Assembly (NCBI GenBank): GCA_025463925.1
Contig: JAODBK010000100.1
Location: 1 to 64,000, forward strand
Length of the DNA: 64,000 nt
Direction of reading: 5' to 3'
From: Acidimicrobiales bacterium
Lineage (GTDB): Bacteria; Actinomycetota; Acidimicrobiia; Acidimicrobiales; AC-14
The position numbers and the translations under genes were made by a program. Under the pieces are notes generated by a model. That model saw only the letters and a list, made by a program, of their open reading frames with translations. It was not told where the DNA came from and made no database searches. Shown piece after piece: positions 1 to 64,000 of this stretch (the stretch's first letter is position 1; the number at the start of each line of letters is the position of its first letter).

Positions 1-1623
1 CCGGTCGCGCCCGCGCCCGGCCTCGTGCGCGAGGAGCCGGTCGTGCGGGCGGTGCTCGACGCGCTGCGCTGGGTCGACGGCGACGAGGCCGCGCTGGACC
101 GGCTGCTGGTGTCGCCGGTCGCCGGCCTCGAACCGGCGGACGTCCGCCGGCTCCGCCGGTCGGCGCGCGACACGCCGCTGATCGACCAGCCCCAGCTGCG
201 CCCCCTGGTCGCGCTTCGCGACGCGCTGATCGCCCGCCGCCGCGCCGGCGACGATCCCGCGGCGCTGGCGTTCGAGGTGTGGCGGCGCGCGCTCACCGAC
301 CTCACGACCGGCAATGAACCGGCCGATCAGCGCGCGCTCGACGCGCTGACCGCCTTCCTCGCCGACCTCTCGCACCGCGTCGAGGCCAACCCCGGCTGGT
401 CGCTCACCGACGCGCTCGGCGCCCTCGACGGCCCCGACCTCGACGCCGACCCGTGGGTGCTCCCCGCCGGTCCGTCCGACGCGGTGTCGGTGGTGGCGGT
501 GGCGGCCGCCGCCGGCCGGGAGTGGGACGTCGTGGTGATCGCCGGGTGTGTCGAAGGCGAGCTGCCGTCGGTCCACGCCCACATGGCCTTCTTCGACCGG
601 GCGCTGCTCGCCGGGCCCGACGTGCCGACCGTGGCCGAGCGGCGGCGGCGCTCGCTCGACGAGGAGCGGCGCCTGTTCGACGGCGTTGCCCGCACCCGCG
701 CCACTCGCCGCACGATCGCGACCGCGGCGCTCGAGCCCGGCGTGCTCATCAGCCGCTTCGTCGAAGGGTGGACCCAACGCGACCCGATGTTGCTGCCGGC
801 GCCCGGGCCCGACGCGGTCCGCCGGGCGCCGACCGCGGGTACCGGGGCGGTGTTCCCCGACGGCACGCTGCGGTTGTCGGCCAGCGCGCTCGAGACCTAT
901 GACGAGTGCCCGTTGCGGTACTCGTACGAGTACGTGCTCGGGGTTCGCAGCGAGTCGGGCACTGCGGCCGAGCTCGGCAGCCTCACCCACGACATCCTCG
1001 AGACGTTCCTCGACCCGGCGCGGGCGGGCGAGCGCCCGCACACCCGCGACGCCCTCTTCGAGCTGGCCGCCGAGAAGTGGACCGACGGCATCGCGCGCTA
1101 CGCGCCGCAGCGCGAGCAGGCGTGGCGCGATCTTGGCGAGATGCTCGAGCTGTGGTGGGAGCACGAGGGCGAGGGCCCGCGGGCCCCCGACGTCGCCGCG
1201 GTCGAGCACCAGTTCGCGGTGGCAGTGGGGCCGCACACGTTGCGCGGCAAGATCGACCGCGTCGACCGTGTCGCCGGCGGAATCCGGATCATCGACTACA
1301 AGACGGGCACCAGCGAGGTCGGCGAGGACGACATCCCCGACGACATCCAGCTCGCGGTGTACCACCTGGCTGCGGTCCGCGACCCCGAGCTGGTCGCGCT
1401 CGGCCCGCCGAAGCGACTGGAGCTCATGTACCTGCGCAAGATGAAGCGCGTCGAGCAGCCGATCACCGAGGATCACGTCGAGGTCACCGAGGCTCGCATC
1501 CTCGAGACCGCCGCCAAGATCCTCGGCGAGTCGTTCGAGCCGGTGGCCGGCCGCCACTGCGACTACTGCGGCTTCCAGCGCGTCTGCCCGCTGTGGCCGG
1601 AGGGTCGCGAGGTCGCGGGATGA
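1..1623 (+). CDS. AdnA-like helicase-nuclease, C-terminal part (5' end outside window)
   Basis: The reading frame is open from the first base, so this is the C-terminal part (about 540 residues) of a larger protein. It ends in a RecB/AddB-type PD-(D/E)XK nuclease: GKIDRVDR and IIDYKTG carry the metal-binding Asp and the DxK motif, and a distant Cys (DECPLRY) plus the terminal HCDYCGFQRVC cluster provide the four cysteines of the 4Fe-4S staple known in AddB and AdnAB. The upstream part resembles a degenerate UvrD motor (VVIAGCVEGELPS is like helicase motif V). It overlaps the next gene by four bases (ATGA), as expected for co-translated subunits of a mycobacterial-type AdnAB complex that resects double-strand breaks. 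Calling this one AdnA and the next AdnB rests on order and domain content, not on alignment. Confidence 0.85.
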   Translation, partial: PVAPAPGLVREEPVVRAVLDALRWVDGDEAALDRLLVSPVAGLEPADVRRLRRSARDTPLIDQPQLRPLVALRDALIARRRAGDDPAALAFEVWRRALTDLTTGNEPADQRALDALTAFLADLSHRVEANPGWSLTDALGALDGPDLDADPWVLPAGPSDAVSVVAVAAAAGREWDVVVIAGCVEGELPSVHAHMAFFDRALLAGPDVPTVAERRRRSLDEERRLFDGVARTRATRRTIATAALEPGVLISRFVEGWTQRDPMLLPAPGPDAVRRAPTAGTGAVFPDGTLRLSASALETYDECPLRYSYEYVLGVRSESGTAAELGSLTHDILETFLDPARAGERPHTRDALFELAAEKWTDGIARYAPQREQAWRDLGEMLELWWEHEGEGPRAPDVAAVEHQFAVAVGPHTLRGKIDRVDRVAGGIRIIDYKTGTSEVGEDDIPDDIQLAVYHLAAVRDPELVALGPPKRLELMYLRKMKRVEQPITEDHVEVTEARILETAAKILGESFEPVAGRHCDYCGFQRVCPLWPEGREVAG

Positions 1624-4562
1624 AGGACTTCGACCCGACGCCCGAGCAGGGCGACGCCATCGCCCACCCGCCGACGCCGCTGCTCATCGTCGCCGGCGCC
1701 GGCACCGGCAAGACGACGGTGATGGCCGAGCGGATCTTCGACCTGGTGCGGCGGCACGCCGCCACCGACGACCAGATCCTCGGCTTGACCTTCAGCAACA
1801 AGGCGGCGGCCAACCTCAAGTCGAAGGTGCTGGAACGCCTGACGAACAGCGACGTCACCGTGTCGACGTACCACGCCTTCGGCGCCAGGCTCGTGGCCGA
1901 CCACGCGTTGGAGCTCGGCCTGGCGCCCCGCACGCAGATCCTCGACCACGCGCGGAAGTGGCAGCTCCTGTTCTCGGTGTTCGACGAGTTCCACTTCGAG
2001 CTGCGCCGCACTGGCCGTCCCGGCGGGCTGGTCGACGAGGCGCTGAAGCTCGCCGATCGGTGCAGCGACCACCTCGTCCCGCTCGACGCCGTGGTGGCCG
2101 ACTGCCACGACGTCGCGGAGCGCGGGCGGTGGGGGATGCCGGACGTCGCACGGAAGCGGCTCGAGCTGTGCCAGGTGATCGCGGCCTACGAGCGCCGCAA
2201 GCGCGAGCTCGACCTGATCGACTTCGGTGACCAGATCGCGCTGGCGGTGCGCCTGATCGAGCAGCACCCGGATGTCGGCGAGGCCCTCCGCGACCAGTAC
2301 CCGGTCGTGTTGCTCGACGAGTACCAGGACACCAACTACGCGCAGCGCCGGCTGCTCCAGCTCGTGTATCCCGAAGGCTCCGCAGTGACTGCGGTCGGCG
2401 ACGACATGCAGTCGATCTACGCGTTCCGCGGCGCGCACCTGCGGAACATCCAGGGCTTCGCCCAGCATTTCCCGCCGGTCGAGCAGCGGCAGTTGCAGAC
2501 GACGTTCCGATTCGGGCCCGAGCTGGTTGAGTTGGCGAACCGCATCCAGGCCAACGTCGCCGGCTCACTCGACAAGGAGCTGGCCGCGGCGAAGGACGCC
2601 GAGCCGACGGTGATCGAGTCGTTCCTCGCGTCCGACGACCTCGAGGAAGCGGCGACGATCGCCGACGACGTGTACCGAGGCGGTGCCCCGTGGGCGCAGT
2701 ACGCGGTGCTCTGCCGGAAGCGGCGGCTCATCCCGGCCATCGCCGACGCGCTGTCCGATCGCGGCATTCCGGTCGAGGTCATCGGGTCGAGTGGCCTGCT
2801 CGACCGGCCCGAGATCGTCGACGTGGTGTCGTGGCTGGAGGTCGTGGCGGACCCGACCGCATCGGTGGCGTTGCTGCGGGTGCTGCAGGGGCCGCGGTAC
2901 CGGATCGGCTTCCGCGACCTGGCGGCGTTGGCGCGCCACGCGGCGACCCTGACGGAGGGCGACGACCGCGGCGTGCTGTCCGACGCGTTGGCGCAGTTGG
3001 ACGACGTCAGCGGGCTGTCGGCGGCGGCTCGCGCTCGGCTCCACGCGTTCTGGCGCGAGCGCCGCGAGCTGGCGACCGCGGCCCTCCGGCTTCCGGTGCT
3101 CGACCTGGCCGAGGCCGTCGTCGGCCGGACCGGGCTGTGGAAGGCCGCCGGCGAACGCGGCCGCGAGAACCTGTTGCGCTTCCTCGACCTCACTGAGCGC
3201 TTCACGCCGATCGAGGGCGATCCCGGGTTGCCGGCGTTTCTCGAGTACTTGCAACTGCTCGACGAGACCGAGGAGGACGTCGCCGAGGCGCACCCGAGCG
3301 ATCGCGACTCGGTGAAGGTGATGACGATCCATCAGGCCAAAGGTCTCGAGTTCCCGGTCGTGTTCGTGCCCGGGCTGGCCGGGTCGAAGTCGTCGAAGAT
3401 CTTTCCCGACGGCCGGAGCGGCGAGAACGCGCTCAGCAACTCGTCGTCGCTGCCGTGGTGGCTGCGCGAGGACGAGGGCATTCCGTCGCCGTGGGCCGTC
3501 GCTCGGCGCGCCGACATCGACGACGTGGTCAAGCAGCGCAAGCAGGACGAGGAGTGGCGACTCCTCTATGTCGCGTGCACGCGCGCCGAGCGCCGGCTCG
3601 TCTGCTCGGCCGCGCATTGGTACGCCGGGCCGGCCGAACCTCAGGGACCGTCGGCGTTCTACGACTTCGTGTCCGGCCAACACGACATCGTCGAGGAGCG
3701 CTTCCGCCACGACGCCGCCGAGGTCGACCCGCTCGAGACGCGCCGCCAACGGCAGCTCCAGGCCGCCGGGTCGGAACGCGCGGCAGCCGTCACCGACGAC
3801 CCGCCGCAACTGGAACTGGACGACACCGTGGTTCCAGCCGCGGCCGTCGTCGCCGGGCGCGACGCGCCCAACGCACTGTCGGTCACGTCGCTGGTCAGCC
3901 TGACCCGCTGCCCGAAGCAGTTCTGGTGGTCGGTGGTGCGGCCGCTCCCACGGCGGCCGTCGGCCGCGGCCCGCATCGGCACCGCCGTGCACCGCTGGAT
4001 CGAGCAGCGCGCCGATCGCCAGCTGTCGCTGCTCGACCCCGAGCCCGACCCGGTGGCGGACGACGGCGGTGGTGCCGACGGGCGGCGCGTTGCGAACGCG
4101 CTGCAAGCGTCCTTCCTCGCCAGCCCGTATGGCGTCCTCGACCCCGTGCGGGTCGAGGCGCCGTTCGTCCTCGCGGTCGGCGGGCGGCTGGTGCGGGGCC
4201 GGGTCGACGCCACGTACGAGCGGGACGGCCGGCTCGAGGTCGTCGACTTCAAGACCGGCCGGCCGCCGGTCGAGGGCGACCCCGGTGGCCGCACCCAGAT
4301 CGACGTGTACGGGCTGGCGGCGGTCGACGCCTGGCGCGCCGACCCGGACACCATCCGGACGACCTATTGCTATCTCACGCGCGAAGGCGAGCCCGAGCTG
4401 GTCAGCGAGGACTGGTCGGCGTCGACGCCGGCGCGGGTGCGGGGCGCGCTGGGTGACGCGACGGACGTGCTGCAGTCCGGGACGTACGAACCGGCGCCCG
4501 GCCCGTGGTGCGCGCGGTGCGATTTCCTCGACGTGTGCCCGGCCGGGCGGCAAACCGTTTGA
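1620..4562 (+). CDS. AdnB-like UvrD-family helicase with C-terminal nuclease
   Basis: This 980-residue superfamily 1 helicase has Walker A GAGTGKT at residues 26-32, motif Ia FSNKAAANLK, Walker B/motif II LLDEYQDT near residue 233, motif III VGDDMQSIYAFRGA, motif V VMTIHQAKGLEFPVVF and motif VI RLLYVACTRAERRL, so the motor looks intact. Residues from about 755 form a PD-(D/E)XK nuclease: GRVDATYE and VVDFKTG, with CPKQFW and the terminal CARCDFLDVC giving the four Fe-S cysteines. ATG 1620 is chosen because it overlaps the previous stop and starts just before the Q-motif (FDPTPEQ). Longer frames upstream overlap the previous gene heavily. With its partner it should form the break-resection motor-nuclease that replaces RecBCD in actinobacteria. 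Confidence 0.92.
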   Translation: MKDFDPTPEQGDAIAHPPTPLLIVAGAGTGKTTVMAERIFDLVRRHAATDDQILGLTFSNKAAANLKSKVLERLTNSDVTVSTYHAFGARLVADHALELGLAPRTQILDHARKWQLLFSVFDEFHFELRRTGRPGGLVDEALKLADRCSDHLVPLDAVVADCHDVAERGRWGMPDVARKRLELCQVIAAYERRKRELDLIDFGDQIALAVRLIEQHPDVGEALRDQYPVVLLDEYQDTNYAQRRLLQLVYPEGSAVTAVGDDMQSIYAFRGAHLRNIQGFAQHFPPVEQRQLQTTFRFGPELVELANRIQANVAGSLDKELAAAKDAEPTVIESFLASDDLEEAATIADDVYRGGAPWAQYAVLCRKRRLIPAIADALSDRGIPVEVIGSSGLLDRPEIVDVVSWLEVVADPTASVALLRVLQGPRYRIGFRDLAALARHAATLTEGDDRGVLSDALAQLDDVSGLSAAARARLHAFWRERRELATAALRLPVLDLAEAVVGRTGLWKAAGERGRENLLRFLDLTERFTPIEGDPGLPAFLEYLQLLDETEEDVAEAHPSDRDSVKVMTIHQAKGLEFPVVFVPGLAGSKSSKIFPDGRSGENALSNSSSLPWWLREDEGIPSPWAVARRADIDDVVKQRKQDEEWRLLYVACTRAERRLVCSAAHWYAGPAEPQGPSAFYDFVSGQHDIVEERFRHDAAEVDPLETRRQRQLQAAGSERAAAVTDDPPQLELDDTVVPAAAVVAGRDAPNALSVTSLVSLTRCPKQFWWSVVRPLPRRPSAAARIGTAVHRWIEQRADRQLSLLDPEPDPVADDGGGADGRRVANALQASFLASPYGVLDPVRVEAPFVLAVGGRLVRGRVDATYERDGRLEVVDFKTGRPPVEGDPGGRTQIDVYGLAAVDAWRADPDTIRTTYCYLTREGEPELVSEDWSASTPARVRGALGDATDVLQSGTYEPAPGPWCARCDFLDVCPAGRQTV

Positions 4563-4591
4563 TGGCCGGCGACCGGGGGGACACCCCCCGC

Positions 4592-4681
4592 ATGCTGACC
4601 ATCATCCTGCTCGTGCTCGTGATCCTGCTGCTGTTCGGCGGCGGTGGCTACTACTACCGAGGCCGCGGCGGGCGCTACTGA
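4592..4681 (+). CDS. Tiny single-pass membrane peptide (29 aa)
   Basis: Short frame encoding a hydrophobic stretch (IILLVLVILLLFGGG) followed by a Tyr/Gly/Arg tail (YYYRGRGGRY). An in-frame ATG at 4562 would give 39 residues and overlap the helicase stop (TGATG), so translation could be coupled. The composition resembles small one-helix proteins of unknown function common in bacteria. No function can be assigned. It is plausible because of the helix and because it fills the space between two convergent genes, but a frame this short could be fortuitous. Confidence 0.45.
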   Translation: MLTIILLVLVILLLFGGGGYYYRGRGGRY

Positions 4682-4690
4682 CGGGTCGAG

Positions 4691-5518
4691 CTACGCGACG
4701 AGCGCGAGCGGCTGGTCCGCGACCAGCCGCTCGTGTTCGGCGAGGCACGCGAGAAGCGCCCGGCAGCCGACGAGCTGCTCGGCCGGCGACGGTTCCGCGG
4801 TGGTGACGAACCGCTGGAGTTGCCGCCCACCGAACAGCAGCACACGCGTCAATGGCGACGACGGCCGCCGGGCGGCGATCGTCATGACCTCGGCGACGGC
4901 GCCGATCGCCAGGAGGAAGGCCGGCACCTGCAGCAGCAATGGCAGCGGCAGGAGCGGCACCGCGACCACCACCATCAGGAACGCCAGGTTGGTGCCGCAC
5001 CGGTTGTGCAACCGCGTGGCGCGCATGACCGCGCTGATGTCGTCGAGGTCGGAGTGCGCTTCGTGCGCGGACACCGCCTTGTGCTCGGCGCCGTGGAATC
5101 GCCACAGCGCTCCGGGAAGGGCGACGCGCAACAGACCCAGGCTCCCGAGGAGCACGGCGATCGCCATGGCGAACCGGCTGGCCAGCGAGGCGTGACCCAC
5201 GCCGAGATCGGGTGACACGAAGCCGAGGACGGCGAGCGGGACGAGGACGAGCAGGCACCGGCGACGGGCCCGACGAGCGGCCAGCGTCTCGGTGCTTCGG
5301 CTGCGAAGGCCACGAGTGGCGAGCCCGAGTGCGGTGACGAGGCCGACGACCACGCGCACCACGGGAACGCGGCCGGCCGGGTTGGAGGGCATGGCGCCGA
5401 TGTCGACGGAGCCGTCGCGGCGCGCGATGGCCCAGGCGCGGTCGGTCCGCATGAACACACCGTCGGGCAGGGCTTGGCCGCCAACCGACGGGCGCGTGGA
5501 TTGGAGCGCTGCCATCAC
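4691..5518 (-). CDS. DUF1385 family membrane protein
   Basis: The 275-residue product opens with VGGQALPDGVFMR, the family's GGQAVIEGVMMR-like signature. It has about four hydrophobic segments and contains the family motifs RFHGAEHKA (about residues 139-147) and HNRCGTN (about 169-175). Members are polytopic proteins often annotated as predicted metal-dependent enzymes; their role is not established. The His, Glu and Cys residues of the HGAEHK and RCGT motifs are the likely functional site. It converges with the tiny peptide gene and lies head-to-tail with the oxidoreductase gene on the same strand, 69 bases away. Confidence 0.85.
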   Translation of the reverse strand: MMAALQSTRPSVGGQALPDGVFMRTDRAWAIARRDGSVDIGAMPSNPAGRVPVVRVVVGLVTALGLATRGLRSRSTETLAARRARRRCLLVLVPLAVLGFVSPDLGVGHASLASRFAMAIAVLLGSLGLLRVALPGALWRFHGAEHKAVSAHEAHSDLDDISAVMRATRLHNRCGTNLAFLMVVVAVPLLPLPLLLQVPAFLLAIGAVAEVMTIAARRPSSPLTRVLLFGGRQLQRFVTTAEPSPAEQLVGCRALLACLAEHERLVADQPLALVA

Positions 5519-5587
5519 TGCAACCTATCGGCGGGTGGCCGGTGTCCGGAAGGTGCACATCGGGCCATTTTCGGCGCCCGTCGCGCA

Positions 5588-6595
5588 CTAGTCAGGGTCG
5601 GGCGCCACCATCCGCCGGCCGGCGCGGAGGCGATCGAGCACGCGGTCGCACTCGACACCGTCGGCGAAGGACGGCTGGATCTGCCGCCCGTCGCGCACCG
5701 CGTCGCGCACGACCTCGGCCCATCGCGACATCGCGACGTCATGGCGCTCGGCGCCGGGCGGACCGACGTCGATCTCCTCGACCGCGTTGCCGGCGGGTGA
5801 GCGCACCGTGATCCGGCGATCCGCCAGGCACTCGATAACGGCATCGCCTCCGATCACCACGATGCGGGGCGGCGACGCCGCCGCGGCGGCGAACGTCGAG
5901 TCGAGCGACACGGTCGCGCCGGCCGTGGTGACGAAGTCGGCGACCAGCCCGTCCTCGACGTCCACCCGCATCGGTTCGCGGTCGCCGTCGCTACTGGGGC
6001 GGACGGGCACGTCCGTTCGGAGCACCGCGTGCACCGACGCCACGTCGATGTCGCCCAGCAGCCAGCGCACGGTGTCGACCGCGTGCGGGGCCCACGCGCC
6101 GATCCACCCGCCGCCGCAGTCACGGCGGAACAGCCAACCGTGCGGCCGCATCGGCTGCGTCGACCCGGCGGTGTGGTGGACCCACGCGAGATGGCGCACC
6201 CCACCGGCGACGCCGCTGGTTATCAGCTCGCGAAGCCGCAGCCGGGCCGGGTGGTGGCGGAACTCGAAGTTGACCAGATGCCGCGTGCCCGCGGCCTCGG
6301 CTTCGGCGAGCAGCTGCTCGGACTCGGCGGCCTGCCGCCCGAAGGGCTTGTCGCACAGCACCGCCGGTCGACCGCCGGCCAGGGCGAGGCGAACGTGGGC
6401 CGCGTGGAGGAAGGGCGGCGAGTGGACCGAGACCAGGTCGACGTCCGAACGGCGGCAGAGTGACCCGACGGCGCGCTCGTCGCGGGCCGACACCACCTCG
6501 ACCACTTCGACACCCTCGGTCGCACCGAACACCGGCGCGACGACCCGCCCGCCGAACCCGGTGCCGATGACGCCGACGCGAACCACGCGCCGCAC
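5588..6595 (-). CDS. Gfo/Idh/MocA family NAD(P)-dependent oxidoreductase
   Basis: The product (335 residues from GTG 6595; a second GTG at 6586 is equally possible) begins with a Rossmann motif VRVGVIGTGFGGRVV. It contains the family's CDKPFG (usual E/C-KP substrate loop) and a central GGGWIGAWAPHAVDTVRWLLG with the conserved His of the catalytic region. The size fits single-subunit members of the family. Substrates are typically sugars, inositols or other polyols, and nothing here identifies one. It is divergent from nudC with only 16 bases between starts, so the two promoters must overlap. Confidence 0.85.
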   Translation of the reverse strand: MRRVVRVGVIGTGFGGRVVAPVFGATEGVEVVEVVSARDERAVGSLCRRSDVDLVSVHSPPFLHAAHVRLALAGGRPAVLCDKPFGRQAAESEQLLAEAEAAGTRHLVNFEFRHHPARLRLRELITSGVAGGVRHLAWVHHTAGSTQPMRPHGWLFRRDCGGGWIGAWAPHAVDTVRWLLGDIDVASVHAVLRTDVPVRPSSDGDREPMRVDVEDGLVADFVTTAGATVSLDSTFAAAAASPPRIVVIGGDAVIECLADRRITVRSPAGNAVEEIDVGPPGAERHDVAMSRWAEVVRDAVRDGRQIQPSFADGVECDRVLDRLRAGRRMVAPDPD

Positions 6596-6611
6596 GCTAG
6601 ACACCCACCCG

Positions 6612-7556
6612 ATGCCCGGGCCGAACCCTCTTGCCGGTGGCGACCTCGATCGCGTCGCGGCGCGTCGTGGCGACGCCGACTGGGTGGCGGCATTGCTGGC
6701 CGACGGCGCGAGTCGCGTGCTGCCGGTGCGTCCGCCCGAGGGGCCGGTCGTCGACGGTGACCGGCTGGGCTGGCTGCCCGCGCCCGACGTCGACCTGGCC
6801 GCGCACCCGGCCGAGGCGCTCCTCCTCGGGCTCGACGCCGACGGCGTCGCCTGGTTCGCGGTGGACGCCGGTGATCCTGCCGGTGGCCTCGACCCGACGG
6901 CCGCCGGCGGGCCGGTCGACCTCGTGCCGTTGCCGGCCGGCGGGGCGTGGACCGACGTGCGCATGGTCGCGTCGCTGCTCGGCCAGGCCGAGGGCTCGCG
7001 TCTCGCGCAGGCCCTTGGTCTCGTCAACTGGCACCGAACCCACCGCTTCTGCGGGCGCTGCGGCGGGCCGACGGTGCCGCGCGACGCCGGCTACGTACGG
7101 GCCTGCCAGGTGGAGGCCTGCGCGGCGCAGCACTTCCCGCGCACCGACCCCGCGGTGATCATGCTGGTGACGTTGGGCGACCGGGCGCTGCTCGGTCGGC
7201 AGGCACTGTGGCCCGCCGGCCGGGTGTCGGCGCTGGCCGGCTTCGTCGAGCCGGGCGAGAGCCTCGAGGACGCGGTGGCGCGCGAGGTGTTCGAGGAAGT
7301 GGGTGTCCGCGTGCGCGACGTTCGGTATCGGTCGTCGCAGCCCTGGCCCTTCCCGCAATCGCTGATGCTCGGCTTCCGAGCCGAGGCCGACGACGACGCC
7401 CTCACCCTCGACCACACCGAGATCGCCGAAGCGCGCTGGTACTCGCGCGACGAGCTGCGGGCCGCGGTGCGCGACGGCGACGTGGTCCTGCCGCCGCCGG
7501 TGTCCATCGCGGCGTCGCTGGTGGGGGAGTGGCTGGCGTCAGCGCCGGCGCAGTGA
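6612..7556 (+). CDS. nudC: NudC-type NAD(H) pyrophosphatase / NAD-RNA decapping hydrolase
   Basis: A 314-residue Nudix hydrolase of the NudC subfamily. It has an N-terminal domain, a zinc ribbon (CGRCGG near residue 145, then CQVEAC), a complete Nudix box starting at GFVEPGES near residue 210 with the REVFEEVG core, and the SQPWPFPQS signature that distinguishes NADH pyrophosphatases. The family cleaves NAD(H) to NMN(H) and AMP and removes NAD caps from RNA. ATG 6612 is the first start after the divergent oxidoreductase gene; the frame extends upstream, but only antisense to that gene. Its 3' end overlaps the convergent aldo/keto reductase gene by 18 bases. Confidence 0.93.
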   Translation: MPGPNPLAGGDLDRVAARRGDADWVAALLADGASRVLPVRPPEGPVVDGDRLGWLPAPDVDLAAHPAEALLLGLDADGVAWFAVDAGDPAGGLDPTAAGGPVDLVPLPAGGAWTDVRMVASLLGQAEGSRLAQALGLVNWHRTHRFCGRCGGPTVPRDAGYVRACQVEACAAQHFPRTDPAVIMLVTLGDRALLGRQALWPAGRVSALAGFVEPGESLEDAVAREVFEEVGVRVRDVRYRSSQPWPFPQSLMLGFRAEADDDALTLDHTEIAEARWYSRDELRAAVRDGDVVLPPPVSIAASLVGEWLASAPAQ

Positions 7557-8570
7557 CGCGTCCTGCAGCGCCGGGTGGTCCCATCCGTGGTCGGCCGGGT
7601 TCACGTCGGTGCCGGGTGGCACCAACTCGTCGATGCGGTCGAGGATGGCGTCGTCGAGGCGGACGTCGGCGCCGGCCAGCAGGTCGGTGAGCTGGTCCAT
7701 CGTCCGCGGGCCGATGATCGCCGACGTCACCGCCGGGTGCTCCAGCACGAACGCCTGCGCGAGGTGGGTCAGCGACACACCGGCGTCGGACGCGATCTTG
7801 TCGAGCTCCTCGATGAGGTCGTACTTGCGGCGGTTCTCGGGCGTGTCGGCGAAGAAGCGGCTGCTGTTGCCCATACGCGCGCCGCGACTGTCCGGCGGAG
7901 GCTCGGCGCCCTGGCGGTACTTGCCGGTGAGCCAGCCGCCGTTGAGTGGGCTCCACGCGATGACGCCCATGCGATGGCGCTGGCACGTCGGGAGGAGGTC
8001 GCCCTCGATGCGGCGCGCGAAGATCGAATACGGCGGCTGCTCGCAGACGAACCGCTCGCGGTTGCGGCGGGCCGCGACCCACTGGGCCTCGACGATCTGC
8101 TCGGCCGGGAACGTCGAGCTGCCGAGATAGCGGACCTTCCCGGACCGCACCAAGTCGGTGAGCGCGCCCAGCGTCTCGTCGATGTCGATGTGCGGATCCG
8201 GGCGGTGGATCTGGTAGAGGTCGATCCAGTCGGTGCCGAGCCGGCGCAGGCTGTTCTCGACCTCCCGGATGATCCACCGGCGGGAGTTGCCCGCCATGTT
8301 CGGGTCCTTCCCCATCGGCGCGTGGACCTTGGTCGCGAGCACGACGTCGTCGCGCCGGCCGCCCGCGAGCGCCTTGCCGACGATCTCCTCGGACTCGCCG
8401 TCCGAGTAGACGTCGGCGGTGTCGAGGAAGTTGATGCCGGCGTCGAGCGCGGCGTGGATGATGCGGACACCGTCGTCGTGGTCGCGGTTGCCCCAGGCGC
8501 CGAGCATCATCGCGCCGAAGCACAGCTTGCTGACCCTGACACCGGTGCCGCCGAGTGTGCGGAGCTCCAT
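7539..8570 (-). CDS. Aldo/keto reductase
   Basis: A 343-residue TIM-barrel oxidoreductase. LGGTGVRVSKLCFGAM at the start, LDTADVYSDGESEEIVG (catalytic Asp and Tyr), ATKVHAP (catalytic Lys) and IHRPD (catalytic His) are all present. The C-terminal SAIIGPRTMDQL is the NADPH-binding end typical of the YghZ/Tas-like group (AKR11-13). It probably reduces small aldehydes or ketones; the substrate is unknown. ATG 8570 is preferred; ATG 8582 would add four residues. It is divergent from dut (25 bases apart) and convergent with nudC. Confidence 0.9.
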   Translation of the reverse strand: MELRTLGGTGVRVSKLCFGAMMLGAWGNRDHDDGVRIIHAALDAGINFLDTADVYSDGESEEIVGKALAGGRRDDVVLATKVHAPMGKDPNMAGNSRRWIIREVENSLRRLGTDWIDLYQIHRPDPHIDIDETLGALTDLVRSGKVRYLGSSTFPAEQIVEAQWVAARRNRERFVCEQPPYSIFARRIEGDLLPTCQRHRMGVIAWSPLNGGWLTGKYRQGAEPPPDSRGARMGNSSRFFADTPENRRKYDLIEELDKIASDAGVSLTHLAQAFVLEHPAVTSAIIGPRTMDQLTDLLAGADVRLDDAILDRIDELVPPGTDVNPADHGWDHPALQDASLRRR

Positions 8571-8594
8571 GGCGCGCACCATAGGCTCCCTCGG

Positions 8595-9056
8595 ATGACT
8601 GAGTTGCCCGTCCGCCGGATCGACCCCCACGCGGTGCTGCCGGCGTATGCCCGGTCGGGCGACGCCGGCGCCGATCTGGTCGCCAAGGAGGACGTGCTCC
8701 TGCCGGCCGGCGGTGGCCGCGCGCTCGTGAAGACCGGCGTTGCCATCGCGATCCCCGAGGGCCACGCCGGTTTTGTCCTCCCGCGCAGCGGGTTGGCGTT
8801 GAAGCACGGCGTGACGTTGGTGAACGCCCCGGGCCTCATCGACGCCGGCTATCGCGACGAGGTGATGGTGTTGATGATCAACACCGATCCGCACGCCGAC
8901 TATCAGGTGCACCAGGGCGACCGCGTCGCGCAGCTCGTCGTCCAGCGGGTCGAGCACGTCGCCGTCGTCGACGTCGACGAGCTGCCCGATCCGGTGGCCG
9001 ACGCGCACGGCCGGCCGGTTCGTGGCACCGGTGGGTTCGGCCACACCGGTCGCTAG
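8595..9056 (+). CDS. dut: dUTP diphosphatase
   Basis: A 153-residue trimeric-type dUTPase with all five motifs in order: SGDAGADL, PRSGLALKHG, GLIDAGYRDEV (catalytic Asp and uracil-stacking Tyr), QGDRVAQLVV, and the C-terminal RGTGGFGHTG arm that closes over the active site. It hydrolyses dUTP to dUMP, preventing uracil incorporation. Length is normal for the family. It is followed three bases later by a HAD phosphatase, so the two are probably co-transcribed. Confidence 0.96.
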   Translation: MTELPVRRIDPHAVLPAYARSGDAGADLVAKEDVLLPAGGGRALVKTGVAIAIPEGHAGFVLPRSGLALKHGVTLVNAPGLIDAGYRDEVMVLMINTDPHADYQVHQGDRVAQLVVQRVEHVAVVDVDELPDPVADAHGRPVRGTGGFGHTGR

Positions 9057-9059
9057 CGG

Positions 9060-9695
9060 ATGGCTCGCCTCGCGGCCGTCATCTTCGACCTCGACGGCAC
9101 GCTCGCAGATTCGTTGCCGCTGTCGATCGCCGGCTTCCAACACGCGGCATCGCACGTCGCCGGCCGCTCGTTCACCGACGACGAGGTGCGCGCCGGCTTC
9201 GGTCCGAGCGAGGAGGGGATGTTCCGGCGGATGGTGCCCGACCGGTGGGACGAGTGTCTCGCGGCGTACCTCGAGTTCTACGACGAGCACCACGACGAGC
9301 GCGTGCGGGTGCTCCCCGGCGTCGCCGATCTGCTGTCGTCGCTGCACGACCGCGGCGTCCGAGTCGGTGTCGTCACGGGAAAGGGGCCGGAGACGGCGGC
9401 GATCACGCTCCGCAAGCTCGGTCTGGCCGACACCATCACCGAGGTGCGAGCCGGCCGCGTCGCCGGGCCCGACAAGCCCACCGACATCCGCTCCGTGCTC
9501 GGCGCGTGGGCCCTGCACCCGCCCGACGCCGCCTACGTCGGCGACATGCCGGGCGACATGCGAGCGGCCCTCGACGTCGGTGTCGTCCCGCTCGGTGCCG
9601 CCTGGGAGATCGCCGCCGACGAGGCCGACCTGCGCACCGCCGGCGCCGTCGAGGTGTTCGCCACGCCAGGTGAGCTGTCGGCCTGGCTGCGCTAA
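9060..9695 (+). CDS. HAD-superfamily hydrolase, phosphoglycolate-phosphatase-like
   Basis: The 211-residue product has motif I FDLDGTLADS at residues 9-18 (nucleophile and acid Asp), motif II VVTGKG near 105, the GPDKP lysine motif near 140 and motif IV YVGDMPGDM near 160, with a helical cap between motifs I and II. This is the Gph/PgmB-like subgroup, which dephosphorylates small metabolites. The exact substrate cannot be told from sequence. It sits between dut and the tRNA-Gly gene, whose 5' end is 14 bases past its stop. Confidence 0.9.
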   Translation: MARLAAVIFDLDGTLADSLPLSIAGFQHAASHVAGRSFTDDEVRAGFGPSEEGMFRRMVPDRWDECLAAYLEFYDEHHDERVRVLPGVADLLSSLHDRGVRVGVVTGKGPETAAITLRKLGLADTITEVRAGRVAGPDKPTDIRSVLGAWALHPPDAAYVGDMPGDMRAALDVGVVPLGAAWEIAADEADLRTAGAVEVFATPGELSAWLR

Positions 9696-9709
9696 GGTCT
9701 GTGCCTCAC

Positions 9710-9785
9710 GCGGACGTGGCTCAGTTGGTAGAGCACAACCTTGCCAAGGTTGGGGTCGCGGGTTCGAATCCCGTCGTCCGCTCCA
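9710..9785 (+). tRNA. tRNA-Gly (anticodon GCC)
   Basis: The cloverleaf can be folded by hand. Acceptor GCGGACG pairs with CGTCCGC (9775-9781), the D arm is GCTC...GAGC, the anticodon stem AACCT/AGGTT closes the loop TTGCCAA with anticodon GCC, and the T arm contains GGTTCGAATCC. The discriminator is T at 9782 and CCA is encoded at 9783-9785. The gene is intact and serves as the attachment site of the element that follows: its 3' part from the anticodon loop onward is repeated at 13877. Confidence 0.97.
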
Positions 9786-9833
9786 ACATCGGTCCTAGTT
9801 AGAGCGCTAGAAGCCGGCCGCGAGGCTGGCTTC
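9741..9833. repeat. Left attachment-site repeat (attL) of the tRNA-Gly element
   Basis: Starts at the anticodon loop (TTGCCAA) and covers the 3' part of tRNA-Gly plus about 50 bases beyond it. The first 51 bases (9741-9791) are identical to 13877-13927, and the whole 93 bases match 13877-13969 with two mismatches (9792 and 9797). Integration at the anticodon loop, restoring the tRNA 3' end, is the classical habit of tyrosine-recombinase elements, and an integrase gene lies just inside. Confidence 0.9.
9810..9833 (+). terminator. GNRA-loop hairpin after tRNA-Gly, possible terminator
   Basis: GAAGCCGGCC, loop GCGA, GGCTGGCTTC: a 10-bp stem with one G-U pair capped by a GNRA-type tetraloop. It lies 25 bases past the CCA end and could end tRNA transcription or act as a recombination-site structure. 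No T-run follows. A second copy is at 13946-13969. Confidence 0.5.
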
Positions 9834-9850
9834 CGCCGTTCTCAGAGGGC

Positions 9851-9874
9851 TCTGCACCACATCTGCACCACAAG
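9851..9874. repeat. Tandem TGCACCACA repeats, putative integrase arm-type site (left)
   Basis: Two head-to-tail 11-bp units, TGCACCACATC and TGCACCACAAG, 18 bases inside the attL repeat. The same 24-base block recurs at 13747-13770 just inside attR. Short direct repeats at the inner flank of both att cores match the arrangement of integrase arm-binding sites. Binding is inferred, not shown. Confidence 0.55.
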
Positions 9875-10386
9875 TGGACGTGCGAGTTCTGCAACAGCTG
9901 CGTCTGGTGCGGATGCCAGGTCCCTCCGAACGGTGCCAGCATCGTGTGCAGCTATGGCCGCCGATTACCCCGGAGTGGGTGCGTGAGTCCTCCGACCGCC
10001 TCCGATCGCCGCCCGTCGTGAGGTGGTGGGCCGAGAGCGATGAAGCGTGGGCGGCCGACGACGCAGGCGTCCGTTGGCACGGGACGCTCATCGGACCAGC
10101 CGTTCATTCGGCGATGGAGCTGCCCGGGACGGAGGACGGGATCATCGTGCTCGACTGGTCGCGACGGCCGCCGGACGTTCTGGAGTGGCACCCCTATCCC
10201 AATCTGCTTCGCGCTCGGCCCGATGGGACTGTGGTCTGGCGCGCAGACCTACCACCGGGTGAAACGCTCGGGTCTTGGACTGGCGCGGCGATCGAGAACG
10301 GACAGCTCATCGGGTTCGGTTGGGAGTCGAGGTGCCGGATCGATATGGCGACCGGCGAAGTGCTCGACTCAACCTTCACGAAATAG
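9874..10386 (+). CDS. Hypothetical protein of the integrative element
   Basis: An open frame of 170 codons starting at GTG 9874; in-frame alternatives are ATG 9913 and GTG 9982, and no clear Shine-Dalgarno decides between them. The C-terminal half (GIIVLDWSRRP, PNLLRARPDGTVVWRADLPP, SWTGAAIENGQLIGFGWESR, IDMATGEVLDSTF) looks like a small beta-propeller-blade-type protein seen as uncharacterised in other bacteria. It has Trp-rich repeats, no signal peptide and no membrane span. It is convergent with the integrase gene 21 bases away. I do not recognise a function; being element-borne cargo it is a candidate accessory or defence-linked gene. Confidence 0.6.
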   Translation: MDVRVLQQLRLVRMPGPSERCQHRVQLWPPITPEWVRESSDRLRSPPVVRWWAESDEAWAADDAGVRWHGTLIGPAVHSAMELPGTEDGIIVLDWSRRPPDVLEWHPYPNLLRARPDGTVVWRADLPPGETLGSWTGAAIENGQLIGFGWESRCRIDMATGEVLDSTFTK

Positions 10387-10407
10387 TCGTCAGCCGGGGA
10401 GCGCACA

Positions 10408-11505
10408 TCACGGCTTGACAAACTCGATGACCGAGCTGGATCGATATGCCTGCTCGAGGCCATCGCGAAGTCGGCCGTCGAGGCTGGGGAACAGGTGGCC
10501 GTAGCGGTCGAAGGTGAGGCGGATCGTCGAATGGCCCATGCGCTCCTGGATCTCCTTCGGGTGCGCGCCCTGTGCGATCAGCAGCGCTGCACAGGTGTGG
10601 CGCAGGTCGTGAAAGCGAAGGTCGATCGGGAGGCCGGCTCTCACCACCGACGGCTTGAAGTGCCGGCGATAGAAGTTGCGGCGCAGCGGCGAGCCCTCGG
10701 CCGATGTGAACACGAACCCGTCAGTTGACGCGTACGTGTCAACGTGATCGCTGAGCATCTCAACGAGGAACGGTGGCAGCGAGACCGTGCGATGCGCTCG
10801 GGTCTTCGTCGGGCCGAGCGCGACGTGGCCGTTCGTCTCACTGAGTGCCTCGACGACTCGGACCGTGCCACCCAGCAGGTCGAGACGATGACGGCGCAGC
10901 CCGGCGAGCTCGCCCCAGCGGAGCCCTGTGTACGCGGCTGAGAAGATGAGCGCGCGGTAGCGAGGATCGAGTACATCGGCCAGGCGTGCGACCTCCGGAG
11001 GGCTGAGGAACTGCATCTCGGTGTGGCCGGTCTGACGCGGCAGGCCGATGCCAACGCACGGCGTTCGGCGGATGAGCCCGTCGATCTCAGCCGTGGCCAT
11101 GATGCGGGCAAACGTGCCGTAGATCGACGCGACCGAACCCGGGGCGAGTCCCGCTTCGACGAGCTCTGCCACCCAGGTGCGGACCTCCGCTGGCGTGATC
11201 GCGCCGATGGGGCGGTCGCCGAAGCACGGAAGAATGTGGCAAGCAAGCCGGCTGTCGAGGTTTGCTCTCGTGCTCACGCGAATGTGCGAGACCGCGGCCA
11301 ACCACTTCTCCACGTACCCACTGAACAACGTCCGACCGAGGCGCGGGTCGACCCATTCGCCGTTCCGGACCTCGGTCTCGACGGACGCGAGGAACGCGCG
11401 GGCCGCAGCCTTCGTGTCAAACGTCTGAGTTCGCTGTCGGCCGACCGCGTCGCGAAAGCGTGCTTCCCATCGATTCGAACGCGGCGCTCTGCGGATCGAG
11501 CCCAC
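10408..11505 (-). CDS. int: Tyrosine-recombinase integrase of the tRNA-Gly element
   Basis: A 365-residue site-specific recombinase. Residues 1-55 resemble the AP2-like arm-binding domain ([18 protein letters not shown]), 60-155 the SAM-like core-binding domain ([20 protein letters not shown]), and the rest the catalytic domain with the Arg of TGLRWGEL, the [11 protein letters not shown] His-x-x-Arg, GHS and the nucleophile Tyr in FDRYGHL. GTG 11505 is chosen because GGAG lies a few bases upstream and the excisionase stop is just before it, suggesting one xis-int transcript. It presumably moves the 9.74-13.88 kb element in and out of tRNA-Gly. The catalytic set looks intact. Confidence 0.92.
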
Positions 11506-11515
11506 GGCGTACTCC

Positions 11516-11842
11516 TCAGCGACTCGTTGTCCGGCGCGTCGGCACCGGACGGACGGTTTGCGTGAGGAGGCCTCGACCATCGACGAGCGGTTCCACCCGG
11601 GAGGCCTCGAGCCAGCGGGCAACCTCGTCGGGATCGAACCGTATCCGGTGGCCCCACCTGACGTAGGGGATCCGCCGTTCCGTGATGAGCCGACGAACAT
11701 GACGCTCGGTGACGCCGAGGTGATCGGCGAGACCGGGCACGTCGAGCAGATGCGGTAGTCGTCTCTGCAGTTCCAATCGCAGCTCCAATGTGAGTGAGTT
11801 CTTCTCACCCCATAGGTGCGCGTGGGTACCCGATCGCGACAT
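11516..11842 (-). CDS. Excisionase-type DNA-binding protein (Xis, HTH_17)
   Basis: The product (108 residues from ATG 11842) holds a MerR-like winged helix typical of excisionases: [21 protein letters not shown], then [24 protein letters not shown]. Such proteins bind next to att sites and steer the integrase toward excision. The N-terminal 25 residues are atypical, so translation may start further in. It precedes int by ten bases on the same strand. An inverted repeat GTGAG-N5-CTCAC at 11794-11808 lies in its 5' part and may be an operator. Confidence 0.8.
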
Positions 11843-11865
11843 CAAAGTTGTCGAGCGAGGAGGAC

Positions 11866-11891
11866 GCTCCTACCGCTGACGCGGTAGGAGC
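11866..11891. terminator. Perfect 11-bp hairpin between xis and the toxin gene
   Basis: GCTCCTACCGC, loop TGAC, GCGGTAGGAGC. It lies between the 3' end of the leftward PIN toxin gene (11936) and the start of the leftward xis gene. It would form a strong stem in the transcript and could terminate the toxin-antitoxin operon ahead of xis-int. There is no U-tract, so an operator role is also possible. Confidence 0.55.
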
Positions 11892-11935
11892 AAGGCTGTA
11901 TCGGTCCTTGGGTGCGCGCTTTTTGGATTTTGGGC

Positions 11936-12355
11936 CTACGCGTCGCCGACGAGTTCGTCGAGCAGCTTGCGTGGGCTGAGGATGCGCTGGTCGCGATCTG
12001 CGAGTGCGAGGAGGTCGGCATCGCCGGAGAGGAGTCGGTCGGCGTGGGACTCGTCAGCGAGGGCGATGAGGTAGTCATCTTCGCGGTCACGCGACGTCGC
12101 TTCGATCACGGCTGGATCGGTCTGCGACTCTGCCGCGCCCTCGATGTCAGCGAGCAGTTCAAGCGCTGCCTCGAGCGTGACGAACCTTCGGAGCCTGGGC
12201 CGGCTGAGCGCGTCTCGAGCCTCGTCCACGAGCATCGGGCAGACCACGATGCGGAACTGCCCGGCGAGGCCGAGGCGGATCAGCTGGCCGGTGACGCCCT
12301 CTGGGCTGATCGCAGCGGACACGACGACGTTGGGGTCGACAACGACCCGGAGCAC
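11936..12355 (-). CDS. PIN-domain toxin (VapC-like) of a type II toxin-antitoxin pair
   Basis: A 139-residue PIN-domain protein starting at GTG 12355, which directly abuts the antitoxin stop. The acidic residues expected for the metal-dependent RNase site are present: VVDPNVVVSA near residue 8, an Asp/Glu pair in LVDEARDAL, DREDDYLIALA and LSGDADLLAL. It fits the group annotated as putative toxin component, PIN family. The toxin would cleave RNA when antitoxin is lost, which here could stabilise the integrated element. No truncation is visible. Confidence 0.88.
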   Translation of the reverse strand: MLRVVVDPNVVVSAAISPEGVTGQLIRLGLAGQFRIVVCPMLVDEARDALSRPRLRRFVTLEAALELLADIEGAAESQTDPAVIEATSRDREDDYLIALADESHADRLLSGDADLLALADRDQRILSPRKLLDELVGDA

Positions 12356-12625
12356 CTATGCGGATGCCCGGCGGGCTCGCTCGGCTCGGGCAGCGCGGAC
12401 CTCCGACACGGCGAGCGCCATGGCCTCGTCGTCGCTGAGGGTGATGCCCTGTGCCGCCTGGGCCTCGGCGATGTCGTCGAGTACACCCAGGCCCCGGAGT
12501 CCGAAGTAGCGCCGCAGAGCTTCTTCGACGACCTCGTCCTCGGCGCGCCCGTCCTCGCTCGCGGCACGACGCAGCGCATCAAGGATTCCCTCGTCGATCT
12601 CGACAGTCGTTGGCCGGCGTGCCAT
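12356..12625 (-). CDS. Ribbon-helix-helix antitoxin partner of the PIN toxin
   Basis: An 89-residue protein whose N-terminal half reads as a ribbon-helix-helix DNA-binding fold (PTTVEIDEGILDALRRAASE, then DEVVEEALRRYFGL). The charged C-terminal tail probably wraps the toxin. ATG 12625 is chosen over TTG 12631 because it is a standard start directly before the RHH strand. The antitoxin-first order with no gap to the toxin is typical. An 8-bp palindrome at 12658-12682 lies in its promoter region and is a good candidate for autoregulation. Confidence 0.82.
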   Translation of the reverse strand: MARRPTTVEIDEGILDALRRAASEDGRAEDEVVEEALRRYFGLRGLGVLDDIAEAQAAQGITLSDDEAMALAVSEVRAARAERARRASA

Positions 12626-12657
12626 CCCCAAAAGTGTACGAGTCTTGGGGGAGGCCG

Positions 12658-12682
12658 ATGGTCAGGTTTCGATTCTGACCAT
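12658..12682. promoter_or_regulatory. Palindrome ATGGTCAG-N9-CTGACCAT upstream of the antitoxin
   Basis: Perfect 8-bp arms 33 bases upstream of the antitoxin start; likely operator for the RHH antitoxin. A close relative with the same flanking bases (CCGATGGTCAGGTTT) lies at 13098-13123, so the two copies bracket the xre gene. Confidence 0.6.
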
Positions 12683-12742
12683 GTAAGCCCCGGTCAGGAT
12701 TTGCCCACCGATTGGCGACGCCGAGGGCGACCGATGACCTGA

Positions 12743-12776
12743 ACTGACATCAGTCGAACGATCTCTCAGATGAGAT
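12743..12776. promoter_or_regulatory. Two adjacent palindromes before the xre gene
   Basis: ACTGA-CA-TCAGT (12743-12754) and ATCTC-N6-GAGAT (12761-12776) end 11 bases before the xre start. Their position suits an operator for XRE autoregulation; assignment is by position only. Confidence 0.45.
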
Positions 12777-12787
12777 AGTTGTCGGGC

Positions 12788-13060
12788 ATGCCACGCAAGG
12801 ACTTCCTCGACGAGATGATCGCGGAGCGCACGAAGGCGGACCCGGAGTTCCCCGCGCTCCTCGACGCTGCCGTTCGACGTCGGCAGCTTCTCGAAGACTT
12901 GGTCGCCGAGCGCGAGGCCCTCGGACTTTCGCAGACGATCGTCGCAGCACGGATGCATACGTCGCGATCGGCGGTCGCACGGCTCGAGTCCGTCGAGACC
13001 AACGCGAAACTTTCAACCGTCGAGCGCTACGCCGCCGCGCTGGGCAAGAAAATCAACTAG
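12788..13060 (+). CDS. XRE-family helix-turn-helix regulator
   Basis: A 90-residue protein with a C-terminal lambda-repressor-like HTH (LGLSQTIVAARMHTSRSAVARLESVETNAKLSTVERYAAALG) after a helical N-terminus (PRKDFLDEMIAERTKADPEF). The same architecture is seen in HigA-type antitoxins and small phage-like repressors. No HigB-like partner is visible beside it, so it may be a solitary repressor or may work with the Imm35-like gene downstream, which converges on it. ATG 12788 is the only good start. Confidence 0.85.
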   Translation: MPRKDFLDEMIAERTKADPEFPALLDAAVRRRQLLEDLVAEREALGLSQTIVAARMHTSRSAVARLESVETNAKLSTVERYAAALGKKIN

Positions 13061-13097
13061 GAGCTAGTTGGCGTCTGACGCTCCTACGGAGAGACCG

Positions 13098-13123
13098 ATG
13101 GTCAGGTTTTCGAATATGACCAT
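13098..13123. promoter_or_regulatory. Second palindrome ATGGTCA-N12-TGACCAT
   Basis: Sits between the convergent 3' ends of xre (13060) and the Imm35-like gene (13163). It shares the 15 bases CCGATGGTCAGGTTT with the copy at 12658. Here it could work as a bidirectional terminator or be a duplicated operator. Confidence 0.5.
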
Positions 13124-13162
13124 TGCCTCGATCGGCGTCGACCCAGCGCGCAGGGTCTATAG

Positions 13163-13717
13163 CTATCCGGTGTCGTCGATCGAACGGAGACCTGAGCTCG
13201 TGATCTCCCATCGGTTGCCGACACCACCTTCGGAATCTGATCGTCGCCGCACGAGCCCACGCTTTTCCAGCTCGATTAGTTCATCCCGAACGGTATGGCT
13301 CCCGGGGACATGCCGCTGGCTCACGTAGATGTCGAGCACGCGAGCGTCTCTCTTGCCGTGGCCGTCCCGGACGAGAGCCAACAGGTCACGCAGTCGGTCG
13401 TCGAGTGCATCTGGCCAGCCTTCTCGACGCCGTCGCTGCTGTTCGGTGTATTCGTCGATGTAGTGCTCGACGGAAAACGCGGTCCCTGTGAAACGAGCCG
13501 TCCCGTCGTTGCGGTCTACGAGGATCGGCGAGTTACCGGCAATCATGTCTGCGGTCGCATGCGTCGTTTGATGTGCCTCGGAGTCGTAGAAGAACACCCA
13601 ACCGTCAGTAAACTCCTGGTCGCCAGTGAGGACGAGAGGCATCGACGCTCGACGCTGATCAAGCAGATTCTGCGCCAGCCGACGAGCCTGCTCCTTGTCG
13701 ATCATGTCGAGGAACAT
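13163..13717 (-). CDS. Imm35/YrhB-like domain protein with C-terminal winged helix
   Basis: The 185-residue product (ATG 13717; ATG 13705 is the alternative) has two parts. Residues 5-95 match my memory of the immunity-protein-35 (YrhB) fold: EFTDGWVFFYDSEA, DMIAGNSPILVDRNDGTARFTGTAFSVEHYIDEY. Residues 105-180 look like a winged helix (VLDIYVSQRHVPGSHTVRDELIELEKRGLVRRR, GNRWEITSSGLRSID). Imm35 proteins are predicted to neutralise polymorphic toxins; joining one to a DNA-binding domain is unusual. No cognate toxin is visible nearby. The real start could be slightly different because the upstream 60 bases hold the arm-type repeats. Confidence 0.72.
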   Translation of the reverse strand: MFLDMIDKEQARRLAQNLLDQRRASMPLVLTGDQEFTDGWVFFYDSEAHQTTHATADMIAGNSPILVDRNDGTARFTGTAFSVEHYIDEYTEQQRRRREGWPDALDDRLRDLLALVRDGHGKRDARVLDIYVSQRHVPGSHTVRDELIELEKRGLVRRRSDSEGGVGNRWEITSSGLRSIDDTG

Positions 13718-13746
13718 CTTGCCGGGTTGGAAAGGAGTGCTCGCTC

Positions 13747-13770
13747 TCTGCACCACATCTGCACCACAAG
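13747..13770. repeat. Tandem TGCACCACA repeats, putative integrase arm-type site (right)
   Basis: The same 24 bases as 9851-9874 (TGCACCACATC followed by TGCACCACAAG), about 105 bases inside the right att repeat. Presence just inside both ends supports an integrase-binding role. Confidence 0.55.
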
Positions 13771-13876
13771 CGGCGCGCAAACGTGGTCACGAGCGGTCAC
13801 CCACGCGTCTGACCATTGCGAGTCTGACCTGCGATTTCGCGCTTGACCGCAGGTCACGACGTGATGGCCGAACGCT

Positions 13877-13969
13877 TTGCCAAGGTTGGGGTCGCGGGTT
13901 CGAATCCCGTCGTCCGCTCCAACATCGTTCCTGGTTAGAGCGCTAGAAGCCGGCCGCGAGGCTGGCTTC
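13877..13969. repeat. Right attachment-site repeat (attR): 3' fragment of tRNA-Gly
   Basis: Contains the tRNA-Gly sequence from the anticodon loop to CCA plus about 50 following bases, matching 9741-9833 with two mismatches. No 5' half is present, so it is not a working tRNA gene. The similarity continues loosely past 13969 (GTTCT-AGAGGG, then GCACCACATCT near 13990), as if a degenerate second left end follows. From about 14101 to 14319 I see no gene. Confidence 0.88.
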
Positions 13970-14025
13970 GTATGTTCTGAGAGGGCGCCGCACCACATCT
14001 ACGAGGTTCGAGCGGTGTGAAGTTC

Positions 14026-14100
14026 CGGTAGGTGGGCGACACACTTGCTTCGGTAGGTGCACGACACTTTCCGGACGCGGCTCCGGTAGCTGGGCGACAC
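14026..14100. repeat. Three direct repeats CGGTAGSTGSRCGACAC
   Basis: Copies at 14026-14042 (CGGTAGGTGGGCGACAC), 14051-14067 (CGGTAGGTGCACGACAC) and 14084-14100 (CGGTAGCTGGGCGACAC), spaced 25 and 33 bases. Read on the other strand each begins TGTCGCCCA/TGTCGTGCA. Multiple ~20-bp repeats starting TGT are a hallmark of IS21-type insertion-sequence ends, and no transposase is adjacent, so this may be an orphan IS end. An operator array is the alternative. Confidence 0.45.
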
Positions 14101-14319
14101 CGGCTCCGCCACCTCCACGACGCCTGAGCATCCGCGTGCAGCGCGCGGCGCACCTATCGCTCGACGCCAGTACCAGGGCGAGTGTCAAGCGTCAGCGCGG
14201 ACATGCGCTTCAGGCTCACGAGGATCCTGTTCTCGCGGGTGGCGTCGCGACGCCGACGTCGATACTGACGTCACCCTCGCCGACCTACGCGGCCGCAATC
14301 CCTCCGGCCCCTCGCATGT

Positions 14320-14350
14320 GAGCGCCCCGCCCCGAAGGGGCGGGGCGCTC
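14320..14350. terminator. Strong 14-bp GC-rich hairpin
   Basis: GAGCGCCCCGCCCC, loop GAA, GGGGCGGGGCGCTC. It lies 66 bases past the 3' end of the leftward yceI gene. A second small palindrome GTGGCGCC-GA-GGCGCCAC (14383-14400) is between them. Either could end the yceI transcript; neither has a U-tract. Confidence 0.7.
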
Positions 14351-14415
14351 GGAGCCGACCAGCAGTCGACAACTTTGGTGACGTGGCGCCGAGGCGCCAC
14401 GGACGCACGCTTGGA

Positions 14416-14988
14416 TCAGGCCTCGGGGGTCTGGAGGATGGCCTCGATCTCGAGGGACACCTGGATCTTGTCGCCGATCACGACGCCGCCGCCGTCGAGG
14501 GGGATGTTGGTGTCGATCCCGAAGTCCTTGCGGTTGAGCTCGGTGGTGGCTGAGAAGCCGGCCCGGGTGCCGCCGTAGGGATCCTTGCCGAACCCGTTGA
14601 CCTCCAGGTGCAGGGGCACCCGGCGGGTCACGCCGTGCAGGCTCAGGTCACCCTCGACGACGAAGGCGTCGCCGTCGGCACTTACGCCGGTCGAGCGGAA
14701 GGTCATGGCGGGGTGGGTCTCGACGTCGAAGAAGTCGGTCGAGCGGATGTGGTCGTCGCGCTGCTCGTTGTTGGTGTCGATCGAGCGCAGGTCGACGCTG
14801 GCATTTACGGTCGAGTCGAGGGGGTTCTCGCCGGTGACGATCTCACCCTCGAAGGTGGCGAAGCGCCCCCGTACCTTCGACACCATCAGGTGGCGGACGC
14901 TGAAGGACACGTCCGTGTGGGTGGGGTCGATCGTCCAGGTTCCGGTCACGTAGCCGGGGATCTCGGTCTTGGTGCTGGTCACGCTCAT
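14416..14988 (-). CDS. YceI family lipid-binding-like protein
   Basis: A 190-residue YceI-domain protein: GTWTIDPTHTDVSFSVRHLMVSKVRGRF at the N-terminus, then VDLRSIDTNNEQRDDHIRSTDFFDVETHPAMTFRST, and DLSLHGVTRRVPLHLEV toward the end, the full family pattern. Members are lipocalin-like barrels that bind polyisoprenoid chains. No signal peptide is visible, so this copy is probably cytoplasmic. ATG 14988 has a strong GAGGAGG ribosome site. It is divergent from a marR gene, and two identical-type palindromes in the gap suggest MarR control. Confidence 0.92.
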   Translation of the reverse strand: MSVTSTKTEIPGYVTGTWTIDPTHTDVSFSVRHLMVSKVRGRFATFEGEIVTGENPLDSTVNASVDLRSIDTNNEQRDDHIRSTDFFDVETHPAMTFRSTGVSADGDAFVVEGDLSLHGVTRRVPLHLEVNGFGKDPYGGTRAGFSATTELNRKDFGIDTNIPLDGGGVVIGDKIQVSLEIEAILQTPEA

Positions 14989-15003
14989 CTTTGCCTCCTC
15001 GGG

Positions 15004-15042
15004 TTGAACTCTCAACAACGTGCAAGGACTTTGAGCGTTCAA
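15004..15042. promoter_or_regulatory. Paired TTGA-N4-TCAA palindromes, putative MarR operators
   Basis: TTGAACTCTCAA at 15004-15015 and TTGAGCGTTCAA at 15031-15042, 27 bases (about 2.5 helical turns) apart, in the yceI-marR divergent gap. Spacing and symmetry suit two dimers of the adjacent MarR protein repressing both genes. Confidence 0.65.
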
Positions 15043-15073
15043 CTATTCCCGGGAACTCGGTAGAATTGTGGTG

Positions 15074-15634
15074 ATGGCCGCCCGCCGAGGATCGACCAAG
15101 GACAAGAGGTACGAGGGTCCGGCGCGGGCAGAGAAGAACGAGAAGACCGCCGACGGTGAGGTGCGCTGGCTGAGTCCCGCGGAGCAGGAGACCTGGCGGG
15201 CCTTCCTGGCGGCCACGCGGCTGCTGTTCGAAGAGCTCGAGCGCCAGCTCCAGCAGGAGGCCGGCATCCCGGTCACCTACTACGAGATCCTCGTCGCCCT
15301 CTCCGAGGCTCCGGACCGCACGATCCGGATGCGCGACCTGGCCGATCTCACCCGTTCGTCGCCCAGCCGGCTCAGCCACGCCGTGTCTCGCCTGGAGGAG
15401 ACGGGCTGGCTCAAGCGGGTCTCGTGCGCCACCGATCGGCGGGGGGCCTTCGCCCACCTCACCGACAAGGGCTTCGCCGCCCTGGAGGCAGCCGCCCCCG
15501 GACATGCGACGGCCGTGCGGCGGCACGTCTTCGACCGCATCACCCCGAAGCAGGCCGACGAGCTCGGCCGGATCCTGGCCGTGATCCGCGACGGGTTGGA
15601 TGCCGAAGGGCGGTGTCCGGGGGTCCCGACGTGA
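15074..15634 (+). CDS. MarR family transcriptional regulator
   Basis: A 186-residue winged-helix regulator: dimerisation helix (WRAFLAATRLLFEELERQLQQE), PVTYYEILVALSEAPDRTIRMRDLADLTRSSPSRLSHAVSRLEETGWLKRV as the DNA-reading HTH, and a wing with CATDRRGAFAHLTDKG. The N-terminal 30 residues are Lys/Arg/Glu-rich and low in structure. Start choice is among GTG 15068, GTG 15071 and ATG 15074; no good Shine-Dalgarno precedes them, so the transcript may be nearly leaderless. Expected to repress yceI and itself. Confidence 0.9.
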   Translation: MAARRGSTKDKRYEGPARAEKNEKTADGEVRWLSPAEQETWRAFLAATRLLFEELERQLQQEAGIPVTYYEILVALSEAPDRTIRMRDLADLTRSSPSRLSHAVSRLEETGWLKRVSCATDRRGAFAHLTDKGFAALEAAAPGHATAVRRHVFDRITPKQADELGRILAVIRDGLDAEGRCPGVPT

Positions 15635-15705
15635 AACTCGTCGCCGGCACGTCCGGTCTGGCGCTCAAGGAGGAGATGCTCGCGTGAAGTGCTCGGGACC
15701 GACTA

Positions 15706-16873
15706 GTGACCTGAGTCGTTAGTTCGCGAAAAGTTTCGGAGGAGGTCGCGTCGGAGTCGCGAACTCTCATCGTCAACGACGACGATGGAGGTTGCGATGG
15801 GTGCTCGAGCGGTGGTCGTTCTGTCAGCGGACGAGCGTGAGGTGCTCGACCGGTGGGCGCGTCGACCGAAGAGCGCGCAGGCGCTGGCGTTGCGGTGTCG
15901 GATCGTTCTGGCCGCTGCGGATGGTGAGAACACGATCGACATCGCTGACCGGTTGGGCTGCAGCCGCGGGACGGTGAGCAAGTGGCGGGGCCGGTTCGCT
16001 GAGCATGGTCTCGATGGGCTGCATGACGAGCCCCGTCCAGGTAAGCCGCGCACGATCGGCGATGAGGACGTCGAGCGGGTGATCGTCAAGACCCTCGAGG
16101 AGCAGCCGGCGAACGCGACGCACTGGTCGACGAGGTCGATGGCGGCGGCCACGGGCATGAACCAGACGGCGGTGAGCCGGATCTGGCGGGCGTTCGGCCT
16201 GAGGCCGCACCGCGTCGAGGACTTCAAGCTGTCGCCGGATCCGCAGTTCATCGACAAGGTCCGCGACATCGTGGCCCTCTACCTCAACCCGCCCGATGCC
16301 GCGGTGGTGCTGTGCGTCGACGAGAAGTCACAGATCCAAGCCCTCGATCGGACCGCGCCGGTGCTGCCGCTGATGCCGGGTGTGCCCGAGCGACGCACCC
16401 ATGACTACAAGCGCAACGGCACGACGAACCTCTACGCCGCGTTGAACGTGGCGTCGGGGCAGGTCATCTCCGACATGACCGCCCGGCATCGCGCCGAGGA
16501 GTTCCGCCGGTTCCTGAACCTGATCGACAAGAACATCCCGCAGCATCTGGACGTGCACGTCGTCCTTGACAACTCCTCGACACACAAGACCCCGTCGATC
16601 CAGCGGTGGTTGCTGCGGCACCCGCGCTTCACGCTGCACTTCACGCCGACCTACAGCAGCTGGCTGAACCTCGTCGAACGATGGTTCGCCGAGCTCACCA
16701 CCAAGTGGATCAAGCGCGGCACCCACCGCTCCGTCCGCGAGCTCGTCGCCTCCATCCGCACCTGGATCGCCGGCTGGAACGAAGATCCCAAGCCGTTCGT
16801 CTGGCACAAGACCGCCGACGAGATCCTCGACAGCCTCGCCAGCTGCTGCGCGCGGATCAACGACTCAGGTCAC
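15706..16873 (+). mobile_element. Complete IS630-family insertion sequence (1168 bp)
   Basis: Terminal inverted repeats GTGACCTGAGTCGTT (15706-15720) and its exact complement (16859-16873) are perfect over 15 bp. They are flanked on both sides by TA (15704-15705 and 16874-16875), the target duplication of IS630/mariner elements, within a palindromic CTAG context. One intact transposase gene fills it. Perfect ends and an intact gene suggest a recent insertion between marR and the NTF2-like gene. Confidence 0.92.
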
Positions 16874-16876
16874 TAG
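15797..16876 (+). CDS. IS630 family transposase
   Basis: The 359-residue protein has an N-terminal HTH pair (TIDIADRLGCSRGTVSKWRGRFAEHGLDGL and the following winged segment) and a C-terminal DDE domain: LCVDEKSQIQAL (first Asp), HVVLDNSSTHKT (second Asp), and TPTYSSWLNLVERWFAELT (Glu). GGAGG sits six bases before ATG 15797; ATG 15785 is in frame but lacks it. The stop codon TAG is completed outside the element: TA is the target duplication and G the neighbouring host base, so the transposase stop comes from the insertion site. Confidence 0.95.
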   Translation: MGARAVVVLSADEREVLDRWARRPKSAQALALRCRIVLAAADGENTIDIADRLGCSRGTVSKWRGRFAEHGLDGLHDEPRPGKPRTIGDEDVERVIVKTLEEQPANATHWSTRSMAAATGMNQTAVSRIWRAFGLRPHRVEDFKLSPDPQFIDKVRDIVALYLNPPDAAVVLCVDEKSQIQALDRTAPVLPLMPGVPERRTHDYKRNGTTNLYAALNVASGQVISDMTARHRAEEFRRFLNLIDKNIPQHLDVHVVLDNSSTHKTPSIQRWLLRHPRFTLHFTPTYSSWLNLVERWFAELTTKWIKRGTHRSVRELVASIRTWIAGWNEDPKPFVWHKTADEILDSLASCCARINDSGH

Positions 16877-16941
16877 TTCCTCCCAGCGAGGCAATGCTCG
16901 TACATCTCTCGAAGATTCTTGCGCTGAACGCTCCGCGCCGA

Positions 16942-17334
16942 TTACGACCAGAAGGCGTCGTAGGCCGCCGGATCCGAGTGGTCCTCCACGAGGTGGGTGA
17001 ACTTCCCACCGGAGATCGTGAACGTAAGCGTCTCGTCCTGGTCGAGCGTCTTGCCACCCCGCTGGCCCTTGTCGCGGTGGGTTGCGACAACCGTGTCGTC
17101 GCCCTCTACCTTCGTGCTCTTGAGCTCCGCCGTGAAGGTGCCGTCGCTGAGCTCGAACAGCTTGCCGTAGTAGCCGAGGACGTCGTCGACGCCCTTGTAG
17201 TCGCCCGCGAGCGGGCCGTTGCCCGTCGCGCTGTGGACGGCGTCGGGGGCGAATAGTGATCGCAGGGTCTCCATGTCGCCCTCGCCGAAGGCCTTGTAGC
17301 CCTGTCGGACGAGTTCCTCATTCGGGTGTGCCAT
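16942..17334 (-). CDS. SnoaL/NTF2-like protein
   Basis: A 130-residue alpha+beta barrel protein of the ketosteroid-isomerase-like superfamily: EELVRQGYKAFGEGDMETLRSLFAPDAVHSATGNGPLAGDYKGVDDVLGYYGKLFEL then strands ending VEDHSDPAAYDAFW. A strong GAGGAGGAG site precedes ATG 17334. Family members act as small isomerases, hydrolases or binding proteins, and no specific role can be read. It is unlike the two NTF2-like proteins in the TetR cluster. Confidence 0.88.
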   Translation of the reverse strand: MAHPNEELVRQGYKAFGEGDMETLRSLFAPDAVHSATGNGPLAGDYKGVDDVLGYYGKLFELSDGTFTAELKSTKVEGDDTVVATHRDKGQRGGKTLDQDETLTFTISGGKFTHLVEDHSDPAAYDAFWS

Positions 17335-17657
17335 TCGCTTCTCCTCCTCGGGTCGCCGTCGCGTGACGGTTCGAGTTCAACGGAAAGGCGTCGAGCTGTG
17401 CTGCTGAGACCACGAAGGTCGTCATGCCCAACAGCGTGTCTCGGCGCTGCGTGCAATGGCGCTACCGAGGTCCGGAGCAACGCTCCCCGACTCGGCTCGA
17501 TGCCCGAGCAAAGTCCGACGCGGTAGGGACTCCCTCGCCGCGCCAGTCGACACCGTACACCTGTGCGTTCAGAGCCCGCATGAGGGATCGTTTGAAGGCT
17601 GACAATCGCTTCCCAGGTGTGGAGCTACCCCAACATGGACGGCGACGTTGTGGCGAT
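17335..17657. other. Intergenic region without recognised gene
   Basis: About 320 bases between the NTF2-like gene start and the 3' end of the FAD reductase gene. It must hold the promoter for 16942-17334. Short open frames cross it on both strands but none has a ribosome site or recognisable product. Confidence 0.5.
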
Positions 17658-18968
17658 TCAGATCAGCGCAGTCCGATGACCCACGACTGATGCAGGCGGA
17701 CCTGACGGTGCCAGCTCGTCGCTGAACCATCGATGGGTACGACTCGGCGCCATCGCGGCCCGGCCAACACGCGCGGCTACGGATGCGAGCGTGCGCGCCG
17801 GACCCGGCGCCGCCCCCTCGAGCAGGTCGTTCCAGAAGATCGACCAACCGCCGGCGATCATCCGCCCAACACCGGGCGCCGTGAGGAGCCGCCCGAGCGC
17901 CGCGGTTGCTCGCGGGCGAGGCAGCAGCGCGGCGTGCGCCGGAGCTGCGGCCGATTGGTACGGGGTGAACGCCGACGCGAGGTGGGCGCGGTACTGGGTC
18001 GCGGCCGCGTCCGGCCCGGCGAGCACCGCCTCGGCCGCGGCCCGGCCGCTCTGCATGGCCTGGGAGATGCCCTCGCCCTGCAGCGGGTTGACCAGGCCGG
18101 CGGCGTCGCCCACGAGGAGCACCCGGCCCCGAGCGGGTGTGGTGCCGACCATCCCCATCTTGAGCCATCCGCCGAGACGACTTCGCACCGACGACGGCGC
18201 GAGGTGGGCATCGACGACGCCGAGGCGCCACAAGTGCTCGAGGAACGAATCGAAGTCCTGGGCTGCTCGCGCGCCCGCCTTGCGATCCGACAGCACCCCG
18301 AGCCCGAGGCCCACGTTGGCCCGACCACCGACCCCGGGGAACAGCCAGCCGTAACCGGGAAAGCCGCGCCATGCGGCCGGCTCCCAGAGCACGATGTGGG
18401 GCACCTGCACGGGGTCATCGACGTACGCGCGAAGCGCGAAGCCCCAGAGCACTCGCGTGGCGTCCACCAGACCGGCAACGTCGGCGACGCGGCTCGACGC
18501 GCCATCAGCTCCGATCACAACATCGGCGTGCACGCGCTCGCCGCCGGACAGCACGAAGCCGTCAAGGGTCGTATCGCGCAAGAGCGGCTCGGAGGCGCGT
18601 CCGACGAATGCCTCGGCCCCCGCGGAAATGGCCGCCTCCTGCAGCGTCGCGTCCAGAGAGGCACGCGGTGACGCGAACGCGTACCCGGGATACGTCGTTC
18701 CCGGATGGCAGGGGAGGTGGACGCGTCGTCCGGTCGGTCCGACCACGACCATGTCGTCGACCGTTGTGATGGGAGGCGTATCGATCGCCAGATCGCTCAG
18801 GAGCTGCACACCCCGCGGACCCACGAGGTCGCCGCAGGCCTTGTCGCGCGGAAAGCGGGCCTTGTCCACCAGCGCCACGCGGGCGCCGCCGCGGGCGAGG
18901 ACAAGGGCGGCCACGCTTCCGGCCGGGCCCGCCCCGATCACGAGGGCGTCGTAGCGCCTGTCCGGCAT
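17658..18968 (-). CDS. Geranylgeranyl-reductase-family FAD oxidoreductase (MenJ-like)
   Basis: The 436-residue flavoprotein begins with an FAD Rossmann motif (ALVIGAGPAGSVAALVLARGG), has ACGDLVGPRG, the second FAD motif VIGADGASSRVA and the third VLLVGDAAGLVNPLQGEGI. These are the signatures of geranylgeranyl reductases such as archaeal and plant GGR and mycobacterial MenJ, which saturates one isoprene unit of menaquinone. It is divergent by 35 bases from a UbiE/MenG-like methyltransferase, supporting a quinone-tail role. A general FAD monooxygenase is the alternative. ATG 18968 aligns with the FAD motif. Confidence 0.85.
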   Translation of the reverse strand: MPDRRYDALVIGAGPAGSVAALVLARGGARVALVDKARFPRDKACGDLVGPRGVQLLSDLAIDTPPITTVDDMVVVGPTGRRVHLPCHPGTTYPGYAFASPRASLDATLQEAAISAGAEAFVGRASEPLLRDTTLDGFVLSGGERVHADVVIGADGASSRVADVAGLVDATRVLWGFALRAYVDDPVQVPHIVLWEPAAWRGFPGYGWLFPGVGGRANVGLGLGVLSDRKAGARAAQDFDSFLEHLWRLGVVDAHLAPSSVRSRLGGWLKMGMVGTTPARGRVLLVGDAAGLVNPLQGEGISQAMQSGRAAAEAVLAGPDAAATQYRAHLASAFTPYQSAAAPAHAALLPRPRATAALGRLLTAPGVGRMIAGGWSIFWNDLLEGAAPGPARTLASVAARVGRAAMAPSRTHRWFSDELAPSGPPASVVGHRTALI

Positions 18969-19003
18969 GCCCCTCCTTCGGATCGAGGCCTTACTGTACG
19001 TGC

Positions 19004-19765
19004 ATGCCCTCGGCGCGACTCCCTGGGCCGGCATCGGCGCAGGAGCCGCTCGCGGATCCGAACCGGTTCGCGCAGGAGCTGTTCACCGGTCTTCCGAAGC
19101 GCTACGACCTGCTCGAGGCGATCCTCTCGCTCGGTCAGAACGAGCGTTGGCGGCGGGAGATGGTCGACCATGTCGTCTCAGCCACGCCGACGCGCGTGCT
19201 CGACGTCGCCACCGGGACGGCCGGTGTCGCGCTCCAGCTCGAGGAGCGCACGCCCGCGCACATCGTGGGTGTCGACCTCACCGAGGCCATGTTGGGTCGA
19301 GGCCGCGAGAACGTCGCGCGTGCCCACGCCGCGAGCCGCGTCCAACTCGTTGCCGGGCGAGCCGAGCAGCTTCCCTTCCCGGACGCGGGCTTCGACGCCC
19401 TCACGTTCACGTACCTCTTGCGATACGTCGACGAGCCGGCGGCCACGCTCGTCGAGCTGGCTCGGGTGCTGAAGCCCGGTGCGCCCATCGCCAGTCTCGA
19501 GTTCCATGTGCCGCCCAGCCGCTTCTGGCGGGCGTGGTGGTGGTTGTACACGCGGCTCGTGCTGCCGGCCGCGGGCGGCCTGCTGGCTGGACGGTCATGG
19601 TTCAGGGTGGGCCGGTTCCTCGGCCCGAACATCTCGGGTCACTACCGGCGCCACCCGTTGGCGGCGACGGTTGCGATGTGGCGCGACGCCGGCATCGTCG
19701 ACGTCGAGTTCCGGCTCATGAGCCTCGGCGGCGGCCTGGTGATGTGGGGACGGAAGGGTGGCTGA
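19004..19765 (+). CDS. UbiE/MenG-like SAM-dependent methyltransferase
   Basis: A 253-residue class I methyltransferase. Motif I is VLDVATGTAGVALQLEE, then IVGVDLTEAML, QLVAGRAEQLPFPDAGFDALTFTYLLRYV and RVLKPGAPIASLEFHVPP, followed by the hydrophobic insert WRAWWWLYTRLVLPAAGGLL found in the UbiE group. Demethylmenaquinone methyltransferase is the likely role given the adjacent reductase; another lipid methyltransferase cannot be excluded. It overlaps the following membrane-protein gene by eight bases. Confidence 0.82.
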   Translation: MPSARLPGPASAQEPLADPNRFAQELFTGLPKRYDLLEAILSLGQNERWRREMVDHVVSATPTRVLDVATGTAGVALQLEERTPAHIVGVDLTEAMLGRGRENVARAHAASRVQLVAGRAEQLPFPDAGFDALTFTYLLRYVDEPAATLVELARVLKPGAPIASLEFHVPPSRFWRAWWWLYTRLVLPAAGGLLAGRSWFRVGRFLGPNISGHYRRHPLAATVAMWRDAGIVDVEFRLMSLGGGLVMWGRKGG

Positions 19766-20492
19766 GCGCGAGAGCCGGCCCGCCTTCTACGCCGCCGCGC
19801 CCGGAGCGTTGCGCGATTGGTGGACGCTGCTCCATCCTCCTTATACCGCCTGGCATCTTGCGTATGTCGTCATCGGCGCGTCACTGGCTTCCCACACCGA
19901 CGCCACCCGCCTCGTGGTGACGGTGCTCGCGTTCTTCTGTGCCGTCGGCGTTGCCGCCCACGCGCTGGACGAGGTGCATGGCCATCCGCTGCGCACCGCC
20001 ATCCCGGACGCGGTGTTGTGGTTGGCGGCAGGCGCCGGCCTTGTGGGCGCTGTCGCGCTCGGCCTGCTCGGCTTGTCTCGTATCGGCCTTGGGTTGTTGC
20101 CGTTCATCGTCGTCGGCCCACTCCTGGTCGTCGGCTACAACCTCGAGCTCTTCGGGGGTCGGCTCCACACCGATGTCGCGTTCGCGCTGGCGTGGGGCAC
20201 CTTCCCGGTCCTCGCTGGCTACTACGCGCAAGCGGAGCGACTGGGGATCGTCGCCCTGATGGGCGGCGCGGCCGCCTTTGCCCTGTCCTACGCGCAGCGC
20301 AGCCTCAGTACGCCGGCGCGGCTGCTGCGCCGCCGGGTGACGCGAGTCGAGGGCGCGCTCGTGATGGACGACGGTACGGTCCGCGACCTGAGCGTCGGCG
20401 CGCTTCTCGAGCCGCTGGAGCGGGCGCTCAGCGCGCTGTCCTGGAGCATGGTGGCGCTGGCGATCGCATTGGCGGTCGCCCGCCTCCGCTAG
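19758..20492 (+). CDS. Polytopic membrane protein beside quinone-type genes
   Basis: A 244-residue protein with about six hydrophobic spans. WTLLHPPYTAWHLAYVVIGASLA and AHALDEVHGHPLRTAIPD recall the first helices and a D-rich loop of UbiA-type prenyltransferases, but the canonical DxxxD pairs are not clear. It starts at GTG 19758 inside the methyltransferase gene, so translation is probably coupled. A role in isoprenoid-quinone metabolism is inferred only from context. The tail after residue 200 (VEGALVMDDGTVRDLSVGALLEPLERALSAL) is soluble. Confidence 0.7.
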   Translation: MAERESRPAFYAAAPGALRDWWTLLHPPYTAWHLAYVVIGASLASHTDATRLVVTVLAFFCAVGVAAHALDEVHGHPLRTAIPDAVLWLAAGAGLVGAVALGLLGLSRIGLGLLPFIVVGPLLVVGYNLELFGGRLHTDVAFALAWGTFPVLAGYYAQAERLGIVALMGGAAAFALSYAQRSLSTPARLLRRRVTRVEGALVMDDGTVRDLSVGALLEPLERALSALSWSMVALAIALAVARLR

Positions 20493-20504
20493 GTAGCTAG
20501 CTAG

Positions 20505-20987
20505 CTAGTGGTCGACGCCGCCGGTGAGGTCGGTGAGGTGCTGGCGGAACGAGGTGACGGTCGCCTCGACGACCCGATCGTGACCCCACCGCAGTGCGCG
20601 CGGCGCCACCCGGGCTGCGAGCCGGATGGGGCGCTGCATCACCTCGATGCTGGAAGACACGTTGGCGCGCGTTCCCTTGCGCTCGGGCTCGAGGACGATC
20701 CGCGCCGTGCCCTCGAGATCGCCGTGGATGTCGGCATCGATGCTCTGAGGTCGGAGGCACTCGGCGAGCACGATGCGAACGCTCAAGCGGAATGGCAGAG
20801 GTGGAACCACGACGCCATGAAGGACGGAGCCGGTCTCGAGTCCCGTTCCTTCTACGCGGAAGTCCTTCAGCCAGCCCCACCAGCGTTCGTAGCGATCGAA
20901 ACGCTGCATCGCCGACCACACCTCATCGGGCGGGCGCGGGAGGCTGAAGTCGCCGCGGTATTCGATCACGTAGGGCGAGCGCGCCAC
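20505..20987 (-). CDS. SRPBCC / polyketide-cyclase-like protein
   Basis: A 160-residue START-like fold protein: FSLPRPPDEVWSAMQRFDRYERWWGWLKDFRVEGTGLETGSVLHGVV, the usual N-terminal pattern, then alternating strands and a long C-terminal helix. Such proteins bind hydrophobic ligands in a helix-grip cavity; no enzymatic residues can be assigned. It converges with the membrane protein gene; the 12-base gap is within a TAGCTAGCTAGCTAG run. Confidence 0.82.
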   Translation of the reverse strand: MARSPYVIEYRGDFSLPRPPDEVWSAMQRFDRYERWWGWLKDFRVEGTGLETGSVLHGVVVPPLPFRLSVRIVLAECLRPQSIDADIHGDLEGTARIVLEPERKGTRANVSSSIEVMQRPIRLAARVAPRALRWGHDRVVEATVTSFRQHLTDLTGGVDH

Positions 20988-21187
20988 GGGCTCAGGTTAC
21001 GTAGGCGGCGGGGATGAATCAGCGGTAGTGGCGCTCGAGGGGGTTGGCAAATCCGCCGTGGGCGCCGCTTGGGTCATCGAGCTGCACCTCGCGGAGCGCG
21101 TAAGTTGCGATGACGACCATAGGTTTGCAAGGTCGGGTGTTGTGGTCGAACGTGGTGAGTGTGCCAGCATGCTGACGAGGGGGCTCG

Positions 21188-21850
21188 ATGCCTGAGGGAA
21201 GCAACATCGGAAAGAGGCGCGTAGCTGCGCGTGCCGACTCGTCTTCCGCATACGGGAAACGACGTCTCGAACTGATCCACAAGGCGAAGTCCCTATTTCG
21301 CAGCAAGGGATATCACGCGACAAGTCTGAAGGACTTGGCCGAGCTCGTGGGCGGCGATCGAGCGTCGATCTACTACTACTTCAGCAGCAAACGTGATCTG
21401 TTCGAGGCGATTGTTGAAGAACCCGTCAGAGGTAATGTCACCACCGCAGAACACATCCGCGACAGCGATGTGAGTCCGCGACAGAAGCTCCGCGAGATCA
21501 TCATCGTGCTGATGAAGGTCTACGACGAGAACTACCCCGACTTCTTTGTCTTTCTACAAGAAGACCCCGCGCGCCTGACCGATGGGGACACGGCTTGGAC
21601 AAAGAAGATGACGGAGTGGAGCCGTCGGTACTACCGGGCCGTGCAGGACATCATCAATGAAGGCTTGGAAACGGGCGAGTTTCGGTCGAACTTGTCCGCA
21701 CGGCTTCTCGCCCACGGCATTCTTGGCACGATCAACTGGAGTCACCGCTGGTACAAGCCAGGACTCGGTACCTCTGCGGAGGACATCGGTGCTGGCTTCG
21801 CGGACATGATCGTGAACGGTCTTGCGGCACCAGCGAAACGATCGCGATAA
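21188..21850 (+). CDS. TetR family regulator of the 21-37 kb catabolic cluster
   Basis: The 220-residue TetR/AcrR repressor has a basic N-terminal arm, the HTH SLKDLAELVGGDRASIYYYF at about residues 46-65 and a C-terminal ligand domain ending in GTINWSHRWYKPG, reminiscent of KstR2-like regulators that sense CoA thioesters. It is the only regulator in the cluster, and an 18-bp palindrome recurs in front of the cluster's transcription units, so I infer it binds those sites. No copy is evident in front of its own gene; one lies 20 bases after its stop. ATG 21188 is the first start before the arm. Confidence 0.9.
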   Translation: MPEGSNIGKRRVAARADSSSAYGKRRLELIHKAKSLFRSKGYHATSLKDLAELVGGDRASIYYYFSSKRDLFEAIVEEPVRGNVTTAEHIRDSDVSPRQKLREIIIVLMKVYDENYPDFFVFLQEDPARLTDGDTAWTKKMTEWSRRYYRAVQDIINEGLETGEFRSNLSARLLAHGILGTINWSHRWYKPGLGTSAEDIGAGFADMIVNGLAAPAKRSR

Positions 21851-21869
21851 CTCCGTCCACCAGGAGCCG

Positions 21870-21887
21870 GTCAACTACTCTGTTGAC
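21870..21887. promoter_or_regulatory. TetR-type operator site 1
   Basis: GTCAAC-TACTCT-GTTGAC, both arms perfect, 25 bases before GTG 21913. Confidence 0.75.
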
Positions 21888-21912
21888 AAGATGCGCCGCA
21901 TTGAGCCATGCT

Positions 21913-22299
21913 GTGCACGTGGGTAGCACGGAGTCCTCGCCACGAGCACCCGTTCCTGGCCAACCGCCCGGCACGTCAGCTCTCATCATCGACCGCCGCA
22001 GCAATCGCCTCGCTCGGGCACTCGCCGCCCTCGGCGTAGAGGCCGGTGACCGTGTGGCGGTGGCGTGCTGCGACGACCACATGATCGACCGGGACGTCGC
22101 TCGCGCCGCGATCGCGAAGGCCGGGGCTGTGGCGGTCAGTGTCCACGGCCGTGCCGTCCGTGCGGTACTGGCGTGCGCCGAGGGCTTGGAGTGGTGGGAG
22201 CAGACCGGCGCGCGGGCCCTCGTCATCGCCGACGCTCCCGGCACGGTCTGGTGGAAGGCAGTCGAGCTCCGCCAACCCGCGACGCCGCTCGTCGCCTGA
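21913..22299 (+). CDS. Stand-alone fragment-like protein resembling an AMP-ligase N-terminus
   Basis: A 128-residue frame (GTG 21913; GTG 21919 also possible). The segment SNRLARALAALGVEAGDRVAVACCDDH and AAIAKAGAVAVSV match the first domain of acyl-CoA synthetases (typically ALxxLGVxxGDRVAVxxxN and LKAGAVxVPV). The protein stops after ALVIADAPGTVWWKAVELR, without ATP- or CoA-binding motifs. It may be a decayed ligase or a small protein that kept only this fold. The perfect operator just upstream argues that it is still expressed with the regulon. Confidence 0.6.
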   Translation: MHVGSTESSPRAPVPGQPPGTSALIIDRRSNRLARALAALGVEAGDRVAVACCDDHMIDRDVARAAIAKAGAVAVSVHGRAVRAVLACAEGLEWWEQTGARALVIADAPGTVWWKAVELRQPATPLVA

Positions 22300-22365
22300 C
22301 CGGTACACCGACATCGCTCATCGGTTGACGACGGTTGACACTCCTCTGGGTGCAACTTACACTCG

Positions 22366-22383
22366 GTCAACACAGGTGTAGAC
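22366..22383. promoter_or_regulatory. TetR-type operator site 2
   Basis: GTCAAC-ACAGGT-GTAGAC, upstream of the permease gene; two extra GTTGAC half-sites lie at 22324 and 22334. Confidence 0.6.
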
Positions 22384-22506
22384 GACCGAAGCTTGCAAAC
22401 TCCGGGCGAATGTTGCACCCGAGATCGGCAGGGTTTCCCCACGGATCTTGTAGGTCGCAGTGGACGATGAGTGGTCATAGACGCCCTTTCGCGTTGCACC
22501 GCCAAT

Positions 22507-23649
22507 ATGAAGATCGAAGCGCTGGCAGAAACGGGACCCAGGGTGGCGTCTGACACACGAGAGGCAAGCGCGGTCCCTGCCGAGCGAACTGGCGGCAGTG
22601 CGGTTCAAGGGAGCGATGGCGCCCGTTCCGGGGTCCGCGCTTGGACGGGGAAGGTACGGCGGGCGTCACACATCGAACAGGTTGGCGCGGTGTACCTTCT
22701 CGTCGCCATCGGCGTCATTTTCAGTGTGTGGAAGCCGGCCGTTTTCCCTCGATTGACGACCGTCCAGTCAATTCTCAACTCGAACGCAACGGTCGCTCTC
22801 CTCGCGCTGAGTCTCGTCATTCCCCTTGCCGCTGGTGTGTTCGACCTGTCGGTCGGCACCGTCATGGCCCTCACAGGGGTCCTGGCTGCAGAGCTGGTTG
22901 TGGGTCATGGGCTCCCGGTCAGTGTGGCGCTGTTCGCCGGGCTACTCGTGGGTCTCGCGGCCGGCGCCTTCAACGCGGCCATCGTCGTCGGGATCGGCAT
23001 CGAGTCGTTTATCGGAACGCTCGGCACGAGCTCGGTAATGGGCGCGATCATTCTGCTGATCAGTAACAACGAGAGCATCAGGAATGAGCACCTGAGCTCC
23101 ACGCTCCAAGATCTCGCGACACGAAATGTTGGCGGCATCCAGCTTCCGGTGTTCATTGTCGTGGCCGTGGCCGTAGTGATGTGGTACTTCCTCGAGCACA
23201 CGGTCTCGGGCCGCCGGCTCTACGCCATCGGTTTCAACGTCGAGGCTGCTCGGCTCTCTGGCATCCATACCAAGAAGCTGAGGGCTGGCGCCCTACTGAC
23301 ATCCGGGTTCCTTGCTGGCTTGGCGGGGCTGATTCTCATGGCGCAGACGGGCTCAGGTGCGCCGACGTCGGGTCCGCCATACCTGCTCGATGCCTTTGCG
23401 GCGGTGTTCTTGGGCGCTACGCAATTCCGGAATGGGCGGTTCAACACGTCCGGAACGCTGCTCGCGGTTGTGGTGCTGGGCACGGGGACTACCGGGCTAA
23501 CAATTGCCGGAGCGCGTACCTGGACTCTGAACCTGTTCATCGGAGTGGTGCTCGTGGTCGCGCTCGCACTCACCAAACTGGAAGTACGGCGCACGGCCGC
23601 ACCCATTGTTCAGGGCGACGCCATTGGCGACGAGCCCTTGCAGCACTGA
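22507..23649 (+). CDS. ABC transporter permease, ribose/sugar (RbsC) type
   Basis: The product (380 residues from ATG 22507; GTG 22471 would add 12) has a long polar N-terminus and about nine membrane spans. RbsC-type signatures are visible: LALSLVIPLAAGVFDLSVGTVMALTG, NAAIVVGIGIESFIGTLGT, YAIGFNVEAARLSGI (coupling loop) and AFAAVFLGATQF. It forms the channel of an importer with the binding protein that follows on + and the ATPase encoded at 32.8 kb on -. The substrate need not be a sugar; in catabolic clusters this type also imports other polar acids. Confidence 0.9.
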   Translation: MKIEALAETGPRVASDTREASAVPAERTGGSAVQGSDGARSGVRAWTGKVRRASHIEQVGAVYLLVAIGVIFSVWKPAVFPRLTTVQSILNSNATVALLALSLVIPLAAGVFDLSVGTVMALTGVLAAELVVGHGLPVSVALFAGLLVGLAAGAFNAAIVVGIGIESFIGTLGTSSVMGAIILLISNNESIRNEHLSSTLQDLATRNVGGIQLPVFIVVAVAVVMWYFLEHTVSGRRLYAIGFNVEAARLSGIHTKKLRAGALLTSGFLAGLAGLILMAQTGSGAPTSGPPYLLDAFAAVFLGATQFRNGRFNTSGTLLAVVVLGTGTTGLTIAGARTWTLNLFIGVVLVVALALTKLEVRRTAAPIVQGDAIGDEPLQH

Positions 23650-23762
23650 GGATTCCAGCGCTCGCAAGAAGTCAACATCAGCGCCGGCAAGCGGATGCGG
23701 GACCTCTCGGCGCGAACGCCAGCGGCCTGATCACTGACCGTTGTGCAATTCAACGCATGTTT

Positions 23763-23780
23763 GTAAACGCACTAGTTGAC
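23763..23780. promoter_or_regulatory. TetR-type operator site 3
   Basis: GTAAAC-GCACTA-GTTGAC, 45 bases upstream of site 4. Confidence 0.6.
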
Positions 23781-23807
23781 GGAAGTTCAGCCGGCGTGTA
23801 GCTTCAC

Positions 23808-23825
23808 GGCAACACCTACGTTGAC
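23808..23825. promoter_or_regulatory. TetR-type operator site 4
   Basis: GGCAAC-ACCTAC-GTTGAC, ending 15 bases before the binding-protein start, where bound repressor would block the ribosome-site/promoter region. Confidence 0.65.
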
Positions 23826-23840
23826 GGGGGACTTGTGGAG

Positions 23841-25070
23841 ATGAAGCGTCAGCTAGTCGGGGGTCGGCCGCGCCGTTACCCTTCCCATTCGCAGAGCGGT
23901 GGCGCTGTGCGCTCGATAGCGATCATGCTCGCGGCGGTGATCGTGCTGGCGTCTCTGGCGGCGTGCTCGTCCTCCAGCAGCACCAAAGCGACGACATCAG
24001 CAACAACGCAGAGCTCAGACGGGCTGTCGGCGGCAGGCAGTGCTGGACTCGCGAAGGCGAAAGCGGACCTCGAGGGGTGGCAGCGGGAGCCGACCAGCAT
24101 CGAGCTCACGACGCCGATTGGGAAGCCGATTCCCACCGGCAAGAAGATAAGCGCCGTCTTCGCTGCGAATGGATCAGCCAACTTGCTCTCGGACCCCCTG
24201 AAAGCAGCGGGCAAGGCCTTGGGCTGGGACGTCAAGGTCTCAGAGACACAATTCACTCCAGAGGCGATCCAAAGCAATTTCGCCCAGGCGGTGCGCGACA
24301 AGCCTGACGCCTTCGTTTACGCGGGATTCCCCGGCGCTACGGTTTCGCAGTCGCTCAGCGCCTTCGCAGCGGCGAAGACGCCGGTGGTGGCTGAGACAGT
24401 TGCCGAGACCACGGACGCTTCGAAGAACTACCTCGTCTTGCCCTCTCCGGACGTTTACGCCTTGGACGGGCAGATGTTGGCCGCATCGATCACCGTCGCG
24501 ACGGGCGGCAAGGGCAAACTCATGCTTGTTACCGTCCCTGCGTTTGAGATCTATGCGCCGGTGGTGGCAGCAGTCAATTCGAATCTGAAGAGCTACTGCC
24601 CCGATTGCGCTCTCGCCCAATACGACATGCCCGCCGAGTCGATCGGCAAAGATTCCGCTACTCGTATTACCAACTACATCCAAGGGCATCCAGGAATCAA
24701 CGGTCTCGTCGACGTGTTCGGGGCGTTCTCGATCGGCCTGCCCACCGCGCTACAAGGTGCGGGGATCGACCCGAAGTCGTTGAAGACCGTTGCGCTCTAT
24801 CCGCCGACTCAAGTCATTGGGATGGTCAAGCAGGGAGCGGTCTTCGCGGCCATCCCCTTCCCATTCGATGAATACATGTTCACCGCGGTCGACGCGATTG
24901 CGCGGTTGTTGGTCGGCGAGTCCTTTTCACCAGATGTCACTACCGCAGCCGCGAAGGCGCCAGCGGTCGTATGGACGCAGGCGAATGCTCCCGCCAATAC
25001 GGATACAACGGCCGGGCTTCCGATCATCAAGGACTATGAGGCCAAGTTCCGCGCCCTCTGGGGGAAGTAA
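23841..25070 (+). CDS. Substrate-binding lipoprotein of the sugar-type ABC importer
   Basis: The 409-residue precursor has a twin-basic N-terminus, a hydrophobic core (AIMLAAVIVLASLAAC) with lipobox LAAC and a Ser/Thr-rich linker, so the mature protein is membrane-anchored outside the cell. The mature part has the Peripla_BP_4 pattern of RbsB/ChvE-type proteins (KKISAVFAANGSANLLSDPLKAAGKALGWDVKV; NGLVDVFGAFSIGLPTALQGAG). ATG 23841 is favoured over GTG 23835. It captures the cluster's unknown substrate for the permease encoded just upstream. Confidence 0.9.
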   Translation: MKRQLVGGRPRRYPSHSQSGGAVRSIAIMLAAVIVLASLAACSSSSSTKATTSATTQSSDGLSAAGSAGLAKAKADLEGWQREPTSIELTTPIGKPIPTGKKISAVFAANGSANLLSDPLKAAGKALGWDVKVSETQFTPEAIQSNFAQAVRDKPDAFVYAGFPGATVSQSLSAFAAAKTPVVAETVAETTDASKNYLVLPSPDVYALDGQMLAASITVATGGKGKLMLVTVPAFEIYAPVVAAVNSNLKSYCPDCALAQYDMPAESIGKDSATRITNYIQGHPGINGLVDVFGAFSIGLPTALQGAGIDPKSLKTVALYPPTQVIGMVKQGAVFAAIPFPFDEYMFTAVDAIARLLVGESFSPDVTTAAAKAPAVVWTQANAPANTDTTAGLPIIKDYEAKFRALWGK

Positions 25071-25157
25071 GAGCATGGTCCCAGTTCCGGCCTTGATGAA
25101 CATGTCAGTCCTCGGCCGGGATGAACGAGCCCGATCGCGACTCACGAGGGAGACGCT

Positions 25158-26081
25158 ATGACGCTAGATCTCGTTCCGGTGACGGCCACCTTTGGCGTCG
25201 AGGTGTCAGGACTGGACCTGCGATCCGCGAACGCTGCCGACTTCGAGGCGCTCCGCGATGCCTTGCTGCAGCACAGGCTGCTGCTGTTCCGGAGCCCTTC
25301 GCTCGACAGTGAGGAGCAGGTTCGTGTGATGGAGTCGCTGCGCGTAGGCGAACCTCTACACGAGACGGCGCAGGCTCCTGCGTGGGGCTGGGTGACCAAC
25401 ACGGGAGAGCTGCCCGACGACGGCGGCATCGTTGACGCGAGCCCTACCGAACTTCTCTGGCACGCCGACTACGAATTCACTGAATTCGGCCCGATCCAAG
25501 CGATCTCTCTGTATGGCCATGAGGTTCCCGAGGCGAGCTATCCCACGATGCTGTCCAACAACGTCGAGGCCGTGAAGAGGTTGCCGGCAGATCTCAGGGA
25601 GAAGGTGCGTACGCTCAAGGTCCTCAAGGCGAAGGAGCACACCGGGCCCGGGGAGGGCTACGACGATTTCGCCAACCACCGAAACCGAGTCAGCGCGCCC
25701 GCACAAGAAGGAAACCTCTTCCACGGCTCGGAACACGACATCATTGAGACGCACCCAATCACCGGCGAGCCGTGGCTCACCGTCAGCCAGATGATGACGA
25801 GCCACGTCGTCGGATGGACCGATGAGGAGAGTGACGTTCTGTTCGCCGAGTTGGACGAGATCGCGTACGACCCAAGCAACGTCTACGAACATGACTGGCG
25901 GGTCGGCGATCTCATCGTGTGGGACAACATCGCGCTGCGGCATCGGCGGGGAACGACTCCAAAGGGCAGCACCCCAGGCGGTCGTCGGGTCCTTCGTAGG
26001 GTTGCGGTCGACTCGATCGACATGCTCACGCGCTTTCCGGTCGCGAGGCCCGCGGAAAGCCTGCAAGTCGTTGACCGTTAG
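25158..26081 (+). CDS. TauD/TfdA-family Fe(II)/2-oxoglutarate dioxygenase
   Basis: The 307-residue enzyme begins GVEVSGLDLRSANAADFEALRDAL and LLLFRSP, typical of TauD. The iron triad is readable: His and Asp in LWHADYEF (about residues 99-101) and the distal His in NIALRHRRG, followed by the 2-oxoglutarate Arg region (GGRRVLRRV). Such enzymes hydroxylate a carbon next to a sulfonate, ether, ester or amine and often split the molecule. GAGGGAG precedes ATG 25158. It sits directly upstream of an amidohydrolase in the same operon, so it may act early on the substrate. Confidence 0.9.
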   Translation: MTLDLVPVTATFGVEVSGLDLRSANAADFEALRDALLQHRLLLFRSPSLDSEEQVRVMESLRVGEPLHETAQAPAWGWVTNTGELPDDGGIVDASPTELLWHADYEFTEFGPIQAISLYGHEVPEASYPTMLSNNVEAVKRLPADLREKVRTLKVLKAKEHTGPGEGYDDFANHRNRVSAPAQEGNLFHGSEHDIIETHPITGEPWLTVSQMMTSHVVGWTDEESDVLFAELDEIAYDPSNVYEHDWRVGDLIVWDNIALRHRRGTTPKGSTPGGRRVLRRVAVDSIDMLTRFPVARPAESLQVVDR

Positions 26082-26102
26082 GTGCTGAAAGGTAGCGGCG
26101 AC

Positions 26103-27326
26103 GTGACGCTACCGCGAATCATCTCTGTTGATGATCATGTCGTCGAGCCGCCGGATCTCTGGATGGCGCGGATGGCGAGCAAGCACCGAGACCGCGCTCC
26201 GCACGTAGAACGGGTCCACGGTCACCAAGTGCATCGCGGCGCGGCTGAGGTCGAGCTCGTCGAAAGCGACGACGCAGATGCCACGTGGGCGGACGTGTGG
26301 GTGTACGACGATCTGCGCTGGCCCCTGATCGTGGGTTACGTCAACGTTGGTGATCTACGAGACCGGAACCTCACGGGCCACGCAATGGTGACGTACGACG
26401 ACATCCTGCCCGGCTGCTTTGAGCAAGGCTCTCGGCTGAAGGACATGGATCTGAACAACACCGAAGCGCAGCTTTGCTTTCCTACGGTTCCGCGGTTCTG
26501 TGGGCAACTGTTCCTTGAGCGAAAGGACAAGGAGTTTGCCCATCTGTGCTTGAAGACCTACAACGACTGGGTCATTGATGACTGGTGTGGCGGTGCAGGT
26601 CACGGCCGGCTGATTCCCAACATCGTTGTACCGCTCTGGGATGCGAATCTCGCAGCAACCGAGATCCACCGGTGCGCCGACAAGGGGACGCATGCGGTCG
26701 CGTTCTCTGAAGCACCTGTCGAGCTGGGTCTCCCCAGCATCCACTCGGGGTGGTGGGACCCGTTCCTTCTCGCCTGCGAACAGACCGAAACAGTCATCAA
26801 CATGCACGTCGGATCGTCCTCGAAGATGCCCACGACGGCACCGGACGCGCCGTTCAGCATCTGCGCCGCTCTCATTTTCGAGAACGTGCTGCGTTCGATG
26901 GTGGACTGGCTGATGTCGGGTGTCCTCGCGCGCTACCCGCGGTTGAGGATCGCCTTCAGTGAAGGACAAGTTGGATGGATGCCGTTCGTCCTACAACGAC
27001 TGGACTCATTGTGGGAGCGCGGCGAGATGTACGACCACGACATGCGCGTCCGTCTGCCCGATCCGCCAAGCTCCTACGTCCCAGGGCGGGTCTATGGCTG
27101 CGTCTTTGATGACGTGGTCGGGTTGCAGTCTCGTGATGTGATCGGGATGGGTCAGATCATGTTCGAGACTGACTATCCACATTCGGACTCGACGTTCCCG
27201 CATTCTGCTGACACCGCGCAAGCACTTGCGTCGGCCGCGGGTTTGAGCGATCACGAGATGTGGCAGTTCCTGCGCGGGAACGCGATCGAGTGCTATCGCC
27301 TCGAGAGCGTCGGGATCACTCAGTAG
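26103..27326 (+). CDS. Amidohydrolase-2 family metal-dependent hydrolase/decarboxylase
   Basis: A 407-residue TIM-barrel enzyme of the COG2159 type (ACMSD, resorcylate decarboxylase and LigY relatives). The N-terminus reads ISVDDHVVEPPDLW, so the metal motif is D-x-H-x-x-E rather than H-x-H. Later come NMHVGSSS (His), SEGQVGWMPFVLQRLDSLWE and FETDYPHSDSTFP (catalytic Asp). GTG 26103 is favoured; GTG 26082 directly abuts the previous stop. Three paralogues lie in the second cluster. It may hydrolyse a C-C or C-N bond or decarboxylate; sequence does not say which. Confidence 0.85.
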   Translation: MTLPRIISVDDHVVEPPDLWMARMASKHRDRAPHVERVHGHQVHRGAAEVELVESDDADATWADVWVYDDLRWPLIVGYVNVGDLRDRNLTGHAMVTYDDILPGCFEQGSRLKDMDLNNTEAQLCFPTVPRFCGQLFLERKDKEFAHLCLKTYNDWVIDDWCGGAGHGRLIPNIVVPLWDANLAATEIHRCADKGTHAVAFSEAPVELGLPSIHSGWWDPFLLACEQTETVINMHVGSSSKMPTTAPDAPFSICAALIFENVLRSMVDWLMSGVLARYPRLRIAFSEGQVGWMPFVLQRLDSLWERGEMYDHDMRVRLPDPPSSYVPGRVYGCVFDDVVGLQSRDVIGMGQIMFETDYPHSDSTFPHSADTAQALASAAGLSDHEMWQFLRGNAIECYRLESVGITQ

Positions 27327-27356
27327 GCATGGCCCGGAGATCCAAGGGTTCAGCGA

Positions 27357-28151
27357 TTGACCTCATTTAGCGGCTACGACTCGATCGAATTCCGTCGAGA
27401 AGCGGACGTGCTCATCGTTACGCTGCACAACCCGCGGAACTCGGTGAACGCGATCGACGACCGCATGCACCGCGAGCTCGCGCGCCTGTTTGGGGAACTC
27501 GGCGAGGAAAGGGCTGCCCGAGCCATCTTGTTGCGCGGCTCCGAGCAGGCCTTCAGCGCGGGTGGGGATCTGTCATGGATTCGTGACATGCAACCTGAGG
27601 ATCTCGACAGTCTCCGGCACATTGGGAAACAAATCGTCTGGAATCTTCTGGACGTCGAGATTCCGATCGTCGCGGCTGTGAACGGCCCGGCAATAGGCTT
27701 TGGCGCGACTCTCGCGCTCCTGTCGGACGCTCTCATCATGAGCGAGTCCGCACGGCTCGGGGATCCCCACGTGCGTCTTGGACTGGTCGCAGGAGACGGC
27801 GGAGCAGTCGTGTGGCCGCTACTCGTCGGACCGATGGTCGCGAAGCGGTACCTATTGACCGGTGACCTGATGACGGCCGCGGAGGCGCAGCGAATGGGCC
27901 TTGCGACTGAGGTTGTGCCGGATGGTGAGATGGACGCTCGTTCCCTGAGTTTCGCAAGGCGCTTGGCCTCCGGCGCGCCGCTCGCGATCCGGTACACCAA
28001 GCTCGCGATCAACCAACTTGTCAAGAATTCGATGACGATTGCTTTTGACTACTCCACCAGCCTCGAGGTCGCGACATTCGTGACGGCTGATCACAAGGAA
28101 GCCGTGCAAGCGTTCATGCAGAAGCGAGAACCGCGCTTCCGAGGCGCCTAA
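27357..28151 (+). CDS. Enoyl-CoA hydratase/isomerase family protein
   Basis: A 264-residue crotonase-fold protein. FSAGGDLSWIRDM (first oxyanion-hole segment) and VAAVNGPAIGFGATLALLSDALIMSESARLGDPHVRLGLVAGDGGA (second oxyanion glycine and the active-site loop) are present. The usual catalytic Glu of hydratases (GxxE at the first position) is not obvious, so isomerase, hydrolase or lyase chemistry is possible. TTG 27357 with AAGGG upstream is the best start. The C-terminal trimerisation helix region is complete. Confidence 0.88.
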   Translation: MTSFSGYDSIEFRREADVLIVTLHNPRNSVNAIDDRMHRELARLFGELGEERAARAILLRGSEQAFSAGGDLSWIRDMQPEDLDSLRHIGKQIVWNLLDVEIPIVAAVNGPAIGFGATLALLSDALIMSESARLGDPHVRLGLVAGDGGAVVWPLLVGPMVAKRYLLTGDLMTAAEAQRMGLATEVVPDGEMDARSLSFARRLASGAPLAIRYTKLAINQLVKNSMTIAFDYSTSLEVATFVTADHKEAVQAFMQKREPRFRGA

Positions 28152-28220
28152 CGGTGAAAACACCGCGCAACTGCCCTCAGCTACGCACCGGCGACGACAA
28201 CGGCGAGGAGATCCGCTTAC

Positions 28221-28730
28221 ATGTTCGGTGAGAAGACCCAGGCGCTCCCGATCCCTCTGGATCCGGAGAGCACTATCTACTGTCCAGCTGGAGTGCTGAC
28301 GTTTGCGGTTGAGCGCCGGCACATCAACCAAGCGATCGCGGATGAGGCATTTGCTGACGATCCGGTTGCTCGGGAGCACTCGGATGCAAAATATGTTGAG
28401 TACGAGCGCGAGAACGGGGTTCCGCTCGACGTGCGGTTCAAGTCGCTGCACGTACTCGGGTCAGACGGCCTTGAGTACCTTCGCTTCGACATCATCGCGG
28501 AGTATCCGCATTACCACTACGTCACGCCGGCGGAGCCGTGCGACGTCCTGTGGATGTTCGATTCCGTAGCCAATGGCGACTTCGCCGAATGGGTGTTTGG
28601 ACGGCTGCGCACTCAGTTGCGAGACATGTTGACCGCAGCCTCCGCTCCCCGCGAATCGTTGAATTTCGATCAAGCGGTGATTGAAGACGTCCTGCATGAA
28701 GTGGAAGCCGAAGTGCTTTCTTCGGTGTAG
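28221..28730 (+). CDS. Conserved hypothetical protein (169 aa)
   Basis: A soluble acidic protein, MFGEKTQALPIPLDPESTIYC then PAGVLTFAVERRHINQAIAD and EYLRFDIIAEYPHYHYVTPAEPCDVLWMFDSVANGDFAEWVFGRL. The His/Tyr-rich YPHYHYV core and the Cys residues might bind a metal. I recall similar uncharacterised proteins beside actinobacterial catabolic genes but cannot name a function. GAGGAG lies ten bases before ATG 28221. It ends the binding-protein operon, and the 235 bases after it contain two operators and the promoter of the next unit. Confidence 0.75.
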   Translation: MFGEKTQALPIPLDPESTIYCPAGVLTFAVERRHINQAIADEAFADDPVAREHSDAKYVEYERENGVPLDVRFKSLHVLGSDGLEYLRFDIIAEYPHYHYVTPAEPCDVLWMFDSVANGDFAEWVFGRLRTQLRDMLTAASAPRESLNFDQAVIEDVLHEVEAEVLSSV

Positions 28731-28886
28731 CGGGACTTCGACACGACCTCGGCTCGCGAACCGGACGACCTCGACACCGGGGCCGAGGACATGGCCCGCT
28801 CAGCCCCGTCGTCCGGTCCCCCCTGGCCGGTGCGGCGGGGCTGTTGCGCGTTCAGCTGCCGCTGAGCTACGTGCGGTGCGCGGCCC

Positions 28887-28904
28887 GTTAACAACGTAGT
28901 TGAC
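28887..28904. promoter_or_regulatory. TetR-type operator site 5
   Basis: GTTAAC-AACGTA-GTTGAC, 50 bases upstream of site 6. Confidence 0.6.
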
Positions 28905-28936
28905 AACCGCGCTTGGCCAGGCTGTAATGGGTTGGG

Positions 28937-28954
28937 TCCAACACTACTGTTGAC
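28937..28954. promoter_or_regulatory. TetR-type operator site 6
   Basis: TCCAAC-ACTACT-GTTGAC, ending 11 bases before ATG 28966 and touching its ribosome site. Confidence 0.65.
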
Positions 28955-28965
28955 GGAGAGAGACG

Positions 28966-30123
28966 ATGGTGAAGTTCCACCTGGTTCAGTACGGCGCCGT
29001 GGGTCGACCGCACGAGATCGAAGCCGGTATGGCGGGCCGTCGGGTCGACCTCTACCAGCGTTACTTGGAGGAGATCAGGTACTACGCCTCATACGCCGAT
29101 GAGCTGGGGTTCGCGGGCTACAGCCACAACGAGCATCACCTTCAGCTCGAGGGCTTCGAGGAATCGAATCACCCCGGCATGCTGAGCCTGTTCATCGGGC
29201 AACATTCCAAGAAGCTCACGGTCGGGACGCTCGGGTATGTGCTGCCTACGCACAACCCCGTGCGCGTTGCGGAAGAGGTCGCGACCCTCGATCACATGCT
29301 GAAAGGCCGCCTGCTCGTGGCCTTCCTCCGCGGCTATCAGGAACGCTGGACCAATACGTATGCGGCCGTCCAGGGCGTGACAGCGACAAGCCCAGTGCTC
29401 TCGAAAGCACATGACGAGCGTGACGACATCAACCGAGAGCTCTTCGAAGAGTCGTTCGACGTCGTCATGAAGGCCCTGACGTCAACCACCTTCAGTCACC
29501 GCGGGAAGTACTGGACATTCCCGCCGGACAACATCGTGGTCAAGCACCCGGCATACGCCGCGTGGGGGCAAGGGGTTCGCGATGACGGACTCGTGGAGGA
29601 GATCGGCATCGCGCCTGCCCCGTACCAAGACCCCCACCCGAAGATTTATGGTGGGTTCACCGGCAGCATGCGCACGACCAAGTTCTTCGCGCGGAAGGGC
29701 GCGAAGGTCATCGTTCCAGCCAACAACCTTGACTTCTGCGAGACCCTTTGGAATGTCTATATCGAGGAGGCTCGCGCTCAGGGAAGAGAGGTGGCGCGAG
29801 AAGACGCTGCTGCGTGGGGCGGTGCCCTCATCGTTCGGGAGACGCGTGAGCAAGCGGAAGAGGACGCCAAGGCCTTCGAGTTCATCACGAAGAAGTGGTT
29901 CGAGCCCATGGGCCAGAAGCCGACCGAAGCGATCATCGGTACTCCCGACGACGTGAGTGAGAAGATTGAGGAGGCGTACGAGCGCCTCGGCTTCAACGAA
30001 TGCTGGCTCATCTTCATGCAGGGACTACTCCCGCCCGAAATCGTCGGTGAGCACCTGCGTCTGTTCGCGGAAAAGGTGATGCCGCGCTTCAGCGAGCGAA
30101 ACGCCGACGGTGTGTACGTGTGA
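28966..30123 (+). CDS. LLM-class flavin-dependent monooxygenase (luciferase-like)
   Basis: The 385-residue bacterial-luciferase-family protein reads EIRYYASYADELGFAGYSHNEHHLQLEGF, LTVGTLGYVLPTHNPVRVAEEVATLDHMLKGRLLVAFLRGYQERW and PKIYGGFTGSMRTTKFFARKGAKVIVPANN. The EHH motif and the long C-terminal segment are family features. Such enzymes oxygenate ketones, sulfur compounds or hydrocarbons with reduced FMN from a separate reductase, and no reductase gene is seen here. GGAGAGAG precedes ATG 28966. It is followed 12 bases later by a MaoC-like gene. Confidence 0.9.
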   Translation: MVKFHLVQYGAVGRPHEIEAGMAGRRVDLYQRYLEEIRYYASYADELGFAGYSHNEHHLQLEGFEESNHPGMLSLFIGQHSKKLTVGTLGYVLPTHNPVRVAEEVATLDHMLKGRLLVAFLRGYQERWTNTYAAVQGVTATSPVLSKAHDERDDINRELFEESFDVVMKALTSTTFSHRGKYWTFPPDNIVVKHPAYAAWGQGVRDDGLVEEIGIAPAPYQDPHPKIYGGFTGSMRTTKFFARKGAKVIVPANNLDFCETLWNVYIEEARAQGREVAREDAAAWGGALIVRETREQAEEDAKAFEFITKKWFEPMGQKPTEAIIGTPDDVSEKIEEAYERLGFNECWLIFMQGLLPPEIVGEHLRLFAEKVMPRFSERNADGVYV

Positions 30124-30135
30124 CGGAGTAGAAGC

Positions 30136-30603
30136 GTGACGGAGGAACGAGCCGCCGCGTCGTTGGTTGGAACAACGGTCGTCAGCTCTCGGCGAACTTT
30201 GTCTGAGACGGAGTTCTCGGTCCTGTTGTCACTGACGTGGGCACTTCACCCGTTGCACTTGGACACCGAGTACGCGCAGGCACGAGGCTTTCGCGATCGG
30301 ATAATGGACGGACCGCTGCTGCTGGCGCTGGCCATCGGGCTTGAGGTGTTCGCCGGTGTGGGTCGCCTCATCGATGAGTCCGGCATCCGGCTGATCGCTC
30401 TGAAGGAGATCGAGCACGTGCGATTTCTGGCGCCCGTCTATCCACAGGACGCTATCTTCACAAGCACTGAATTTCTCGACACCCAACCAGCCACACGGCC
30501 GGGTCGATGGAACATGCACGTGAGCACACAGCTCTACAAAGGGGTGGACGAATTGGTAATGCAGGCGTCCCGCACCTTCGCGTTCGAGCTCGACCAGAAG
30601 TAG
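30136..30603 (+). CDS. MaoC-like hot-dog hydratase/thioesterase
   Basis: A 155-residue single hot-dog protein starting at GTG 30136 behind GGAG. The motif LHPLHLDTEYAQARGFRDRIMDGPLLLALAIGL corresponds to the MaoC hydratase motif (D/H-x(5)-H-x-D...F), with RVRFLAPVYPQD-type strands near residue 95. It probably hydrates an enoyl-CoA made from the pathway intermediate, or acts as a thioesterase. It lies between the monooxygenase and the CoA ligase. Confidence 0.85.
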   Translation: MTEERAAASLVGTTVVSSRRTLSETEFSVLLSLTWALHPLHLDTEYAQARGFRDRIMDGPLLLALAIGLEVFAGVGRLIDESGIRLIALKEIEHVRFLAPVYPQDAIFTSTEFLDTQPATRPGRWNMHVSTQLYKGVDELVMQASRTFAFELDQK

Positions 30604-30674
30604 TGCCACCTGTGCTGGACGGACCGAAACGGCAGACGTGGGGGGACGTCCCGATTGCCGAAAGTGTTGACCTC

Positions 30675-32258
30675 ATGACGGCCGACACGACGCCCGTGTT
30701 GCAGCGGACGCTCAGGGACGTCCTCGAGAAGGCCGTCAAAGATCGCTCCGATCAGCCGGCGATCCTTTCGCCCGACGAGTCGTACACGTACGGCCAACTC
30801 TACGGCGACTGCCTGCGTATCGGGAACGGCTTCCGTGGGCTGGGACTCCATCGGCACGAGCCGGTTCTTCTGATGCTCGACAATCATTGTGATTTCGTCC
30901 GTGCCTGGATCGCGCTCAACCTCTTTGGCGGCGTCGAGGTGCCCGTCAACACCGCGTACAAGGGCGCAGTTCTTGAGCATCTGGTCCGTGACTCCGGCGC
31001 GCGCATGCTGGTCGTCGAGGCAAAGTACCTAGAGCGATTCGAAGACATCTTCCGCCAGTTGGATGCCGAACTTCGGGTTGTCGTGCGCGGTGACTCGGCC
31101 ACACCCACGGTGACTCGCGGCTCGATTACGAACTTCGAGGAGCTGGCAGATCACGACGAAGGGTCGCCGGTCGCCTTGGCACCGTGGGACCCGATGGGCA
31201 TTCTGTACACATCGGGAACAACCGGGCCAGCCAAAGGTGTCGTGGCCTCCCATGCCTACGCACACAGCTTCGCACCGAATTACATCGCAGCGTCCGGCCG
31301 AATCGCGACCGCGCTGCCGCTGTTCCACATCGGAGGGCAGTGGACCGGGGTCTACGCCGCGCTGCGCGTCGGCGGCAGCGTCGCGATACTGCCTGGCTTC
31401 CATGCGAGCACGTTCTGGCAAGAAGCGACTTCGTTGGAGTGCACGCAAACCCTGCTCGTCGGTGCCATGGCGCGATTCCTCATGAATAGCCCGGCCGCGC
31501 CGGACGACCGTTCGCACTCAGTCAGGCATATCAATATGTGCCCGGTCATCTCTGACGTCGCCGAGTTCGCGGAACGCTTCGGTGTGTCGGTCTGCGCGAC
31601 ATATGGCCTGACGGAGGGTTCCACACCAATGCTCACCCCGTACGGGCTCGCCGCTCCGCAATTTGCGGGCTGGATTCGCGAGGACTTCGAAGCAAGGATC
31701 ACGGACGAAAACGACATCGAGTTGCCGGTCGGTCAAGTCGGGGAGATCGTGCTCCGCGCAAGAGACCCCTGGGCGGTGATGTCTGAGTATCACGGCCTAC
31801 CTGACAAGAGCGCCGATGCGTTTCGCAACCTCTGGCTGCACACCGGCGATCTTGGTTACCGCGACGACCAGGGGCGTTACTTCTTCGTGGACAGAAAAGA
31901 CGACGCCATCCGCGTCCGGGGCGAAAACGTGTCCTCGTACGAAGTCGAGTCGGTCGTCGACGCGCATCCCGACGTGTCTGCAAGCGTTGCGGTTGCCGTG
32001 AAAAGCGAGAACACCGAAGATGACATCAAGGTCGTAGTCGTGCTTCACGAGAATGCGCCGCTCCGGCCCGAAGACCTGACGACCTACCTGATCGACCGGC
32101 TGCCCTACTTCATGGTCCCGCGCTACATCGAGTTCGTTGATGAACTACCGAGGACACCAACCGAGAAGATCAGGCGGGATCAGCTCCGACGGACCGGCGT
32201 GTCGAGCACTTCCTGGGACCGCGTGGCCGCCGGGATCGAGGTCAAGCGCCCTCGCTGA
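30675..32258 (+). CDS. Acyl-CoA synthetase (CaiC-like AMP-binding ligase)
   Basis: The product (527 residues from ATG 30675; GTG 30603 would overlap the MaoC stop and add 24) is an ANL adenylating enzyme. P-loop-like YTSGTTGPAKGVV, ATYGLTEGSTPM, WLHTGDLGYRDDQGRYFFVDRKDDAIRVRGENVSSYEVE and the catalytic lysine in PRTPTEKIRR are all visible. The family activates carboxylic acids to CoA thioesters; resemblance to CaiC is from the VNTAYKG and GGQWTG segments. It probably charges the imported acid or an intermediate. Confidence 0.9.
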   Translation: MTADTTPVLQRTLRDVLEKAVKDRSDQPAILSPDESYTYGQLYGDCLRIGNGFRGLGLHRHEPVLLMLDNHCDFVRAWIALNLFGGVEVPVNTAYKGAVLEHLVRDSGARMLVVEAKYLERFEDIFRQLDAELRVVVRGDSATPTVTRGSITNFEELADHDEGSPVALAPWDPMGILYTSGTTGPAKGVVASHAYAHSFAPNYIAASGRIATALPLFHIGGQWTGVYAALRVGGSVAILPGFHASTFWQEATSLECTQTLLVGAMARFLMNSPAAPDDRSHSVRHINMCPVISDVAEFAERFGVSVCATYGLTEGSTPMLTPYGLAAPQFAGWIREDFEARITDENDIELPVGQVGEIVLRARDPWAVMSEYHGLPDKSADAFRNLWLHTGDLGYRDDQGRYFFVDRKDDAIRVRGENVSSYEVESVVDAHPDVSASVAVAVKSENTEDDIKVVVVLHENAPLRPEDLTTYLIDRLPYFMVPRYIEFVDELPRTPTEKIRRDQLRRTGVSSTSWDRVAAGIEVKRPR

Positions 32259-32287
32259 CGCCGACGACAACTATCCGAGGAGTGCGA

Positions 32288-32749
32288 ATGTCAGAGGACA
32301 GCCTTGAGGCGATCGTTGACTCGCTGGAGTCAAGCCTGGAGATCGAGCAGATCACGTATTACTTCGCACACGGGATCGATAAGCGCGATGAAGAAAAGTT
32401 CCTGGGTATCTGGACCGAAGGTGCGACGTTGGTTAGCGACTCGCACACCTACCAGGGCCGGGACTCACTCCGGCAATACCTCATAGACATCTGGCGGGAG
32501 CTACCCGTCTCTCATCACTACGTCGCAAACAACGACGTCCGAATCTCCGGTGACACCGCCGAAGGAATCTGCGACCACGACGTCCTTGCGACCACCGCGG
32601 ATGGGGAAACAGTGATCCTGGCCGCTTCAGCGTTCGACACGTACCGCCGAGTAGGACGGACTTGGCGCATCGAACACCGCAGGATCGAGACTTGCCATCG
32701 GCTGGCGCTTCCCGGCGTCGAGCTGACGGGCAATCCGCGGCCTTGGTAG
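32288..32749 (+). CDS. NTF2-like/SnoaL protein, paralogue of 34416-34889
   Basis: A 153-residue cone-shaped-fold protein: EIEQITYYFAHGIDKRDEEKFLGIWTEGATLV, SHHYVANNDVRISGDTAEGICDHDVL, RVGRTWRIEHRRIE. GAGG lies just before ATG 32288. Its ordered motifs match the protein encoded at 34416-34889 (HYV-N, ISGD-A-GI-D-D), so the two are paralogues on either side of the ATPase gene. Similar proteins act as dehydratases, isomerases or ring-opening enzymes in aromatic and steroid pathways. Confidence 0.87.
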   Translation: MSEDSLEAIVDSLESSLEIEQITYYFAHGIDKRDEEKFLGIWTEGATLVSDSHTYQGRDSLRQYLIDIWRELPVSHHYVANNDVRISGDTAEGICDHDVLATTADGETVILAASAFDTYRRVGRTWRIEHRRIETCHRLALPGVELTGNPRPW

Positions 32750-32792
32750 CGGGCCCAGGCGGGTACGACGCCGCGTCGCGGTCGTGAGCACG

Positions 32793-34334
32793 TTAAGCCG
32801 TAACGCCTTCCGTTTCAGACAAGATGTCGTCGGCAGAGATGCTCGGCCGTCTCAACTCACAGCGAATTCGGCCCCTCTCCAGGACCAATACCCGATGACA
32901 GAGCGACACAAGGTCCTCTACGTCAGACGAGCAGATGAGAATGCTGAGTCCGGCCGCGGCCTTTTCCTCGAGAAGCGCATAGAGCGCGCGACGCGCAGCA
33001 ACATCTACGCCGGCGGTCGGCTCGGCTAGCACGAGAATCCTCGGATTTGTGTAAAGGCACCGCGCGAGCAACACGCGCTGTCTGTTCCCGCCACTCAGCG
33101 ACGTGATCGGTCTTTCAGCGGTCTCAGCGTCGATTCCGATGTCATGTAGCCAACGTCTCGCCTCCCTCGTCTCGCGGTGCTTGGCGAGCATCCCCCCGCG
33201 GCCTCGAAGAGTAGGCAGTGCACTCAGGGTGAGGTTCTCGGTCACGGAAAACTCAGCGATGAGCCCCTCGCGGTCGCGCTCGGCGGGTACAAACGCTATG
33301 CCCAATTCCTCAGATGAGAGATTTTTCGGTCCTGGATCGACCTCCTTGCCGTTGACGCTCCAACGTCCAATGCAGCTCGACGGCGCCGCTCCGGCGAGGA
33401 CATAGGGGAGCTCCTCCCGGCCGGAGCCGACCAGCCCCGCCACGCCCAATATCTCGCCGCGCTGGAGGTGAAGGTCGATGCCCGAAAGGCTGCGGGACCG
33501 CAATCCGCGCACACGAAGCACCGCGGTCGGGTCGGTCGGCTCAGGACCTACGGCGTGAGGAGAATCCCGCACAGTCGAGAGGAACCGCCCTGCGATCAGG
33601 GCCACCAAGTCGCGAGCGGTGAACTCGCCAACGGCGCCGGATCCGACCAGGCGACCGTTCCGCAGAACTGCGACGTCATCGGCGATCTCGAACACCTCAT
33701 CCATGCGATGGGACACGTAGATGACAGCGTGTCCGCGGTCGCGTACTTCGCGTATGACCTGAAACAGCCTCGCGACCTCTCGGGATGGCAGGGCAGCCGT
33801 GGGTTCATCCAGTACCAGGATGCGCCGACCGTCGCCCCAATCCCACATCGCCCGTGCAATCGCGATGCACGTCTGTTCTACGGCGGAGGTTCCTGTGAGG
33901 GGCGCGCGCACATCGAGGCGAATGCCGAAACGTGCCAGCAACGCTTCGGTGTTCGCGATTTGGGTCCGCTGGAGGACTCTGCCGGTGCGAGACCTGTGGT
34001 AACCGGTCGTAAGCGCGACGTTGTCGACGACGCTCAGTTCACGGATCAGGCCAAGATCTTGGTGCACGAAACGAAGCCCGCGTGCCTTTGCGGACTCCGC
34101 TGATCCAAGGTCCAGGCTTTCTCCGTCTACCCAAGCGCGTGCGCCGTCATCGGGTTTGTAAAACCCTGCCAGTACACGGATCAGTGTCGACTTGCCGGAC
34201 CCGTTCGGGCCCAGCAGCGCCAGGACTCTTCCCCGGTTCACCGCAAGGTCGACGTTGTTCAACGCGACGGTGGCAGAGAAAGTCTTTGACAAGCTTGCGA
34301 TCTGCAGCGCAGGAACCACCTGGTCAGTCATCAT
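32793..34334 (-). CDS. Double-NBD sugar-type ABC transporter ATPase (RbsA-like)
   Basis: The 513-residue protein has two nucleotide-binding domains. Domain 1 has Walker A LLGPNGSGKST and Walker B ILVLDEPTAAL, but its signature is degenerate (TSAVEQTCIAIARA). Domain 2 has the degenerate Walker A (GLVGSGREEL) usual for RbsA proteins and a good signature LSGGNRQRVLLARCL, but its Walker B is VLAEPTAGVD, with Ala where Asp is expected. It should power the permease and binding protein encoded at 22.5-25.1 kb. It is the last gene of a leftward operon behind an NTF2-like gene and converges with the other NTF2-like gene. Confidence 0.9.
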   Translation of the reverse strand: MMTDQVVPALQIASLSKTFSATVALNNVDLAVNRGRVLALLGPNGSGKSTLIRVLAGFYKPDDGARAWVDGESLDLGSAESAKARGLRFVHQDLGLIRELSVVDNVALTTGYHRSRTGRVLQRTQIANTEALLARFGIRLDVRAPLTGTSAVEQTCIAIARAMWDWGDGRRILVLDEPTAALPSREVARLFQVIREVRDRGHAVIYVSHRMDEVFEIADDVAVLRNGRLVGSGAVGEFTARDLVALIAGRFLSTVRDSPHAVGPEPTDPTAVLRVRGLRSRSLSGIDLHLQRGEILGVAGLVGSGREELPYVLAGAAPSSCIGRWSVNGKEVDPGPKNLSSEELGIAFVPAERDREGLIAEFSVTENLTLSALPTLRGRGGMLAKHRETREARRWLHDIGIDAETAERPITSLSGGNRQRVLLARCLYTNPRILVLAEPTAGVDVAARRALYALLEEKAAAGLSILICSSDVEDLVSLCHRVLVLERGRIRCELRRPSISADDILSETEGVTA

Positions 34335-34415
34335 GTCGCCCGAGCGTGCCTTGTGGCTGCCATCCGTGCGCATCGGTCGTGACCTTCAGCCCGCCGTCGG
34401 CGGCTCCGTCGGCTT

Positions 34416-34889
34416 TCACGCGATCGTCGCCTCCGAACCGAGTCTCGCCGTATGAGCGGGCCACACCTTGCGCCGGGCGATGCGCCAGACGCCGTCCCGC
34501 CGCTCGTAGTCGTCGTATTGCGGTGAAGAGAAGAGAATCGCCAACCCGGTTGACGTCCCAAGCAAGATGTCTTGGTCGGTGATTCCCGTCGCTCGGTCGC
34601 CTGAAATGACGAACGTCGCATTCTTGACGTAGTGCCGGGTGATCGGCATGTCGACCCAGATATGCGTTGTCAAAAATGTTCGCAACGCGTCATGGCCGGC
34701 ATATTCGCCAATGCCCGGTCCGCAGTCGAATACGCCGTCTTCATGAAATGCCGAGAGGAAACGCGCCTCGTCACGTCGATCCATCCCGTACTGGACATCC
34801 CGGCAGAGCGACAAGAGGTGCCGGCGTGCGCTGAGGTCGTAGATTCGGGCCCGCAGTCGGGCTTGCGCATCTGACGACACTGAGGTCAT
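34416..34889 (-). CDS. NTF2-like/SnoaL protein, paralogue of 32288-32749
   Basis: A 157-residue protein with HLLSLCRDVQYGMDRRDEARFLSAFHEDGVFD, ITRHYVKNATFVISGDRATGITDQDIL and RRDGVWRIARRKV. GGAGGGAG precedes ATG 34889. It is the first gene of the leftward operon that continues with the ATPase, 81 bases apart, and an operator lies 32 bases upstream of its start. Its role is unknown; co-regulation and paralogy with 32288-32749 suggest the pair handle related intermediates or form a heteromer. Confidence 0.87.
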   Translation of the reverse strand: MTSVSSDAQARLRARIYDLSARRHLLSLCRDVQYGMDRRDEARFLSAFHEDGVFDCGPGIGEYAGHDALRTFLTTHIWVDMPITRHYVKNATFVISGDRATGITDQDILLGTSTGLAILFSSPQYDDYERRDGVWRIARRKVWPAHTARLGSEATIA

Positions 34890-34921
34890 CCGCCTGCTCC
34901 CTCCTGCGCAATGCAAGGTCT

Positions 34922-34939
34922 ATCTACACATGTGTTGAC
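34922..34939. promoter_or_regulatory. TetR-type operator site 7
   Basis: ATCTAC-ACATGT-GTTGAC, in front of the leftward NTF2-ATPase operon. Confidence 0.6.
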
Positions 34940-35000
34940 GACTGCTTGTGAGCGTACGTTTGACCCGTTGCCGGTGTCAAGCGAGCCCCGTGAGGAGTCT

Positions 35001-35018
35001 GTCAACACTCATGTTGCC
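35001..35018. promoter_or_regulatory. TetR-type operator site 8
   Basis: GTCAAC-ACTCAT-GTTGCC, about 170 bases before the rightward CoA ligase gene, in the divergent gap shared with site 7. Confidence 0.6.
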
Positions 35019-35188
35019 GACGGGCCCGTATTCCGTTAATGTGACCCTTGCCGGGACCAGAGGCGCGAGGACGCGGCCCGGCGTGGTTCGGTTACCTCGC
35101 AGTCGACATTCGACGCAGATCGTGGAGTTCGATGAGAGCTCAATCGCCTGGGGCTTCAGCCATACGCGCCGTCGGGAGTGGGTAGCTG

Positions 35189-36766
35189 TTGGGGACTTCT
35201 CTCGTCCCCCTGACGCCCGCGGCCTTCCTGGCGCGTGCCGCAACGGTTTACCGAGACAAGGTGGCCATCGTCGACGGCGATCGGCGGTTCACCTACAGCG
35301 AGTTTTTCGAGCGGTCACTGCGTCTCACGGGCTTGCTCGCTTCGCTAGGTGTTGCATCCGGCGATCGCGTGGCCGCCCTATGTCAGAACAGTCACGTGAT
35401 GCTCGAGATGCACAACGGTGTCCCGATGCGTGGCGCGGTGCTCGTTCCATTGAACGTTCGCCTCTCGGAGTCTGAACTGTCATACATTGTCGAGCACTCG
35501 GGCTCACGTGTCCTCATCGCGACCGCCGAGGTCGCGGATCTCGCACAGCGTGTCGCTCTTGCGACCGGAATCGAGCTTGTCGTCGCGGGCGAAGGAGGGA
35601 ACTACGAACGCCTTCTGGCAACGTCACAGAGAGAGCCGCTCCCCTGCAGGGACGAAGGCGGGTTGCTCGCGATCAACTACACCAGTGGGACGACCGGCCG
35701 TCCCAAGGGCGTCATGTACCACCACCGCGGTGCCTATCTTCAGGCGCTTGCGATGGCCTTCCATGCGCGCCTCAGTGCCGAAAGCGTCTATTTGTGGACG
35801 CTACCGATGTTCCACTGCAACGGATGGTGCTTCACGTGGGCAGTCACCACGGCTGGTGCCAAGCATGTCTGCGTTCGTGCCTTCGACGCCGCGGCCGTGT
35901 GGCGCCATCTCGATACCGAAGCTGTCACCCACTTCAGCGCCGCGCCGACCGTTCTCACGATGATCGCTGCGGCACCCGAAGCGGATCCGTCCGTTCTCAG
36001 CGACCGAACGGTCCACGCCCAGACTGGCGGCGCGCCGCCGAGTCCAACCCTGCTGGCGCGCATGACTGAGCTCAACATTGACGTGACTCACTTGTACGGC
36101 TTGACAGAAACGTTCGGCCCGATTGCGATCAATGACTGGCAATCGGCATGGGACGAGTTGCCGACTGCGATGCGCGCGGCCATGAAGGCACGCCAAGGCG
36201 TTGGCAACGTTATCTCCGAGCGCCTCCGCGTCGTCGACATGGAAGGGCGAGATGTCCCAAACGACGGCCGAACGATCGGTGAGGTGGTTGTTCAGGGAAA
36301 CGCTGTGATGCTCGGCTATTACCGAGACGATGATGCCAACGATGCGGCAGACTTCGACGGCTGGCTTCGTACCGGCGATCTCGGAGTCTTGCATTCGGAC
36401 GGCTATCTGGAGTTACGCGATCGGGCAAAGGACGTAATCATCTCTGGCGGCGAGAACATCGCCTCCGTCGAGGTCGAGCGCATGATCGACTCGCATCCGG
36501 GCGTCATTGAGAGCGCGGTTGTTGCGGCGCCGGATCCGACTTGGGGCGAAGTCCCGGTTGCCTTCGTGACGCCTTCCCCAAACGTCGTCGTCTCCGCGGA
36601 CGACATCATCGATTACGTCCGTGAGCACCTCGCTCATTTCAAGGCGCCGAAGTGGGTGGTCTTCGGCGAACTACCAAAGACATCTACCGGGAAGATCCGG
36701 AAGAACGTGCTGCGCGAGCAAGCATTACTCGCCGGTCAATTGGCCGACAGGCACGACTCTGCGTAG
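35189..36766 (+). CDS. Acyl-CoA synthetase (long/medium-chain FadD-type)
   Basis: A 525-residue ANL ligase. AINYTSGTTGRPKGVMYHHRGAYLQ (ATP loop), LPMFHCNGWCFTW, HLYGLTETFGP, WLRTGDLGVLHSDGYLELRDRAKDVIISGGENIASVEVE and the catalytic lysine in PKTSTGKIRK are intact. The MFHCNGW segment is common in the group that includes medium-chain and aromatic acyl ligases. TTG 35189 with GGGAG upstream is the best start. It is the last gene before the second cluster and has its own operator, so two distinct acids are probably activated in this pathway. Confidence 0.9.
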   Translation: MGTSLVPLTPAAFLARAATVYRDKVAIVDGDRRFTYSEFFERSLRLTGLLASLGVASGDRVAALCQNSHVMLEMHNGVPMRGAVLVPLNVRLSESELSYIVEHSGSRVLIATAEVADLAQRVALATGIELVVAGEGGNYERLLATSQREPLPCRDEGGLLAINYTSGTTGRPKGVMYHHRGAYLQALAMAFHARLSAESVYLWTLPMFHCNGWCFTWAVTTAGAKHVCVRAFDAAAVWRHLDTEAVTHFSAAPTVLTMIAAAPEADPSVLSDRTVHAQTGGAPPSPTLLARMTELNIDVTHLYGLTETFGPIAINDWQSAWDELPTAMRAAMKARQGVGNVISERLRVVDMEGRDVPNDGRTIGEVVVQGNAVMLGYYRDDDANDAADFDGWLRTGDLGVLHSDGYLELRDRAKDVIISGGENIASVEVERMIDSHPGVIESAVVAAPDPTWGEVPVAFVTPSPNVVVSADDIIDYVREHLAHFKAPKWVVFGELPKTSTGKIRKNVLREQALLAGQLADRHDSA

Positions 36767-36782
36767 CTGCCGCCATCAAACC

Positions 36783-36824
36783 CGGGCGCGTCACCGGCCC
36801 GTGCGCGGCTCCCGAACGCGCCCG
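36783..36824. terminator. Candidate bidirectional terminator hairpin
   Basis: CGGGCGCGT (36783-36791) pairs perfectly with ACGCGCCCG (36816-36824) around a 24-base loop, between the convergent ligase and MFS genes that close the two catabolic clusters. No U-tract. Confidence 0.4.
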
Positions 36825-36877
36825 CACTTGTCATAAGGGAGCCGGCTGATAGCAGCTGACACAAGCGCTGGAATGTG

Positions 36878-38332
36878 TTACTCGGTGGCTCGGATGACGC
36901 CGGCTCCGGTTCGGGCTTCGGCCACGACCAGAGCCACATCGGCCACGTATGTCTTCCGTGCGGCCAGCACCAGCAGGCCTCCGAGCACATAGACCGGGCT
37001 GACGCAGAGGAACGCGAGGCGAAGGTTCTCTCCGAACAGCGTCGACAAGCCGCCGACGATCGGGTATCCGAGCGCCGATACGAACTGGACGATGTCGGCA
37101 ACGGCTGACGACTGCGATCGCAGCCTCGCTGGCACGACGTCGAGGAGGAGCGCCCACTGGGGGCCGATGGGTACGGCCGCCGACACGGACCCGAGGCCTA
37201 TCAGGACCGCGGCGACGGGGAGCGACTGGCTCGTGAAGGCGAGCATCAGCAAGCAACCAGCGACGATGTAACCGACCGCGGTGACGTACACGCGCGCTCG
37301 CACGATGCCGCGAAGCAACAGGCGGTCGGCCAGGAAGCCGCCGCACAGCAGGCCGACAAAGCTGCCACCGCCGATCACAGGCGCCAGGCCGGCGACCTCC
37401 GTGCCGCTCAGATGAAAGGTCCGCTTGAAGTACGAGATGCCGAAGATCAAGAGTGCGTTCAGCACGATTTGGCTGACACCGATCCCCAGGCACACCAGCC
37501 GCCAACTGCGAATGCGCAGGATGTGACGGGCGACCTCCCAGTTGCCGGCTGTCGCGGGATCGATCATGCCGGTCACGGGCTCGATGTCCAGGCCGAGACC
37601 GGCCTGGGCCACCAAGTCGATGACCAGGTTCTCGTCTGCCCGCTCGAGCTCCGCGGCCTCGTGGTCGACGCGGGCCAGATCGTCGGCGTATTCGGCATCT
37701 TGCGTGCCGCGTTCAGGTTCGGCGCGGGTCGCGATGAGCGCGGCCGCCAGGAAGCCGAACGGGACCCAGAAGTAGAAGACCCATCGCCATCCGACGTTGT
37801 CAATCAACACGCCGGCGACCGCGAGGCCGATGAAGCTGCCGATCCCCGCGCCGGCGTTGAAGACACTGAGTTTGGCGGCTCGCTTCTTGACCGACCACCA
37901 GTCGGCGATGAGCGGCAGCGCTGCCGGGTCGGTTGCCTGGGCCAGGCTCACCACGAGGAAGAACGCGATGAACGGGATGAACCCGCTGAGGTGCAGCCCT
38001 CCGACACGGATATCGCGGGCGGTGCCCACCAAGCCCATGAACAGCCCCCACACGATGAACATCCCCGCCAGGACCATCGTGCGCCGGTAGCGCGCACACA
38101 GGTGTGCGATCCACAGCGCGCCGACGGCACCGACGGCGCCGCCGAGGAAGAGGACGGCTCCCATGACAGCGTCGGACACGTGAAAGGCGTGCTTGACGCT
38201 GTCGATCGCCTGCGCCATCCCTTGGCTCTGTCCTTGTTGCAGCCCGTTTGCGAAACAAAGCGCAACCATTGACAGCGCCCCGCCACCGACGGCCGCGTGA
38301 CGCAGGCCACCGGGCGTCGACATCGTCTTCAC
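36878..38332 (-). CDS. Major facilitator superfamily transporter
   Basis: A 484-residue polytopic protein with about 12 membrane spans. FLGGAVGAVGALWIAHLCARYRRTMVLAGM is the MFS signature loop after helix 2, and a long cytoplasmic middle loop (EPERGTQDAEYADDLARVDHEAAELE) separates the halves. GTG 38332 gives a GTGA overlap with the VOC gene; ATG 38323 is possible. As the last gene of the leftward operon it may import or export the substrate or a product of the LacI-controlled pathway. Specificity is unknown. Confidence 0.87.
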   Translation of the reverse strand: MKTMSTPGGLRHAAVGGGALSMVALCFANGLQQGQSQGMAQAIDSVKHAFHVSDAVMGAVLFLGGAVGAVGALWIAHLCARYRRTMVLAGMFIVWGLFMGLVGTARDIRVGGLHLSGFIPFIAFFLVVSLAQATDPAALPLIADWWSVKKRAAKLSVFNAGAGIGSFIGLAVAGVLIDNVGWRWVFYFWVPFGFLAAALIATRAEPERGTQDAEYADDLARVDHEAAELERADENLVIDLVAQAGLGLDIEPVTGMIDPATAGNWEVARHILRIRSWRLVCLGIGVSQIVLNALLIFGISYFKRTFHLSGTEVAGLAPVIGGGSFVGLLCGGFLADRLLLRGIVRARVYVTAVGYIVAGCLLMLAFTSQSLPVAAVLIGLGSVSAAVPIGPQWALLLDVVPARLRSQSSAVADIVQFVSALGYPIVGGLSTLFGENLRLAFLCVSPVYVLGGLLVLAARKTYVADVALVVAEARTGAGVIRATE

Positions 38333-38787
38333 GGCGAGGTTCGTTGCAGCTCGAGGTGCTGGACCTCTATGAGCAGGGGCAGCAGGAAGCCGACGTAGCA
38401 GTTGGTCAGCATCATGGTGCCGAGCCGGAACGGCTGCGGCTCCGTCTTCCGGTCGATGACGACGACGCGATCGTCGTCGCGCTGCCGGCACCGGGCCCGC
38501 TCGAGGATGCCGTCGAGCTCGTCGAGCGTCGCCACCTGGACACCGAAATGGTCGAGCTTCGGGGCGCTGAGTGCCGGTTCGCCGGCCAAGAGGTAGAGGA
38601 ACTGGCTGTAGTCACCAAAGGCCAGCACGAACGGGTTGCCGGGTTCGCTCGTGCGGTGCTCGTACCAGCCGAAGACGTCGCCGTAGAAGGAGATGATCTC
38701 AGCTTCTCGGTCGGGTGAGAGATCGGTTGGCGACATCGTGATGGCGACGTGGTTCAGTCGAGCCTGCAGTCCGAACCGGTTGGTCAT
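38329..38787 (-). CDS. VOC (glyoxalase/dioxygenase fold) family protein
   Basis: A 152-residue protein: RLNHVAITMSPTDLSPDREAEIISFYGDVFGWYEHR at the start, LDHFGVQVATLDELDGIL later, matching two beta-alpha-beta-beta-beta modules of the vicinal-oxygen-chelate fold. Metal His candidates are in NHVAI and DHFGV. It overlaps the SDR gene (ATGA) and the MFS gene (GTGA), so all three are translationally coupled. The function could be epimerase, lyase or dioxygenase. Confidence 0.85.
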   Translation of the reverse strand: MTNRFGLQARLNHVAITMSPTDLSPDREAEIISFYGDVFGWYEHRTSEPGNPFVLAFGDYSQFLYLLAGEPALSAPKLDHFGVQVATLDELDGILERARCRQRDDDRVVVIDRKTEPQPFRLGTMMLTNCYVGFLLPLLIEVQHLELQRTSP

Positions 38788-39578
38788 CGCGCGCTCCCCG
38801 ATGTCCTCTCGGCCCGCTCGTCGTAGCGCCGCACACCCCAGCGCATCGCCCGGCCGAGAAGTGGGTAGAGCGCGCCGACCGCGCCGTAGTTCCGGGGAAC
38901 CGTCACGTGCACGGCCTCCCGCTCGATCATCCGGGCGACTGCGCGGGCCACGACCTCGGGCGGGTAGAGCTTGCCGTGGTAAACGACCTCTTCGTCGAGC
39001 GACCAGATCTCGGTGTCGATCGGCCCGGGGCTGAGCGTGCCCACGTGCACGCCGGTGTCGTGCAGGTCGACCGAAAGACCGTGCGACCACCGTGACAGTG
39101 CGGCCTTGGACGCGCCGTAGGCGGCTTCGCCGGGGTTGGGCATGTAGCCGGCAACCGACGTGACGTTGATGATCGAGCCCGAGCGCTGCTCGAGCATGCC
39201 GGGCAGCGCCGCCAAGGTGAGGTACACCGGACCGAAGTAGTTGACCGCGAAGAGATGTTCGATGTCTTCGACGCCCGTGGTTGCGGCATTTCGGTGGATG
39301 CTGATGCCGGCGTTGTTCACGAGGATGTCGACGCGACCGAAGCGATCGATGGCGGCGGCCACGACGGCTTCGCAATCGGCGCGCTTCGCGATGTCGGCGA
39401 CGCTGGCGATCGAGCTCGGCGATGTCTGGCGACAGGTCGCCACCACCTCATCGAGCCGGTCGGCTCGTCGAGCGACCGCGACGACATTGGCTCGGCGAGC
39501 CGCCAGGTCGCGAGCGACCGCGGCGCCGATGCCGGATGAAGCGCCGGTGACGACCGCAACCTTGTCGGCGATGTCCAC
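38784..39578 (-). CDS. Short-chain dehydrogenase/reductase
   Basis: A 264-residue classical SDR: cofactor motif VTGASSGIGAA, NNAGISIHRN, catalytic Ser in NVTSVAGYMPNPGEAAYGASKAALSRW with the Tyr-x-x-x-Lys motif YGASK. The C-terminal half (LYPPEVVARAVARMIEREAVHV) resembles the fatty-acyl/DHRS7-like group. It likely oxidises or reduces a hydroxyl/keto group of the pathway compound. It is 12 bases after the amidohydrolase gene in the leftward operon. Confidence 0.92.
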   Translation of the reverse strand: MDIADKVAVVTGASSGIGAAVARDLAARRANVVAVARRADRLDEVVATCRQTSPSSIASVADIAKRADCEAVVAAAIDRFGRVDILVNNAGISIHRNAATTGVEDIEHLFAVNYFGPVYLTLAALPGMLEQRSGSIINVTSVAGYMPNPGEAAYGASKAALSRWSHGLSVDLHDTGVHVGTLSPGPIDTEIWSLDEEVVYHGKLYPPEVVARAVARMIEREAVHVTVPRNYGAVGALYPLLGRAMRWGVRRYDERAERTSGSAR

Positions 39579-39590
39579 GGCTCGACGCCG

Positions 39591-40703
39591 TCAGATGCCG
39601 TAGAGCCGCGCTGGGTTGTCCGAGAGGATCTTCTGCTTCAGCTCGGCGCTGATGTCGTCGCGCTCGGCGAGCACTTTCATGGTGTACGGGCACATGCCCT
39701 CGGGATGGCAGTAGTCCGATCCCAACACGATTTGATCGGCGCCCACGATGTCCGCCACAGCCGACAGCAAGGCCTCATCAGGTTCGGTCGCGAAATAGAG
39801 TTGTCCGCTCCGGATGTAGTCCTCCGGATCGCGGGGCAGGCGTTGGTCGCGCATCGTGAACGTGGTGTAGGCCGCTTGCAACCGGTCCATGAAGTATGGG
39901 ACCCAACCCGCCCCGGTTTCGAGGAACGCGACCTTGAGTTCGGGATGGTGGCCGAGGACGCCACCGACGACGAGGTGACCGAGAGCGATCATGCTCGGAA
40001 TGCCGCCGTAGGCCTCGCCCATGTTGTCGAGCAGGATCGTCTTGCCGACAGGGTTGATCTCGGTACCGAGGGTGTGGACGCAGATCGGAACGCCGAGCTC
40101 GACTGCTGCTTCCCAGATGGGATTCAGGGCCTCGTCGTTGAGGTACGGGCCGTTCTTGTGGTGAGGAGGGATGACGCCAGCGACGAAGCCGTACTCGTTG
40201 ACGGTGCGACGCAGCTCGTCCGCCGCTTCCTTGGGCGACTGCAGCGCCAGCATGGCGACGCCCTTGAGCCGAGCGGGATCGGTGCTGCAGTAGCCGCCGA
40301 GGTAGGTGTTGTACGCCTGCAGCGTCGCGGTCGCGATCGCCGGTGAGTCAACCATCGACGCAACGAGGAAGCAGTGGCCGCCGAAGAGGACGGCGACGTC
40401 GATTCCCATCTCGTCCATGTCAGGCAGGCGCAGAGTGGGGTCCTCCTCGCCGGGCCGCGGCAGCCAGTACTTGCCGTCGCGGGTCATCCGGCTGATCACT
40501 TCTTCGACGTTGGTGAAGTCGAAGTCACCGTGGTCGCCGCCGGGCAGGAGCTTGCCCTCGACCTCGAGATGCGGGAAGCCGTTCTTGTCCCGCACCGACT
40601 TGGGCACGTCGCCCCGGCGGTTCGGCGGGACGAGGTTCTCCCAGTCCAAGTGCCAGTCGTTCACGTGGCCGTCGGCATCGATGACCCTGCAACCGTTCAG
40701 CAT
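39591..40703 (-). CDS. Amidohydrolase-2 family protein
   Basis: A 370-residue COG2159 protein and first gene of the leftward operon. RVIDADGHVNDWHLDWE is the N-terminal metal segment, IDVAVLFGGHCFL, PICVHTLGTE (His), FLETGAGWVPYFMDRLQAAY and VLGSDYCHPEG (catalytic Asp) follow. GGGAGGA lies before ATG 40703. It is the most divergent of the four amidohydrolases in the window (NDW instead of EPPDLW). The actual reaction is unknown. Confidence 0.87.
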   Translation of the reverse strand: MLNGCRVIDADGHVNDWHLDWENLVPPNRRGDVPKSVRDKNGFPHLEVEGKLLPGGDHGDFDFTNVEEVISRMTRDGKYWLPRPGEEDPTLRLPDMDEMGIDVAVLFGGHCFLVASMVDSPAIATATLQAYNTYLGGYCSTDPARLKGVAMLALQSPKEAADELRRTVNEYGFVAGVIPPHHKNGPYLNDEALNPIWEAAVELGVPICVHTLGTEINPVGKTILLDNMGEAYGGIPSMIALGHLVVGGVLGHHPELKVAFLETGAGWVPYFMDRLQAAYTTFTMRDQRLPRDPEDYIRSGQLYFATEPDEALLSAVADIVGADQIVLGSDYCHPEGMCPYTMKVLAERDDISAELKQKILSDNPARLYGI

Positions 40704-40767
40704 TGCGAAGTCCTCCCCAGGAGCCACAGCGACTCGCGGCCCGGACGGTAGCACGAGCCTCCCAAAA

Positions 40768-40783
40768 AAGAAAGCGATTGCTA
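40768..40783. promoter_or_regulatory. LacI-type operator candidate A
   Basis: AAGAAAGCGATTGCTA, CG-centred imperfect palindrome 65 bases upstream of the leftward amidohydrolase. Confidence 0.5.
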
Positions 40784-40846
40784 CGTGGTCGGCTGCGGCC
40801 GTTCCGGCCGTTGACGACACCGGGAAGGGATCGTAGGGTGACGCCG

Positions 40847-40862
40847 TAGAAAACCTTTTCTG
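40847..40862. promoter_or_regulatory. LacI-type operator candidate B
   Basis: TAGAAAACCTTTTCTG, arms match at 6 of 7 positions; upstream of the long rightward operon. Confidence 0.6.
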
Positions 40863-40933
40863 TCACACGGGAGGAGACGGTCGCGCCGTCAGCCCGCGAG
40901 GACGGGCAGAACCGAGTGCGAAAGGCCGAGTGC

Positions 40934-42154
40934 ATGACCTACGGGCTGGTGTCGGCAGACTCTCATGTCAACGAAGCTCCTGATCTCTTTCAGACGCGGC
41001 TTCCGAAGGCCATGCGTGATCGGGGTCCGCGCATTCGCACGGACGACTCGGGCCAGGATTGCTGGTTCACCGAGGGGCTGCCCCCGACGCCGCTGTCGTT
41101 CGGCGTCCACGCGGCCGGCAAGCGTCGCGAAGGCGAGGCATTCGAAGGTCGCAGCTTGTTCATCTCCCGCGACGAGATGGTCAAGGGTTCCTACGACCCC
41201 CACGCCCGCCTGACCGACATGGACACCGACGGGCTCGACGCCGAGGTGCTCTATCCCGGACCGCTTGGTGGCCTTGGTGGTGGCGGGACTCTCGCCAGCA
41301 TCACGGATCGAGATCTGCGCCACGCTTCCATTCGCGCGTACAACGACTGGCTGGCCGACTTCTGCGCGGTCGCGCCGGAGCGTCTCATTGGCATCGCGCT
41401 GGTGCGCATGGAAGAACAAGAGTTCGCGCTCGCTGAACTGGAGCGCGCCGCCCAACTCGGTTTACGCGGTGCCATCGTCAACGCCATGCCCGACCTCATG
41501 GGCGCGCCCGGGCTCTTCAGTCGCAGCTACGACCCGTTCTGGGCCAAGGCCGGCGAAGTCGGCTTACCCCTGAGCCTCCACATCCTTCACAGTCGGTCGA
41601 CGCCGCCGTTGGCGGAAGCGGCCCGACGTGAGGCTGAGCTCACCGGCGCGGCTGACGGCCTGCAGAGCGTGCTCAACCACGTGGGCTCCGGCAGCGGCGT
41701 ATTCGAGACCTACATGACGATGATGTGCCTCGACATGGCCGAGCCCGTCGCGCTCATCATCTTCTCGGGCCTGCTCGAACGCTTTCCTTCTCTTCGGTTC
41801 GCGATTGCCGAGAGTGGCATCGGCTGGATCCCGTTCACGCTCGAGCGGATGGACGGGATCTTTCACGCCCACCGCAACTGGATGAAGACCGTCATCACCC
41901 GGCCGCCCAGCGAGTACTTCCACGAGCACTTCTTCGCCACGTTCCAGCAAGACGACGATTCAGGGATCCTCGGCCGCGCCATCTCAGGTGTCGACAACCT
42001 GATGTGGGCTTCGGACTATCCCCACACTGACACCACCTTCCCGTACTCCCGCAAGGTTGTCGACCGGGTCTTCGAGTCGGTACCGCCCGACGAACGAGAG
42101 AAGATCACGAGCACCAACGCTCGCCGGCTGTACGGCCTGCGACCTTCGGTCTAG
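40934..42154 (+). CDS. Amidohydrolase-2 family protein, first gene of the rightward operon
   Basis: The 406-residue product starts VSADSHVNEAPDLFQTRL (D-x-H-x-x-E metal motif), has LHILHSRSTPP, FAIAESGIGWIPFTLERMDGIF and MWASDYPHTDTTFPYS (catalytic Asp). ATG 40934 has AAGG upstream; GTG 40916 is in frame. It is close in motif content to the proteins at 57289-58446 and 26103-27326. Being first in a unit that goes on with beta-oxidation genes, it may open a ring or cleave a C-C bond to release an acid. Confidence 0.86.
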   Translation: MTYGLVSADSHVNEAPDLFQTRLPKAMRDRGPRIRTDDSGQDCWFTEGLPPTPLSFGVHAAGKRREGEAFEGRSLFISRDEMVKGSYDPHARLTDMDTDGLDAEVLYPGPLGGLGGGGTLASITDRDLRHASIRAYNDWLADFCAVAPERLIGIALVRMEEQEFALAELERAAQLGLRGAIVNAMPDLMGAPGLFSRSYDPFWAKAGEVGLPLSLHILHSRSTPPLAEAARREAELTGAADGLQSVLNHVGSGSGVFETYMTMMCLDMAEPVALIIFSGLLERFPSLRFAIAESGIGWIPFTLERMDGIFHAHRNWMKTVITRPPSEYFHEHFFATFQQDDDSGILGRAISGVDNLMWASDYPHTDTTFPYSRKVVDRVFESVPPDEREKITSTNARRLYGLRPSV

Positions 42155-42165
42155 TCGGGCAGTCG

Positions 42166-43143
42166 ATGGATCTTGCGCCGAGTGCCGAGCAACAGGCGAG
42201 GGCATTGGCGGTCGCCGAACTGTTGGCCAAGCACGCGTCGCCGGAACGAGTTCGCGCCGCCGAACCACTCGGCTTCGACGGGCCGCTCTGGCAGCACGTC
42301 AGTGCTCGCAATTGGCCGGACCTCGACGCCCTGCTCGACCTCGCGCTCGTGGCCGAGGAGATGGGTCGCCACCTGGCGCCCGCGCCCTTCGTCGAAGTCG
42401 CGGTGTCTCGGCGTTTGCTCAGAGCGGCCGGCGTAGACGTCGGAGTTGGCGACGCCACCATCACAACCCTCGCGTTGCACGACTCGTCGTCCGGCGTGGC
42501 CCGGCTCGTGCCCGCCGGCGCGGTCGCCGACGCCGTGGTCGCGTTGCGTCACGGCGAACTCGTCGTCGTGCCGATCCATGGCGCTCGCCCGGGCGCTCCG
42601 GTCTCCAACCTCGGCTGCTTGCCCATCGCCGACTGCCCGGTCGATGGGTCCGACGCAACCCAGCTGATGGGTGCCGACCGGGCCGGCGCGGCCCACACTC
42701 GAGCCGTCGACGAATGGCGGGTTCTGACCGCGTCCGCGCTCGTCGGTCTTGCTGCGGGAGCACTCGACCTCGCCGTCAATCACGTGACCCACCGCCACCA
42801 GTTCGGCGTACCGGTCGGAAGCTTCCAGGCCGTCCAGCACCGACTCGCCGATCTGGCGACTGACCTCGAGGGAGCGCGCCTGCTTGCTCGCAAGGCGGCG
42901 TGGTCGGCCGACCAACGCGCAAGCGACGCGCCGGCGCTCGCGGCGATGGCCTTCGTGTGGGCCGCGGGCGCGGCCCATCGAGTGACAACCGACAGCCTTC
43001 ACTTCCACGGCGGCTACGGCTACACGCTCGAGAACGACATCCAGCTCTCCTTCCGCAGAGCCAAGGCGTGGGCCCTCGTCCTCGACGATCCCGAGCGCGA
43101 ACTGAGCCGGCTCGGCGACACCCTCTACGCGGTGGTCGGCTGA
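42166..43143 (+). CDS. Acyl-CoA dehydrogenase, beta-type subunit
   Basis: A 325-residue ACAD that is short for the family. THRHQFGVPVGSFQAVQHRLADL (FAD-phosphate Arg and Gln) and DSLHFHGGYGYTLENDIQLSFRRAKAW are present, while the middle beta domain (VARLVPAGAVADAVVALRHGEL) is reduced and the catalytic region is weak. It overlaps the next ACAD gene (TGATG). Paired genes of this sort encode alpha2beta2 heterotetrameric dehydrogenases in actinobacterial steroid-side-chain degradation, where each subunit supplies part of the active site. Confidence 0.87.
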   Translation: MDLAPSAEQQARALAVAELLAKHASPERVRAAEPLGFDGPLWQHVSARNWPDLDALLDLALVAEEMGRHLAPAPFVEVAVSRRLLRAAGVDVGVGDATITTLALHDSSSGVARLVPAGAVADAVVALRHGELVVVPIHGARPGAPVSNLGCLPIADCPVDGSDATQLMGADRAGAAHTRAVDEWRVLTASALVGLAAGALDLAVNHVTHRHQFGVPVGSFQAVQHRLADLATDLEGARLLARKAAWSADQRASDAPALAAMAFVWAAGAAHRVTTDSLHFHGGYGYTLENDIQLSFRRAKAWALVLDDPERELSRLGDTLYAVVG

Positions 43144-44315
43144 TGGATTTCGCCTTGCACGAGAGTGGCGAGGCGTTCCGGTCGGAGGTGCGGGTGTTTC
43201 TCGCCGAGCACCTCACCCAAGACGTGCGCGAGCGCGTGCGTCGCACTGGCACCGTTCACGACTGGCGCTTTCACCGGGCGCTCGGAGCCAAGGGTTGGAT
43301 CGGTGCGGGATGGCCAGTCGAGTTCGGCGGTCAGGGACGCGGGCCGTGGGAGCTGCGCATCTTCTACGAGGAATGTGCCCGAGCTGACGCTCCTACCGAC
43401 GGCCTGTCGATGACGCTGATGGTTGCCAACACGCTTCGCGTCGCCGGCACTGAGGTCCAGCAGCGCGAGATCCTGCCCCGCGTCCTGGCCGGTGAGGTCG
43501 TCATCTGCCTCGGGTACTCCGAGCCGGACACCGGGTCTGACGTCGCCGCGGCCCGGCTCTCGGCCATTCGAGACGGCGACGACTGGATCCTCAACGGCCA
43601 GAAGGTGTTCACGTCGCTGGCCCACGAGGCGCAGTACGTCTTCCTGCTCACTCGGACCAACGCCGACGCGCCCAAGCACCGAGGCCTCACCATGTTCCTC
43701 GTCCCCATGGACACGCCGGGGATCGACGTCGAGCCGCTCTGGACCCTCGGCGCGCCTGGCCGCACCAACCGCACCTTCTACACCGATGTCCGAGTCCCTG
43801 ATGCCGCGCGTGTCGGCGATGTTGATGGTGGCTGGGACGTGATGACGGCTGCTCTGACGTTCGAAAGGGGCGGGACGTTGGGCGCGGTGCGGGCGTTGGA
43901 GGAGACGGTGGCGTGGGCGCGCACCGCGCGCCGGCCTGACGGGTCAGCGGTCATCGACGACCCACTGGTGCGTCGGCGCCTGGCGCGGGTCGCGATCGAG
44001 AACGAAGTCGCAGCTCTGCTGTCGCACCGAACGACGTGGACCGCGGCCGAGGGCCACCTTCCCGGCGTCGAGGGCTCGATGGCCAAGCTGTTCTCGTCGG
44101 AGTCGGTGCAGCGTTGCACCGCGGACTTGCTCGACCTGATGGGGACCGAAGGGCTCCTGACCCAGGATCAGCCGGACGCGCCGGCAGCGGGCGCGGTCGA
44201 GGCGGCCCATCGCAAGGCCGCGGTGGCCCGCATCTATGGCGGCACGAGCGAGGTCTTGCGCAGCATCGTGGCCGAGCGCGGCCTGGGGTTGCCCCGCACG
44301 AGAGCGGCCCGCTGA
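43143..44315 (+). CDS. Acyl-CoA dehydrogenase, alpha-type subunit
   Basis: A 390-residue ACAD: GWIGAGWPVEFGGQGRGPWELRIFYEECARA, LGYSEPDTGSDVAAARLSA (substrate/FAD loop), GQKVFTSLAHEAQYVFLLTRT, and the C-terminal IYGGTSEVLRSIVAERGLGLPR with the FAD-contact GGTSE. It complements the preceding subunit. ATG 43143 overlaps the previous stop. It most likely introduces the alpha-beta double bond into a bulky CoA ester, with hydration and oxidation by the MaoC and SDR proteins downstream. Confidence 0.9.
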   Translation: MDFALHESGEAFRSEVRVFLAEHLTQDVRERVRRTGTVHDWRFHRALGAKGWIGAGWPVEFGGQGRGPWELRIFYEECARADAPTDGLSMTLMVANTLRVAGTEVQQREILPRVLAGEVVICLGYSEPDTGSDVAAARLSAIRDGDDWILNGQKVFTSLAHEAQYVFLLTRTNADAPKHRGLTMFLVPMDTPGIDVEPLWTLGAPGRTNRTFYTDVRVPDAARVGDVDGGWDVMTAALTFERGGTLGAVRALEETVAWARTARRPDGSAVIDDPLVRRRLARVAIENEVAALLSHRTTWTAAEGHLPGVEGSMAKLFSSESVQRCTADLLDLMGTEGLLTQDQPDAPAAGAVEAAHRKAAVARIYGGTSEVLRSIVAERGLGLPRTRAAR

Positions 44316-45997
44316 TGCCCGGCTTCAACTTGGCCGACATGTTCGAGCAGGTGGCCGCGGTCGCCCCTGATCGCGAGGCCGTCGTCGCTGCCGGCCGTCG
44401 GGTGACGTACCAGGAGCTCGACACCCGAGCCGAGCGTTTGGCGGGTTGGCTTCGGGCGGCCGGTGTGGTGCCCGGGGACCACGTCGGCATCTTGGCCCTG
44501 AACTGTCCTGAATGGCTCGAGGCACTGATCGCAGCGTTCAAGGTGCGGGCGGCCGCCATCAACGTCAACCATCGTTACCTCGCCGACGAGCTGTTGCACC
44601 TGTGCGGCAATGCCGACCTGGTGGCCCTTGTCGTCCAGCGCCGGTTCGCGCCACGTGTCGAGGCGATCAAGGATCGGCTGCCCTCGCTGCGTCACATCAT
44701 CGTGGTGGACGACGACAGCGGCGAGCCCGCGCTGGGGGGCGAGATTGCCTACGAGGCAGCCGTCGCCGAGGGCGCGCACGTGCCCGACCACGTGCGCGCC
44801 AGCAGATCGGGCGATGACCGTTACGTCATGTACACCGGCGGTACGACCGGTCTGCCCAAGGGGGTCGTCTGGCGCCACGAGGATCTCTTCTTCGCGGCAT
44901 TGCGGGGCGGCGCGACCGGCCGGCTCGGCCCGGTCACGCGACCTGAGGAACCGGCCGAGCGCGCCGCCCAGGTGCGCGCACCCATGCGGTGGCTGCTGCC
45001 GGCGCCGCTGCACCACGCCGGCGGGCAGTGGGGCACGCTCAGCGCGCTCCTTACCGGGCACACGCTGATCCAGTGGTCGGGCGCGCACTTCGATGCCGAC
45101 GCGCTGTGGCGTTTGGTCGAACAGGAGAGGGTCCACAGCGTCGGCATCATCGGTGACGCCATGGCTCGGCCCATGGCTGATGCGCTCGCCGCGCCGGGAG
45201 CGTCCTACGACACGTCGTCGCTGCTTTCCTTCGGGAGCGGAGGCGCGGTCTTCTCGGTCGCGGTGAAGGAGGAGTTGCGCCGTCTCCTGCCCAACGTGGC
45301 GCTTGCCGAGTCGCTCGGGTCGTCGGAAAGCGGCCTTGACGCGGTGCTCGTCCTCGAGCCCCAAGACTTCGAATCGGGCGCGCGACCGCGCTTCGCGATC
45401 ACGCCCGACATGGCGGTCTTCGACAGCGATCTGCGGCCGGTCGTCCCCGGCTCCGGCGTCGTCGGTCGCATCGCGCGGCGCGGCCACATCCCGCTCGGCT
45501 ACTACAACGACGTCGAGCGGACAGCGCGCACGTTCCCGTTCGTTGATGGCGTGCGTTGGGTCATCGTCGGTGACGACGCGGTCGTCGACGACGAGCGCAT
45601 GGTGCATCTGCTCGGACGGGGCTCGGGCTGCATCAACACCGGCGGCGAGAAGGTGTGGCCGGAAGAGGTGGAGGCGACGCTGAAACAACATTCAAACGTC
45701 TTCGACGCGGTCGTGGTCGGCTTGCCCGACGCGCGATGGGGTCAACGGGTCGCGGCCGTCGTGGCGCTGCGTCCCGGGTCAGAGCTGTCGCTGGCCGAGG
45801 CCGCCGACCACTGCCGCGAGCGCCTCGCGGACTACAAGGTGCCGCGGCGCTTGCGAATCGTCGACGCGGTCGAACGCCACGCGAGCGGCAAACCCGACTA
45901 CCGGTGGGCGAGCTCGATCGCTGCTGAGCCCGCATCCGACACGACGGCCGATCAGGCTGACAGATCGGCCGAGACCGTTCCAGGAGGAGCGCAATGA
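44315..45997 (+). CDS. Acyl-CoA synthetase (FadD-type)
   Basis: The 560-residue ANL ligase has VMYTGGTTGLPKGVVWRHEDLFF (ATP loop with Gly in place of the usual Ser), LPAPLHHAGGQWGTL, GCINTGGEKVWPEEVEATLK and a C-terminal HASGKPDYRW lysine. The GGTTG loop and INTGGEKV form occur in steroid-acid ligases such as FadD17/FadD19-like proteins (recollection, not checked). ATG 44315 overlaps the ACAD stop (TGATG). It ends with a polar tail that overlaps the SDR start by four bases. Confidence 0.9.
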   Translation: MPGFNLADMFEQVAAVAPDREAVVAAGRRVTYQELDTRAERLAGWLRAAGVVPGDHVGILALNCPEWLEALIAAFKVRAAAINVNHRYLADELLHLCGNADLVALVVQRRFAPRVEAIKDRLPSLRHIIVVDDDSGEPALGGEIAYEAAVAEGAHVPDHVRASRSGDDRYVMYTGGTTGLPKGVVWRHEDLFFAALRGGATGRLGPVTRPEEPAERAAQVRAPMRWLLPAPLHHAGGQWGTLSALLTGHTLIQWSGAHFDADALWRLVEQERVHSVGIIGDAMARPMADALAAPGASYDTSSLLSFGSGGAVFSVAVKEELRRLLPNVALAESLGSSESGLDAVLVLEPQDFESGARPRFAITPDMAVFDSDLRPVVPGSGVVGRIARRGHIPLGYYNDVERTARTFPFVDGVRWVIVGDDAVVDDERMVHLLGRGSGCINTGGEKVWPEEVEATLKQHSNVFDAVVVGLPDARWGQRVAAVVALRPGSELSLAEAADHCRERLADYKVPRRLRIVDAVERHASGKPDYRWASSIAAEPASDTTADQADRSAETVPGGAQ

Positions 45998-46896
45998 ACC
46001 GCCTCTGCGAAGGCCGCATCGCCATCGTCACCGGCGCCGGGCGCGGCATCGGCCGCGGCCACGCCTTGGAGTTCGCGCGCCAGGGCGGGCGCGTCGTCGT
46101 GAACGACCGCGGCGGTGAGGTCGACGGGCGCGGCGAGTCGGACGGACCGGCTGCGGCGGTGGTCGCGGAGATACGCGAACTCGGCGGCGACGCCGTGGCC
46201 AACACGGACGACGTCGCCACATGGGGGGGCGCCCGCAGCCTGGTTGAAGCCGCGCTCGACCACTTCGGCCGCCTCGACGTGCTTGTCACCAACGCCGGGA
46301 TCATCCGCGACCGCATGCTCGTGTCACTCGAGGAGGAGGACTGGGACGCAGTCATCCGCGTCCACCTCAAGGGCACGTTCGCCCCCGTGCACTTCGCAGC
46401 TGCGCACTGGCGGGAGCGGGCGAAGGCGGGCGAGGACGTCGACGCTCGCATCATCACGACCACGTCGGCGGCCGGGCTCTACGGCAATCCCGGTCAGACG
46501 AACTACAGCGCGGCCAAGGCCGGCATCCTCGGATTCACTACCACCGCCGCGCTCGAGCTCGCCCGCTACGGCGTCACGGTCAACGCCGTCGCCCCAGCCG
46601 GGCGTACCCGCATGACCGAGGCCATCTTCACCGGGAAGCTGGCCAAGCCGGCCGACGGCTTCGACTTTCTCGACGCCGACAACGTGGCGCCGCTCGTGGT
46701 GTGGCTCGGGAGTCTCGAGTCGCGCGATGTCACCGGGCGGGTCTTCGAGGTGGCAGGTGGCGCAGTGACGGTGGCCGAGGGTTGGCGCCGCGGGCCCTCG
46801 GCCCGCCAGAAGGAGCGACTCGACCCGACGGCGATCGGCTCGATGGTTGGACGGTTGCTCGACGAAGCGGCGCCGCTGACCGCGGCCCACGCGTAG
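45994..46896 (+). CDS. HSD17B4-like short-chain 3-hydroxyacyl-CoA dehydrogenase
   Basis: A 300-residue SDR: VTGAGRGIGRGHALEFARQGGRVVVNDRGGEVDG is characteristic of the dehydrogenase domain of peroxisomal multifunctional enzyme type 2, followed by VTNAGIIRDRML, STSAAG-like TTTSAAGLYGNPGQTNYSAAKAGI with catalytic Tyr and Lys. It probably oxidises the 3-hydroxyacyl-CoA made by the MaoC-type hydratase encoded next. In animals the two domains are fused; here they are adjacent genes. Confidence 0.9.
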   Translation: MNRLCEGRIAIVTGAGRGIGRGHALEFARQGGRVVVNDRGGEVDGRGESDGPAAAVVAEIRELGGDAVANTDDVATWGGARSLVEAALDHFGRLDVLVTNAGIIRDRMLVSLEEEDWDAVIRVHLKGTFAPVHFAAAHWRERAKAGEDVDARIITTTSAAGLYGNPGQTNYSAAKAGILGFTTTAALELARYGVTVNAVAPAGRTRMTEAIFTGKLAKPADGFDFLDADNVAPLVVWLGSLESRDVTGRVFEVAGGAVTVAEGWRRGPSARQKERLDPTAIGSMVGRLLDEAAPLTAAHA

Positions 46897-46909
46897 GACG
46901 GGAGCGGTC

Positions 46910-47800
46910 ATGCCCATCGACCCCTCCGCGGTCGGCGCAACCTTCGGGCCCACGACCGCGTCGTGGACGTCGACCGACGCCATCATCTATGCGCTTGGCG
47001 TGGGCGCCGACGAGTTGGCGTTCACGACGGAGAACTCGATCGGCGTCGCACAACAAGTGTTGCCGACGTTCCCACTCGTCGTCGGCCAGGTCGGCCGCGA
47101 TCGCGGCGCCCGGCGCGAACCGCGCCCGCCGACCGAGCCGGCCGGCCCGGGTCCGATGGCGCGGATCGGCACGTACGACCCGGCCATGGTCGTGCACGCA
47201 GGATCGAGCGTCAGTGCGCCCGGTCCGCTGCCGCCCGCGGGATCAGCCGACATCAGCGGCCGCATCGCGGCGATCTGGGACAAGGGCTCGGGCGCGCTCG
47301 TCGTTCTCGAGTCGGAGGGCCGCGACCCATCGGATGGCCGGCTCCTTTTCACGACCACCTTCTCGACCTTCATTCGAGGCGAGGGCGGCTTCAGCGGCAA
47401 CAGGGGCCCATCGGCCAGCGCGTCGGCGCCGCCCGAGCGACCGCCCGATCACGTCGTCGAGTACCGGACGTCGCCCCGCCAAGCCTTGCTCTACCGGCTG
47501 TCGGGGGATCGCAACCCGCTGCACTCGGATCCCGAGTTCGCGGCTCGGGCCGGCTTCGACGCCCCGATCCTTCATGGGTTGTGCACGTTCGGATTCACTG
47601 GTCGGGCCTTGCTCAGGGCCGTGTGTGCCGCCGAGCCGGCCCGCTTCCGGAGCATGGAGGGGCGCTTCTCCAAACCTGTCACGCCAGGCGACGTGCTGCG
47701 GGTGTCGATGTGGATGGACGGAGATTCGGCGCTCTTCCGGACGGAGAACCAGCGGGGCGACATCGCCATCGACAACGGCCGGTGCACCTTCGATGCTTGA
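46910..47800 (+). CDS. MaoC-type enoyl-CoA hydratase (double hot-dog)
   Basis: The 296-residue protein has an N-terminal hot-dog half (FTTENSIGVAQQVLPTFPLVVGQ) and a C-terminal half with the hydratase-2 motif YRLSGDRNPLHSDPEFAARAGFDAPILHGLCTFGFTGRAL, in which Asp and His are catalytic. This is the layout of hydratase 2 in multifunctional enzyme type 2. It overlaps the next gene by eight bases. It likely hydrates the enoyl-CoA produced by the two-subunit dehydrogenase. Confidence 0.9.
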   Translation: MPIDPSAVGATFGPTTASWTSTDAIIYALGVGADELAFTTENSIGVAQQVLPTFPLVVGQVGRDRGARREPRPPTEPAGPGPMARIGTYDPAMVVHAGSSVSAPGPLPPAGSADISGRIAAIWDKGSGALVVLESEGRDPSDGRLLFTTTFSTFIRGEGGFSGNRGPSASASAPPERPPDHVVEYRTSPRQALLYRLSGDRNPLHSDPEFAARAGFDAPILHGLCTFGFTGRALLRAVCAAEPARFRSMEGRFSKPVTPGDVLRVSMWMDGDSALFRTENQRGDIAIDNGRCTFDA

Positions 47801-49532
47801 TCTCGCCATCACCGGAGGAACCCTCGTCGATGGCACGGGCGGGCCGGCCCGGCGGGCCGACGTCGGCGTGCGCGACGGTCGCGTCGTCGCCCTGGCGGAG
47901 CCCGGTGGCTTGGACGAGCGCGCGTCGCGGACGATCGACGCCGAGGGGCTCACGGTGATGCCCGGTGTCGTCGACCTTCACACCCATTACGACGCGCAAC
48001 TGCACTGGGATCCGACGTGCTCGCCGTCGGTCTTCCACGGCGTCACCACCGTCGTGTCTGGCAACTGCGGGCTCACCCTCGCGCCTGCCGCGCCCGCCGA
48101 TCAGAGCTTCCTCCTCGGTCTGCTCTCGCGCGTCGAGGCGATTCCGTTGGCCGCAATCGAGGCGGGCGTCGACTTTGCGTGGTCGACCTTCCCCGAGTTG
48201 CTCGACGCAATGGCGGCGACCGGGTACGGCGTGAACGTCGCGCTCATGACGGGTCACGCCGCCCTCCGCCGCGCCGTCATGGGCGAAGCGGCGTCGGAGT
48301 CTGCGGCGGACGACACGCAGGTGAAGGCGATGGCGATGCTGCTCGACGAGGCGCTGGCGGCGGGCGGCTTCGGTCTGTCGACCGCGGCCGTACCGACGCA
48401 GGTCGACCTCGAAGGGCGGCCCAGCCCGCCCACCTTCGCGGGCCGGGCCGAGCTGCTGGCCCTGGCTGAGGTCTGCGGTCGTCATGCCGGGACGTCGCTC
48501 GAGTTCATCCCGGCCTCGTACCTGCGCGGCTTCAGTCCCGACGATGTTGCCCTGATGGCCGACATGTCGGCGGCAGCCGACCGTCCCCTCAACTGGAACC
48601 TCGTACTCGTCAATCGTGAAGACCCCGATCTCCATCGGCGCCAGTTGGCCGCCACGGAGGCGGCTCGTGCGCGCGGTGGTCGTGTCGTCCCGCTGGCCAT
48701 GCCCCAGAACGGGCAGCTCCAACAGGACTTCCAGATCGGCTACGTCTTCCGCGCACTGCCGGGTTGGCGCGATGTGTTCGACCTTCCTGTGGCCGAGCGC
48801 TGCCACGCGCTCGCCGACCTCGCGGTTCGTGACCGGCTTCGCCAGCGCCTGGAAGCCGAGACCGCGGGTCTCGCTGTGACCCTGCGGCGGGTGTGGGGCC
48901 GGTTCGTCGTGAACGAGGTCGCGCACAGCGATCTGCGGCCCCTTCTCGATCGCTCGATCGCGTCGATCGCGGCCGAGCGGGGCGTATCGGACTTCGATGC
49001 CATCCTCGACGTGGCCGTGGCCGGCGGTCTCGAGGTCGGCTTCGTCCGCCAGGCATACGACTCCAACGACGACTGGATCCGCGAAGCTCGGGCCGAGGTG
49101 CTGCGCGACCGGCGCGTCGTGTTTGGCGCGTCTGACGCCGGGGCTCACCTCGACATGATGGTCGGGGGCGACTACCCGACCCGTGCCATCGCCGAGCTTG
49201 TCCGCGAACAGGGCCTCTTCACGATCGAGGAGCTGGTGCACCGTCTCTGCGCCGTGCCGGCCGCGCTCTACGGCCTCCGCGATCGGGGTGTCGTCGCGGC
49301 GGGTGGAGCCGCCGACCTCGTGGTCCTCGACCCGGACACGGCGGCGGCGACGCGTATGCACACGGTGCGCGACCTGCCGGCGGGGGCAGCCCGGCTGACG
49401 AGCGAGGCGATCGGCGTCGAGCGCGTGCTGATTGCCGGACGCGAGGTTGTCCGCGCCGGCGAGCTCACCGGCGATCTTCCGGGTCGCGTCCTGCGCTCTG
49501 GCCGGGACAGCGAGACGGTGACGGCACGATGA
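47793..49532 (+). CDS. N-acyl-D-amino-acid deacylase-like amidohydrolase
   Basis: A 579-residue amidohydrolase-3 protein: ITGGTLVDGTGGPARRADVGV, metal motif VDLHTHYDAQLHWDPTCSPSVFHGVTTVVSGNCG and FGASDAGAHLDMMVGG with the catalytic Asp, ending in a small beta domain (GGAADLVVLDPDTAA). D-aminoacylases cleave N-acyl bonds; many homologues act on other cyclic or linear amides. Its place just before hyuA-hyuB suggests one amide-opening step. It overlaps both neighbours by 4-8 bases. Confidence 0.88.
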   Translation: MLDLAITGGTLVDGTGGPARRADVGVRDGRVVALAEPGGLDERASRTIDAEGLTVMPGVVDLHTHYDAQLHWDPTCSPSVFHGVTTVVSGNCGLTLAPAAPADQSFLLGLLSRVEAIPLAAIEAGVDFAWSTFPELLDAMAATGYGVNVALMTGHAALRRAVMGEAASESAADDTQVKAMAMLLDEALAAGGFGLSTAAVPTQVDLEGRPSPPTFAGRAELLALAEVCGRHAGTSLEFIPASYLRGFSPDDVALMADMSAAADRPLNWNLVLVNREDPDLHRRQLAATEAARARGGRVVPLAMPQNGQLQQDFQIGYVFRALPGWRDVFDLPVAERCHALADLAVRDRLRQRLEAETAGLAVTLRRVWGRFVVNEVAHSDLRPLLDRSIASIAAERGVSDFDAILDVAVAGGLEVGFVRQAYDSNDDWIREARAEVLRDRRVVFGASDAGAHLDMMVGGDYPTRAIAELVREQGLFTIEELVHRLCAVPAALYGLRDRGVVAAGGAADLVVLDPDTAAATRMHTVRDLPAGAARLTSEAIGVERVLIAGREVVRAGELTGDLPGRVLRSGRDSETVTAR

Positions 49533-51586
49533 CCTGGGCGGTCGGCATCGACGTCGGCGGGACGTTCACCGACGCGGTCGCGATCGGCGACGGGGGACGG
49601 GCCTGGCGGGAAAAGGCGCCGACGACACCCGACGACCTCACCGACGGCGTCCTCGACGCCCTGCGTCGCGTTGCCGATGCCGCGGGTCGGCCGCTCGCCG
49701 AGATGCTGGCCGCCACCAGACGGTTCGGGCTCGGGACGACCGCAGTCACCAACGTGTTGGCCTCTCGGCGTGGGCGAACGGTTGGCTTGCTGACGACGGC
49801 CGGGTTCGAGGATCTGTTGCCGTTCGCCCGCGGCCGGCTCGTCGTCGAGGATGGCTGGCTGGCGCCACCCGAACCGCTGGTGTCCCGCGATCGGATCATC
49901 GGAATCGACGAGCGCATCGACCGGCGCGGCCAAGTGCTGCGGCCGCTCGCCACCGAGGAGGTGGTGGCCGCCGGGCGCCAGCTTGTCGAAGCGGGCGCCG
50001 AGGCACTGGCGGTGTCGTTCCTGTGGTCGTGTGTCGAACCGAGCCATGAGTTGGCCGCAGTGGAGGCGTTGGCCACGGCGGTTCCCGACGTCAGCATCAC
50101 CGCCGGCTCGGCGCTGCACCCCGTCATCCGCGAGTACGAGCGAACGATGGTCGCGGTCCTCAACGCGTATGCCGGTGGCGCGCTGACCGGTGTCGACCGA
50201 CTGGTGTCGGTGCTGAGTGACCTGGGCCTGCGCGCACCTGTACTGCTCGTGCACTCGGGTGGTGGCGCCATCGGATTGGCCGAGGCGCGCCGGGCGCCGC
50301 TGACCCTCGTTGAGTCGGGTCCCGCCGCCGGTGTGGCCGCGGCGGCCGCGTTGGCGATGAGCGCAGGGGTCGAGCGCGTCGTCACGTGCGACATGGGTGG
50401 GACGTCGGTCGACGTGGCGGTTGTGTGCGACGGGGAGCCGGCGCGGCGCGCGCGAGGCGAGCTGATGGGGTTCTGGACCGCGGTGCCGACGGTCGACGTG
50501 GAGTCGATCGGCGCGGGTGGGGGTTCGATCGCATGGGCCGACGCCCGCGGCATGTTGCAGGTGGGCCCCCACTCGGCCGGCGCCCGGCCCGGCCCGGCGT
50601 GCTACGGGCACGGTGGCACGGAACCGACGGTGACCGACGCGCTGGTCGTACTCGGATACCTCGACCCGCAATGCTTCCTCGGCGGAAAGATGCGACTCGA
50701 CGCCGGAGCCGCGTCACGCGCGTGCGCCACGCTCGGCGAACGCTTCGAATTGGACGGTGAGGAGACGGCGTGGGGGATCCGCCAAGTTGCCCTGGCGGGC
50801 ATGGTCCGCATGGTGCGGGGCCGGCTGGCGGCGCGGGGGCTTGACCCCGCCACGTTCTCACTGCTCGCATTCGGCGGCGGCGGCGCGCTCTTCGCGGCCG
50901 ACATCGCATCCGCGGTGGGCATCCCGCGCGTCCTCGTGCCCGAGCTGGCCTCGGTCCTGTCGGCCACTGGTGCCGCGACGATCGGGGTGCGGCGCGAGCG
51001 TTTGCGTTCGCTCTCGGCGACGCTTCCCATCGAGCCGCAGCTGATCGAGAAGGTTGTGGCCGAGCTCGCCGGTCAAGTCGAGACCGATCTCCTGGCCGAT
51101 GGCATAGCGCTGGCTGAGCACGTGATCGAGCTCGAAGCCGATCTGCGATTCAAGCGCCAGACGGCCGAACTCACGGTGCCTCTGGGCGCTGACCTCGCCG
51201 TGCCTCTGGGCGGTGATCTCGACGCGGCCTTCCGAGCCGAGTACGCGAGCCGTTACGGAGAAGGGGCGCTGGCTCGCGGCGCGCCGGTCGAGCTCGTGAC
51301 ATTGCGGGCGGTCGGGCGCGGGCCGTCATTGCCGTCGCCGTTCGCCTCGATCCCGACGACGGGCGAACTCCCGGCCGCGGCGTCGGTGCGCGGCATCCGC
51401 TTGGACCGTCGGGACAGCTCACGTCGGCCGACCGCGTGCCGAAGTCTCGACGAGCTCGCGACGGGCGAGCGCTTCGCCGGACCGGTGGTGCTGGACGGCC
51501 GCGACACGACGGTGTGGGTGCCACCTGGCGCGACCGTGGCACGCGACGACGAACGGATGCTCGTGATCGAGGTGGGCGGTGGCTGA
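49529..51586 (+). CDS. hyuA: Hydantoinase/oxoprolinase family subunit A
   Basis: The 685-residue protein begins VGIDVGGTFTDAVAIGDGGRAWREKAPTTP, the ATPase-like N-terminal domain, and has DMGGTSVDVAVVCDGEPARRA, SIGAGGGSIAWADARGMLQVGPHSAGARPGPACYGHGG and LAFGGGGALFAADIA. These are the conserved blocks of N-methylhydantoinase A, 5-oxoprolinase and acetone/acetophenone carboxylase subunits. The family hydrolyses or carboxylates with ATP. No small third subunit of acetone carboxylase is present, favouring ATP-dependent lactam/hydantoin opening. It overlaps hyuB by eight bases. Confidence 0.93.
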   Translation: MTWAVGIDVGGTFTDAVAIGDGGRAWREKAPTTPDDLTDGVLDALRRVADAAGRPLAEMLAATRRFGLGTTAVTNVLASRRGRTVGLLTTAGFEDLLPFARGRLVVEDGWLAPPEPLVSRDRIIGIDERIDRRGQVLRPLATEEVVAAGRQLVEAGAEALAVSFLWSCVEPSHELAAVEALATAVPDVSITAGSALHPVIREYERTMVAVLNAYAGGALTGVDRLVSVLSDLGLRAPVLLVHSGGGAIGLAEARRAPLTLVESGPAAGVAAAAALAMSAGVERVVTCDMGGTSVDVAVVCDGEPARRARGELMGFWTAVPTVDVESIGAGGGSIAWADARGMLQVGPHSAGARPGPACYGHGGTEPTVTDALVVLGYLDPQCFLGGKMRLDAGAASRACATLGERFELDGEETAWGIRQVALAGMVRMVRGRLAARGLDPATFSLLAFGGGGALFAADIASAVGIPRVLVPELASVLSATGAATIGVRRERLRSLSATLPIEPQLIEKVVAELAGQVETDLLADGIALAEHVIELEADLRFKRQTAELTVPLGADLAVPLGGDLDAAFRAEYASRYGEGALARGAPVELVTLRAVGRGPSLPSPFASIPTTGELPAAASVRGIRLDRRDSSRRPTACRSLDELATGERFAGPVVLDGRDTTVWVPPGATVARDDERMLVIEVGGG

Positions 51587-53675
51587 GCTCGACCCGATCA
51601 GCCTCGAGCTCCTCCGGCATCGACTTGAATCGATCGCCGAGGAGGCGGCCGCGACCATCGAGCGCACTGCGATCAGCCCGGTCGTCACCGAAGGCAAGGA
51701 CTACTCGGCCACGTTGCTCGATGGCGCCGGGCGGCTCATCGCGGGGGGCGGCACCATCGCCTATCACTGGCGGGCCGCGTCGCACGCGGTCGAATGCACG
51801 CTGGCTCGCCATCGCGGCACCATCCAGGCCGGCGACGTCTTTCTCGCCAACGACCCGCACCACGGCGGTGGGCTCCACCCCCAAGACGTCATGGTCCAGC
51901 GCCCGATCTTCGCGTCCGGCGAGCTGGTGGCGTGGGTCGCCCTGTCGGCTCACATGATGGATGTCGGTGGCATGGCCCCTGGGTCGTTCGCGCCGGCCGC
52001 CACCGAGTGCTACCAGGAGGCCATCCGCTTGCCGCCGGTGCGGCTCTTTCGTGCCGGCGTCGAGGTGTCAGACGTGTGGGACGTCTTCCTCAACAACGTG
52101 CGCCTGCCCGACCTCGTCGGGATGGATCTCCGCAGTCTCGTCGCCGGCGCGCACGTGGCGGCCGAGCGTCTTGCCGCGGTGGTCGAGGCAATGGGCTCCG
52201 ACGAATTCCGGATGGGCGTCGACGGGCTCTGCCTTCTCTCCGAGCAAGAACTGCGGCGTCGGATCGCGACGCTCGAGGACGGCTCGTACCGGGCCACGAC
52301 GTGGACCGAGTGGGAGGACGCCTTCCTGCCGGTGGCCTGCTCGCTCACGGTCGACGGGGATCGACTGATCTTCGATTACGAGGGCACCGCGGCTCAAGCA
52401 CCCCACTTCTTCAACACCAAGCCGTTCATCGTGGAGAGCGCGATCATGACCCGCCTCAGCGCCCTGCTCGCGCCCGATCTTCCGTACACCCACGGGCTGT
52501 TCGCCGCCATCGAGCTGCGTTGTCCCGAGGCCAGCTTGGTCGACAGCCGACCGCCCGCTCCGATCGCAGCTGCCCACATCCACGTCGCCCTCAACGCCGC
52601 CGAAGCGGCGTTGCAGTGCGTCCGGCTGGCGGTCGGCGCGTCACCGAACGCGCCGGCGCGCGAGCGCCTGACGGGCTGGGGCGGGTCGACTGCGCTCGGC
52701 CTGTCGGTGTGGGCCGGGACCGGCTTCGACGGGGTGTTCGACACGTGGATCATGCTCGACGGGAGCTGGCCGGGCAGCTCGGCCGGGTCTCACCATGACG
52801 GGCTCGACCTCTCGTCCACCCTCGTGGGCTCCGACGCCCGGGCGACGTTCCAGGATGTTGAGATCCTCGAGGCGTGGTATCCGATGCTCATCACGGGCAA
52901 GCGACCGCGACCGGGGAAGAACGGCGTCGGTGCCTGGCGCTCGGGCGGCGGTTGCCAGATGGGACTCACGCCCCATGGCGCCGAACGCCTGACCGGCGAG
53001 ATGCTGGCGTCGCGGCAATGGCTGCCGTTGCCGGGCGCGGCCGGCGGGTCTCCGGGTGCGACGACCGCGCTCACTCTTCGTCGCTCGAGTGGGACGGAAG
53101 AGGCGGTGTCGACCAGCGCCTCTGGCGTCGTGATCGAAGCGGGTGACGTGTTCGAGTTCGCGTGCGCGTCGGGTGGTGGGTTCGGCGATCCCCTTGACCG
53201 CGACCCGGGCGACGTCGTGGCGGACGTGGCCGAGGGCCGCATCACCGAGGAGGACGGGCTTCAGCTCTACGGGGTCGTCGTCGACGCGATCGGCGCGGTC
53301 GACATTGCCGCGACAGAAGCAGGTCGGGATCAGACGCGCCACGGCCGTCTCCGCCGTGCCTTCCCGCCCGTGATGCCAGTGGCCGACGACGTGGCCGTCC
53401 CCGACGCCGAGCCGAGACGGCTGTACCCCGGCGTCGCGCAGCGCGGCGCCATTGCCGTGGCCGAGGCGAGCGGGGCGCCGCTCGCGATCGCGCCTCGGCA
53501 CTGGACCGACGGTTGCCCATTTCTCGAGGAGCCGTACCGGGCCGAAGGACCTGCTGTCGTCGTACGAACCTGGCTCGATCCGCGCACGGGCCGAGCCCTT
53601 CACGTCGACGTCGTACCGGCCGGCGCGGCGCGGGCCTTTGAAGTCATGCCATTTCGATGGGTCAGCGCCTCGTGA
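51579..53675 (+). CDS. hyuB: Hydantoinase/oxoprolinase family subunit B
   Basis: A 698-residue HyuB protein from GTG 51579: DPISLELLRHRLESIAEEAAATIERTAISPVVTEGKDYSATLLDGAGRLIAGGGT, FLANDPHHGGGLHPQDVMVQRPIF (conserved NDP-x-x-GG-H-x-x-D), and toward the end FEFACASGGGFGDPLDRDPGDVVADVAEGRITEE, the standard glycine-rich segment. The last 100 residues (from about 590) are extra relative to short homologues. It forms the HyuAB complex with the previous product. The substrate here is unknown. Confidence 0.93.
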   Translation: MAELDPISLELLRHRLESIAEEAAATIERTAISPVVTEGKDYSATLLDGAGRLIAGGGTIAYHWRAASHAVECTLARHRGTIQAGDVFLANDPHHGGGLHPQDVMVQRPIFASGELVAWVALSAHMMDVGGMAPGSFAPAATECYQEAIRLPPVRLFRAGVEVSDVWDVFLNNVRLPDLVGMDLRSLVAGAHVAAERLAAVVEAMGSDEFRMGVDGLCLLSEQELRRRIATLEDGSYRATTWTEWEDAFLPVACSLTVDGDRLIFDYEGTAAQAPHFFNTKPFIVESAIMTRLSALLAPDLPYTHGLFAAIELRCPEASLVDSRPPAPIAAAHIHVALNAAEAALQCVRLAVGASPNAPARERLTGWGGSTALGLSVWAGTGFDGVFDTWIMLDGSWPGSSAGSHHDGLDLSSTLVGSDARATFQDVEILEAWYPMLITGKRPRPGKNGVGAWRSGGGCQMGLTPHGAERLTGEMLASRQWLPLPGAAGGSPGATTALTLRRSSGTEEAVSTSASGVVIEAGDVFEFACASGGGFGDPLDRDPGDVVADVAEGRITEEDGLQLYGVVVDAIGAVDIAATEAGRDQTRHGRLRRAFPPVMPVADDVAVPDAEPRRLYPGVAQRGAIAVAEASGAPLAIAPRHWTDGCPFLEEPYRAEGPAVVVRTWLDPRTGRALHVDVVPAGAARAFEVMPFRWVSAS

Positions 53676-55144
53676 GTGGCGGGATCGAGGCGCTGGCCGC
53701 CGAGCAATCGGCACGGGTGGCGCTCGTTTGCGAGGACCAACGCGTCACCTACGGGGAGCTCGACGCGGCCGTGAACCGCATGGCGCACGCGTACCAGCGC
53801 GCCGGCGTCGGGCCCGGTGATCGTGTCGCGGTCATGGCCCACAACCGCCCGGAGCTGTTCGCGGCCTGGAACGGCGCGGCCCGGCTGGGCGCGCTGGTCG
53901 TCCCCGTCGGCTACCGGTCGACGGCCGACGAGGTCGCGTACCTCGTCGAGGACTCGGGCGCCGCGGTCCTCGTCCACGACTGCGCTGACGTGGTCGACAC
54001 CGCATCCTTTTCTGGATCGCTTCGCGCCGTCTGGTCGCTCGACGATCCCGAGCTCGAGCGGGGACCGGCCACGCCGCCGACGCCAGACTTCGTGGGCGCG
54101 ACGGTGGCGACGATGAACTACACGTCTGGGACGAGCGGGCGACCCAAGGGCATCGAGCGGGCCGTGCCAGTACCGACCAGCGAGTACCCGGGCAACGCGT
54201 TCATGCGGTTCTGGGGCTTCGACGCCAACGACGTCCACCTGCTCTGCGGACCCGCTTACCACACCGCGCCCGGCAGCTACGCGCAGATGCACCTGATGGA
54301 GGGCGCAACGGTCGTCATCATGACGCGCTTCGATGCCGACGCCTGCCTCGCACTGATCGAGCGCGAGCGCGTGACAACGACGCACATGGTGCCGGCCAAC
54401 TTCATCCGTATCCTCGCCGTCGACTGGAGCACCTACGACCGGGCGAGCATTCGCAAGGTCCTGCACGCGGCCGCACCGTGCCCGGTCGCGGTGAAGCGGC
54501 GCATCATGGACGTGTTCCCGCCGGACTCGGTGTGGGAGTACTTCGGCATGAGCGAGGGGATGGGTACGGTCATCTCGCCTGACGAGTGGCTGGCCCATCC
54601 TGGAAGCGTGGGCCGGCCCTTCCCTGGCGTCGACGTCGTCGTTCTCGACGACGACGGGCGGCCCGCCGAGCCGGGGGAGATCGGGTTGATCTATGTCTCC
54701 ACCGTCCCCGGCTATCCGGGCTTCCGCTACCACAACGCACCGGAGAAGAGCGACGCCGCTTGGCGCGACGGCCACTACACCGTCGGCGACCTCGGCTGGC
54801 TCGACGGTGACGGGTACCTCTTCATCGCCGACCGACGAACCGACCTCGTCATCAGCGGCGGCGTGAACATCTACCCGGCTGAGGTCGAGCAGGCGCTGGC
54901 CGAGCACCCTGACGTCGTCGACACCGCGGTCTTCGGATTGCCCGACGAGCAGATGGGCCAGTTCGTCCACGCGATCGTCGAGCTGCGCCCGGGCTCACCG
55001 CACGACGCCGGCGCGCTGGTGGAGTGGTTGCGACCGCGGCTGGCCGCGTTCAAGCTCCCCCGCACGATCGAGTTCGTCGACGAGCTTCCGCGTGAGCCGA
55101 CCGGCAAGGTTCGCAAACGCGAGCTGCGCGAGGCGCGCCTCTAG
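53657..55144 (+). CDS. Acyl-CoA synthetase (CaiC/FadD-like)
   Basis: A 495-residue ANL ligase: NYTSGTSGRPKGIERA (ATP loop), LLCGPAYHTAPGSYAQMHLMEGATVVIM, EYFGMSEGMG, YTVGDLGWLDGDGYLFIADRRTDLVISGGVNIYPAEVEQ and catalytic lysine in PREPTGKVRK. ATG 53657 lies within hyuB; GTG 53672 would give a four-base overlap and is an alternative. It is the last gene of the rightward operon and the third CoA ligase of clusters 4 and 5 combined with ATP-loop intact. It probably charges a product released by the amidases. Confidence 0.9.
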   Translation: MGQRLVSGGIEALAAEQSARVALVCEDQRVTYGELDAAVNRMAHAYQRAGVGPGDRVAVMAHNRPELFAAWNGAARLGALVVPVGYRSTADEVAYLVEDSGAAVLVHDCADVVDTASFSGSLRAVWSLDDPELERGPATPPTPDFVGATVATMNYTSGTSGRPKGIERAVPVPTSEYPGNAFMRFWGFDANDVHLLCGPAYHTAPGSYAQMHLMEGATVVIMTRFDADACLALIERERVTTTHMVPANFIRILAVDWSTYDRASIRKVLHAAAPCPVAVKRRIMDVFPPDSVWEYFGMSEGMGTVISPDEWLAHPGSVGRPFPGVDVVVLDDDGRPAEPGEIGLIYVSTVPGYPGFRYHNAPEKSDAAWRDGHYTVGDLGWLDGDGYLFIADRRTDLVISGGVNIYPAEVEQALAEHPDVVDTAVFGLPDEQMGQFVHAIVELRPGSPHDAGALVEWLRPRLAAFKLPRTIEFVDELPREPTGKVRKRELREARL

Positions 55145-55147
55145 CGG

Positions 55148-55169
55148 GCCATCGCATGGCCGCGATGGT
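55148..55169. terminator. Short hairpin between convergent operons
   Basis: CCATCGC-ATGGCC-GCGATGG, 7-bp perfect stem extended by a G-U pair, filling the 24-base gap between the CoA ligase stop and the convergent fused dehydrogenase. Could terminate in both directions. Confidence 0.45.
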
Positions 55170-57292
55170 CAGGGGTCGCGGGGTAGGCCGAGGAGGCGCT
55201 CGGCCAGGACGTTGCGCTGGATCTCACTCGTGCCGCCTGCGATCGTGAGGCAGCGGGTGAGGAGCACGCCATCGATCCAGCCCTTGGCCCGCCCGTCGTT
55301 CGCAATCCCCTCGGAGCCGACCAGGTCGAGGCCCAACTCCTCAACGCGTTGGTCGTGCTCGGCCGATAACAGCTTGCGGATGCTGGCTTCAGGTCCTGGG
55401 GCCGCGCCCGCGAGGGCGCGGACCGCGGCGCGATGGCCGAGGATTGCGAGGCCGTGTGCTTCGGCGACGAGCGCGCCGACCTGATCGAGCACGAGGGAGT
55501 CCGCGGTCAGGTCGAGCTGGGCCACGATCCGTAGCAGTCCCTCCAAGCCTTTGCCGAGGGACGAGCCGCGGCCCATGGTGATGCGCTCGTTGCCAAGCGT
55601 CGTCCGCCCGACCCGCCAGCCGTCGTCGATCTGGCCGACGACGCAGTCGTCCGGGACGAACACGTCGGAGAGGAAGACCTCGTTGAACGTCGCCCTCCCG
55701 GTCAGCTCGCGCAACGGCCGTACATCGACTCCTGGTGCGCGCATGTCGACGATGAAACAGGTGAGGCCGAGGTGGCGGGCCGCGGTTGCGTCGCTGCGGG
55801 CCAAGCACATGCCCCAGTCGGCGACTTCGGCGAGTGACGTCCACACTTTCTGGCCGGTGAGGCGCCACCCGCCTTCCACCGATGACGCCTTGGTGGAGAG
55901 CGAGGCCAGGTCAGAGCCCGCGCCCGGTTCGCTGAACAGCTGGCACCACGCGGCCTCGCCCAGCAAGGTCGGGCCGATCCAGCGCTCTTGTTGCTGGGGC
56001 GTGCCGTGGGTTATCAGGGTCGGCACGACCCACATGCCAACAAGCAGGTCGGGCCGTCGGATACCGGCCTGCCGCAACTCTTCATCAATGACGACCTGCT
56101 CGACTGCCGAGGCGCCTCGACCCCACGGCCGCGGCCATTCGGGCACGAGGTAGCCGGTCTCGGCCAGCCGCCGTCGGACCTCGACCGGTTCGCAGTTGTC
56201 GATCTCCGCGACCAGTGCCCGGACCTCGACGCGGCGCTCGTCTGCGTCAGCCGGCAGGCCGACGGCCAGCGATCGTCGTTCGCCGGCCAAGGCGTGGGCG
56301 GCCGCCCGGCGCCGCCAGCGGCGGGCACCGCCGAGCATCTGTCGGGTCGCGACTGCCCGCCGCAAATAGAGGTGGGCATCGTGCTCCCACGTGTAGCCGA
56401 GTCCACCCAGCACTTGGATGCAGCCCTTGGCACACTCGACCGCGGCGTCGAGCGCGATCGCGGTGGCGGCCGCGACCGCGAGGGTCGCGCCAGGTTCATC
56501 TTCGGCCTGGGCGTGGGCCGCGTCCCACGCGGCGGCTCGGGCCAACTCGGCCGCCACGAGCATGTCCGCACATCGGTGCTTCACCGCCTGGAACTGGCCG
56601 ATGGGCCGGCCGAACTGCTCGCGCGTCCGTGCGTGGTCGGCCGCAGTGGTGACGCACCACCTCGCCACGCCCGCAGCCTCAGCCGACGCGAGCACGGCGA
56701 CCGTGTCGCTGACGTCATCGTCGTTGACACCCTTGAGCAGCTGATCCCCGGTCACCCGGACGCCATCGAGGTGGACGGCGGCCACGGCGCGGGTCAGGTC
56801 GAGTCCGGGCCGCACGTCGACCCGCACGCCTTCGTCGGCGTCCTCGACGACGGCCCACATCTCATCGCCATCGGGGTCCACACCGCCGAGGACCAGCGTG
56901 CCGCGCGCCCCGAGCACGACGTCAGCCGATCCGTCCGCCCGCAGCCCGCCTGGTCCGCCGGTCCGGAAGACGACACCGCTCGTGTCCAGCGCGATCGCGG
57001 CGGGCCCGTCGGGCAGAGACACACCGCTTCGCGACGCGAGGCGGTGCGCGACCATCGTCGGCAGCAGCGGGCCCGGTGCCAGCGCGCGACCCGCCTCCTC
57101 GAGGACCACGGCTGCCTCTGGCAGCTCGAGCCGGTGCCAGTCGAGCGTGAGGAGTTCGTCCCAAAAGACGGGCAATGTGTTGCTCGGCTGCTCGATTGTT
57201 GCCCGTGCCGCCGTTGCCGCGCCCCGAGCAAGCAACCAGCGCTCGGCCACGCGATGCAGCTCGACGTGCTCGTCGCTGAGACCGAGTGTCAT
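55169..57292 (-). CDS. Fused double acyl-CoA dehydrogenase (FadE34-like)
   Basis: The 707-residue protein carries two ACAD modules. Residues 1-345 match the beta-type subunit (REQFGRPIGQFQAVKHRCADM, QVLGGLGYTWEHDAHLYLRRA) and residues 360-707 the alpha type (LFSEPGAGSDLASLS, GQKVWTSLAEVADWGMCLARS, IAGGTSEIQRNVLAERLLGLPR). The length and layout are those of mycobacterial FadE34/ChsE3, a single-chain version of the heterotetrameric dehydrogenases. The order beta-alpha is the same as in the separate genes at 42166 and 43143. ATG 57292 overlaps the amidohydrolase stop (ATGA). Confidence 0.9.
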   Translation of the reverse strand: MTLGLSDEHVELHRVAERWLLARGAATAARATIEQPSNTLPVFWDELLTLDWHRLELPEAAVVLEEAGRALAPGPLLPTMVAHRLASRSGVSLPDGPAAIALDTSGVVFRTGGPGGLRADGSADVVLGARGTLVLGGVDPDGDEMWAVVEDADEGVRVDVRPGLDLTRAVAAVHLDGVRVTGDQLLKGVNDDDVSDTVAVLASAEAAGVARWCVTTAADHARTREQFGRPIGQFQAVKHRCADMLVAAELARAAAWDAAHAQAEDEPGATLAVAAATAIALDAAVECAKGCIQVLGGLGYTWEHDAHLYLRRAVATRQMLGGARRWRRRAAAHALAGERRSLAVGLPADADERRVEVRALVAEIDNCEPVEVRRRLAETGYLVPEWPRPWGRGASAVEQVVIDEELRQAGIRRPDLLVGMWVVPTLITHGTPQQQERWIGPTLLGEAAWCQLFSEPGAGSDLASLSTKASSVEGGWRLTGQKVWTSLAEVADWGMCLARSDATAARHLGLTCFIVDMRAPGVDVRPLRELTGRATFNEVFLSDVFVPDDCVVGQIDDGWRVGRTTLGNERITMGRGSSLGKGLEGLLRIVAQLDLTADSLVLDQVGALVAEAHGLAILGHRAAVRALAGAAPGPEASIRKLLSAEHDQRVEELGLDLVGSEGIANDGRAKGWIDGVLLTRCLTIAGGTSEIQRNVLAERLLGLPRDP

Positions 57293-58446
57293 GCCCGTTC
57301 CACGCCGTAGAGGCCGGCGCCGTTGTCGAACAGGACCTTCGCCCGCACCGACTCGGGTTGGTTGCCCAGCGCCCGTTCAATCGCGACCGCCACGTCGTCA
57401 CCGACGAGGGAAGTGGGGTGTGGGAAGTCGGTCTCGAACAGAACGTTGTCCGGTCCGATCAGGTCGAGCAGCCGGGACGGCCCGATCTGCTCGAACCAGA
57501 ACGTGCTGTACACCTGGCGCCGGAAGTACTCGCTTGGCAACAGGTCGAGCTCGGGTCGCTCGCGGGCCACGCCGTCGTGGACGAAATGGTGATCGAGCGA
57601 TTCGAGGCAGAAGGGGATCCAGCCGATGCCGCTTTCCACCAACACGAAGCGCAGTTCGGGAAAGCGGGCCAGCACGCCGGATGTGAGGAGATCAGCGAGG
57701 TGACGCGCGCTGTCCAAGAAGACGGCCGTGGTGGCCCGTACGTGGGTCACGGCCATGCCCTCGCGACGAACGCGGGCCGGCTCAACCTGGTCGCGCAAGT
57801 CACCGCCACCGGCGTGGAGGCTCACGACCATCCGGTGCGCCTGCGCGGCTGCCCAGACCGGATCCCAGTGCGAATCGGAAAGGTGGGGCTCACCCCAGTC
57901 ATGGGGCGCACCGGTGAAGAGAAGGCCGCGATGGCCCGCGGATGCGACGCGCTCGATCTCGGCGACCGCCGCAGGCACGTCCCAGTAGGGGATGGCCGCC
58001 ACCGGAATCAGCCGGGCCGCGTCAGCCGCGCACCAGTCGATGAGGAAGTCGTTGTAGGCCCGCACGCACTCCATGGCGAGGTCGGGGTCGTCGAGGACCC
58101 GGTAACGCTCGGAGCCGAGCCCCCCGACGTTGGGGTAGAGGACGGCGGCGGCGATGCCGACTCGGTCCATGCCGGTCAGCCGGGCGCGTGGGTCGTGGGC
58201 TGCGGGGTGAACCTCGGCGAACGTCGGTGGCGTGGATGGGAACGGCTTGCGCCAGCCGGCCGACGCGCCGCCCGAGACCGGCCCGAGGCACATGTCGCCC
58301 GTGAACCACTGCTCGCGCTGCGAGGGCGCATCCCATGCGACGTGAGGGACGCGGTCGCCCCACCGTCGGGAGACCCGGCTGACCCAGAGGTCCGGTGGCT
58401 CGGTGACGTGGGCGTCGCTGTCGAAGACGGGATGAACCTGCTTCAT
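57289..58446 (-). CDS. Amidohydrolase-2 family protein
   Basis: A 385-residue COG2159 enzyme starting VFDSDAHVTEPPDLWVSRV (D-x-H-x-x-E), with SLHAGGGD, FVLVESGIGWIPFCLESLDHHF and LFETDFPHPTSL (catalytic Asp). The ESGIGWIPF segment is shared with the product of 40934-42154, so the two are close paralogues. ATG 58446 is chosen because the domain begins right there; the open frame further upstream is antisense to lacI. It is first in the leftward unit with the fused dehydrogenase and divergent from lacI. Confidence 0.87.
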   Translation of the reverse strand: MKQVHPVFDSDAHVTEPPDLWVSRVSRRWGDRVPHVAWDAPSQREQWFTGDMCLGPVSGGASAGWRKPFPSTPPTFAEVHPAAHDPRARLTGMDRVGIAAAVLYPNVGGLGSERYRVLDDPDLAMECVRAYNDFLIDWCAADAARLIPVAAIPYWDVPAAVAEIERVASAGHRGLLFTGAPHDWGEPHLSDSHWDPVWAAAQAHRMVVSLHAGGGDLRDQVEPARVRREGMAVTHVRATTAVFLDSARHLADLLTSGVLARFPELRFVLVESGIGWIPFCLESLDHHFVHDGVARERPELDLLPSEYFRRQVYSTFWFEQIGPSRLLDLIGPDNVLFETDFPHPTSLVGDDVAVAIERALGNQPESVRAKVLFDNGAGLYGVERA

Positions 58447-58468
58447 GACTCCCCAACCAGCGCTGAAA

Positions 58469-58484
58469 TAGAAAACGCTTGCTA
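58469..58484. promoter_or_regulatory. LacI-type operator candidate C
   Basis: TAGAAAACGCTTGCTA in the gap between the amidohydrolase and lacI starts, placed to repress both. Confidence 0.6.
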
Positions 58485-58499
58485 ACGAACGTCTTTCTA
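58484..58499. promoter_or_regulatory. LacI-type half-site adjoining candidate C
   Basis: AACGAACGTCTTTCTA: the right half (CGTCTTTCTA) matches the operator, the left half does not. It directly abuts site C. Confidence 0.35.
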
Positions 58500-58543
58500 C
58501 ACGATCTCCGAGCCGCTCGTGATGCGCCGTACCATCGGCGGCG

Positions 58544-59608
58544 ATGAAGGACCCGTCGGGCCGACTCACCTCGCTCACAGATGTCGCCCGTCGCGCTGGC
58601 GTGTCGGTCGCCACCGCCTCGCGCGTGCTGAGCGCGAGCACGTATCCGGTGGCCGAGAAGACGCGCCGGCGAGTGCTCAAAGCCGCCGATGCCCTCGACT
58701 TCGCGCCCAATCTCATCGCCCGAGGCCTCGTCGCGCAGCGGACGTATCTCGTTGGGATGCTCGTGAGCGACCTCGTGGACGAGCACGCCGCGGCCTTGGC
58801 CCGAGGCGTCGAGGAAGCCGCGGCCGAAAACGGGTTCGCCGTCCTCGTGATGAGCACCGACGGCGACCCTGAAAAGGAGATCGACGCCGTGCGGCGGCTG
58901 CGCTCGATGCGAGTCGACGCGGTCATTTTCTCTTACAGCACGGTCGCCGACCGCGACCAACAAGATCGGCTCACCGCGCAACTCCGCCACGTGGAGGCCG
59001 CGGGCGGCGCGCTGGTGCGCCTGGCGCCGCATCCCCGCGTGGGCCCGGACGCCTCGATCTCGACCCGGCAGGGCTTTGCCCTCGCAGTCGAGCACCTGGT
59101 TGGCCTCGGCCACCGGAGGATCGCCCTCCTCCAAGGACCGGCAAACGCGGGGTTGAGCCAGGTGGGCGTCTATGCCATGCGACGGGTGCTCGAGGGCCAC
59201 CGTCTCTCGCTCGCCGACCGCTTCATCATTCCCACCGACGGCACCCTTGCTGGCGGTCGTTCCGCGGCCCCGGCCCTCCTGAAAGGCCGGGCCCCGGCCA
59301 CCGCAGTCGTGGCCATGAGCGACACCCTTGCCATCGGCGTCCTGAAGGGTCTGGCCGATGCCGGGGCGCGCGTGCCGCGCGACATCTCCGTGGTCGGCTT
59401 CGACGACGTGCCCGCTGCCGCGTACACGACGCCGGGCCTCACCACCGTGCATGTCCCGCTGCGTGAGCTCGGGAGCGCGGGCATGCAGGTGGCCATCTGG
59501 CTGCTGGGCGGTGGCGCTCGGCGCGGTCGCAACAATCTTCCCGTCGAACTCGTCGTGCGCGAGAGCACGGACAAGGCTCCCAAGGCGAGGCCCGGCCCGC
59601 GCGGCTGA
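58544..59608 (+). CDS. LacI family transcriptional regulator of the second catabolic cluster
   Basis: The 354-residue protein has the LacI HTH SLTDVARRAGVSVATASRVLS at about residues 10-30, hinge helix (PNLIARGLVAQRT) and a periplasmic-binding-like sensor domain (GHRRIALLQGPANAG; ISVVGFDDVPAAAYTTPGLTTVHVPLRELG). Palindromes of the TAGAAAACG type lie before this gene, before the 40.7 and 40.9 kb operons and before the ABC importer at 59.8 kb, so one regulon is likely. Ligand unknown. ATG 58544 gives the usual short arm before the HTH. Confidence 0.93.
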   Translation: MKDPSGRLTSLTDVARRAGVSVATASRVLSASTYPVAEKTRRRVLKAADALDFAPNLIARGLVAQRTYLVGMLVSDLVDEHAAALARGVEEAAAENGFAVLVMSTDGDPEKEIDAVRRLRSMRVDAVIFSYSTVADRDQQDRLTAQLRHVEAAGGALVRLAPHPRVGPDASISTRQGFALAVEHLVGLGHRRIALLQGPANAGLSQVGVYAMRRVLEGHRLSLADRFIIPTDGTLAGGRSAAPALLKGRAPATAVVAMSDTLAIGVLKGLADAGARVPRDISVVGFDDVPAAAYTTPGLTTVHVPLRELGSAGMQVAIWLLGGGARRGRNNLPVELVVRESTDKAPKARPGPRG

Positions 59609-59646
59609 CCCTTGCTTCCCTTCGGCGGCGTTGCCGGCCCGCGATA

Positions 59647-59662
59647 TAGAAAACGTCTTCTA
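59647..59662. promoter_or_regulatory. LacI-type operator candidate D
   Basis: TAGAAAACGTCTTCTA, extended by A/T to ATAGAA-N6-TTCTAT, the best copy. About 105 bases before the ABC importer's first gene. Confidence 0.65.
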
Positions 59663-59766
59663 TCGATAGTACGCTGAGCCGGTCGGTCGGCCGCCTCCCG
59701 ACTGGGAAAGCCGGCGTGAAGCACCGCTGGGGGTGGTGTGACGGAGCATCGCGGAAGTGACGGTCG

Positions 59767-61167
59767 GTGCGTACTGCCATGGAGTCGCGGCCGTTGCGCC
59801 CCGGTGGAAGCGGCGCCGTCGCCGTGATCCGTGTCCGTGCGCTGTGGGACGACCTCACTCATGGGCAACGTTGGACGGCCGGGCTGGCCCTCCTGCTCGC
59901 CCTCGCGCTCGCGTCCTTCGGCCTGCCCCGGCGCACGATCGTGAGCAGCCTCGCCGCGCCGCTCGGCGCGACCGCGGGTGCCGCGACCCGTAGGCCGGCG
60001 TCCGCTCCAGCGACATTGAGCGGCCCGGGATCCGCGGTCGCGACTGTGCCGGCGCCGCTGGCCGGCGCGGGCGGCGTGGGACCCGAGCCGACCGCGGGAC
60101 CAGCGACGTTGTCGGCGTCAGGATCTTCGCCGAGTCCGCGGGTCGTCGTCCTTGTCCGCTCCGGCGACGATCCGCTTCCCGACCGCGACGACGCCGCGGT
60201 GGCGGCTGTGTTTCTGGCCCAGGCGCCCTTCCACGCGACCGTGTTGACGGTCGACCAGGACCCGACGCTCTGTGCCCGGATCGTTGCCGCGGGCGAGGTC
60301 GTCATGGCCGGTGCCGGCCTCGACCCCGGCTTGGTCGCGTGCCTGGCCGGCGCGGGCCGCACCGTGCTCTCGTACGACGAGCGGGGCGGGACGCCGTCCG
60401 GGCTCCTTGTCTCCACCCGCCGCGACGTCACGACTGGACTCGTGCAGGCCGCCGTGTTGGCACGTTCGGCTGGCGGATTGACCGGCAAGGTGGGCCTGGT
60501 TGCCGCCGCCGACCTTCGTCCGCAGGTCGACGCCGCCCTCCCTGTCTTGCGGTCTCACGGCGTGCCCGTCGCCGATGTGGCGTACCTGAATGAGGAGCCA
60601 TCCCTGCTGACCGACGTGGCCAACGGGGTGCGGCGCTTCAGCGCGGCCAACGTGGCCACGGTGATCTTCGCGGCGTCGGTCGACCAGCAAAACGCGTGGG
60701 CCGCCCAGGAAGCAGTTCTTGCGCCCAGTGTGCGTTACGTCGTCGCCGACGGGCGCGACGCCGTGACGAACGAGGCTTACGGTCCAACGTTCGACGGTGC
60801 GCTGGCGGTCACCTCGGTGCGCGTGCCCTGGTTCGCACGGGCGCACGGGGAGACGACGGAGCAGCGGGCCTGTCACGACGAGTTCGTGGCGCACGAACAG
60901 TTCGCAGTGGACCTGACCGCGACCGAGCTGGTCCGCGTGTTCATGTGGTGCGAGCACGTTGGCCTTCTCGGCCGCGCGCTCGCGGTCGCCGCGTCCGGCA
61001 CGCCGTTGGGTGATGCGTTGCGGCGTGGCGCGCTGTCCCCGCTCACCTCGGACCTGGGCGCGACCGCCACTGGCCAATACGGCCCGGTGCAGGACGCGGT
61101 GCTCAGATGGGTGGCTTCTTGCCGCTGCTGGACCGAGGTCCGACCCTTCCGGGACGTGGCCGCGTGA
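59767..61167 (+). CDS. Membrane-anchored substrate-binding-like protein of the LIV-type importer
   Basis: A 466-residue protein from GTG 59767 (ATG 59779 alternative) with one N-terminal membrane span (TAGLALLLALALASFGL), a long Ala/Pro/Gly/Thr linker, then a two-lobed binding-protein-like domain (RVVVLVRSGDDPLPDRDDAAVAAVFLAQ; GLTGKVGLVAAADLRPQVDAALPVLRSHGV; VATVIFAASVDQQNAW). No lipobox is seen, so it is held by the helix. Four Cys in the C-terminal part may form disulfides. Its place ahead of LivF and LivHM suggests it captures their substrate, though it is distant from standard LivJ proteins. Confidence 0.75.
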   Translation: MRTAMESRPLRPGGSGAVAVIRVRALWDDLTHGQRWTAGLALLLALALASFGLPRRTIVSSLAAPLGATAGAATRRPASAPATLSGPGSAVATVPAPLAGAGGVGPEPTAGPATLSASGSSPSPRVVVLVRSGDDPLPDRDDAAVAAVFLAQAPFHATVLTVDQDPTLCARIVAAGEVVMAGAGLDPGLVACLAGAGRTVLSYDERGGTPSGLLVSTRRDVTTGLVQAAVLARSAGGLTGKVGLVAAADLRPQVDAALPVLRSHGVPVADVAYLNEEPSLLTDVANGVRRFSAANVATVIFAASVDQQNAWAAQEAVLAPSVRYVVADGRDAVTNEAYGPTFDGALAVTSVRVPWFARAHGETTEQRACHDEFVAHEQFAVDLTATELVRVFMWCEHVGLLGRALAVAASGTPLGDALRRGALSPLTSDLGATATGQYGPVQDAVLRWVASCRCWTEVRPFRDVAA

Positions 61168-61943
61168 CGGCGACGGCGGTGGTGGCACCGCTGCTCGAGG
61201 TGCGGGGCATCGACGCCGCCTACGGCCCACTGCAGGTGCTGTTCGACGTGAGCCTCGACGTCGCCGTCGGCGGGCGGACGGCGCTCCTTGGCACGAACGG
61301 GGCTGGCAAGTCCACGCTGTTGAAAGTTGTGTCCGGCCTGGTGAAGCCGACTGCGGGCACAGTGCGATATGGCGGACGCGAACTGGCGAGCCTGTCGGCG
61401 TCGGCTCGGGCTCGCGCTGGGATGGTGCAAATCGCCGGCGGTCGGGCCACGTTCCCGTCTCTGACCGTGCTCGACAATCTACGAGTGGGCGCGTATCCGT
61501 TCATCCGCGACCGCAAACGGGTGGCCAGCCGGCTCGAGGCGGTCCTCGAACAGTTCCCGATGCTGCGCGCCCGCTTGGGCCAGGTGGCGGGCACGCTGTC
61601 GGGTGGCGAGCAGCAGATCATGGCGCTGGGCCGTGCCCTCGTCGCCGGCCCCGAGCTCCTGCTCGTCGACGAGTTGTCGCTCGGCCTTGCCCCTGTGGTG
61701 ATGCAGGACGTCCTTGCCATGGTGGACGAGCTGACGCGTCGAGGGACCGCGCTGCTGCTCGTGGAGCAGTCGCTCAACGTCGCGCTCGGCATCACCGACC
61801 ACGCGTACTTCATGGAGCGAGGCTCCGTGCGGTTCTCGGGCCCCACCGGAGAGTTGCTGGAACGGACCGATCTCGTGCGCTCGGTGTTCTTCGGCACCGC
61901 GTCGCCAGGGGGATCGAAGCGATCGTCTGGGAGTGCCCGGTGA
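61164..61943 (+). CDS. Branched-chain amino acid-type ABC ATPase (LivF-like)
   Basis: A 259-residue ATPase starting at GTG 61164 (GTGA overlap): Walker A LLGTNGAGKSTLL, Q-loop region IAGGRATFPSLTVLDNLRVGAY, signature LSGGEQQIMALGRAL and Walker B LLLVDELSLGLAPVV, where Leu replaces the Pro of DEP as usual for LivF (DEPSLGLAP is commoner). The switch His lies beyond LLLVEQSL. It pairs with the LivG ATPase expected at the right edge and powers the permease encoded next. Confidence 0.92.
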   Translation: MTATAVVAPLLEVRGIDAAYGPLQVLFDVSLDVAVGGRTALLGTNGAGKSTLLKVVSGLVKPTAGTVRYGGRELASLSASARARAGMVQIAGGRATFPSLTVLDNLRVGAYPFIRDRKRVASRLEAVLEQFPMLRARLGQVAGTLSGGEQQIMALGRALVAGPELLLVDELSLGLAPVVMQDVLAMVDELTRRGTALLLVEQSLNVALGITDHAYFMERGSVRFSGPTGELLERTDLVRSVFFGTASPGGSKRSSGSAR

Positions 61944-64000
61944 TCGCGGTCTTCACGATCCCGCTCACCCACTTCCAGGTACCCCTCGAGATTGTTGTGC
62001 TCGGTCTCGTCACCGGACTGACGTACGCGTTGCTGGGTGCCGGGCTCACGCTCGTCTACCGCGCGACTCGCGTGATCAACTTTGCGCACGGCGAGCTGGG
62101 TGCGTTGCCGGCCCTGCTCGTGCCGATCCTCGTGCTCAACCACGGGCTGAGCTACTGGGTGGCGGTGCCCCTGGCACTGGCGACCGGAGCGGTGGGGGGC
62201 GGCCTCATCGAGGTCCTCGTCATTCGCCGCCTGGCGGCGGCCCCGCGGCTCCTGGTCATGGTCGCGACGATCGGCGTGGCCGAGGTGCTGTTGGTCGCCG
62301 AGCTCGTCCTGCCTCGCAAGGGTCGCTTCGCGAGCTCGCCGTATCCGGTGCCGTTCCACGCCCGTGTCACTGCGGGAAATCTGCACCTTGGCGCGGGCGA
62401 ACTCTTGATCCTCGCGATCGCCCCGGTACTCGTCCTCGGCCTGTCGGCGTTTCTGCGCCGCACGAACGTTGGCATGGCGACGCGCGCTGCGTCGGAGAAC
62501 CGCGAGGCCGCTGAGCTCGCGGGGATACCCGTCAGCCGGGTGTCGCTCGTCGTGTGGACGCTGGCCGGCCTGTTCGCCGCGGCCTCGGCCATCCTCGCCG
62601 GACCCACCAAGCCAAGCCTCAGCACCGAGGCACTCGGGCCTTCGATCATGGTTCGCGCCCTCGCGGCCGCGATGCTCGGCGGACTCACCAGTCTGCCCCA
62701 AGTGCTCCTCGGCGGGCTCGCCATTGGCCTGGTCGAGCTCCTGGTCTTGTGGAACTACCCGACGGGTGGCGCATTCGAGCTCGTGTTGTTCGTGATCGTG
62801 GTCGTGAGCCTGCTCATGCGGCGCGGCCTTGGTCAGCTTGCTCGCGGCACCGAGGAGAGCTCGTGGTCCCTCGCCGGCTCACTGCGCGCCCTCGCTCCTG
62901 ACATCACCCGGATGCCGCGCGTCGTCGTCGGTCGCCGCGCCGGTCTCGTCGCGCTGGCCGGCGCCGCAATCTTCGTCCCGCTTGCTCTGGACAACTCCCA
63001 GCGGGTGCTGCTGTCGAGCGTCGTCGTGTTCGCGGTGATGGGCCTGTCCCTCGTGGTCCTCACTGGTTGGGCCGGCCAGGTGTCACTCGGGCAGTTCGCG
63101 TTCGTGGGCGTCGGTGCCGCGGTTGGTGGCCGCTTGGCGCAACTGGGCTACCCGCCGTGGGCGGGCGTCTTTTACGCGGCTGTGGCCGGCGGCCTCGCCG
63201 CCCTGGTGATCGGCGTCCCCGCGCTCCGCATCCGCGGCCTTTTCCTGGCCGTTACGACGCTGGCGTTCGCGGTCGCGTGCTCGAACTGGTTGTTCCGCCA
63301 AGACTGGCTCGTGCACGTGAACGGCGCCGACACATCCATGCAACTACCGCGGCCGCACTGGCTCGGAATCGATTTCGGCAGCGAGCTCAATTACTGCTGG
63401 CTGTGTCTCTTCGTCCTCCTGATCGTGGTCGGTGTCGTGCACCGGTTCCGCGTCAGCGGTGTCGGCCGCGCCGTCATGGCCGTGCGCGACAACGAGGCCG
63501 CCGCGGCCACGCTGTCCATCTCGCCCCGGCGGGCGAAACTCACGGCGTTCGTGCTTGCGGGAGCGATTGCCGCGGTGGCCGGCTACTTCTACGGCGGCCT
63601 GCTCGTGAGCTTTGGCGATCCCAAGACCTTCGCCCCATCGGAGTCGTTGGCCCTCGTCGCCATGGTGATCTTCGGCGGCGTCACGACGATCACCGGCGCG
63701 ATCCTCGGCGCCTTCTGGGTGCGCGGCATCCCGTACTTCTTCGGCGGGAACTGGGGCCTGCTGTCAACAGGCGCCGGGCTGCTCGTTGTGCTGCTCGTCT
63801 TCCCCGGCGGCCTGGCCAGCCTGGCCTTTCGTTTGCGCGACCGACTCGTCGCCCTCCTCACCCGACAACCCATTGATCGGCTGCGTTCCAGCGACCGGGC
63901 CGAAGGTGCCCCCCGCCCACGGCTTCGTGCCCGCGCCACTGGCAACGGCAACCTCAGTGAACCCCCGGTCACACTCGCGGGGCTGGCTCTCGAGGCGCGC
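61940..64000 (+). CDS. Fused LivH-LivM permease, running into a LivG-like ATPase (3' end outside window)
   Basis: One reading frame without stop from GTG 61940 (GTGA overlap with LivF) to the last base, 687 codons so far. Residues 1-300 are LivH-like (GLVTGLTYALLGAGLTLVYRATRVINFAHGELGALPALL; ENREAAELAGI coupling loop; LGGLTSLPQVLLGGLAIGLVE). Residues 310-620 are LivM-like (VLTGWAGQVSLGQFAFVGVGA; AVRDNEAAAATLSISPRRAKLTAFVLAGAIAAVAG; GGVTTITGAILGAFWVRG). After a polar linker, the final VTLAGLALEAR looks like the first strand of a LivG ATPase, so a three-domain fusion is likely. Confidence 0.88.
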   Translation, partial: MIAVFTIPLTHFQVPLEIVVLGLVTGLTYALLGAGLTLVYRATRVINFAHGELGALPALLVPILVLNHGLSYWVAVPLALATGAVGGGLIEVLVIRRLAAAPRLLVMVATIGVAEVLLVAELVLPRKGRFASSPYPVPFHARVTAGNLHLGAGELLILAIAPVLVLGLSAFLRRTNVGMATRAASENREAAELAGIPVSRVSLVVWTLAGLFAAASAILAGPTKPSLSTEALGPSIMVRALAAAMLGGLTSLPQVLLGGLAIGLVELLVLWNYPTGGAFELVLFVIVVVSLLMRRGLGQLARGTEESSWSLAGSLRALAPDITRMPRVVVGRRAGLVALAGAAIFVPLALDNSQRVLLSSVVVFAVMGLSLVVLTGWAGQVSLGQFAFVGVGAAVGGRLAQLGYPPWAGVFYAAVAGGLAALVIGVPALRIRGLFLAVTTLAFAVACSNWLFRQDWLVHVNGADTSMQLPRPHWLGIDFGSELNYCWLCLFVLLIVVGVVHRFRVSGVGRAVMAVRDNEAAAATLSISPRRAKLTAFVLAGAIAAVAGYFYGGLLVSFGDPKTFAPSESLALVAMVIFGGVTTITGAILGAFWVRGIPYFFGGNWGLLSTGAGLLVVLLVFPGGLASLAFRLRDRLVALLTRQPIDRLRSSDRAEGAPRPRLRARATGNGNLSEPPVTLAGLALEAR

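Follow-up and report, generated by a model that had tools for sequence, protein, structure and literature searches.

A TetR-associated gene cluster of an Acidimicrobiales bacterium as a candidate catabolic unit for a cyclic carboxylic acid

On the CAM plasmid of Pseudomonas putida, the second ring opening in camphor degradation follows a CoA ester stage and is attributed to OTE monooxygenase in excerpts of PMC6027186; FMNH2 reductases of this organism are also encoded on the chromosome (excerpts of PMC6843404). PtmU3, DitZ, AibH2 and SfbO are amidohydrolase-related dinuclear oxygenases according to excerpts of PMC10811679, PMC7782822 and PMC10401708, and Liu et al. searched for such enzymes by their neighbouring Rieske proteins. 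The ligand numbering of AibH2 is used for comparison here; in the excerpted text of Hibi et al. (PMC7782822), an extra acidic residue is reported only for binuclear members.

Here, we compare these systems with a cluster in the window, the whole stretch of 64,000 nucleotides analysed from contig JAODBK010000100.1 of an Acidimicrobiales bacterium. The reading we favour, at a probability of roughly 0.45, is that a TetR-repressed unit gained by horizontal transfer serves the catabolism of a polar, cyclic carboxylic acid; this acid would most likely be a keto acid of plant-like terpenoid type, or its precursor. An annotated but unexplained gene set thereby gains a testable mechanism.

Gene content and composition of the cluster

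The catabolic cluster at 21188-36766 comprises 14 genes:

21188..21850, +, TetR-family repressor, probable cluster regulator (Pfam TetR_N and TetR_C_24)
22471..23649, +, RbsC-type permease (Pfam BPD_transp_2; ribose/allose permease models match below their cut-offs)
23835..25070, +, RbsB-type solute-binding protein (Pfam Peripla_BP_4)
25158..26081, +, TauD/TfdA-type 2-oxoglutarate dioxygenase (Pfam TauD; best PDB relatives AtsK, TauD and RdpA-type)
26082..27326, +, AHS1, amidohydrolase-fold protein (Amidohydro_2), candidate dinuclear oxygenase
27357..28151, +, crotonase, enoyl-CoA hydratase/isomerase (Pfam ECH_1)
28221..28730, +, DUF7700 protein of 169 residues (Pfam PF24777)
28966..30123, +, LLM, luciferase-like flavin monooxygenase (Bac_luciferase), candidate type II Baeyer-Villiger enzyme
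30136..30603, +, MaoC-like hydratase (Pfam MaoC_dehydratas)
30675..32258, +, CoA ligase 1 (ACS1), PRK06155-like, AMP-binding
32282..32749, +, SnoaL_4 (NTF2-like) protein 1 (Pfam)
32793..34373, -, RbsA-type double ATPase (Pfam ABC_tran twice; YtfR/XylG/RbsA models below their cut-offs)
34416..34916, -, SnoaL_4 (NTF2-like) protein 2 (Pfam; 31-33% to NTF2-like proteins of related clusters)
35189..36766, +, CoA ligase 2 (ACS2), PRK08162-like, AMP-binding

Every gene named in the preliminary description (importer, TauD, amidohydrolase-2, crotonase, LLM, MaoC, CoA ligases and NTF2-like proteins) was present with a Pfam match, and the 169-residue protein regarded there as unknown was found to belong to DUF7700 (PF24777, 7e-22), a family which recurs beside amidohydrolase-2 and TauD genes. 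The start of CoA ligase 1 is more likely the ATG at 30675 than 30507, because the latter would overlap the MaoC gene and the family match begins at residue 57. An open reading frame at 34948-35475, which has no family and overlaps CoA ligase 2, was set aside. By Pfam, the RbsABC (CUT2-type) importer is complete with permease, Peripla_BP_4 binding protein and double ATPase. Importers of this type usually carry sugars. No importer protein matched an NCBIfam equivalog above its cut-off; the RbsB-type protein had no PDB relative at E 0.01. The 14 genes do not include an acyl-CoA dehydrogenase.

The cluster genes differ from 14 flanking genes both in G+C content (0.614 vs 0.712) and in mean log codon likelihood (-1.166, sd 0.090, vs -0.958, sd 0.065). 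The lower G+C content proposed earlier was thus borne out against the flanking genes, with the correction that immediately beyond the cluster, on its downstream side, G+C is still 0.65-0.67 and about 0.70 is reached only past 42 kb. A second stretch of low G+C (0.60-0.67) lies at 10-18 kb, separate from the cluster. Synteny with a sibling genome ends 149 bases before the cluster. Since both the atypical composition and the synteny break fit acquisition, horizontal transfer, as originally suggested, is plausible. The cluster was also considered as cargo of a tRNA-Gly element; this was rejected since the 30-nt tRNA repeat lies at 13877, so that the element covers only about 9.8-13.9 kb.

The palindrome and its companions in other genomes

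The palindrome GTCAACANNNNTGTTGAC occurs in eight copies across four intergenic regions of the cluster, which upholds the earlier claim of one common operator:

21870..21887, putative operator copy 1, 1 mismatch, ahead of an ORF for a truncated ligase
22366..22383, putative operator copy 2, 1 mismatch, just 3' of promoter-like TTGACA 22335 / TACACT 22358
23763..23780, putative operator copy 3, 3 mismatches
23808..23825, putative operator copy 4, 2 mismatches
28887..28904, putative operator copy 5, 2 mismatches, overlaps TTGACA at 28900
28937..28954, putative operator copy 6, 2 mismatches, near the expected LLM transcription start
34922..34939, putative operator copy 7, 2 mismatches, between divergent genes
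35001..35018, putative operator copy 8, 1 mismatch, between divergent genes

With up to three mismatches, ten sites were found in the window against 1.53 expected, a number reached in none of 100 shuffles; as the pattern was picked by eye from the window itself, the window counts are not independent of this choice, whereas counts in other genomes are. Nine of the ten fall within the cluster, one of them inside CoA ligase 2 (35843, 3 mismatches) and eight in intergenic DNA, although the latter makes up only 10.8% of the cluster; the tenth, at 14365, lies outside. In the whole 4.08-Mb genome, all three sites with at most one mismatch and 7 of 15 with at most two are located in the cluster. The stricter consensus RTCAACN6GTTGAY is matched by only one of the eight intergenic sites.

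KstR2 is among the characterized PDB relatives of the window TetR (2.7e-18), and relatives of this TetR with 31-38% identity adjoin LLM genes in other genomes. Orthologs of LLM (50-58% identity) were found elsewhere at 51 loci, most of them in sphingomonads and others in Pseudomonas and Pseudonocardia, among further genomes. Except for the Peribacillus, Sulfitobacter and G469 rows, they form one branch with the window LLM (support 100/100), within which the latter is placed outside the operator-bearing rows. The same kind of palindrome is present in 41 of the 51 loci, while ten have no strict palindrome. Searching the 51 loci with the window-derived pattern gave 54 sites with at most one mismatch and 123 with at most two, against 0 and 2 for the reversed control. 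In the 200 bases upstream of LLM the palindrome was found in 27 of 43 loci, eight with under 200 bases of upstream sequence being omitted, compared with 2.7% of random stretches. A TetR sharing 35% identity or more with the Sphingobium xenophagum protein is encoded in at least 29 of the 51 loci, and further partners are a second LLM (34), a zinc dehydrogenase (27) and a P450 (23); because several loci per strain and contig-end fragments are included, these gene counts are lower bounds and the site counts are not independent. At least 51 loci thus hold relatives of the module of related TetR, palindrome 5' of LLM and LLM ortholog, so that the original statement that no known pathway matches no longer holds as such. 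No description of this TetR/LLM cluster appeared among the open-licence literature matches listed.

Many of the 51 loci look camphor-type from their genes. In one closely examined cluster, the P450 is nearest in PDB to 3nv5 and 4dxy (1.7e-226), 3nv5 being the camphor oxidizer CYP101D2 (PMC9655578), and the second LLM is nearest to 3,6-diketocamphane 1,6-monooxygenase (2.3e-101). Judged by gene content, the window has only the TetR/operator/LLM module in common with such clusters. The camphor set of CYP101, hydroxycamphor dehydrogenase and diketocamphane monooxygenase is absent from the window, and genome-wide no close copy of camphor enzymes was found (best second LLM 28%, best P450 35%). Plain camphor degradation was therefore rejected, with diketocamphane monooxygenase and a close CYP101 both missing from the genome. 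Near the LLM locus, plasmid pSH1 of S. xenophagum encodes two enzymes of the type I Baeyer-Villiger class, each showing both fingerprints, which weakens the idea that LLM stands in for OTE monooxygenase of the camphor route.

Candidate oxygenases and the proposed route

The nearest solved relatives of AHS1 are DitZ (1.1e-46) and PtmU3 (2.9e-29), far ahead of ACMSD decarboxylases. Fold comparison gave the same order, with a model of only moderate quality (pLDDT 68); aligned by fold, AHS1 and DitZ are about 26% identical. D17, H19, H242, E294, D364, H367 and D369 match the complete dinuclear-oxygenase ligand set (D-x-H, H, E, D, H and a second-shell acidic residue that follows the final His). 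AHS1 is thus probably an oxygenase rather than the hydrolase implied by the label amidohydrolase-2. An ordinary one-metal hydrolase or decarboxylase, in a cluster for an aromatic or heteroaromatic acid, appears unlikely to us: PF04909 includes many decarboxylases, ACMSD is among the AHS1 matches and a Rieske partner was not found near AHS1, but ACMSD trails DitZ and PtmU3 by a wide margin in score, the cluster encodes no ring-cleaving dioxygenase, and the extra acidic residue beside the D-x-H, H, E, D, H set is, in the excerpted text of Hibi et al. (PMC7782822), confined to binuclear members. The Rieske motif C-x-H-x13-20-C-x2-H was not found in the six frames of 15001-50000. PtmU3 is not known to have such a neighbour. 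This genome has 44 genes called 'amidohydrolase', and many such genes may encode oxygenases.

DUF7700 genes lie within 2.5 kb of AHS1-type (amidohydrolase-2) genes in 17 of 25 loci, which include eight genomes of one genus. Residues H77, E85, RFD 88-90, PHYHY 96-100 and D114 are conserved in 23 sequences. The DUF7700 profile found nothing in PDB (best E 0.57), plasmids gave no match and no open-licence paper on the family was found; the association with AHS1-type proteins provides its first functional context.

The predicted structure of LLM (pLDDT 82) has a luciferase-like fold, and its structural matches include 3,6-diketocamphane monooxygenase and RslO1 as well as luciferases. Identity to proven type II Baeyer-Villiger enzymes is only about 18% in the fold comparison, and close sequence kinship to diketocamphane monooxygenases was not found (4uwm at 7.4e-6). 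The 14 genes include no flavin reductase; in other genomes a flavin reductase or ribB lies beside LLM relatives.

The LLM fold also resembles MsuD and SfnG, and the best PDB relatives of the TauD protein are the alkylsulfatase AtsK and taurine dioxygenases. TauD and LLM could accordingly be pictured as freeing sulfite from an organosulfonate or sulfate ester, with the other genes taking the carbon skeleton. We regard this as improbable, given that full-length SsuD/SfnG models reach 20-41 bits against cut-offs of 383-518, that there is no sulfonate importer in the cluster and that the LLM family elsewhere keeps company with camphor-type genes. Degradation of a steroid or bile-acid side chain is just as improbable. 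The KstR2-like TetR would suit it, as would Caenibius tardaugens, in which excerpts of PMC12882949 describe a bile-salt cluster of TetR, strongly induced amidohydrolase, SclA ligase and MaoC, and excerpts of PMC12239570 an LLM that oxidizes progesterone. However, the sphingomonad LLM loci hold CYP101-type P450s instead, and a search for the KshA C-terminal domain (PF19298) gave no match in the genome, which is 96.67% complete, so that the 9,10-seco route is unlikely. RslO1, PtmU3 and SnoaL relatives work in antibiotic biosynthesis, yet a biosynthetic or tailoring rather than degradative role is highly improbable with a complete importer and two CoA ligases present and polyketide, peptide and terpene synthases all absent from 21188-36766.

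We return to the catabolic unit for a cyclic acid, the preliminary idea of which is strengthened by two CoA ligases, importer and oxygenases under one operator. Gene content, common operator, atypical composition, the module in common with other phyla and the AHS1 metal-ligand set were computed; the chemical steps, their order, the inducer and the substrate class are what we infer as their best explanation. The RbsABC importer would bring the acid into the cell and CoA ligase 1 or 2 would form its CoA thioester. This thioester or a ketone intermediate might free TetR from the four promoter regions. AHS1 would hydroxylate an unactivated C-H, possibly, on the precedent of PtmU3, at the beta position of the CoA-bound acid, and the TauD protein would hydroxylate another C-H; the two hydroxylations would account for a cluster lacking an acyl-CoA dehydrogenase. 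Using FMNH2 from a reductase encoded elsewhere, LLM would insert oxygen next to a ring ketone in a type II Baeyer-Villiger step, and crotonase, MaoC and the second ligase would pass the opened chain into beta-oxidation. As the window has only the TetR/operator/LLM module of camphor clusters, its substrate is probably a different cyclic keto acid. Among the acids originally considered, the terpenoid guess gains indirectly because the module is common to camphor-type clusters.

Comparison with known systems

A wider reading, which we consider doubtful, is an as yet undescribed cross-phylum regulon in which a KstR2-like TetR acting via GTCAAC-N6-GTTGAC governs the opening of rings in terpenoid-derived ketone CoA esters by luciferase-type enzymes. 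The window would then carry a version rewired to a sugar-type importer and to a dinuclear-metal hydroxylase of the amidohydrolase fold that takes the place of acyl-CoA dehydrogenase, and DUF7700 would serve this hydroxylase family as its dedicated partner. The module itself links a regulator and its operator with a single enzyme family in at least three bacterial phyla or classes. Cultured strains in which the pathway could be studied are Sphingobium xenophagum PH3-15, Sphingomonas echinoides ATCC 14820, Pseudonocardia endophytica DSM 44969, Saccharopolyspora spinosa and Pandoraea terrae.

By sequence, KstR2 ranks among the best characterized PDB matches to the TetR of the window (2.7e-18), but the cluster lacks HIP genes, and the GTCAACANNNNTGTTGAC operator probably differs from the KstR2 motif. 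With the dinuclear oxygenases PtmU3, DitZ, AibH2 and SfbO, AHS1 shares the PF04909 fold and the full ligand set, DitZ and PtmU3 being nearest among solved structures; it differs in having no adjoining Rieske protein. Plasmid pSH1 of S. xenophagum PH3-15 resembles the window in its TetR, which is of one family with the window protein (36%), in its kind of palindrome, and in carrying an LLM ortholog (54%) and NTF2-like proteins; its CoA ligase and crotonases come from superfamilies also present in the window. Camphor clusters of the pSH1 type additionally have P450, zinc dehydrogenase, second (diketocamphane-type) LLM, flavin reductase, ribB and TonB receptor, all lacking in the window, which instead has RbsABC, TauD, AHS1, DUF7700 and MaoC. 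The P. putida CAM plasmid, as described in excerpts of PMC6027186, differs in its P450, dehydrogenase and diketocamphane genes, all absent from the window, and in the use of OTE monooxygenase, but resembles the proposed unit in TetR-type repressor control, luciferase-fold flavin monooxygenases and a CoA ester stage.

Gene content and predicted regulation

Taken singly, the parts of the cluster are ordinary; their combination is unusual and is joined to a module whose reach across phyla is real. The draft genome that holds the window comprises 4.08 Mb and is 96.67% complete. Gene calls and family matches located every gene named in the preliminary description, each at the position ascribed to it. 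The 169-residue protein regarded there as unknown is indeed encoded, and it has a family, DUF7700. Three products are central here:

26082-27326, plus strand: AHS1, amidohydrolase-2 fold protein
28221-28730, plus strand: DUF7700 protein
28966-30123, plus strand: LLM, luciferase-like flavin monooxygenase

None of the 14 genes encodes an acyl-CoA dehydrogenase, thiolase or 3-hydroxyacyl-CoA dehydrogenase, nor a P450, ring-cleaving dioxygenase, flavin reductase or Rieske protein. Immediately behind operator copy 1, a 138-codon open reading frame with a partial AMP-binding match (21883-22299) is possibly the remnant of another CoA ligase. Just downstream of the cluster lies a second acyl-CoA gene set of higher G+C:

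38784-47800: SDR, two more oxygenase-like amidohydrolases (39591-40820 and 40916-42154), two acyl-CoA dehydrogenases, CoA ligase, SDR and MaoC hydratase

The palindrome GTCAACANNNNTGTTGAC was derived by reading the intergenic sequences of the cluster. With up to three mismatches it matches the window 10 times versus 1.53 expected, and none of 100 shuffles scored as high, which bears out the shared operator proposed earlier. Eight matches occur two per region, between TetR and permease, between permease and binding protein, between DUF7700 and LLM, and at SnoaL_4 2/CoA ligase 2; one of the others is weak and lies within the coding part of ligase 2, the other at 14365. The whole genome has three places with one mismatch or none, all of them in the cluster, and 15 with two or fewer, seven of which are in the cluster. 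At the permease promoter, a TTGACA-17-TACACT pair is followed by the operator, and upstream of LLM one copy overlaps TTGACA at 28900 while another lies near the expected start. This placement fits repression by the TetR protein at the cluster head, which is predicted to bind the palindrome copies and has KstR2 among its best characterised PDB relatives.

Composition and neighbouring mobile elements

Low G+C had been taken as a sign of transfer, and both G+C and codon usage of the 14 cluster genes do differ from those of 14 flanking genes. Over the 54 kb compared, sibling genome G146 (other genus, same family) matches the window only at 17703-21039, at 85%, a stretch that ends 149 bases before the TetR gene. 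Of the ten family genomes examined, that of the window has LLM and the other nine lack it. Positions 9710-13906 form a small integrated element at a tRNA-Gly, with its two attachment ends:

10408-11808: phage-type integrase
13163-13780: Imm35 protein
13877: 30-nt exact tRNA repeat

Its span (about 9.8-13.9 kb) excludes the cluster, which is thus ruled out as its cargo. A DDE_3 (IS630-like) transposase (15785-16876) lies between this element and the conserved stretch starting at 17.7 kb.

Amidohydrolase-fold proteins and DUF7700

PF04909 includes hydrolases, decarboxylases and amidohydrolase-related dinuclear oxygenases (PMC10811679). The closest relatives of AHS1 by sequence are DitZ (8uyr) and PtmU3. 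A fold comparison, made with an AHS1 model of only 68 confidence, likewise points to PtmU3 and to DitZ, in the entry labelled "manganese-substituted, from Rhodococcus rhodochrous". The metal ligands named for AibH2, where an extra acidic residue is tied to binuclear centres (PMC7782822), are all present with that residue in AHS1 and in AHS2 and AHS3, further amidohydrolase-2 proteins encoded in the window. Among 33 further homologues in fetched loci, six ligands are kept in 32, the sole failure being a truncated reading, and the acidic residue in 30. PtmU3 reportedly acts as a beta-hydroxylase and takes CoA-bound substrates (PMC7782822). AHS1 may likewise hydroxylate directly at the beta position, which would account for a cluster without an acyl-CoA dehydrogenase. 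This genome has 44 Amidohydro_2 genes, and five genomes of the order examined have 14 to 59; the dinuclear-oxygenase ligands in the proteins checked suggest a large expansion of such enzymes. In the bsd I cluster of Caenibius tardaugens, an amidohydrolase induced about 21-fold on cholate was read as a conjugate hydrolase (PMC12882949); it could be a dinuclear oxygenase.

DUF7700 is encoded by 23 genomes out of 298 in the order and by seven out of 396 in the phylum. In 17 of 25 loci, an amidohydrolase-2 gene sits no more than 2.5 kb away (same strand in 16 of the 17); the loci are not independent because eight of the genomes belong to one genus. At the gene numbers above, a chance neighbour is expected in about one in ten such stretches. 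Five further loci have one at 3.5-7.1 kb; of the remaining three, all without one, two are on contigs of 3.1 and 6.2 kb. TauD directly adjoins DUF7700 in seven of the 25. H77, E85, RFD, PHYHY and D114, kept in 23 sequences, look like a metal or active site. A search against the PDB gave no solved relative, and a search of open-licence literature no paper on the family.

The LLM module and putative camphor-type clusters

Within its phylum, LLM went unmatched at 1e-40 in 392 of the 396 genomes sampled. Scanning 84,980 species gave relatives in 51 loci at 50-64% identity (the 64% one a contig-end fragment), in sphingomonads, Pseudomonas, Pseudonocardia, Saccharopolyspora, Streptomyces, Pandoraea, Binatia and others. 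One at 54% is carried by the Sphingobium xenophagum plasmid pSH1. Two readings of the LLM in locus L076 (G437:C21) disagree: the genome search places one TAG within its match, whereas translation of 375-1496 (minus strand) is without a stop. Contigs of Pseudomonas BN417, BN411, BN102 and taiwanensis xwS3 (L089-L103, L112-L113) break inside near-identical LLM copies, so that each strain seems to hold at least two in one large cluster.

Of the 51 loci, 29 encode a TetR with 35% identity or more to the pSH1 protein; the window TetR shares 31-38% identity with 15 of these, and DRA(T/S)xYYY of the DNA-reading region is kept. In the loci, the window-derived palindrome has 54 sites when one mismatch is allowed and 123 when two are (reversed-pattern control, 0 and 2). 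A site directly precedes LLM in 27 of the 43 loci that include 200 bases upstream of it, versus 2.7% of stretches drawn at random from the same loci. The stricter consensus RTCAACN6GTTGAY, picked after the loci had been seen, occurs 124 times in 41 of 51 loci (control, 0); of the window's eight copies, a single one fits it. It is lacking from most of the loci of actinobacterial isolates (Pseudonocardia, Saccharopolyspora, Streptomyces) and most Binatia/deltaproteobacterial ones. In the LLM tree, the window protein shares one branch with all relatives used from the 51 loci (support 100/100), outside the operator-bearing group and on a long end branch, so that equal function is not assured. Our account of the cluster as a whole, with a substrate class drawn by association, is tentative, at a probability of roughly 0.45.

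The pSH1 P450 is nearest to 3nv5/4dxy, then to CYP101D1 and P450cam. 3NV5 is CYP101D2, whose substrate is camphor; for CYP101D5 of Sphingomonas echinoides the same paper reports ionones and flavonoids as substrates in place of camphor (PMC9655578). The second LLM of pSH1 is nearest to 3,6-diketocamphane 1,6-monooxygenase (2.3e-101). Two type I Baeyer-Villiger enzymes are encoded near this cluster, at pSH1 28000-44000 (locus L163), together with an additional LLM and an additional P450 with ferredoxin; because of the two Baeyer-Villiger enzymes, no single step can be assigned to the shared LLM. Luciferase-type enzymes are known or proposed to perform Baeyer-Villiger-type oxidation of progesterone (PMC12239570) and anthraquinone (PMC9836352). 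Genes for such a P450 and second LLM recur in the LLM loci with a zinc dehydrogenase, CoA ligase, two crotonases, flavin reductase and ribB. The camphor route proceeds by hydroxylation, dehydrogenation, Baeyer-Villiger opening, CoA ester formation and a second opening (PMC6027186). The recurrent set matches this order of chemistry, and the clusters are therefore read as camphor-type, a term used here for putative clusters for bicyclic or ionone-like terpenoids.

What the first reader, a model, noticed from the sequence alone, without database searches (positions are those of the whole stretch)
21870..35018. Eight copies of an 18-bp palindrome define an unreported TetR regulon
GTCAAC-N6-GTTGAC occurs at 21870, 22366, 23763, 23808, 28887, 28937, 34922 and 35001, each in front of a transcription unit of the cluster on both strands; two promoters carry pairs 45 and 50 bases apart. 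I found no similar full site elsewhere in the window. The only regulator in the cluster is the TetR protein at 21188, which lacks a copy before its own gene, so a separate signal may control it.
Basis: partly seen in the sequence, partly recalled or inferred. Interest (0 to 1): 0.75.

Follow-up and report, generated by a model that had tools for sequence, protein, structure and literature searches.

The report
TetR regulon with ancient shared operator
Eight short DNA palindromes in front of a catabolic gene cluster are almost certainly the binding sites of the neighbouring TetR-type repressor, and the same binding site is kept beside related repressors in at least two bacterial phyla, which makes this a local case of a widespread control switch that I did not find described.

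Summary
Of the eight sites only 21870 is an exact GTCAAC-N6-GTTGAC; five have one mismatch and two have two. A weight matrix trained only on sites from other genomes still ranks exactly these eight as the top eight of the 64 kb window. Elsewhere in the genome, near-matches mostly lie inside genes. The link to the TetR protein, a guess in the first report, is strongly supported. Flanks of 79 TetR relatives (36-48% identical; Actinomycetota, Alpha-, Beta-, Gammaproteobacteria) hold 84 exact copies of the motif, against 0-1 for any other spacer or control half-site. The half-site GTTGAC doubles as the promoter -35 box: TAnnnT -10 boxes peak 17-18 bp downstream. In the window, operators sit over -35 and/or just after the -10. 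Best reading: the TetR dimer represses catabolic promoters by blocking RNA polymerase and is released by a pathway acyl-CoA or substrate (ligand inferred). The regulon is not unique to this cluster: it is one member of a subfamily with a frozen operator. No open-access paper found reports the motif. DNA binding itself is untested. New member of a known kind.

The parts
21188..21850 (+). TetR-family regulator (220 aa; TetR_N + TetR_C_24); recognition helix DRASIYYY; N-terminal arm SNIGKRRVAA
   Evidence: Pfam; alignment; model pLDDT 84.6; nearest folds PfmR, KstR2
21870..21887 (.). operator 1 GTCAACTACTCTGTTGAC (exact); right half overlaps candidate -35 TTGACA 21883-21888 (-10 CATGCT 21907-21912, weak)
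   Evidence: 25.4 bits
21883..22299 (+). 138-aa frame holding only an N-terminal piece of an AMP-binding ligase; possible remnant or mini-ORF
22335..22363 (+). sigma-70-type promoter TTGACA-17-TACACT; a degenerate half operator (CGGTTGACGACGGTTGAC, 22322-22339) covers the -35
22366..22383 (.). operator 2 GTCAACACAGGTGTAGAC, just after the -10, over the expected start of transcription
   Evidence: 21.3 bits
22471..23649 (+). sugar-type ABC transporter permease (BPD_transp_2)
23763..23780 (.). operator 3 GTAAACGCACTAGTTGAC, right half is the -35 (TTGACG 23776-23781, 17 bp, TAGCTT 23799-23804)
   Evidence: 20.0 bits
23808..23825 (.). operator 4 GGCAACACCTACGTTGAC, just after the -10
   Evidence: 16.9 bits
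23835..25070 (+). periplasmic/lipoprotein substrate-binding protein (Peripla_BP_4)
25158..26081 (+). TauD/TfdA-type dioxygenase
26082..27326 (+). amidohydrolase (Amidohydro_2)
27357..28151 (+). enoyl-CoA hydratase/isomerase
28221..28730 (+). DUF7700 protein
28887..28904 (.). operator 5 GTTAACAACGTAGTTGAC, right half is the -35 of a near-consensus promoter TTGACA-17-TGTAAT (28900-28928)
   Evidence: 18.9 bits
28937..28954 (.). operator 6 TCCAACACTACTGTTGAC, downstream of the -10, ends 11 bp before the ATG at 28966
   Evidence: 11.7 bits
28966..30123 (+). luciferase-like monooxygenase; a 54% identical gene in a Sphingobium xenophagum plasmid cluster (L093) sits just behind an exact operator
30136..30603 (+). 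MaoC-like dehydratase (overlaps next frame)
30507..32258 (+). acyl-CoA ligase (AMP-binding)
32282..32749 (+). SnoaL-like protein
32793..34373 (-). ABC transporter ATPase with two ABC domains
34416..34916 (-). SnoaL-like protein
34922..34939 (.). operator 7 ATCTACACATGTGTTGAC, downstream of candidate minus-strand promoter (TTGACA 34980-34975, -10 TACGCT 34956-34951)
   Evidence: 25.2 bits
35001..35018 (.). operator 8 GTCAACACTCATGTTGCC; could overlap a weak plus-strand promoter TTGCCG-17-TAATGT (35014-35042)
   Evidence: 21.9 bits
35189..36766 (+). acyl-CoA ligase (AMP-binding), last unit with an operator

Best explanation
The eight palindromes are operators of the TetR protein encoded at 21188-21850. 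A TetR dimer binds GTCAAC-N6-GTTGAC; because each half-site contains a -35 hexamer (TTGAC), and second operators sit just after the -10, bound repressor blocks RNA polymerase at the promoters of the transporter permease, the binding-protein/dioxygenase/amidohydrolase/hydratase operon, the monooxygenase/ligase operon and the divergent SnoaL-ABC ATPase / acyl-CoA ligase pair. An inducer, most likely a CoA thioester made by the cluster's ligases or the imported substrate, releases it. Shown: motif, positions, subfamily-wide conservation, promoter overlap. Inferred: binding, repression rather than activation, the identity of the ligand. The operator specificity is old: it belongs to a TetR_C_24 subfamily (N-terminal SxIGxRRxAA arm, recognition helix DR[AV][ST][LI]YYY) found in Actinomycetota and Pseudomonadota.
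For: Sites real and non-random. 84 exact sites in 1.35 Mb of flanks of 79 TetR relatives, against 0-1 for spacers 0-5 and 7-12, and 0-1 for five control half-sites at spacer 6; 71 of 79 loci hold a site with <=1 mismatch (members listed). A matrix from other genomes picks the eight window sites as its top eight. 75% of sites lie outside the interior of called ORFs, where 15% would be expected. TAnnnT is found at 8.0% and 5.7% of site-strands at spacer 17 and 18, against 0.9% background; window promoters fit. Only one close relative of this TetR subfamily in the genome (three TetR_C_24 proteins in all). Genes beside the sites in other genomes are catabolic: 19 of 105 FMO/Baeyer-Villiger-like, 11 acyl-CoA ligases, SDR, acyl-CoA dehydrogenases, luciferase-like monooxygenases. 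Nearest folds include KstR2, AibR with isovaleryl-CoA and FadR with stearoyl-CoA.
Against: No binding or expression data. Window sites are less perfect than those of many relatives (one exact of eight). The TetR gene lacks its own site, and 8 of the 79 loci lack a site with <=1 mismatch, some of them on short contigs. The CoA ligand is a guess by analogy of fold and gene content. The relatives were found by patterns that include the recognition helix, so conservation of that helix is partly selected for.
Confidence: 0.9

Rival explanations
1. The palindromes are operators of a different regulator encoded elsewhere; the neighbouring TetR is a bystander.
For: Half of relatives' TetR genes, and this one, lack a self-site; two other TetR_C_24 proteins exist in the genome, one 94 kb away on the same contig.
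Against: The motif follows this TetR subfamily through unrelated gene clusters in at least two phyla, while four more distant TetR relatives on short loci lack it.
Confidence: 0.05
2. The sites are just -35 boxes (TTGACA) that happen to be mirrored; the shared half-site reflects sigma-70 promoters, not an operator.
For: GTTGAC contains the -35 consensus and is followed by -10 boxes at 17-18 bp.
Against: The mirrored half and the exact 6-bp spacer are conserved (84 against 0-1 at other spacers); several sites sit after the -10 rather than at -35.
Confidence: 0.02
3. The TetR acts as an activator, or as a mixed activator/repressor, through the same operators.
For: Some TetR proteins activate (e.g. 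FasR, from general knowledge); operator 35001 lies upstream of a -35.
Against: Most window operators overlap -35 or the expected start of transcription, positions expected to block polymerase.
Confidence: 0.07

Closest known systems
KstR2 (Mycobacterium tuberculosis Rv3557c), repressor of the lower cholesterol pathway
   Same: TetR fold with TM-score 0.87 by target, local catabolic regulon of CoA-dependent enzymes, palindromic operators in divergent promoters (PMC3068626)
   Different: Operator AnCAAGnnCTTGnT with a 2-bp centre instead of GTCAAC-N6-GTTGAC; recognition helix region GILSGSLYHHF against GGDRASIYYYF; 24% identity
PfmR (Thermus thermophilus), PDB 3vpr
   Same: Best fold match, second best sequence match in the PDB
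   Different: Recognition helix region SKAALYHHF; its operator, from memory, is different and was not tested here
FadR of Bacillus and AibR (acyl-CoA-bound TetR repressors)
   Same: Fold, and acyl-CoA ligands solved in 3whc and 5k7h
   Different: About 20% identity; ligand for the window protein unknown
EdcR (Caenibius tardaugens) and SRTF1 (Pimelobacter/Nocardioides simplex), TetR repressors of steroid catabolism
   Same: TetR regulators with palindromes at promoters of catabolic clusters in the same kinds of bacteria
   Different: EdcR motif is TnnCnnTACnAnTnGTAnnGnnA (PMC8700777); SRTF1's 22-bp palindrome is shown only in a figure, so identity with this motif was not tested

Membership tests
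TetR family (TetR_N + TetR_C_24) | TetR_N helix-turn-helix and all-helical C-terminal ligand domain | tested here: met
   Pfam 55.7 and 73.6 bits, over both cut-offs; predicted fold matches TetR structures
TetR family repressor | Dimer binds a palindromic operator overlapping the promoter | tested here: inconclusive
   Operator and its promoter overlap shown by sequence; binding not measured
GTCAAC-N6-GTTGAC TetR subfamily (defined here) | Operator with <=1 mismatch beside the regulator gene, and recognition helix DR[AV][ST][LI]YYY with N-terminal SxIGxRRxAA arm | tested here: met
KstR2 | Operator AnCAAGnnCTTGnT | tested here: not met
   CAAG-N2-CTTG occurs 25 times in the loci, fewer than a control palindrome (45), against 223 for CAAC-N6-GTTG
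KstR2 | Recognition helix sequence shared with KstR2 | tested here: not met
   GILSGSLYHHF in KstR2 against GGDRASIYYYF
Acyl-CoA-responsive TetR regulators (FadR, AibR, KstR2) | Released from DNA by a CoA thioester | not testable with these tools
   Only fold similarity and gene context

The most novel reading that the evidence does not exclude
An old TetR subfamily has kept one operator, fused with the -35 box, while its ligand domain and target pathways diversified, so that paralogues within one genome (e.g. two each in the Sphingopyxis plasmid, Tsuneonella and Patulibacter loci) share operator specificity and may cross-regulate. Residue 60 of the recognition helix would be a specificity switch: the subclade with Ala instead of Ser/Thr (L074, L085; three proteins) has lost the motif from its neighbourhood.
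Probability: 0.35. Interest if true: 0.6.

Novelty: new member of a known kind. Interest (0 to 1): 0.45.

Why it matters
A reliable operator motif lets one predict targets for a large group of uncharacterised regulators of catabolic clusters (Baeyer-Villiger and luciferase-like monooxygenases, acyl-CoA ligases) in Actinomycetota and Pseudomonadota, and gives ready-made operator/promoter parts for biosensors. It also raises a testable question: how paralogous repressors with the same operator in one genome avoid cross-talk.

Tried and rejected
Searched the own genome for distant regulon members: of 18 other near-matches, 14 lie inside coding-like frames; of the other four, one lies inside an enoyl-CoA-hydratase-like frame at a contig end, one has no related genes beside it, and two (L105, L107) were not followed. 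Looked for a replacement palindrome in loci without the motif (L074, L085, L009, L010, L007, L008, L059): nothing convincing. Tested a fixed spacing between paired operators: spacings are spread widely, so 45/50 is not a rule. The luciferase-like monooxygenase homologues in other members of the order lack the motif in short flanks, so that enzyme is not always in the regulon. Plain searches of papers for the motif letters returned no relevant paper. First motif script timed out; two alignment calls failed on stop codons.

Full report
What is in the sequence. Only 21870 is an exact GTCAAC-N6-GTTGAC; 22366, 23763, 23808, 28887 and 35001 have one mismatch and 28937 and 34922 have two. At up to two mismatches the window holds 13 matches against 2.1 expected, and none of 100 shuffles reaches 13. 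In the whole 4.08 Mb genome 23 places have at most one mismatch, six of them in this 13 kb. The other places were taken out and checked: of 18 sites, 14 lie inside coding-like frames, one more inside an enoyl-CoA-hydratase-like frame at a contig end, one has no related genes beside it, and two were not followed. So the regulon looks local.

Link to the TetR protein. This was the weak point of the first report and was tested by phylogenetic footprinting. A 40% identical TetR in another family of the same order carries an exact site beside it, and two 41-44% relatives carry one-mismatch sites. A scan of 84,980 species genomes with an alignment of the TetR gave 79 loci, 36-48% identical, from Actinomycetota and Alpha-, Beta- and Gammaproteobacteria. 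Their flanks, 1.35 Mb in all, hold 84 exact and 183 up-to-one-mismatch sites with spacer 6. For every other spacer from 0 to 12 the exact count is 0 or 1; five control half-sites at spacer 6 give 0 or 1 exact. 71 of 79 loci have at least one site with one mismatch or none. 75% of sites lie outside the interior of called ORFs, against 15% expected. More distant TetRs (L003, L004, L009, L010; 29-35% identity) have no such site in their short flanks.

Out-of-sample prediction. A matrix built from 183 sites of other genomes, the window left out, was run over the window. Its eight best scores are exactly the eight reported sites (25.4 to 11.7 bits). Shuffled windows give 0.34 positions of 10 bits or more; the window has 10, the extra two being 14365 and 24696. 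Nothing like the motif lies before the TetR gene itself (best -12 bits). Among relatives 40 of 79 TetR genes have a site (up to two mismatches) within 350 bp upstream, so autoregulation is common but not a rule.

How it should work. The half-site GTTGAC contains TTGAC, the core of a -35 hexamer. Around 193 sites, taken in both directions, TAnnnT is found at 8.0% and 5.7% of strands with a spacer of 17 and 18, against a background of 0.9%; no other offset outside the operator itself comes near. The operator is thus built into the promoter. In the window: TTGACA-17-TGTAAT at 28900 starts in operator 28887 and operator 28937 follows the -10; TTGACG-17-TAGCTT at 23776 starts in operator 23763 and operator 23808 follows the -10; TTGACA-17-TACACT at 22335 has operator 22366 right after the -10, with only a degenerate half-copy over the -35; a minus-strand TTGACA-18-TACGCT at 34980 has operator 34922 after its -10; TTGACA at 21883 starts in operator 21870 with a poor -10. 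The 'pairs 45 and 50 apart' are therefore a -35 operator plus a start-site operator. In other genomes pair spacing is not fixed. Occlusion of RNA polymerase is the natural reading; it is inferred.

What it controls. The units behind the operators encode a sugar-type ABC permease, a binding protein, a TauD-type dioxygenase, an amidohydrolase, an enoyl-CoA hydratase, a DUF7700 protein, a luciferase-like monooxygenase, a MaoC dehydratase, two acyl-CoA ligases, two SnoaL proteins and an ABC ATPase. This is a catabolic cluster for an unidentified compound handled as CoA esters (inference from the families). Permease and ATPase relatives lie with the TetR in L012, L025, L067 and L084, and the monooxygenase (54%) in a Sphingobium xenophagum plasmid cluster, where it sits just behind an exact operator. 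Across 105 genes next to sites in other genomes, 19 match flavin monooxygenase (Baeyer-Villiger-like) profiles and 11 acyl-CoA ligases, then SDRs, acyl-CoA dehydrogenases and P450s.

The protein. It is a TetR_N + TetR_C_24 protein. Relatives share an N-terminal arm SxIGxRRxAA and a recognition helix DR[AV][ST][LI]YYY. The predicted model (pLDDT 84.6) puts a helix at residues 6-16 before the first HTH helix. Best fold matches are PfmR and KstR2, followed by DarR, AibR with isovaleryl-CoA and FadR with stearoyl-CoA. A CoA ester as ligand is plausible by analogy only. On the tree the motif is nearly universal in the clade. A subclade with Ala at position 60 (L074, L085; TDRAAIYYY) lacks it in 20-kb flanks while its sister group with Ser keeps it. 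With three proteins in two loci this is a lead, not a result.

Known or new. KstR2's operator AnCAAGnnCTTGnT (PMC3068626) and EdcR's (PMC8700777) are different. CAAG-N2-CTTG is not enriched in these loci. No open-access paper found prints the motif. Most subscription papers are not in the library, and SRTF1's palindrome is printed only in a figure (PMC7062782), so an earlier description cannot be excluded. It is a TetR regulon of the usual sort, new as a member, with an unusually widespread operator.

Limits. All evidence is sequence-based. The loci came from patterns that include the recognition helix, which inflates its apparent conservation but cannot create the motif in the flanks. Gene calls in the other genomes are crude.

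Noticed in passing
window 15695-16884: IS630-like DDE transposase (ORF 15785-16876) with imperfect 34-nt inverted repeats at both ends.
   Followed up: no
window 20000-40000: G+C drops to 0.61-0.64 (0.70-0.74 at the window's two ends), which suggests the catabolic cluster was acquired.
   Followed up: no
window 21883-22299: Frame with only an N-terminal stretch of an acyl-CoA ligase behind the only exact operator; a decayed gene is likely.
   Followed up: partly
L074, L085: TetR relatives with Ser60 replaced by Ala in the recognition helix lack the operator nearby; possible natural change of specificity.
   Followed up: partly
L091, L013, L014: Two TetR paralogues of the same operator clade lie within one locus, so they may compete for the same operators.
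   Followed up: no
own genome, contig C90 115557-115886 (-): Another TetR_C_24 regulator on the same contig outside the window.
   Followed up: no
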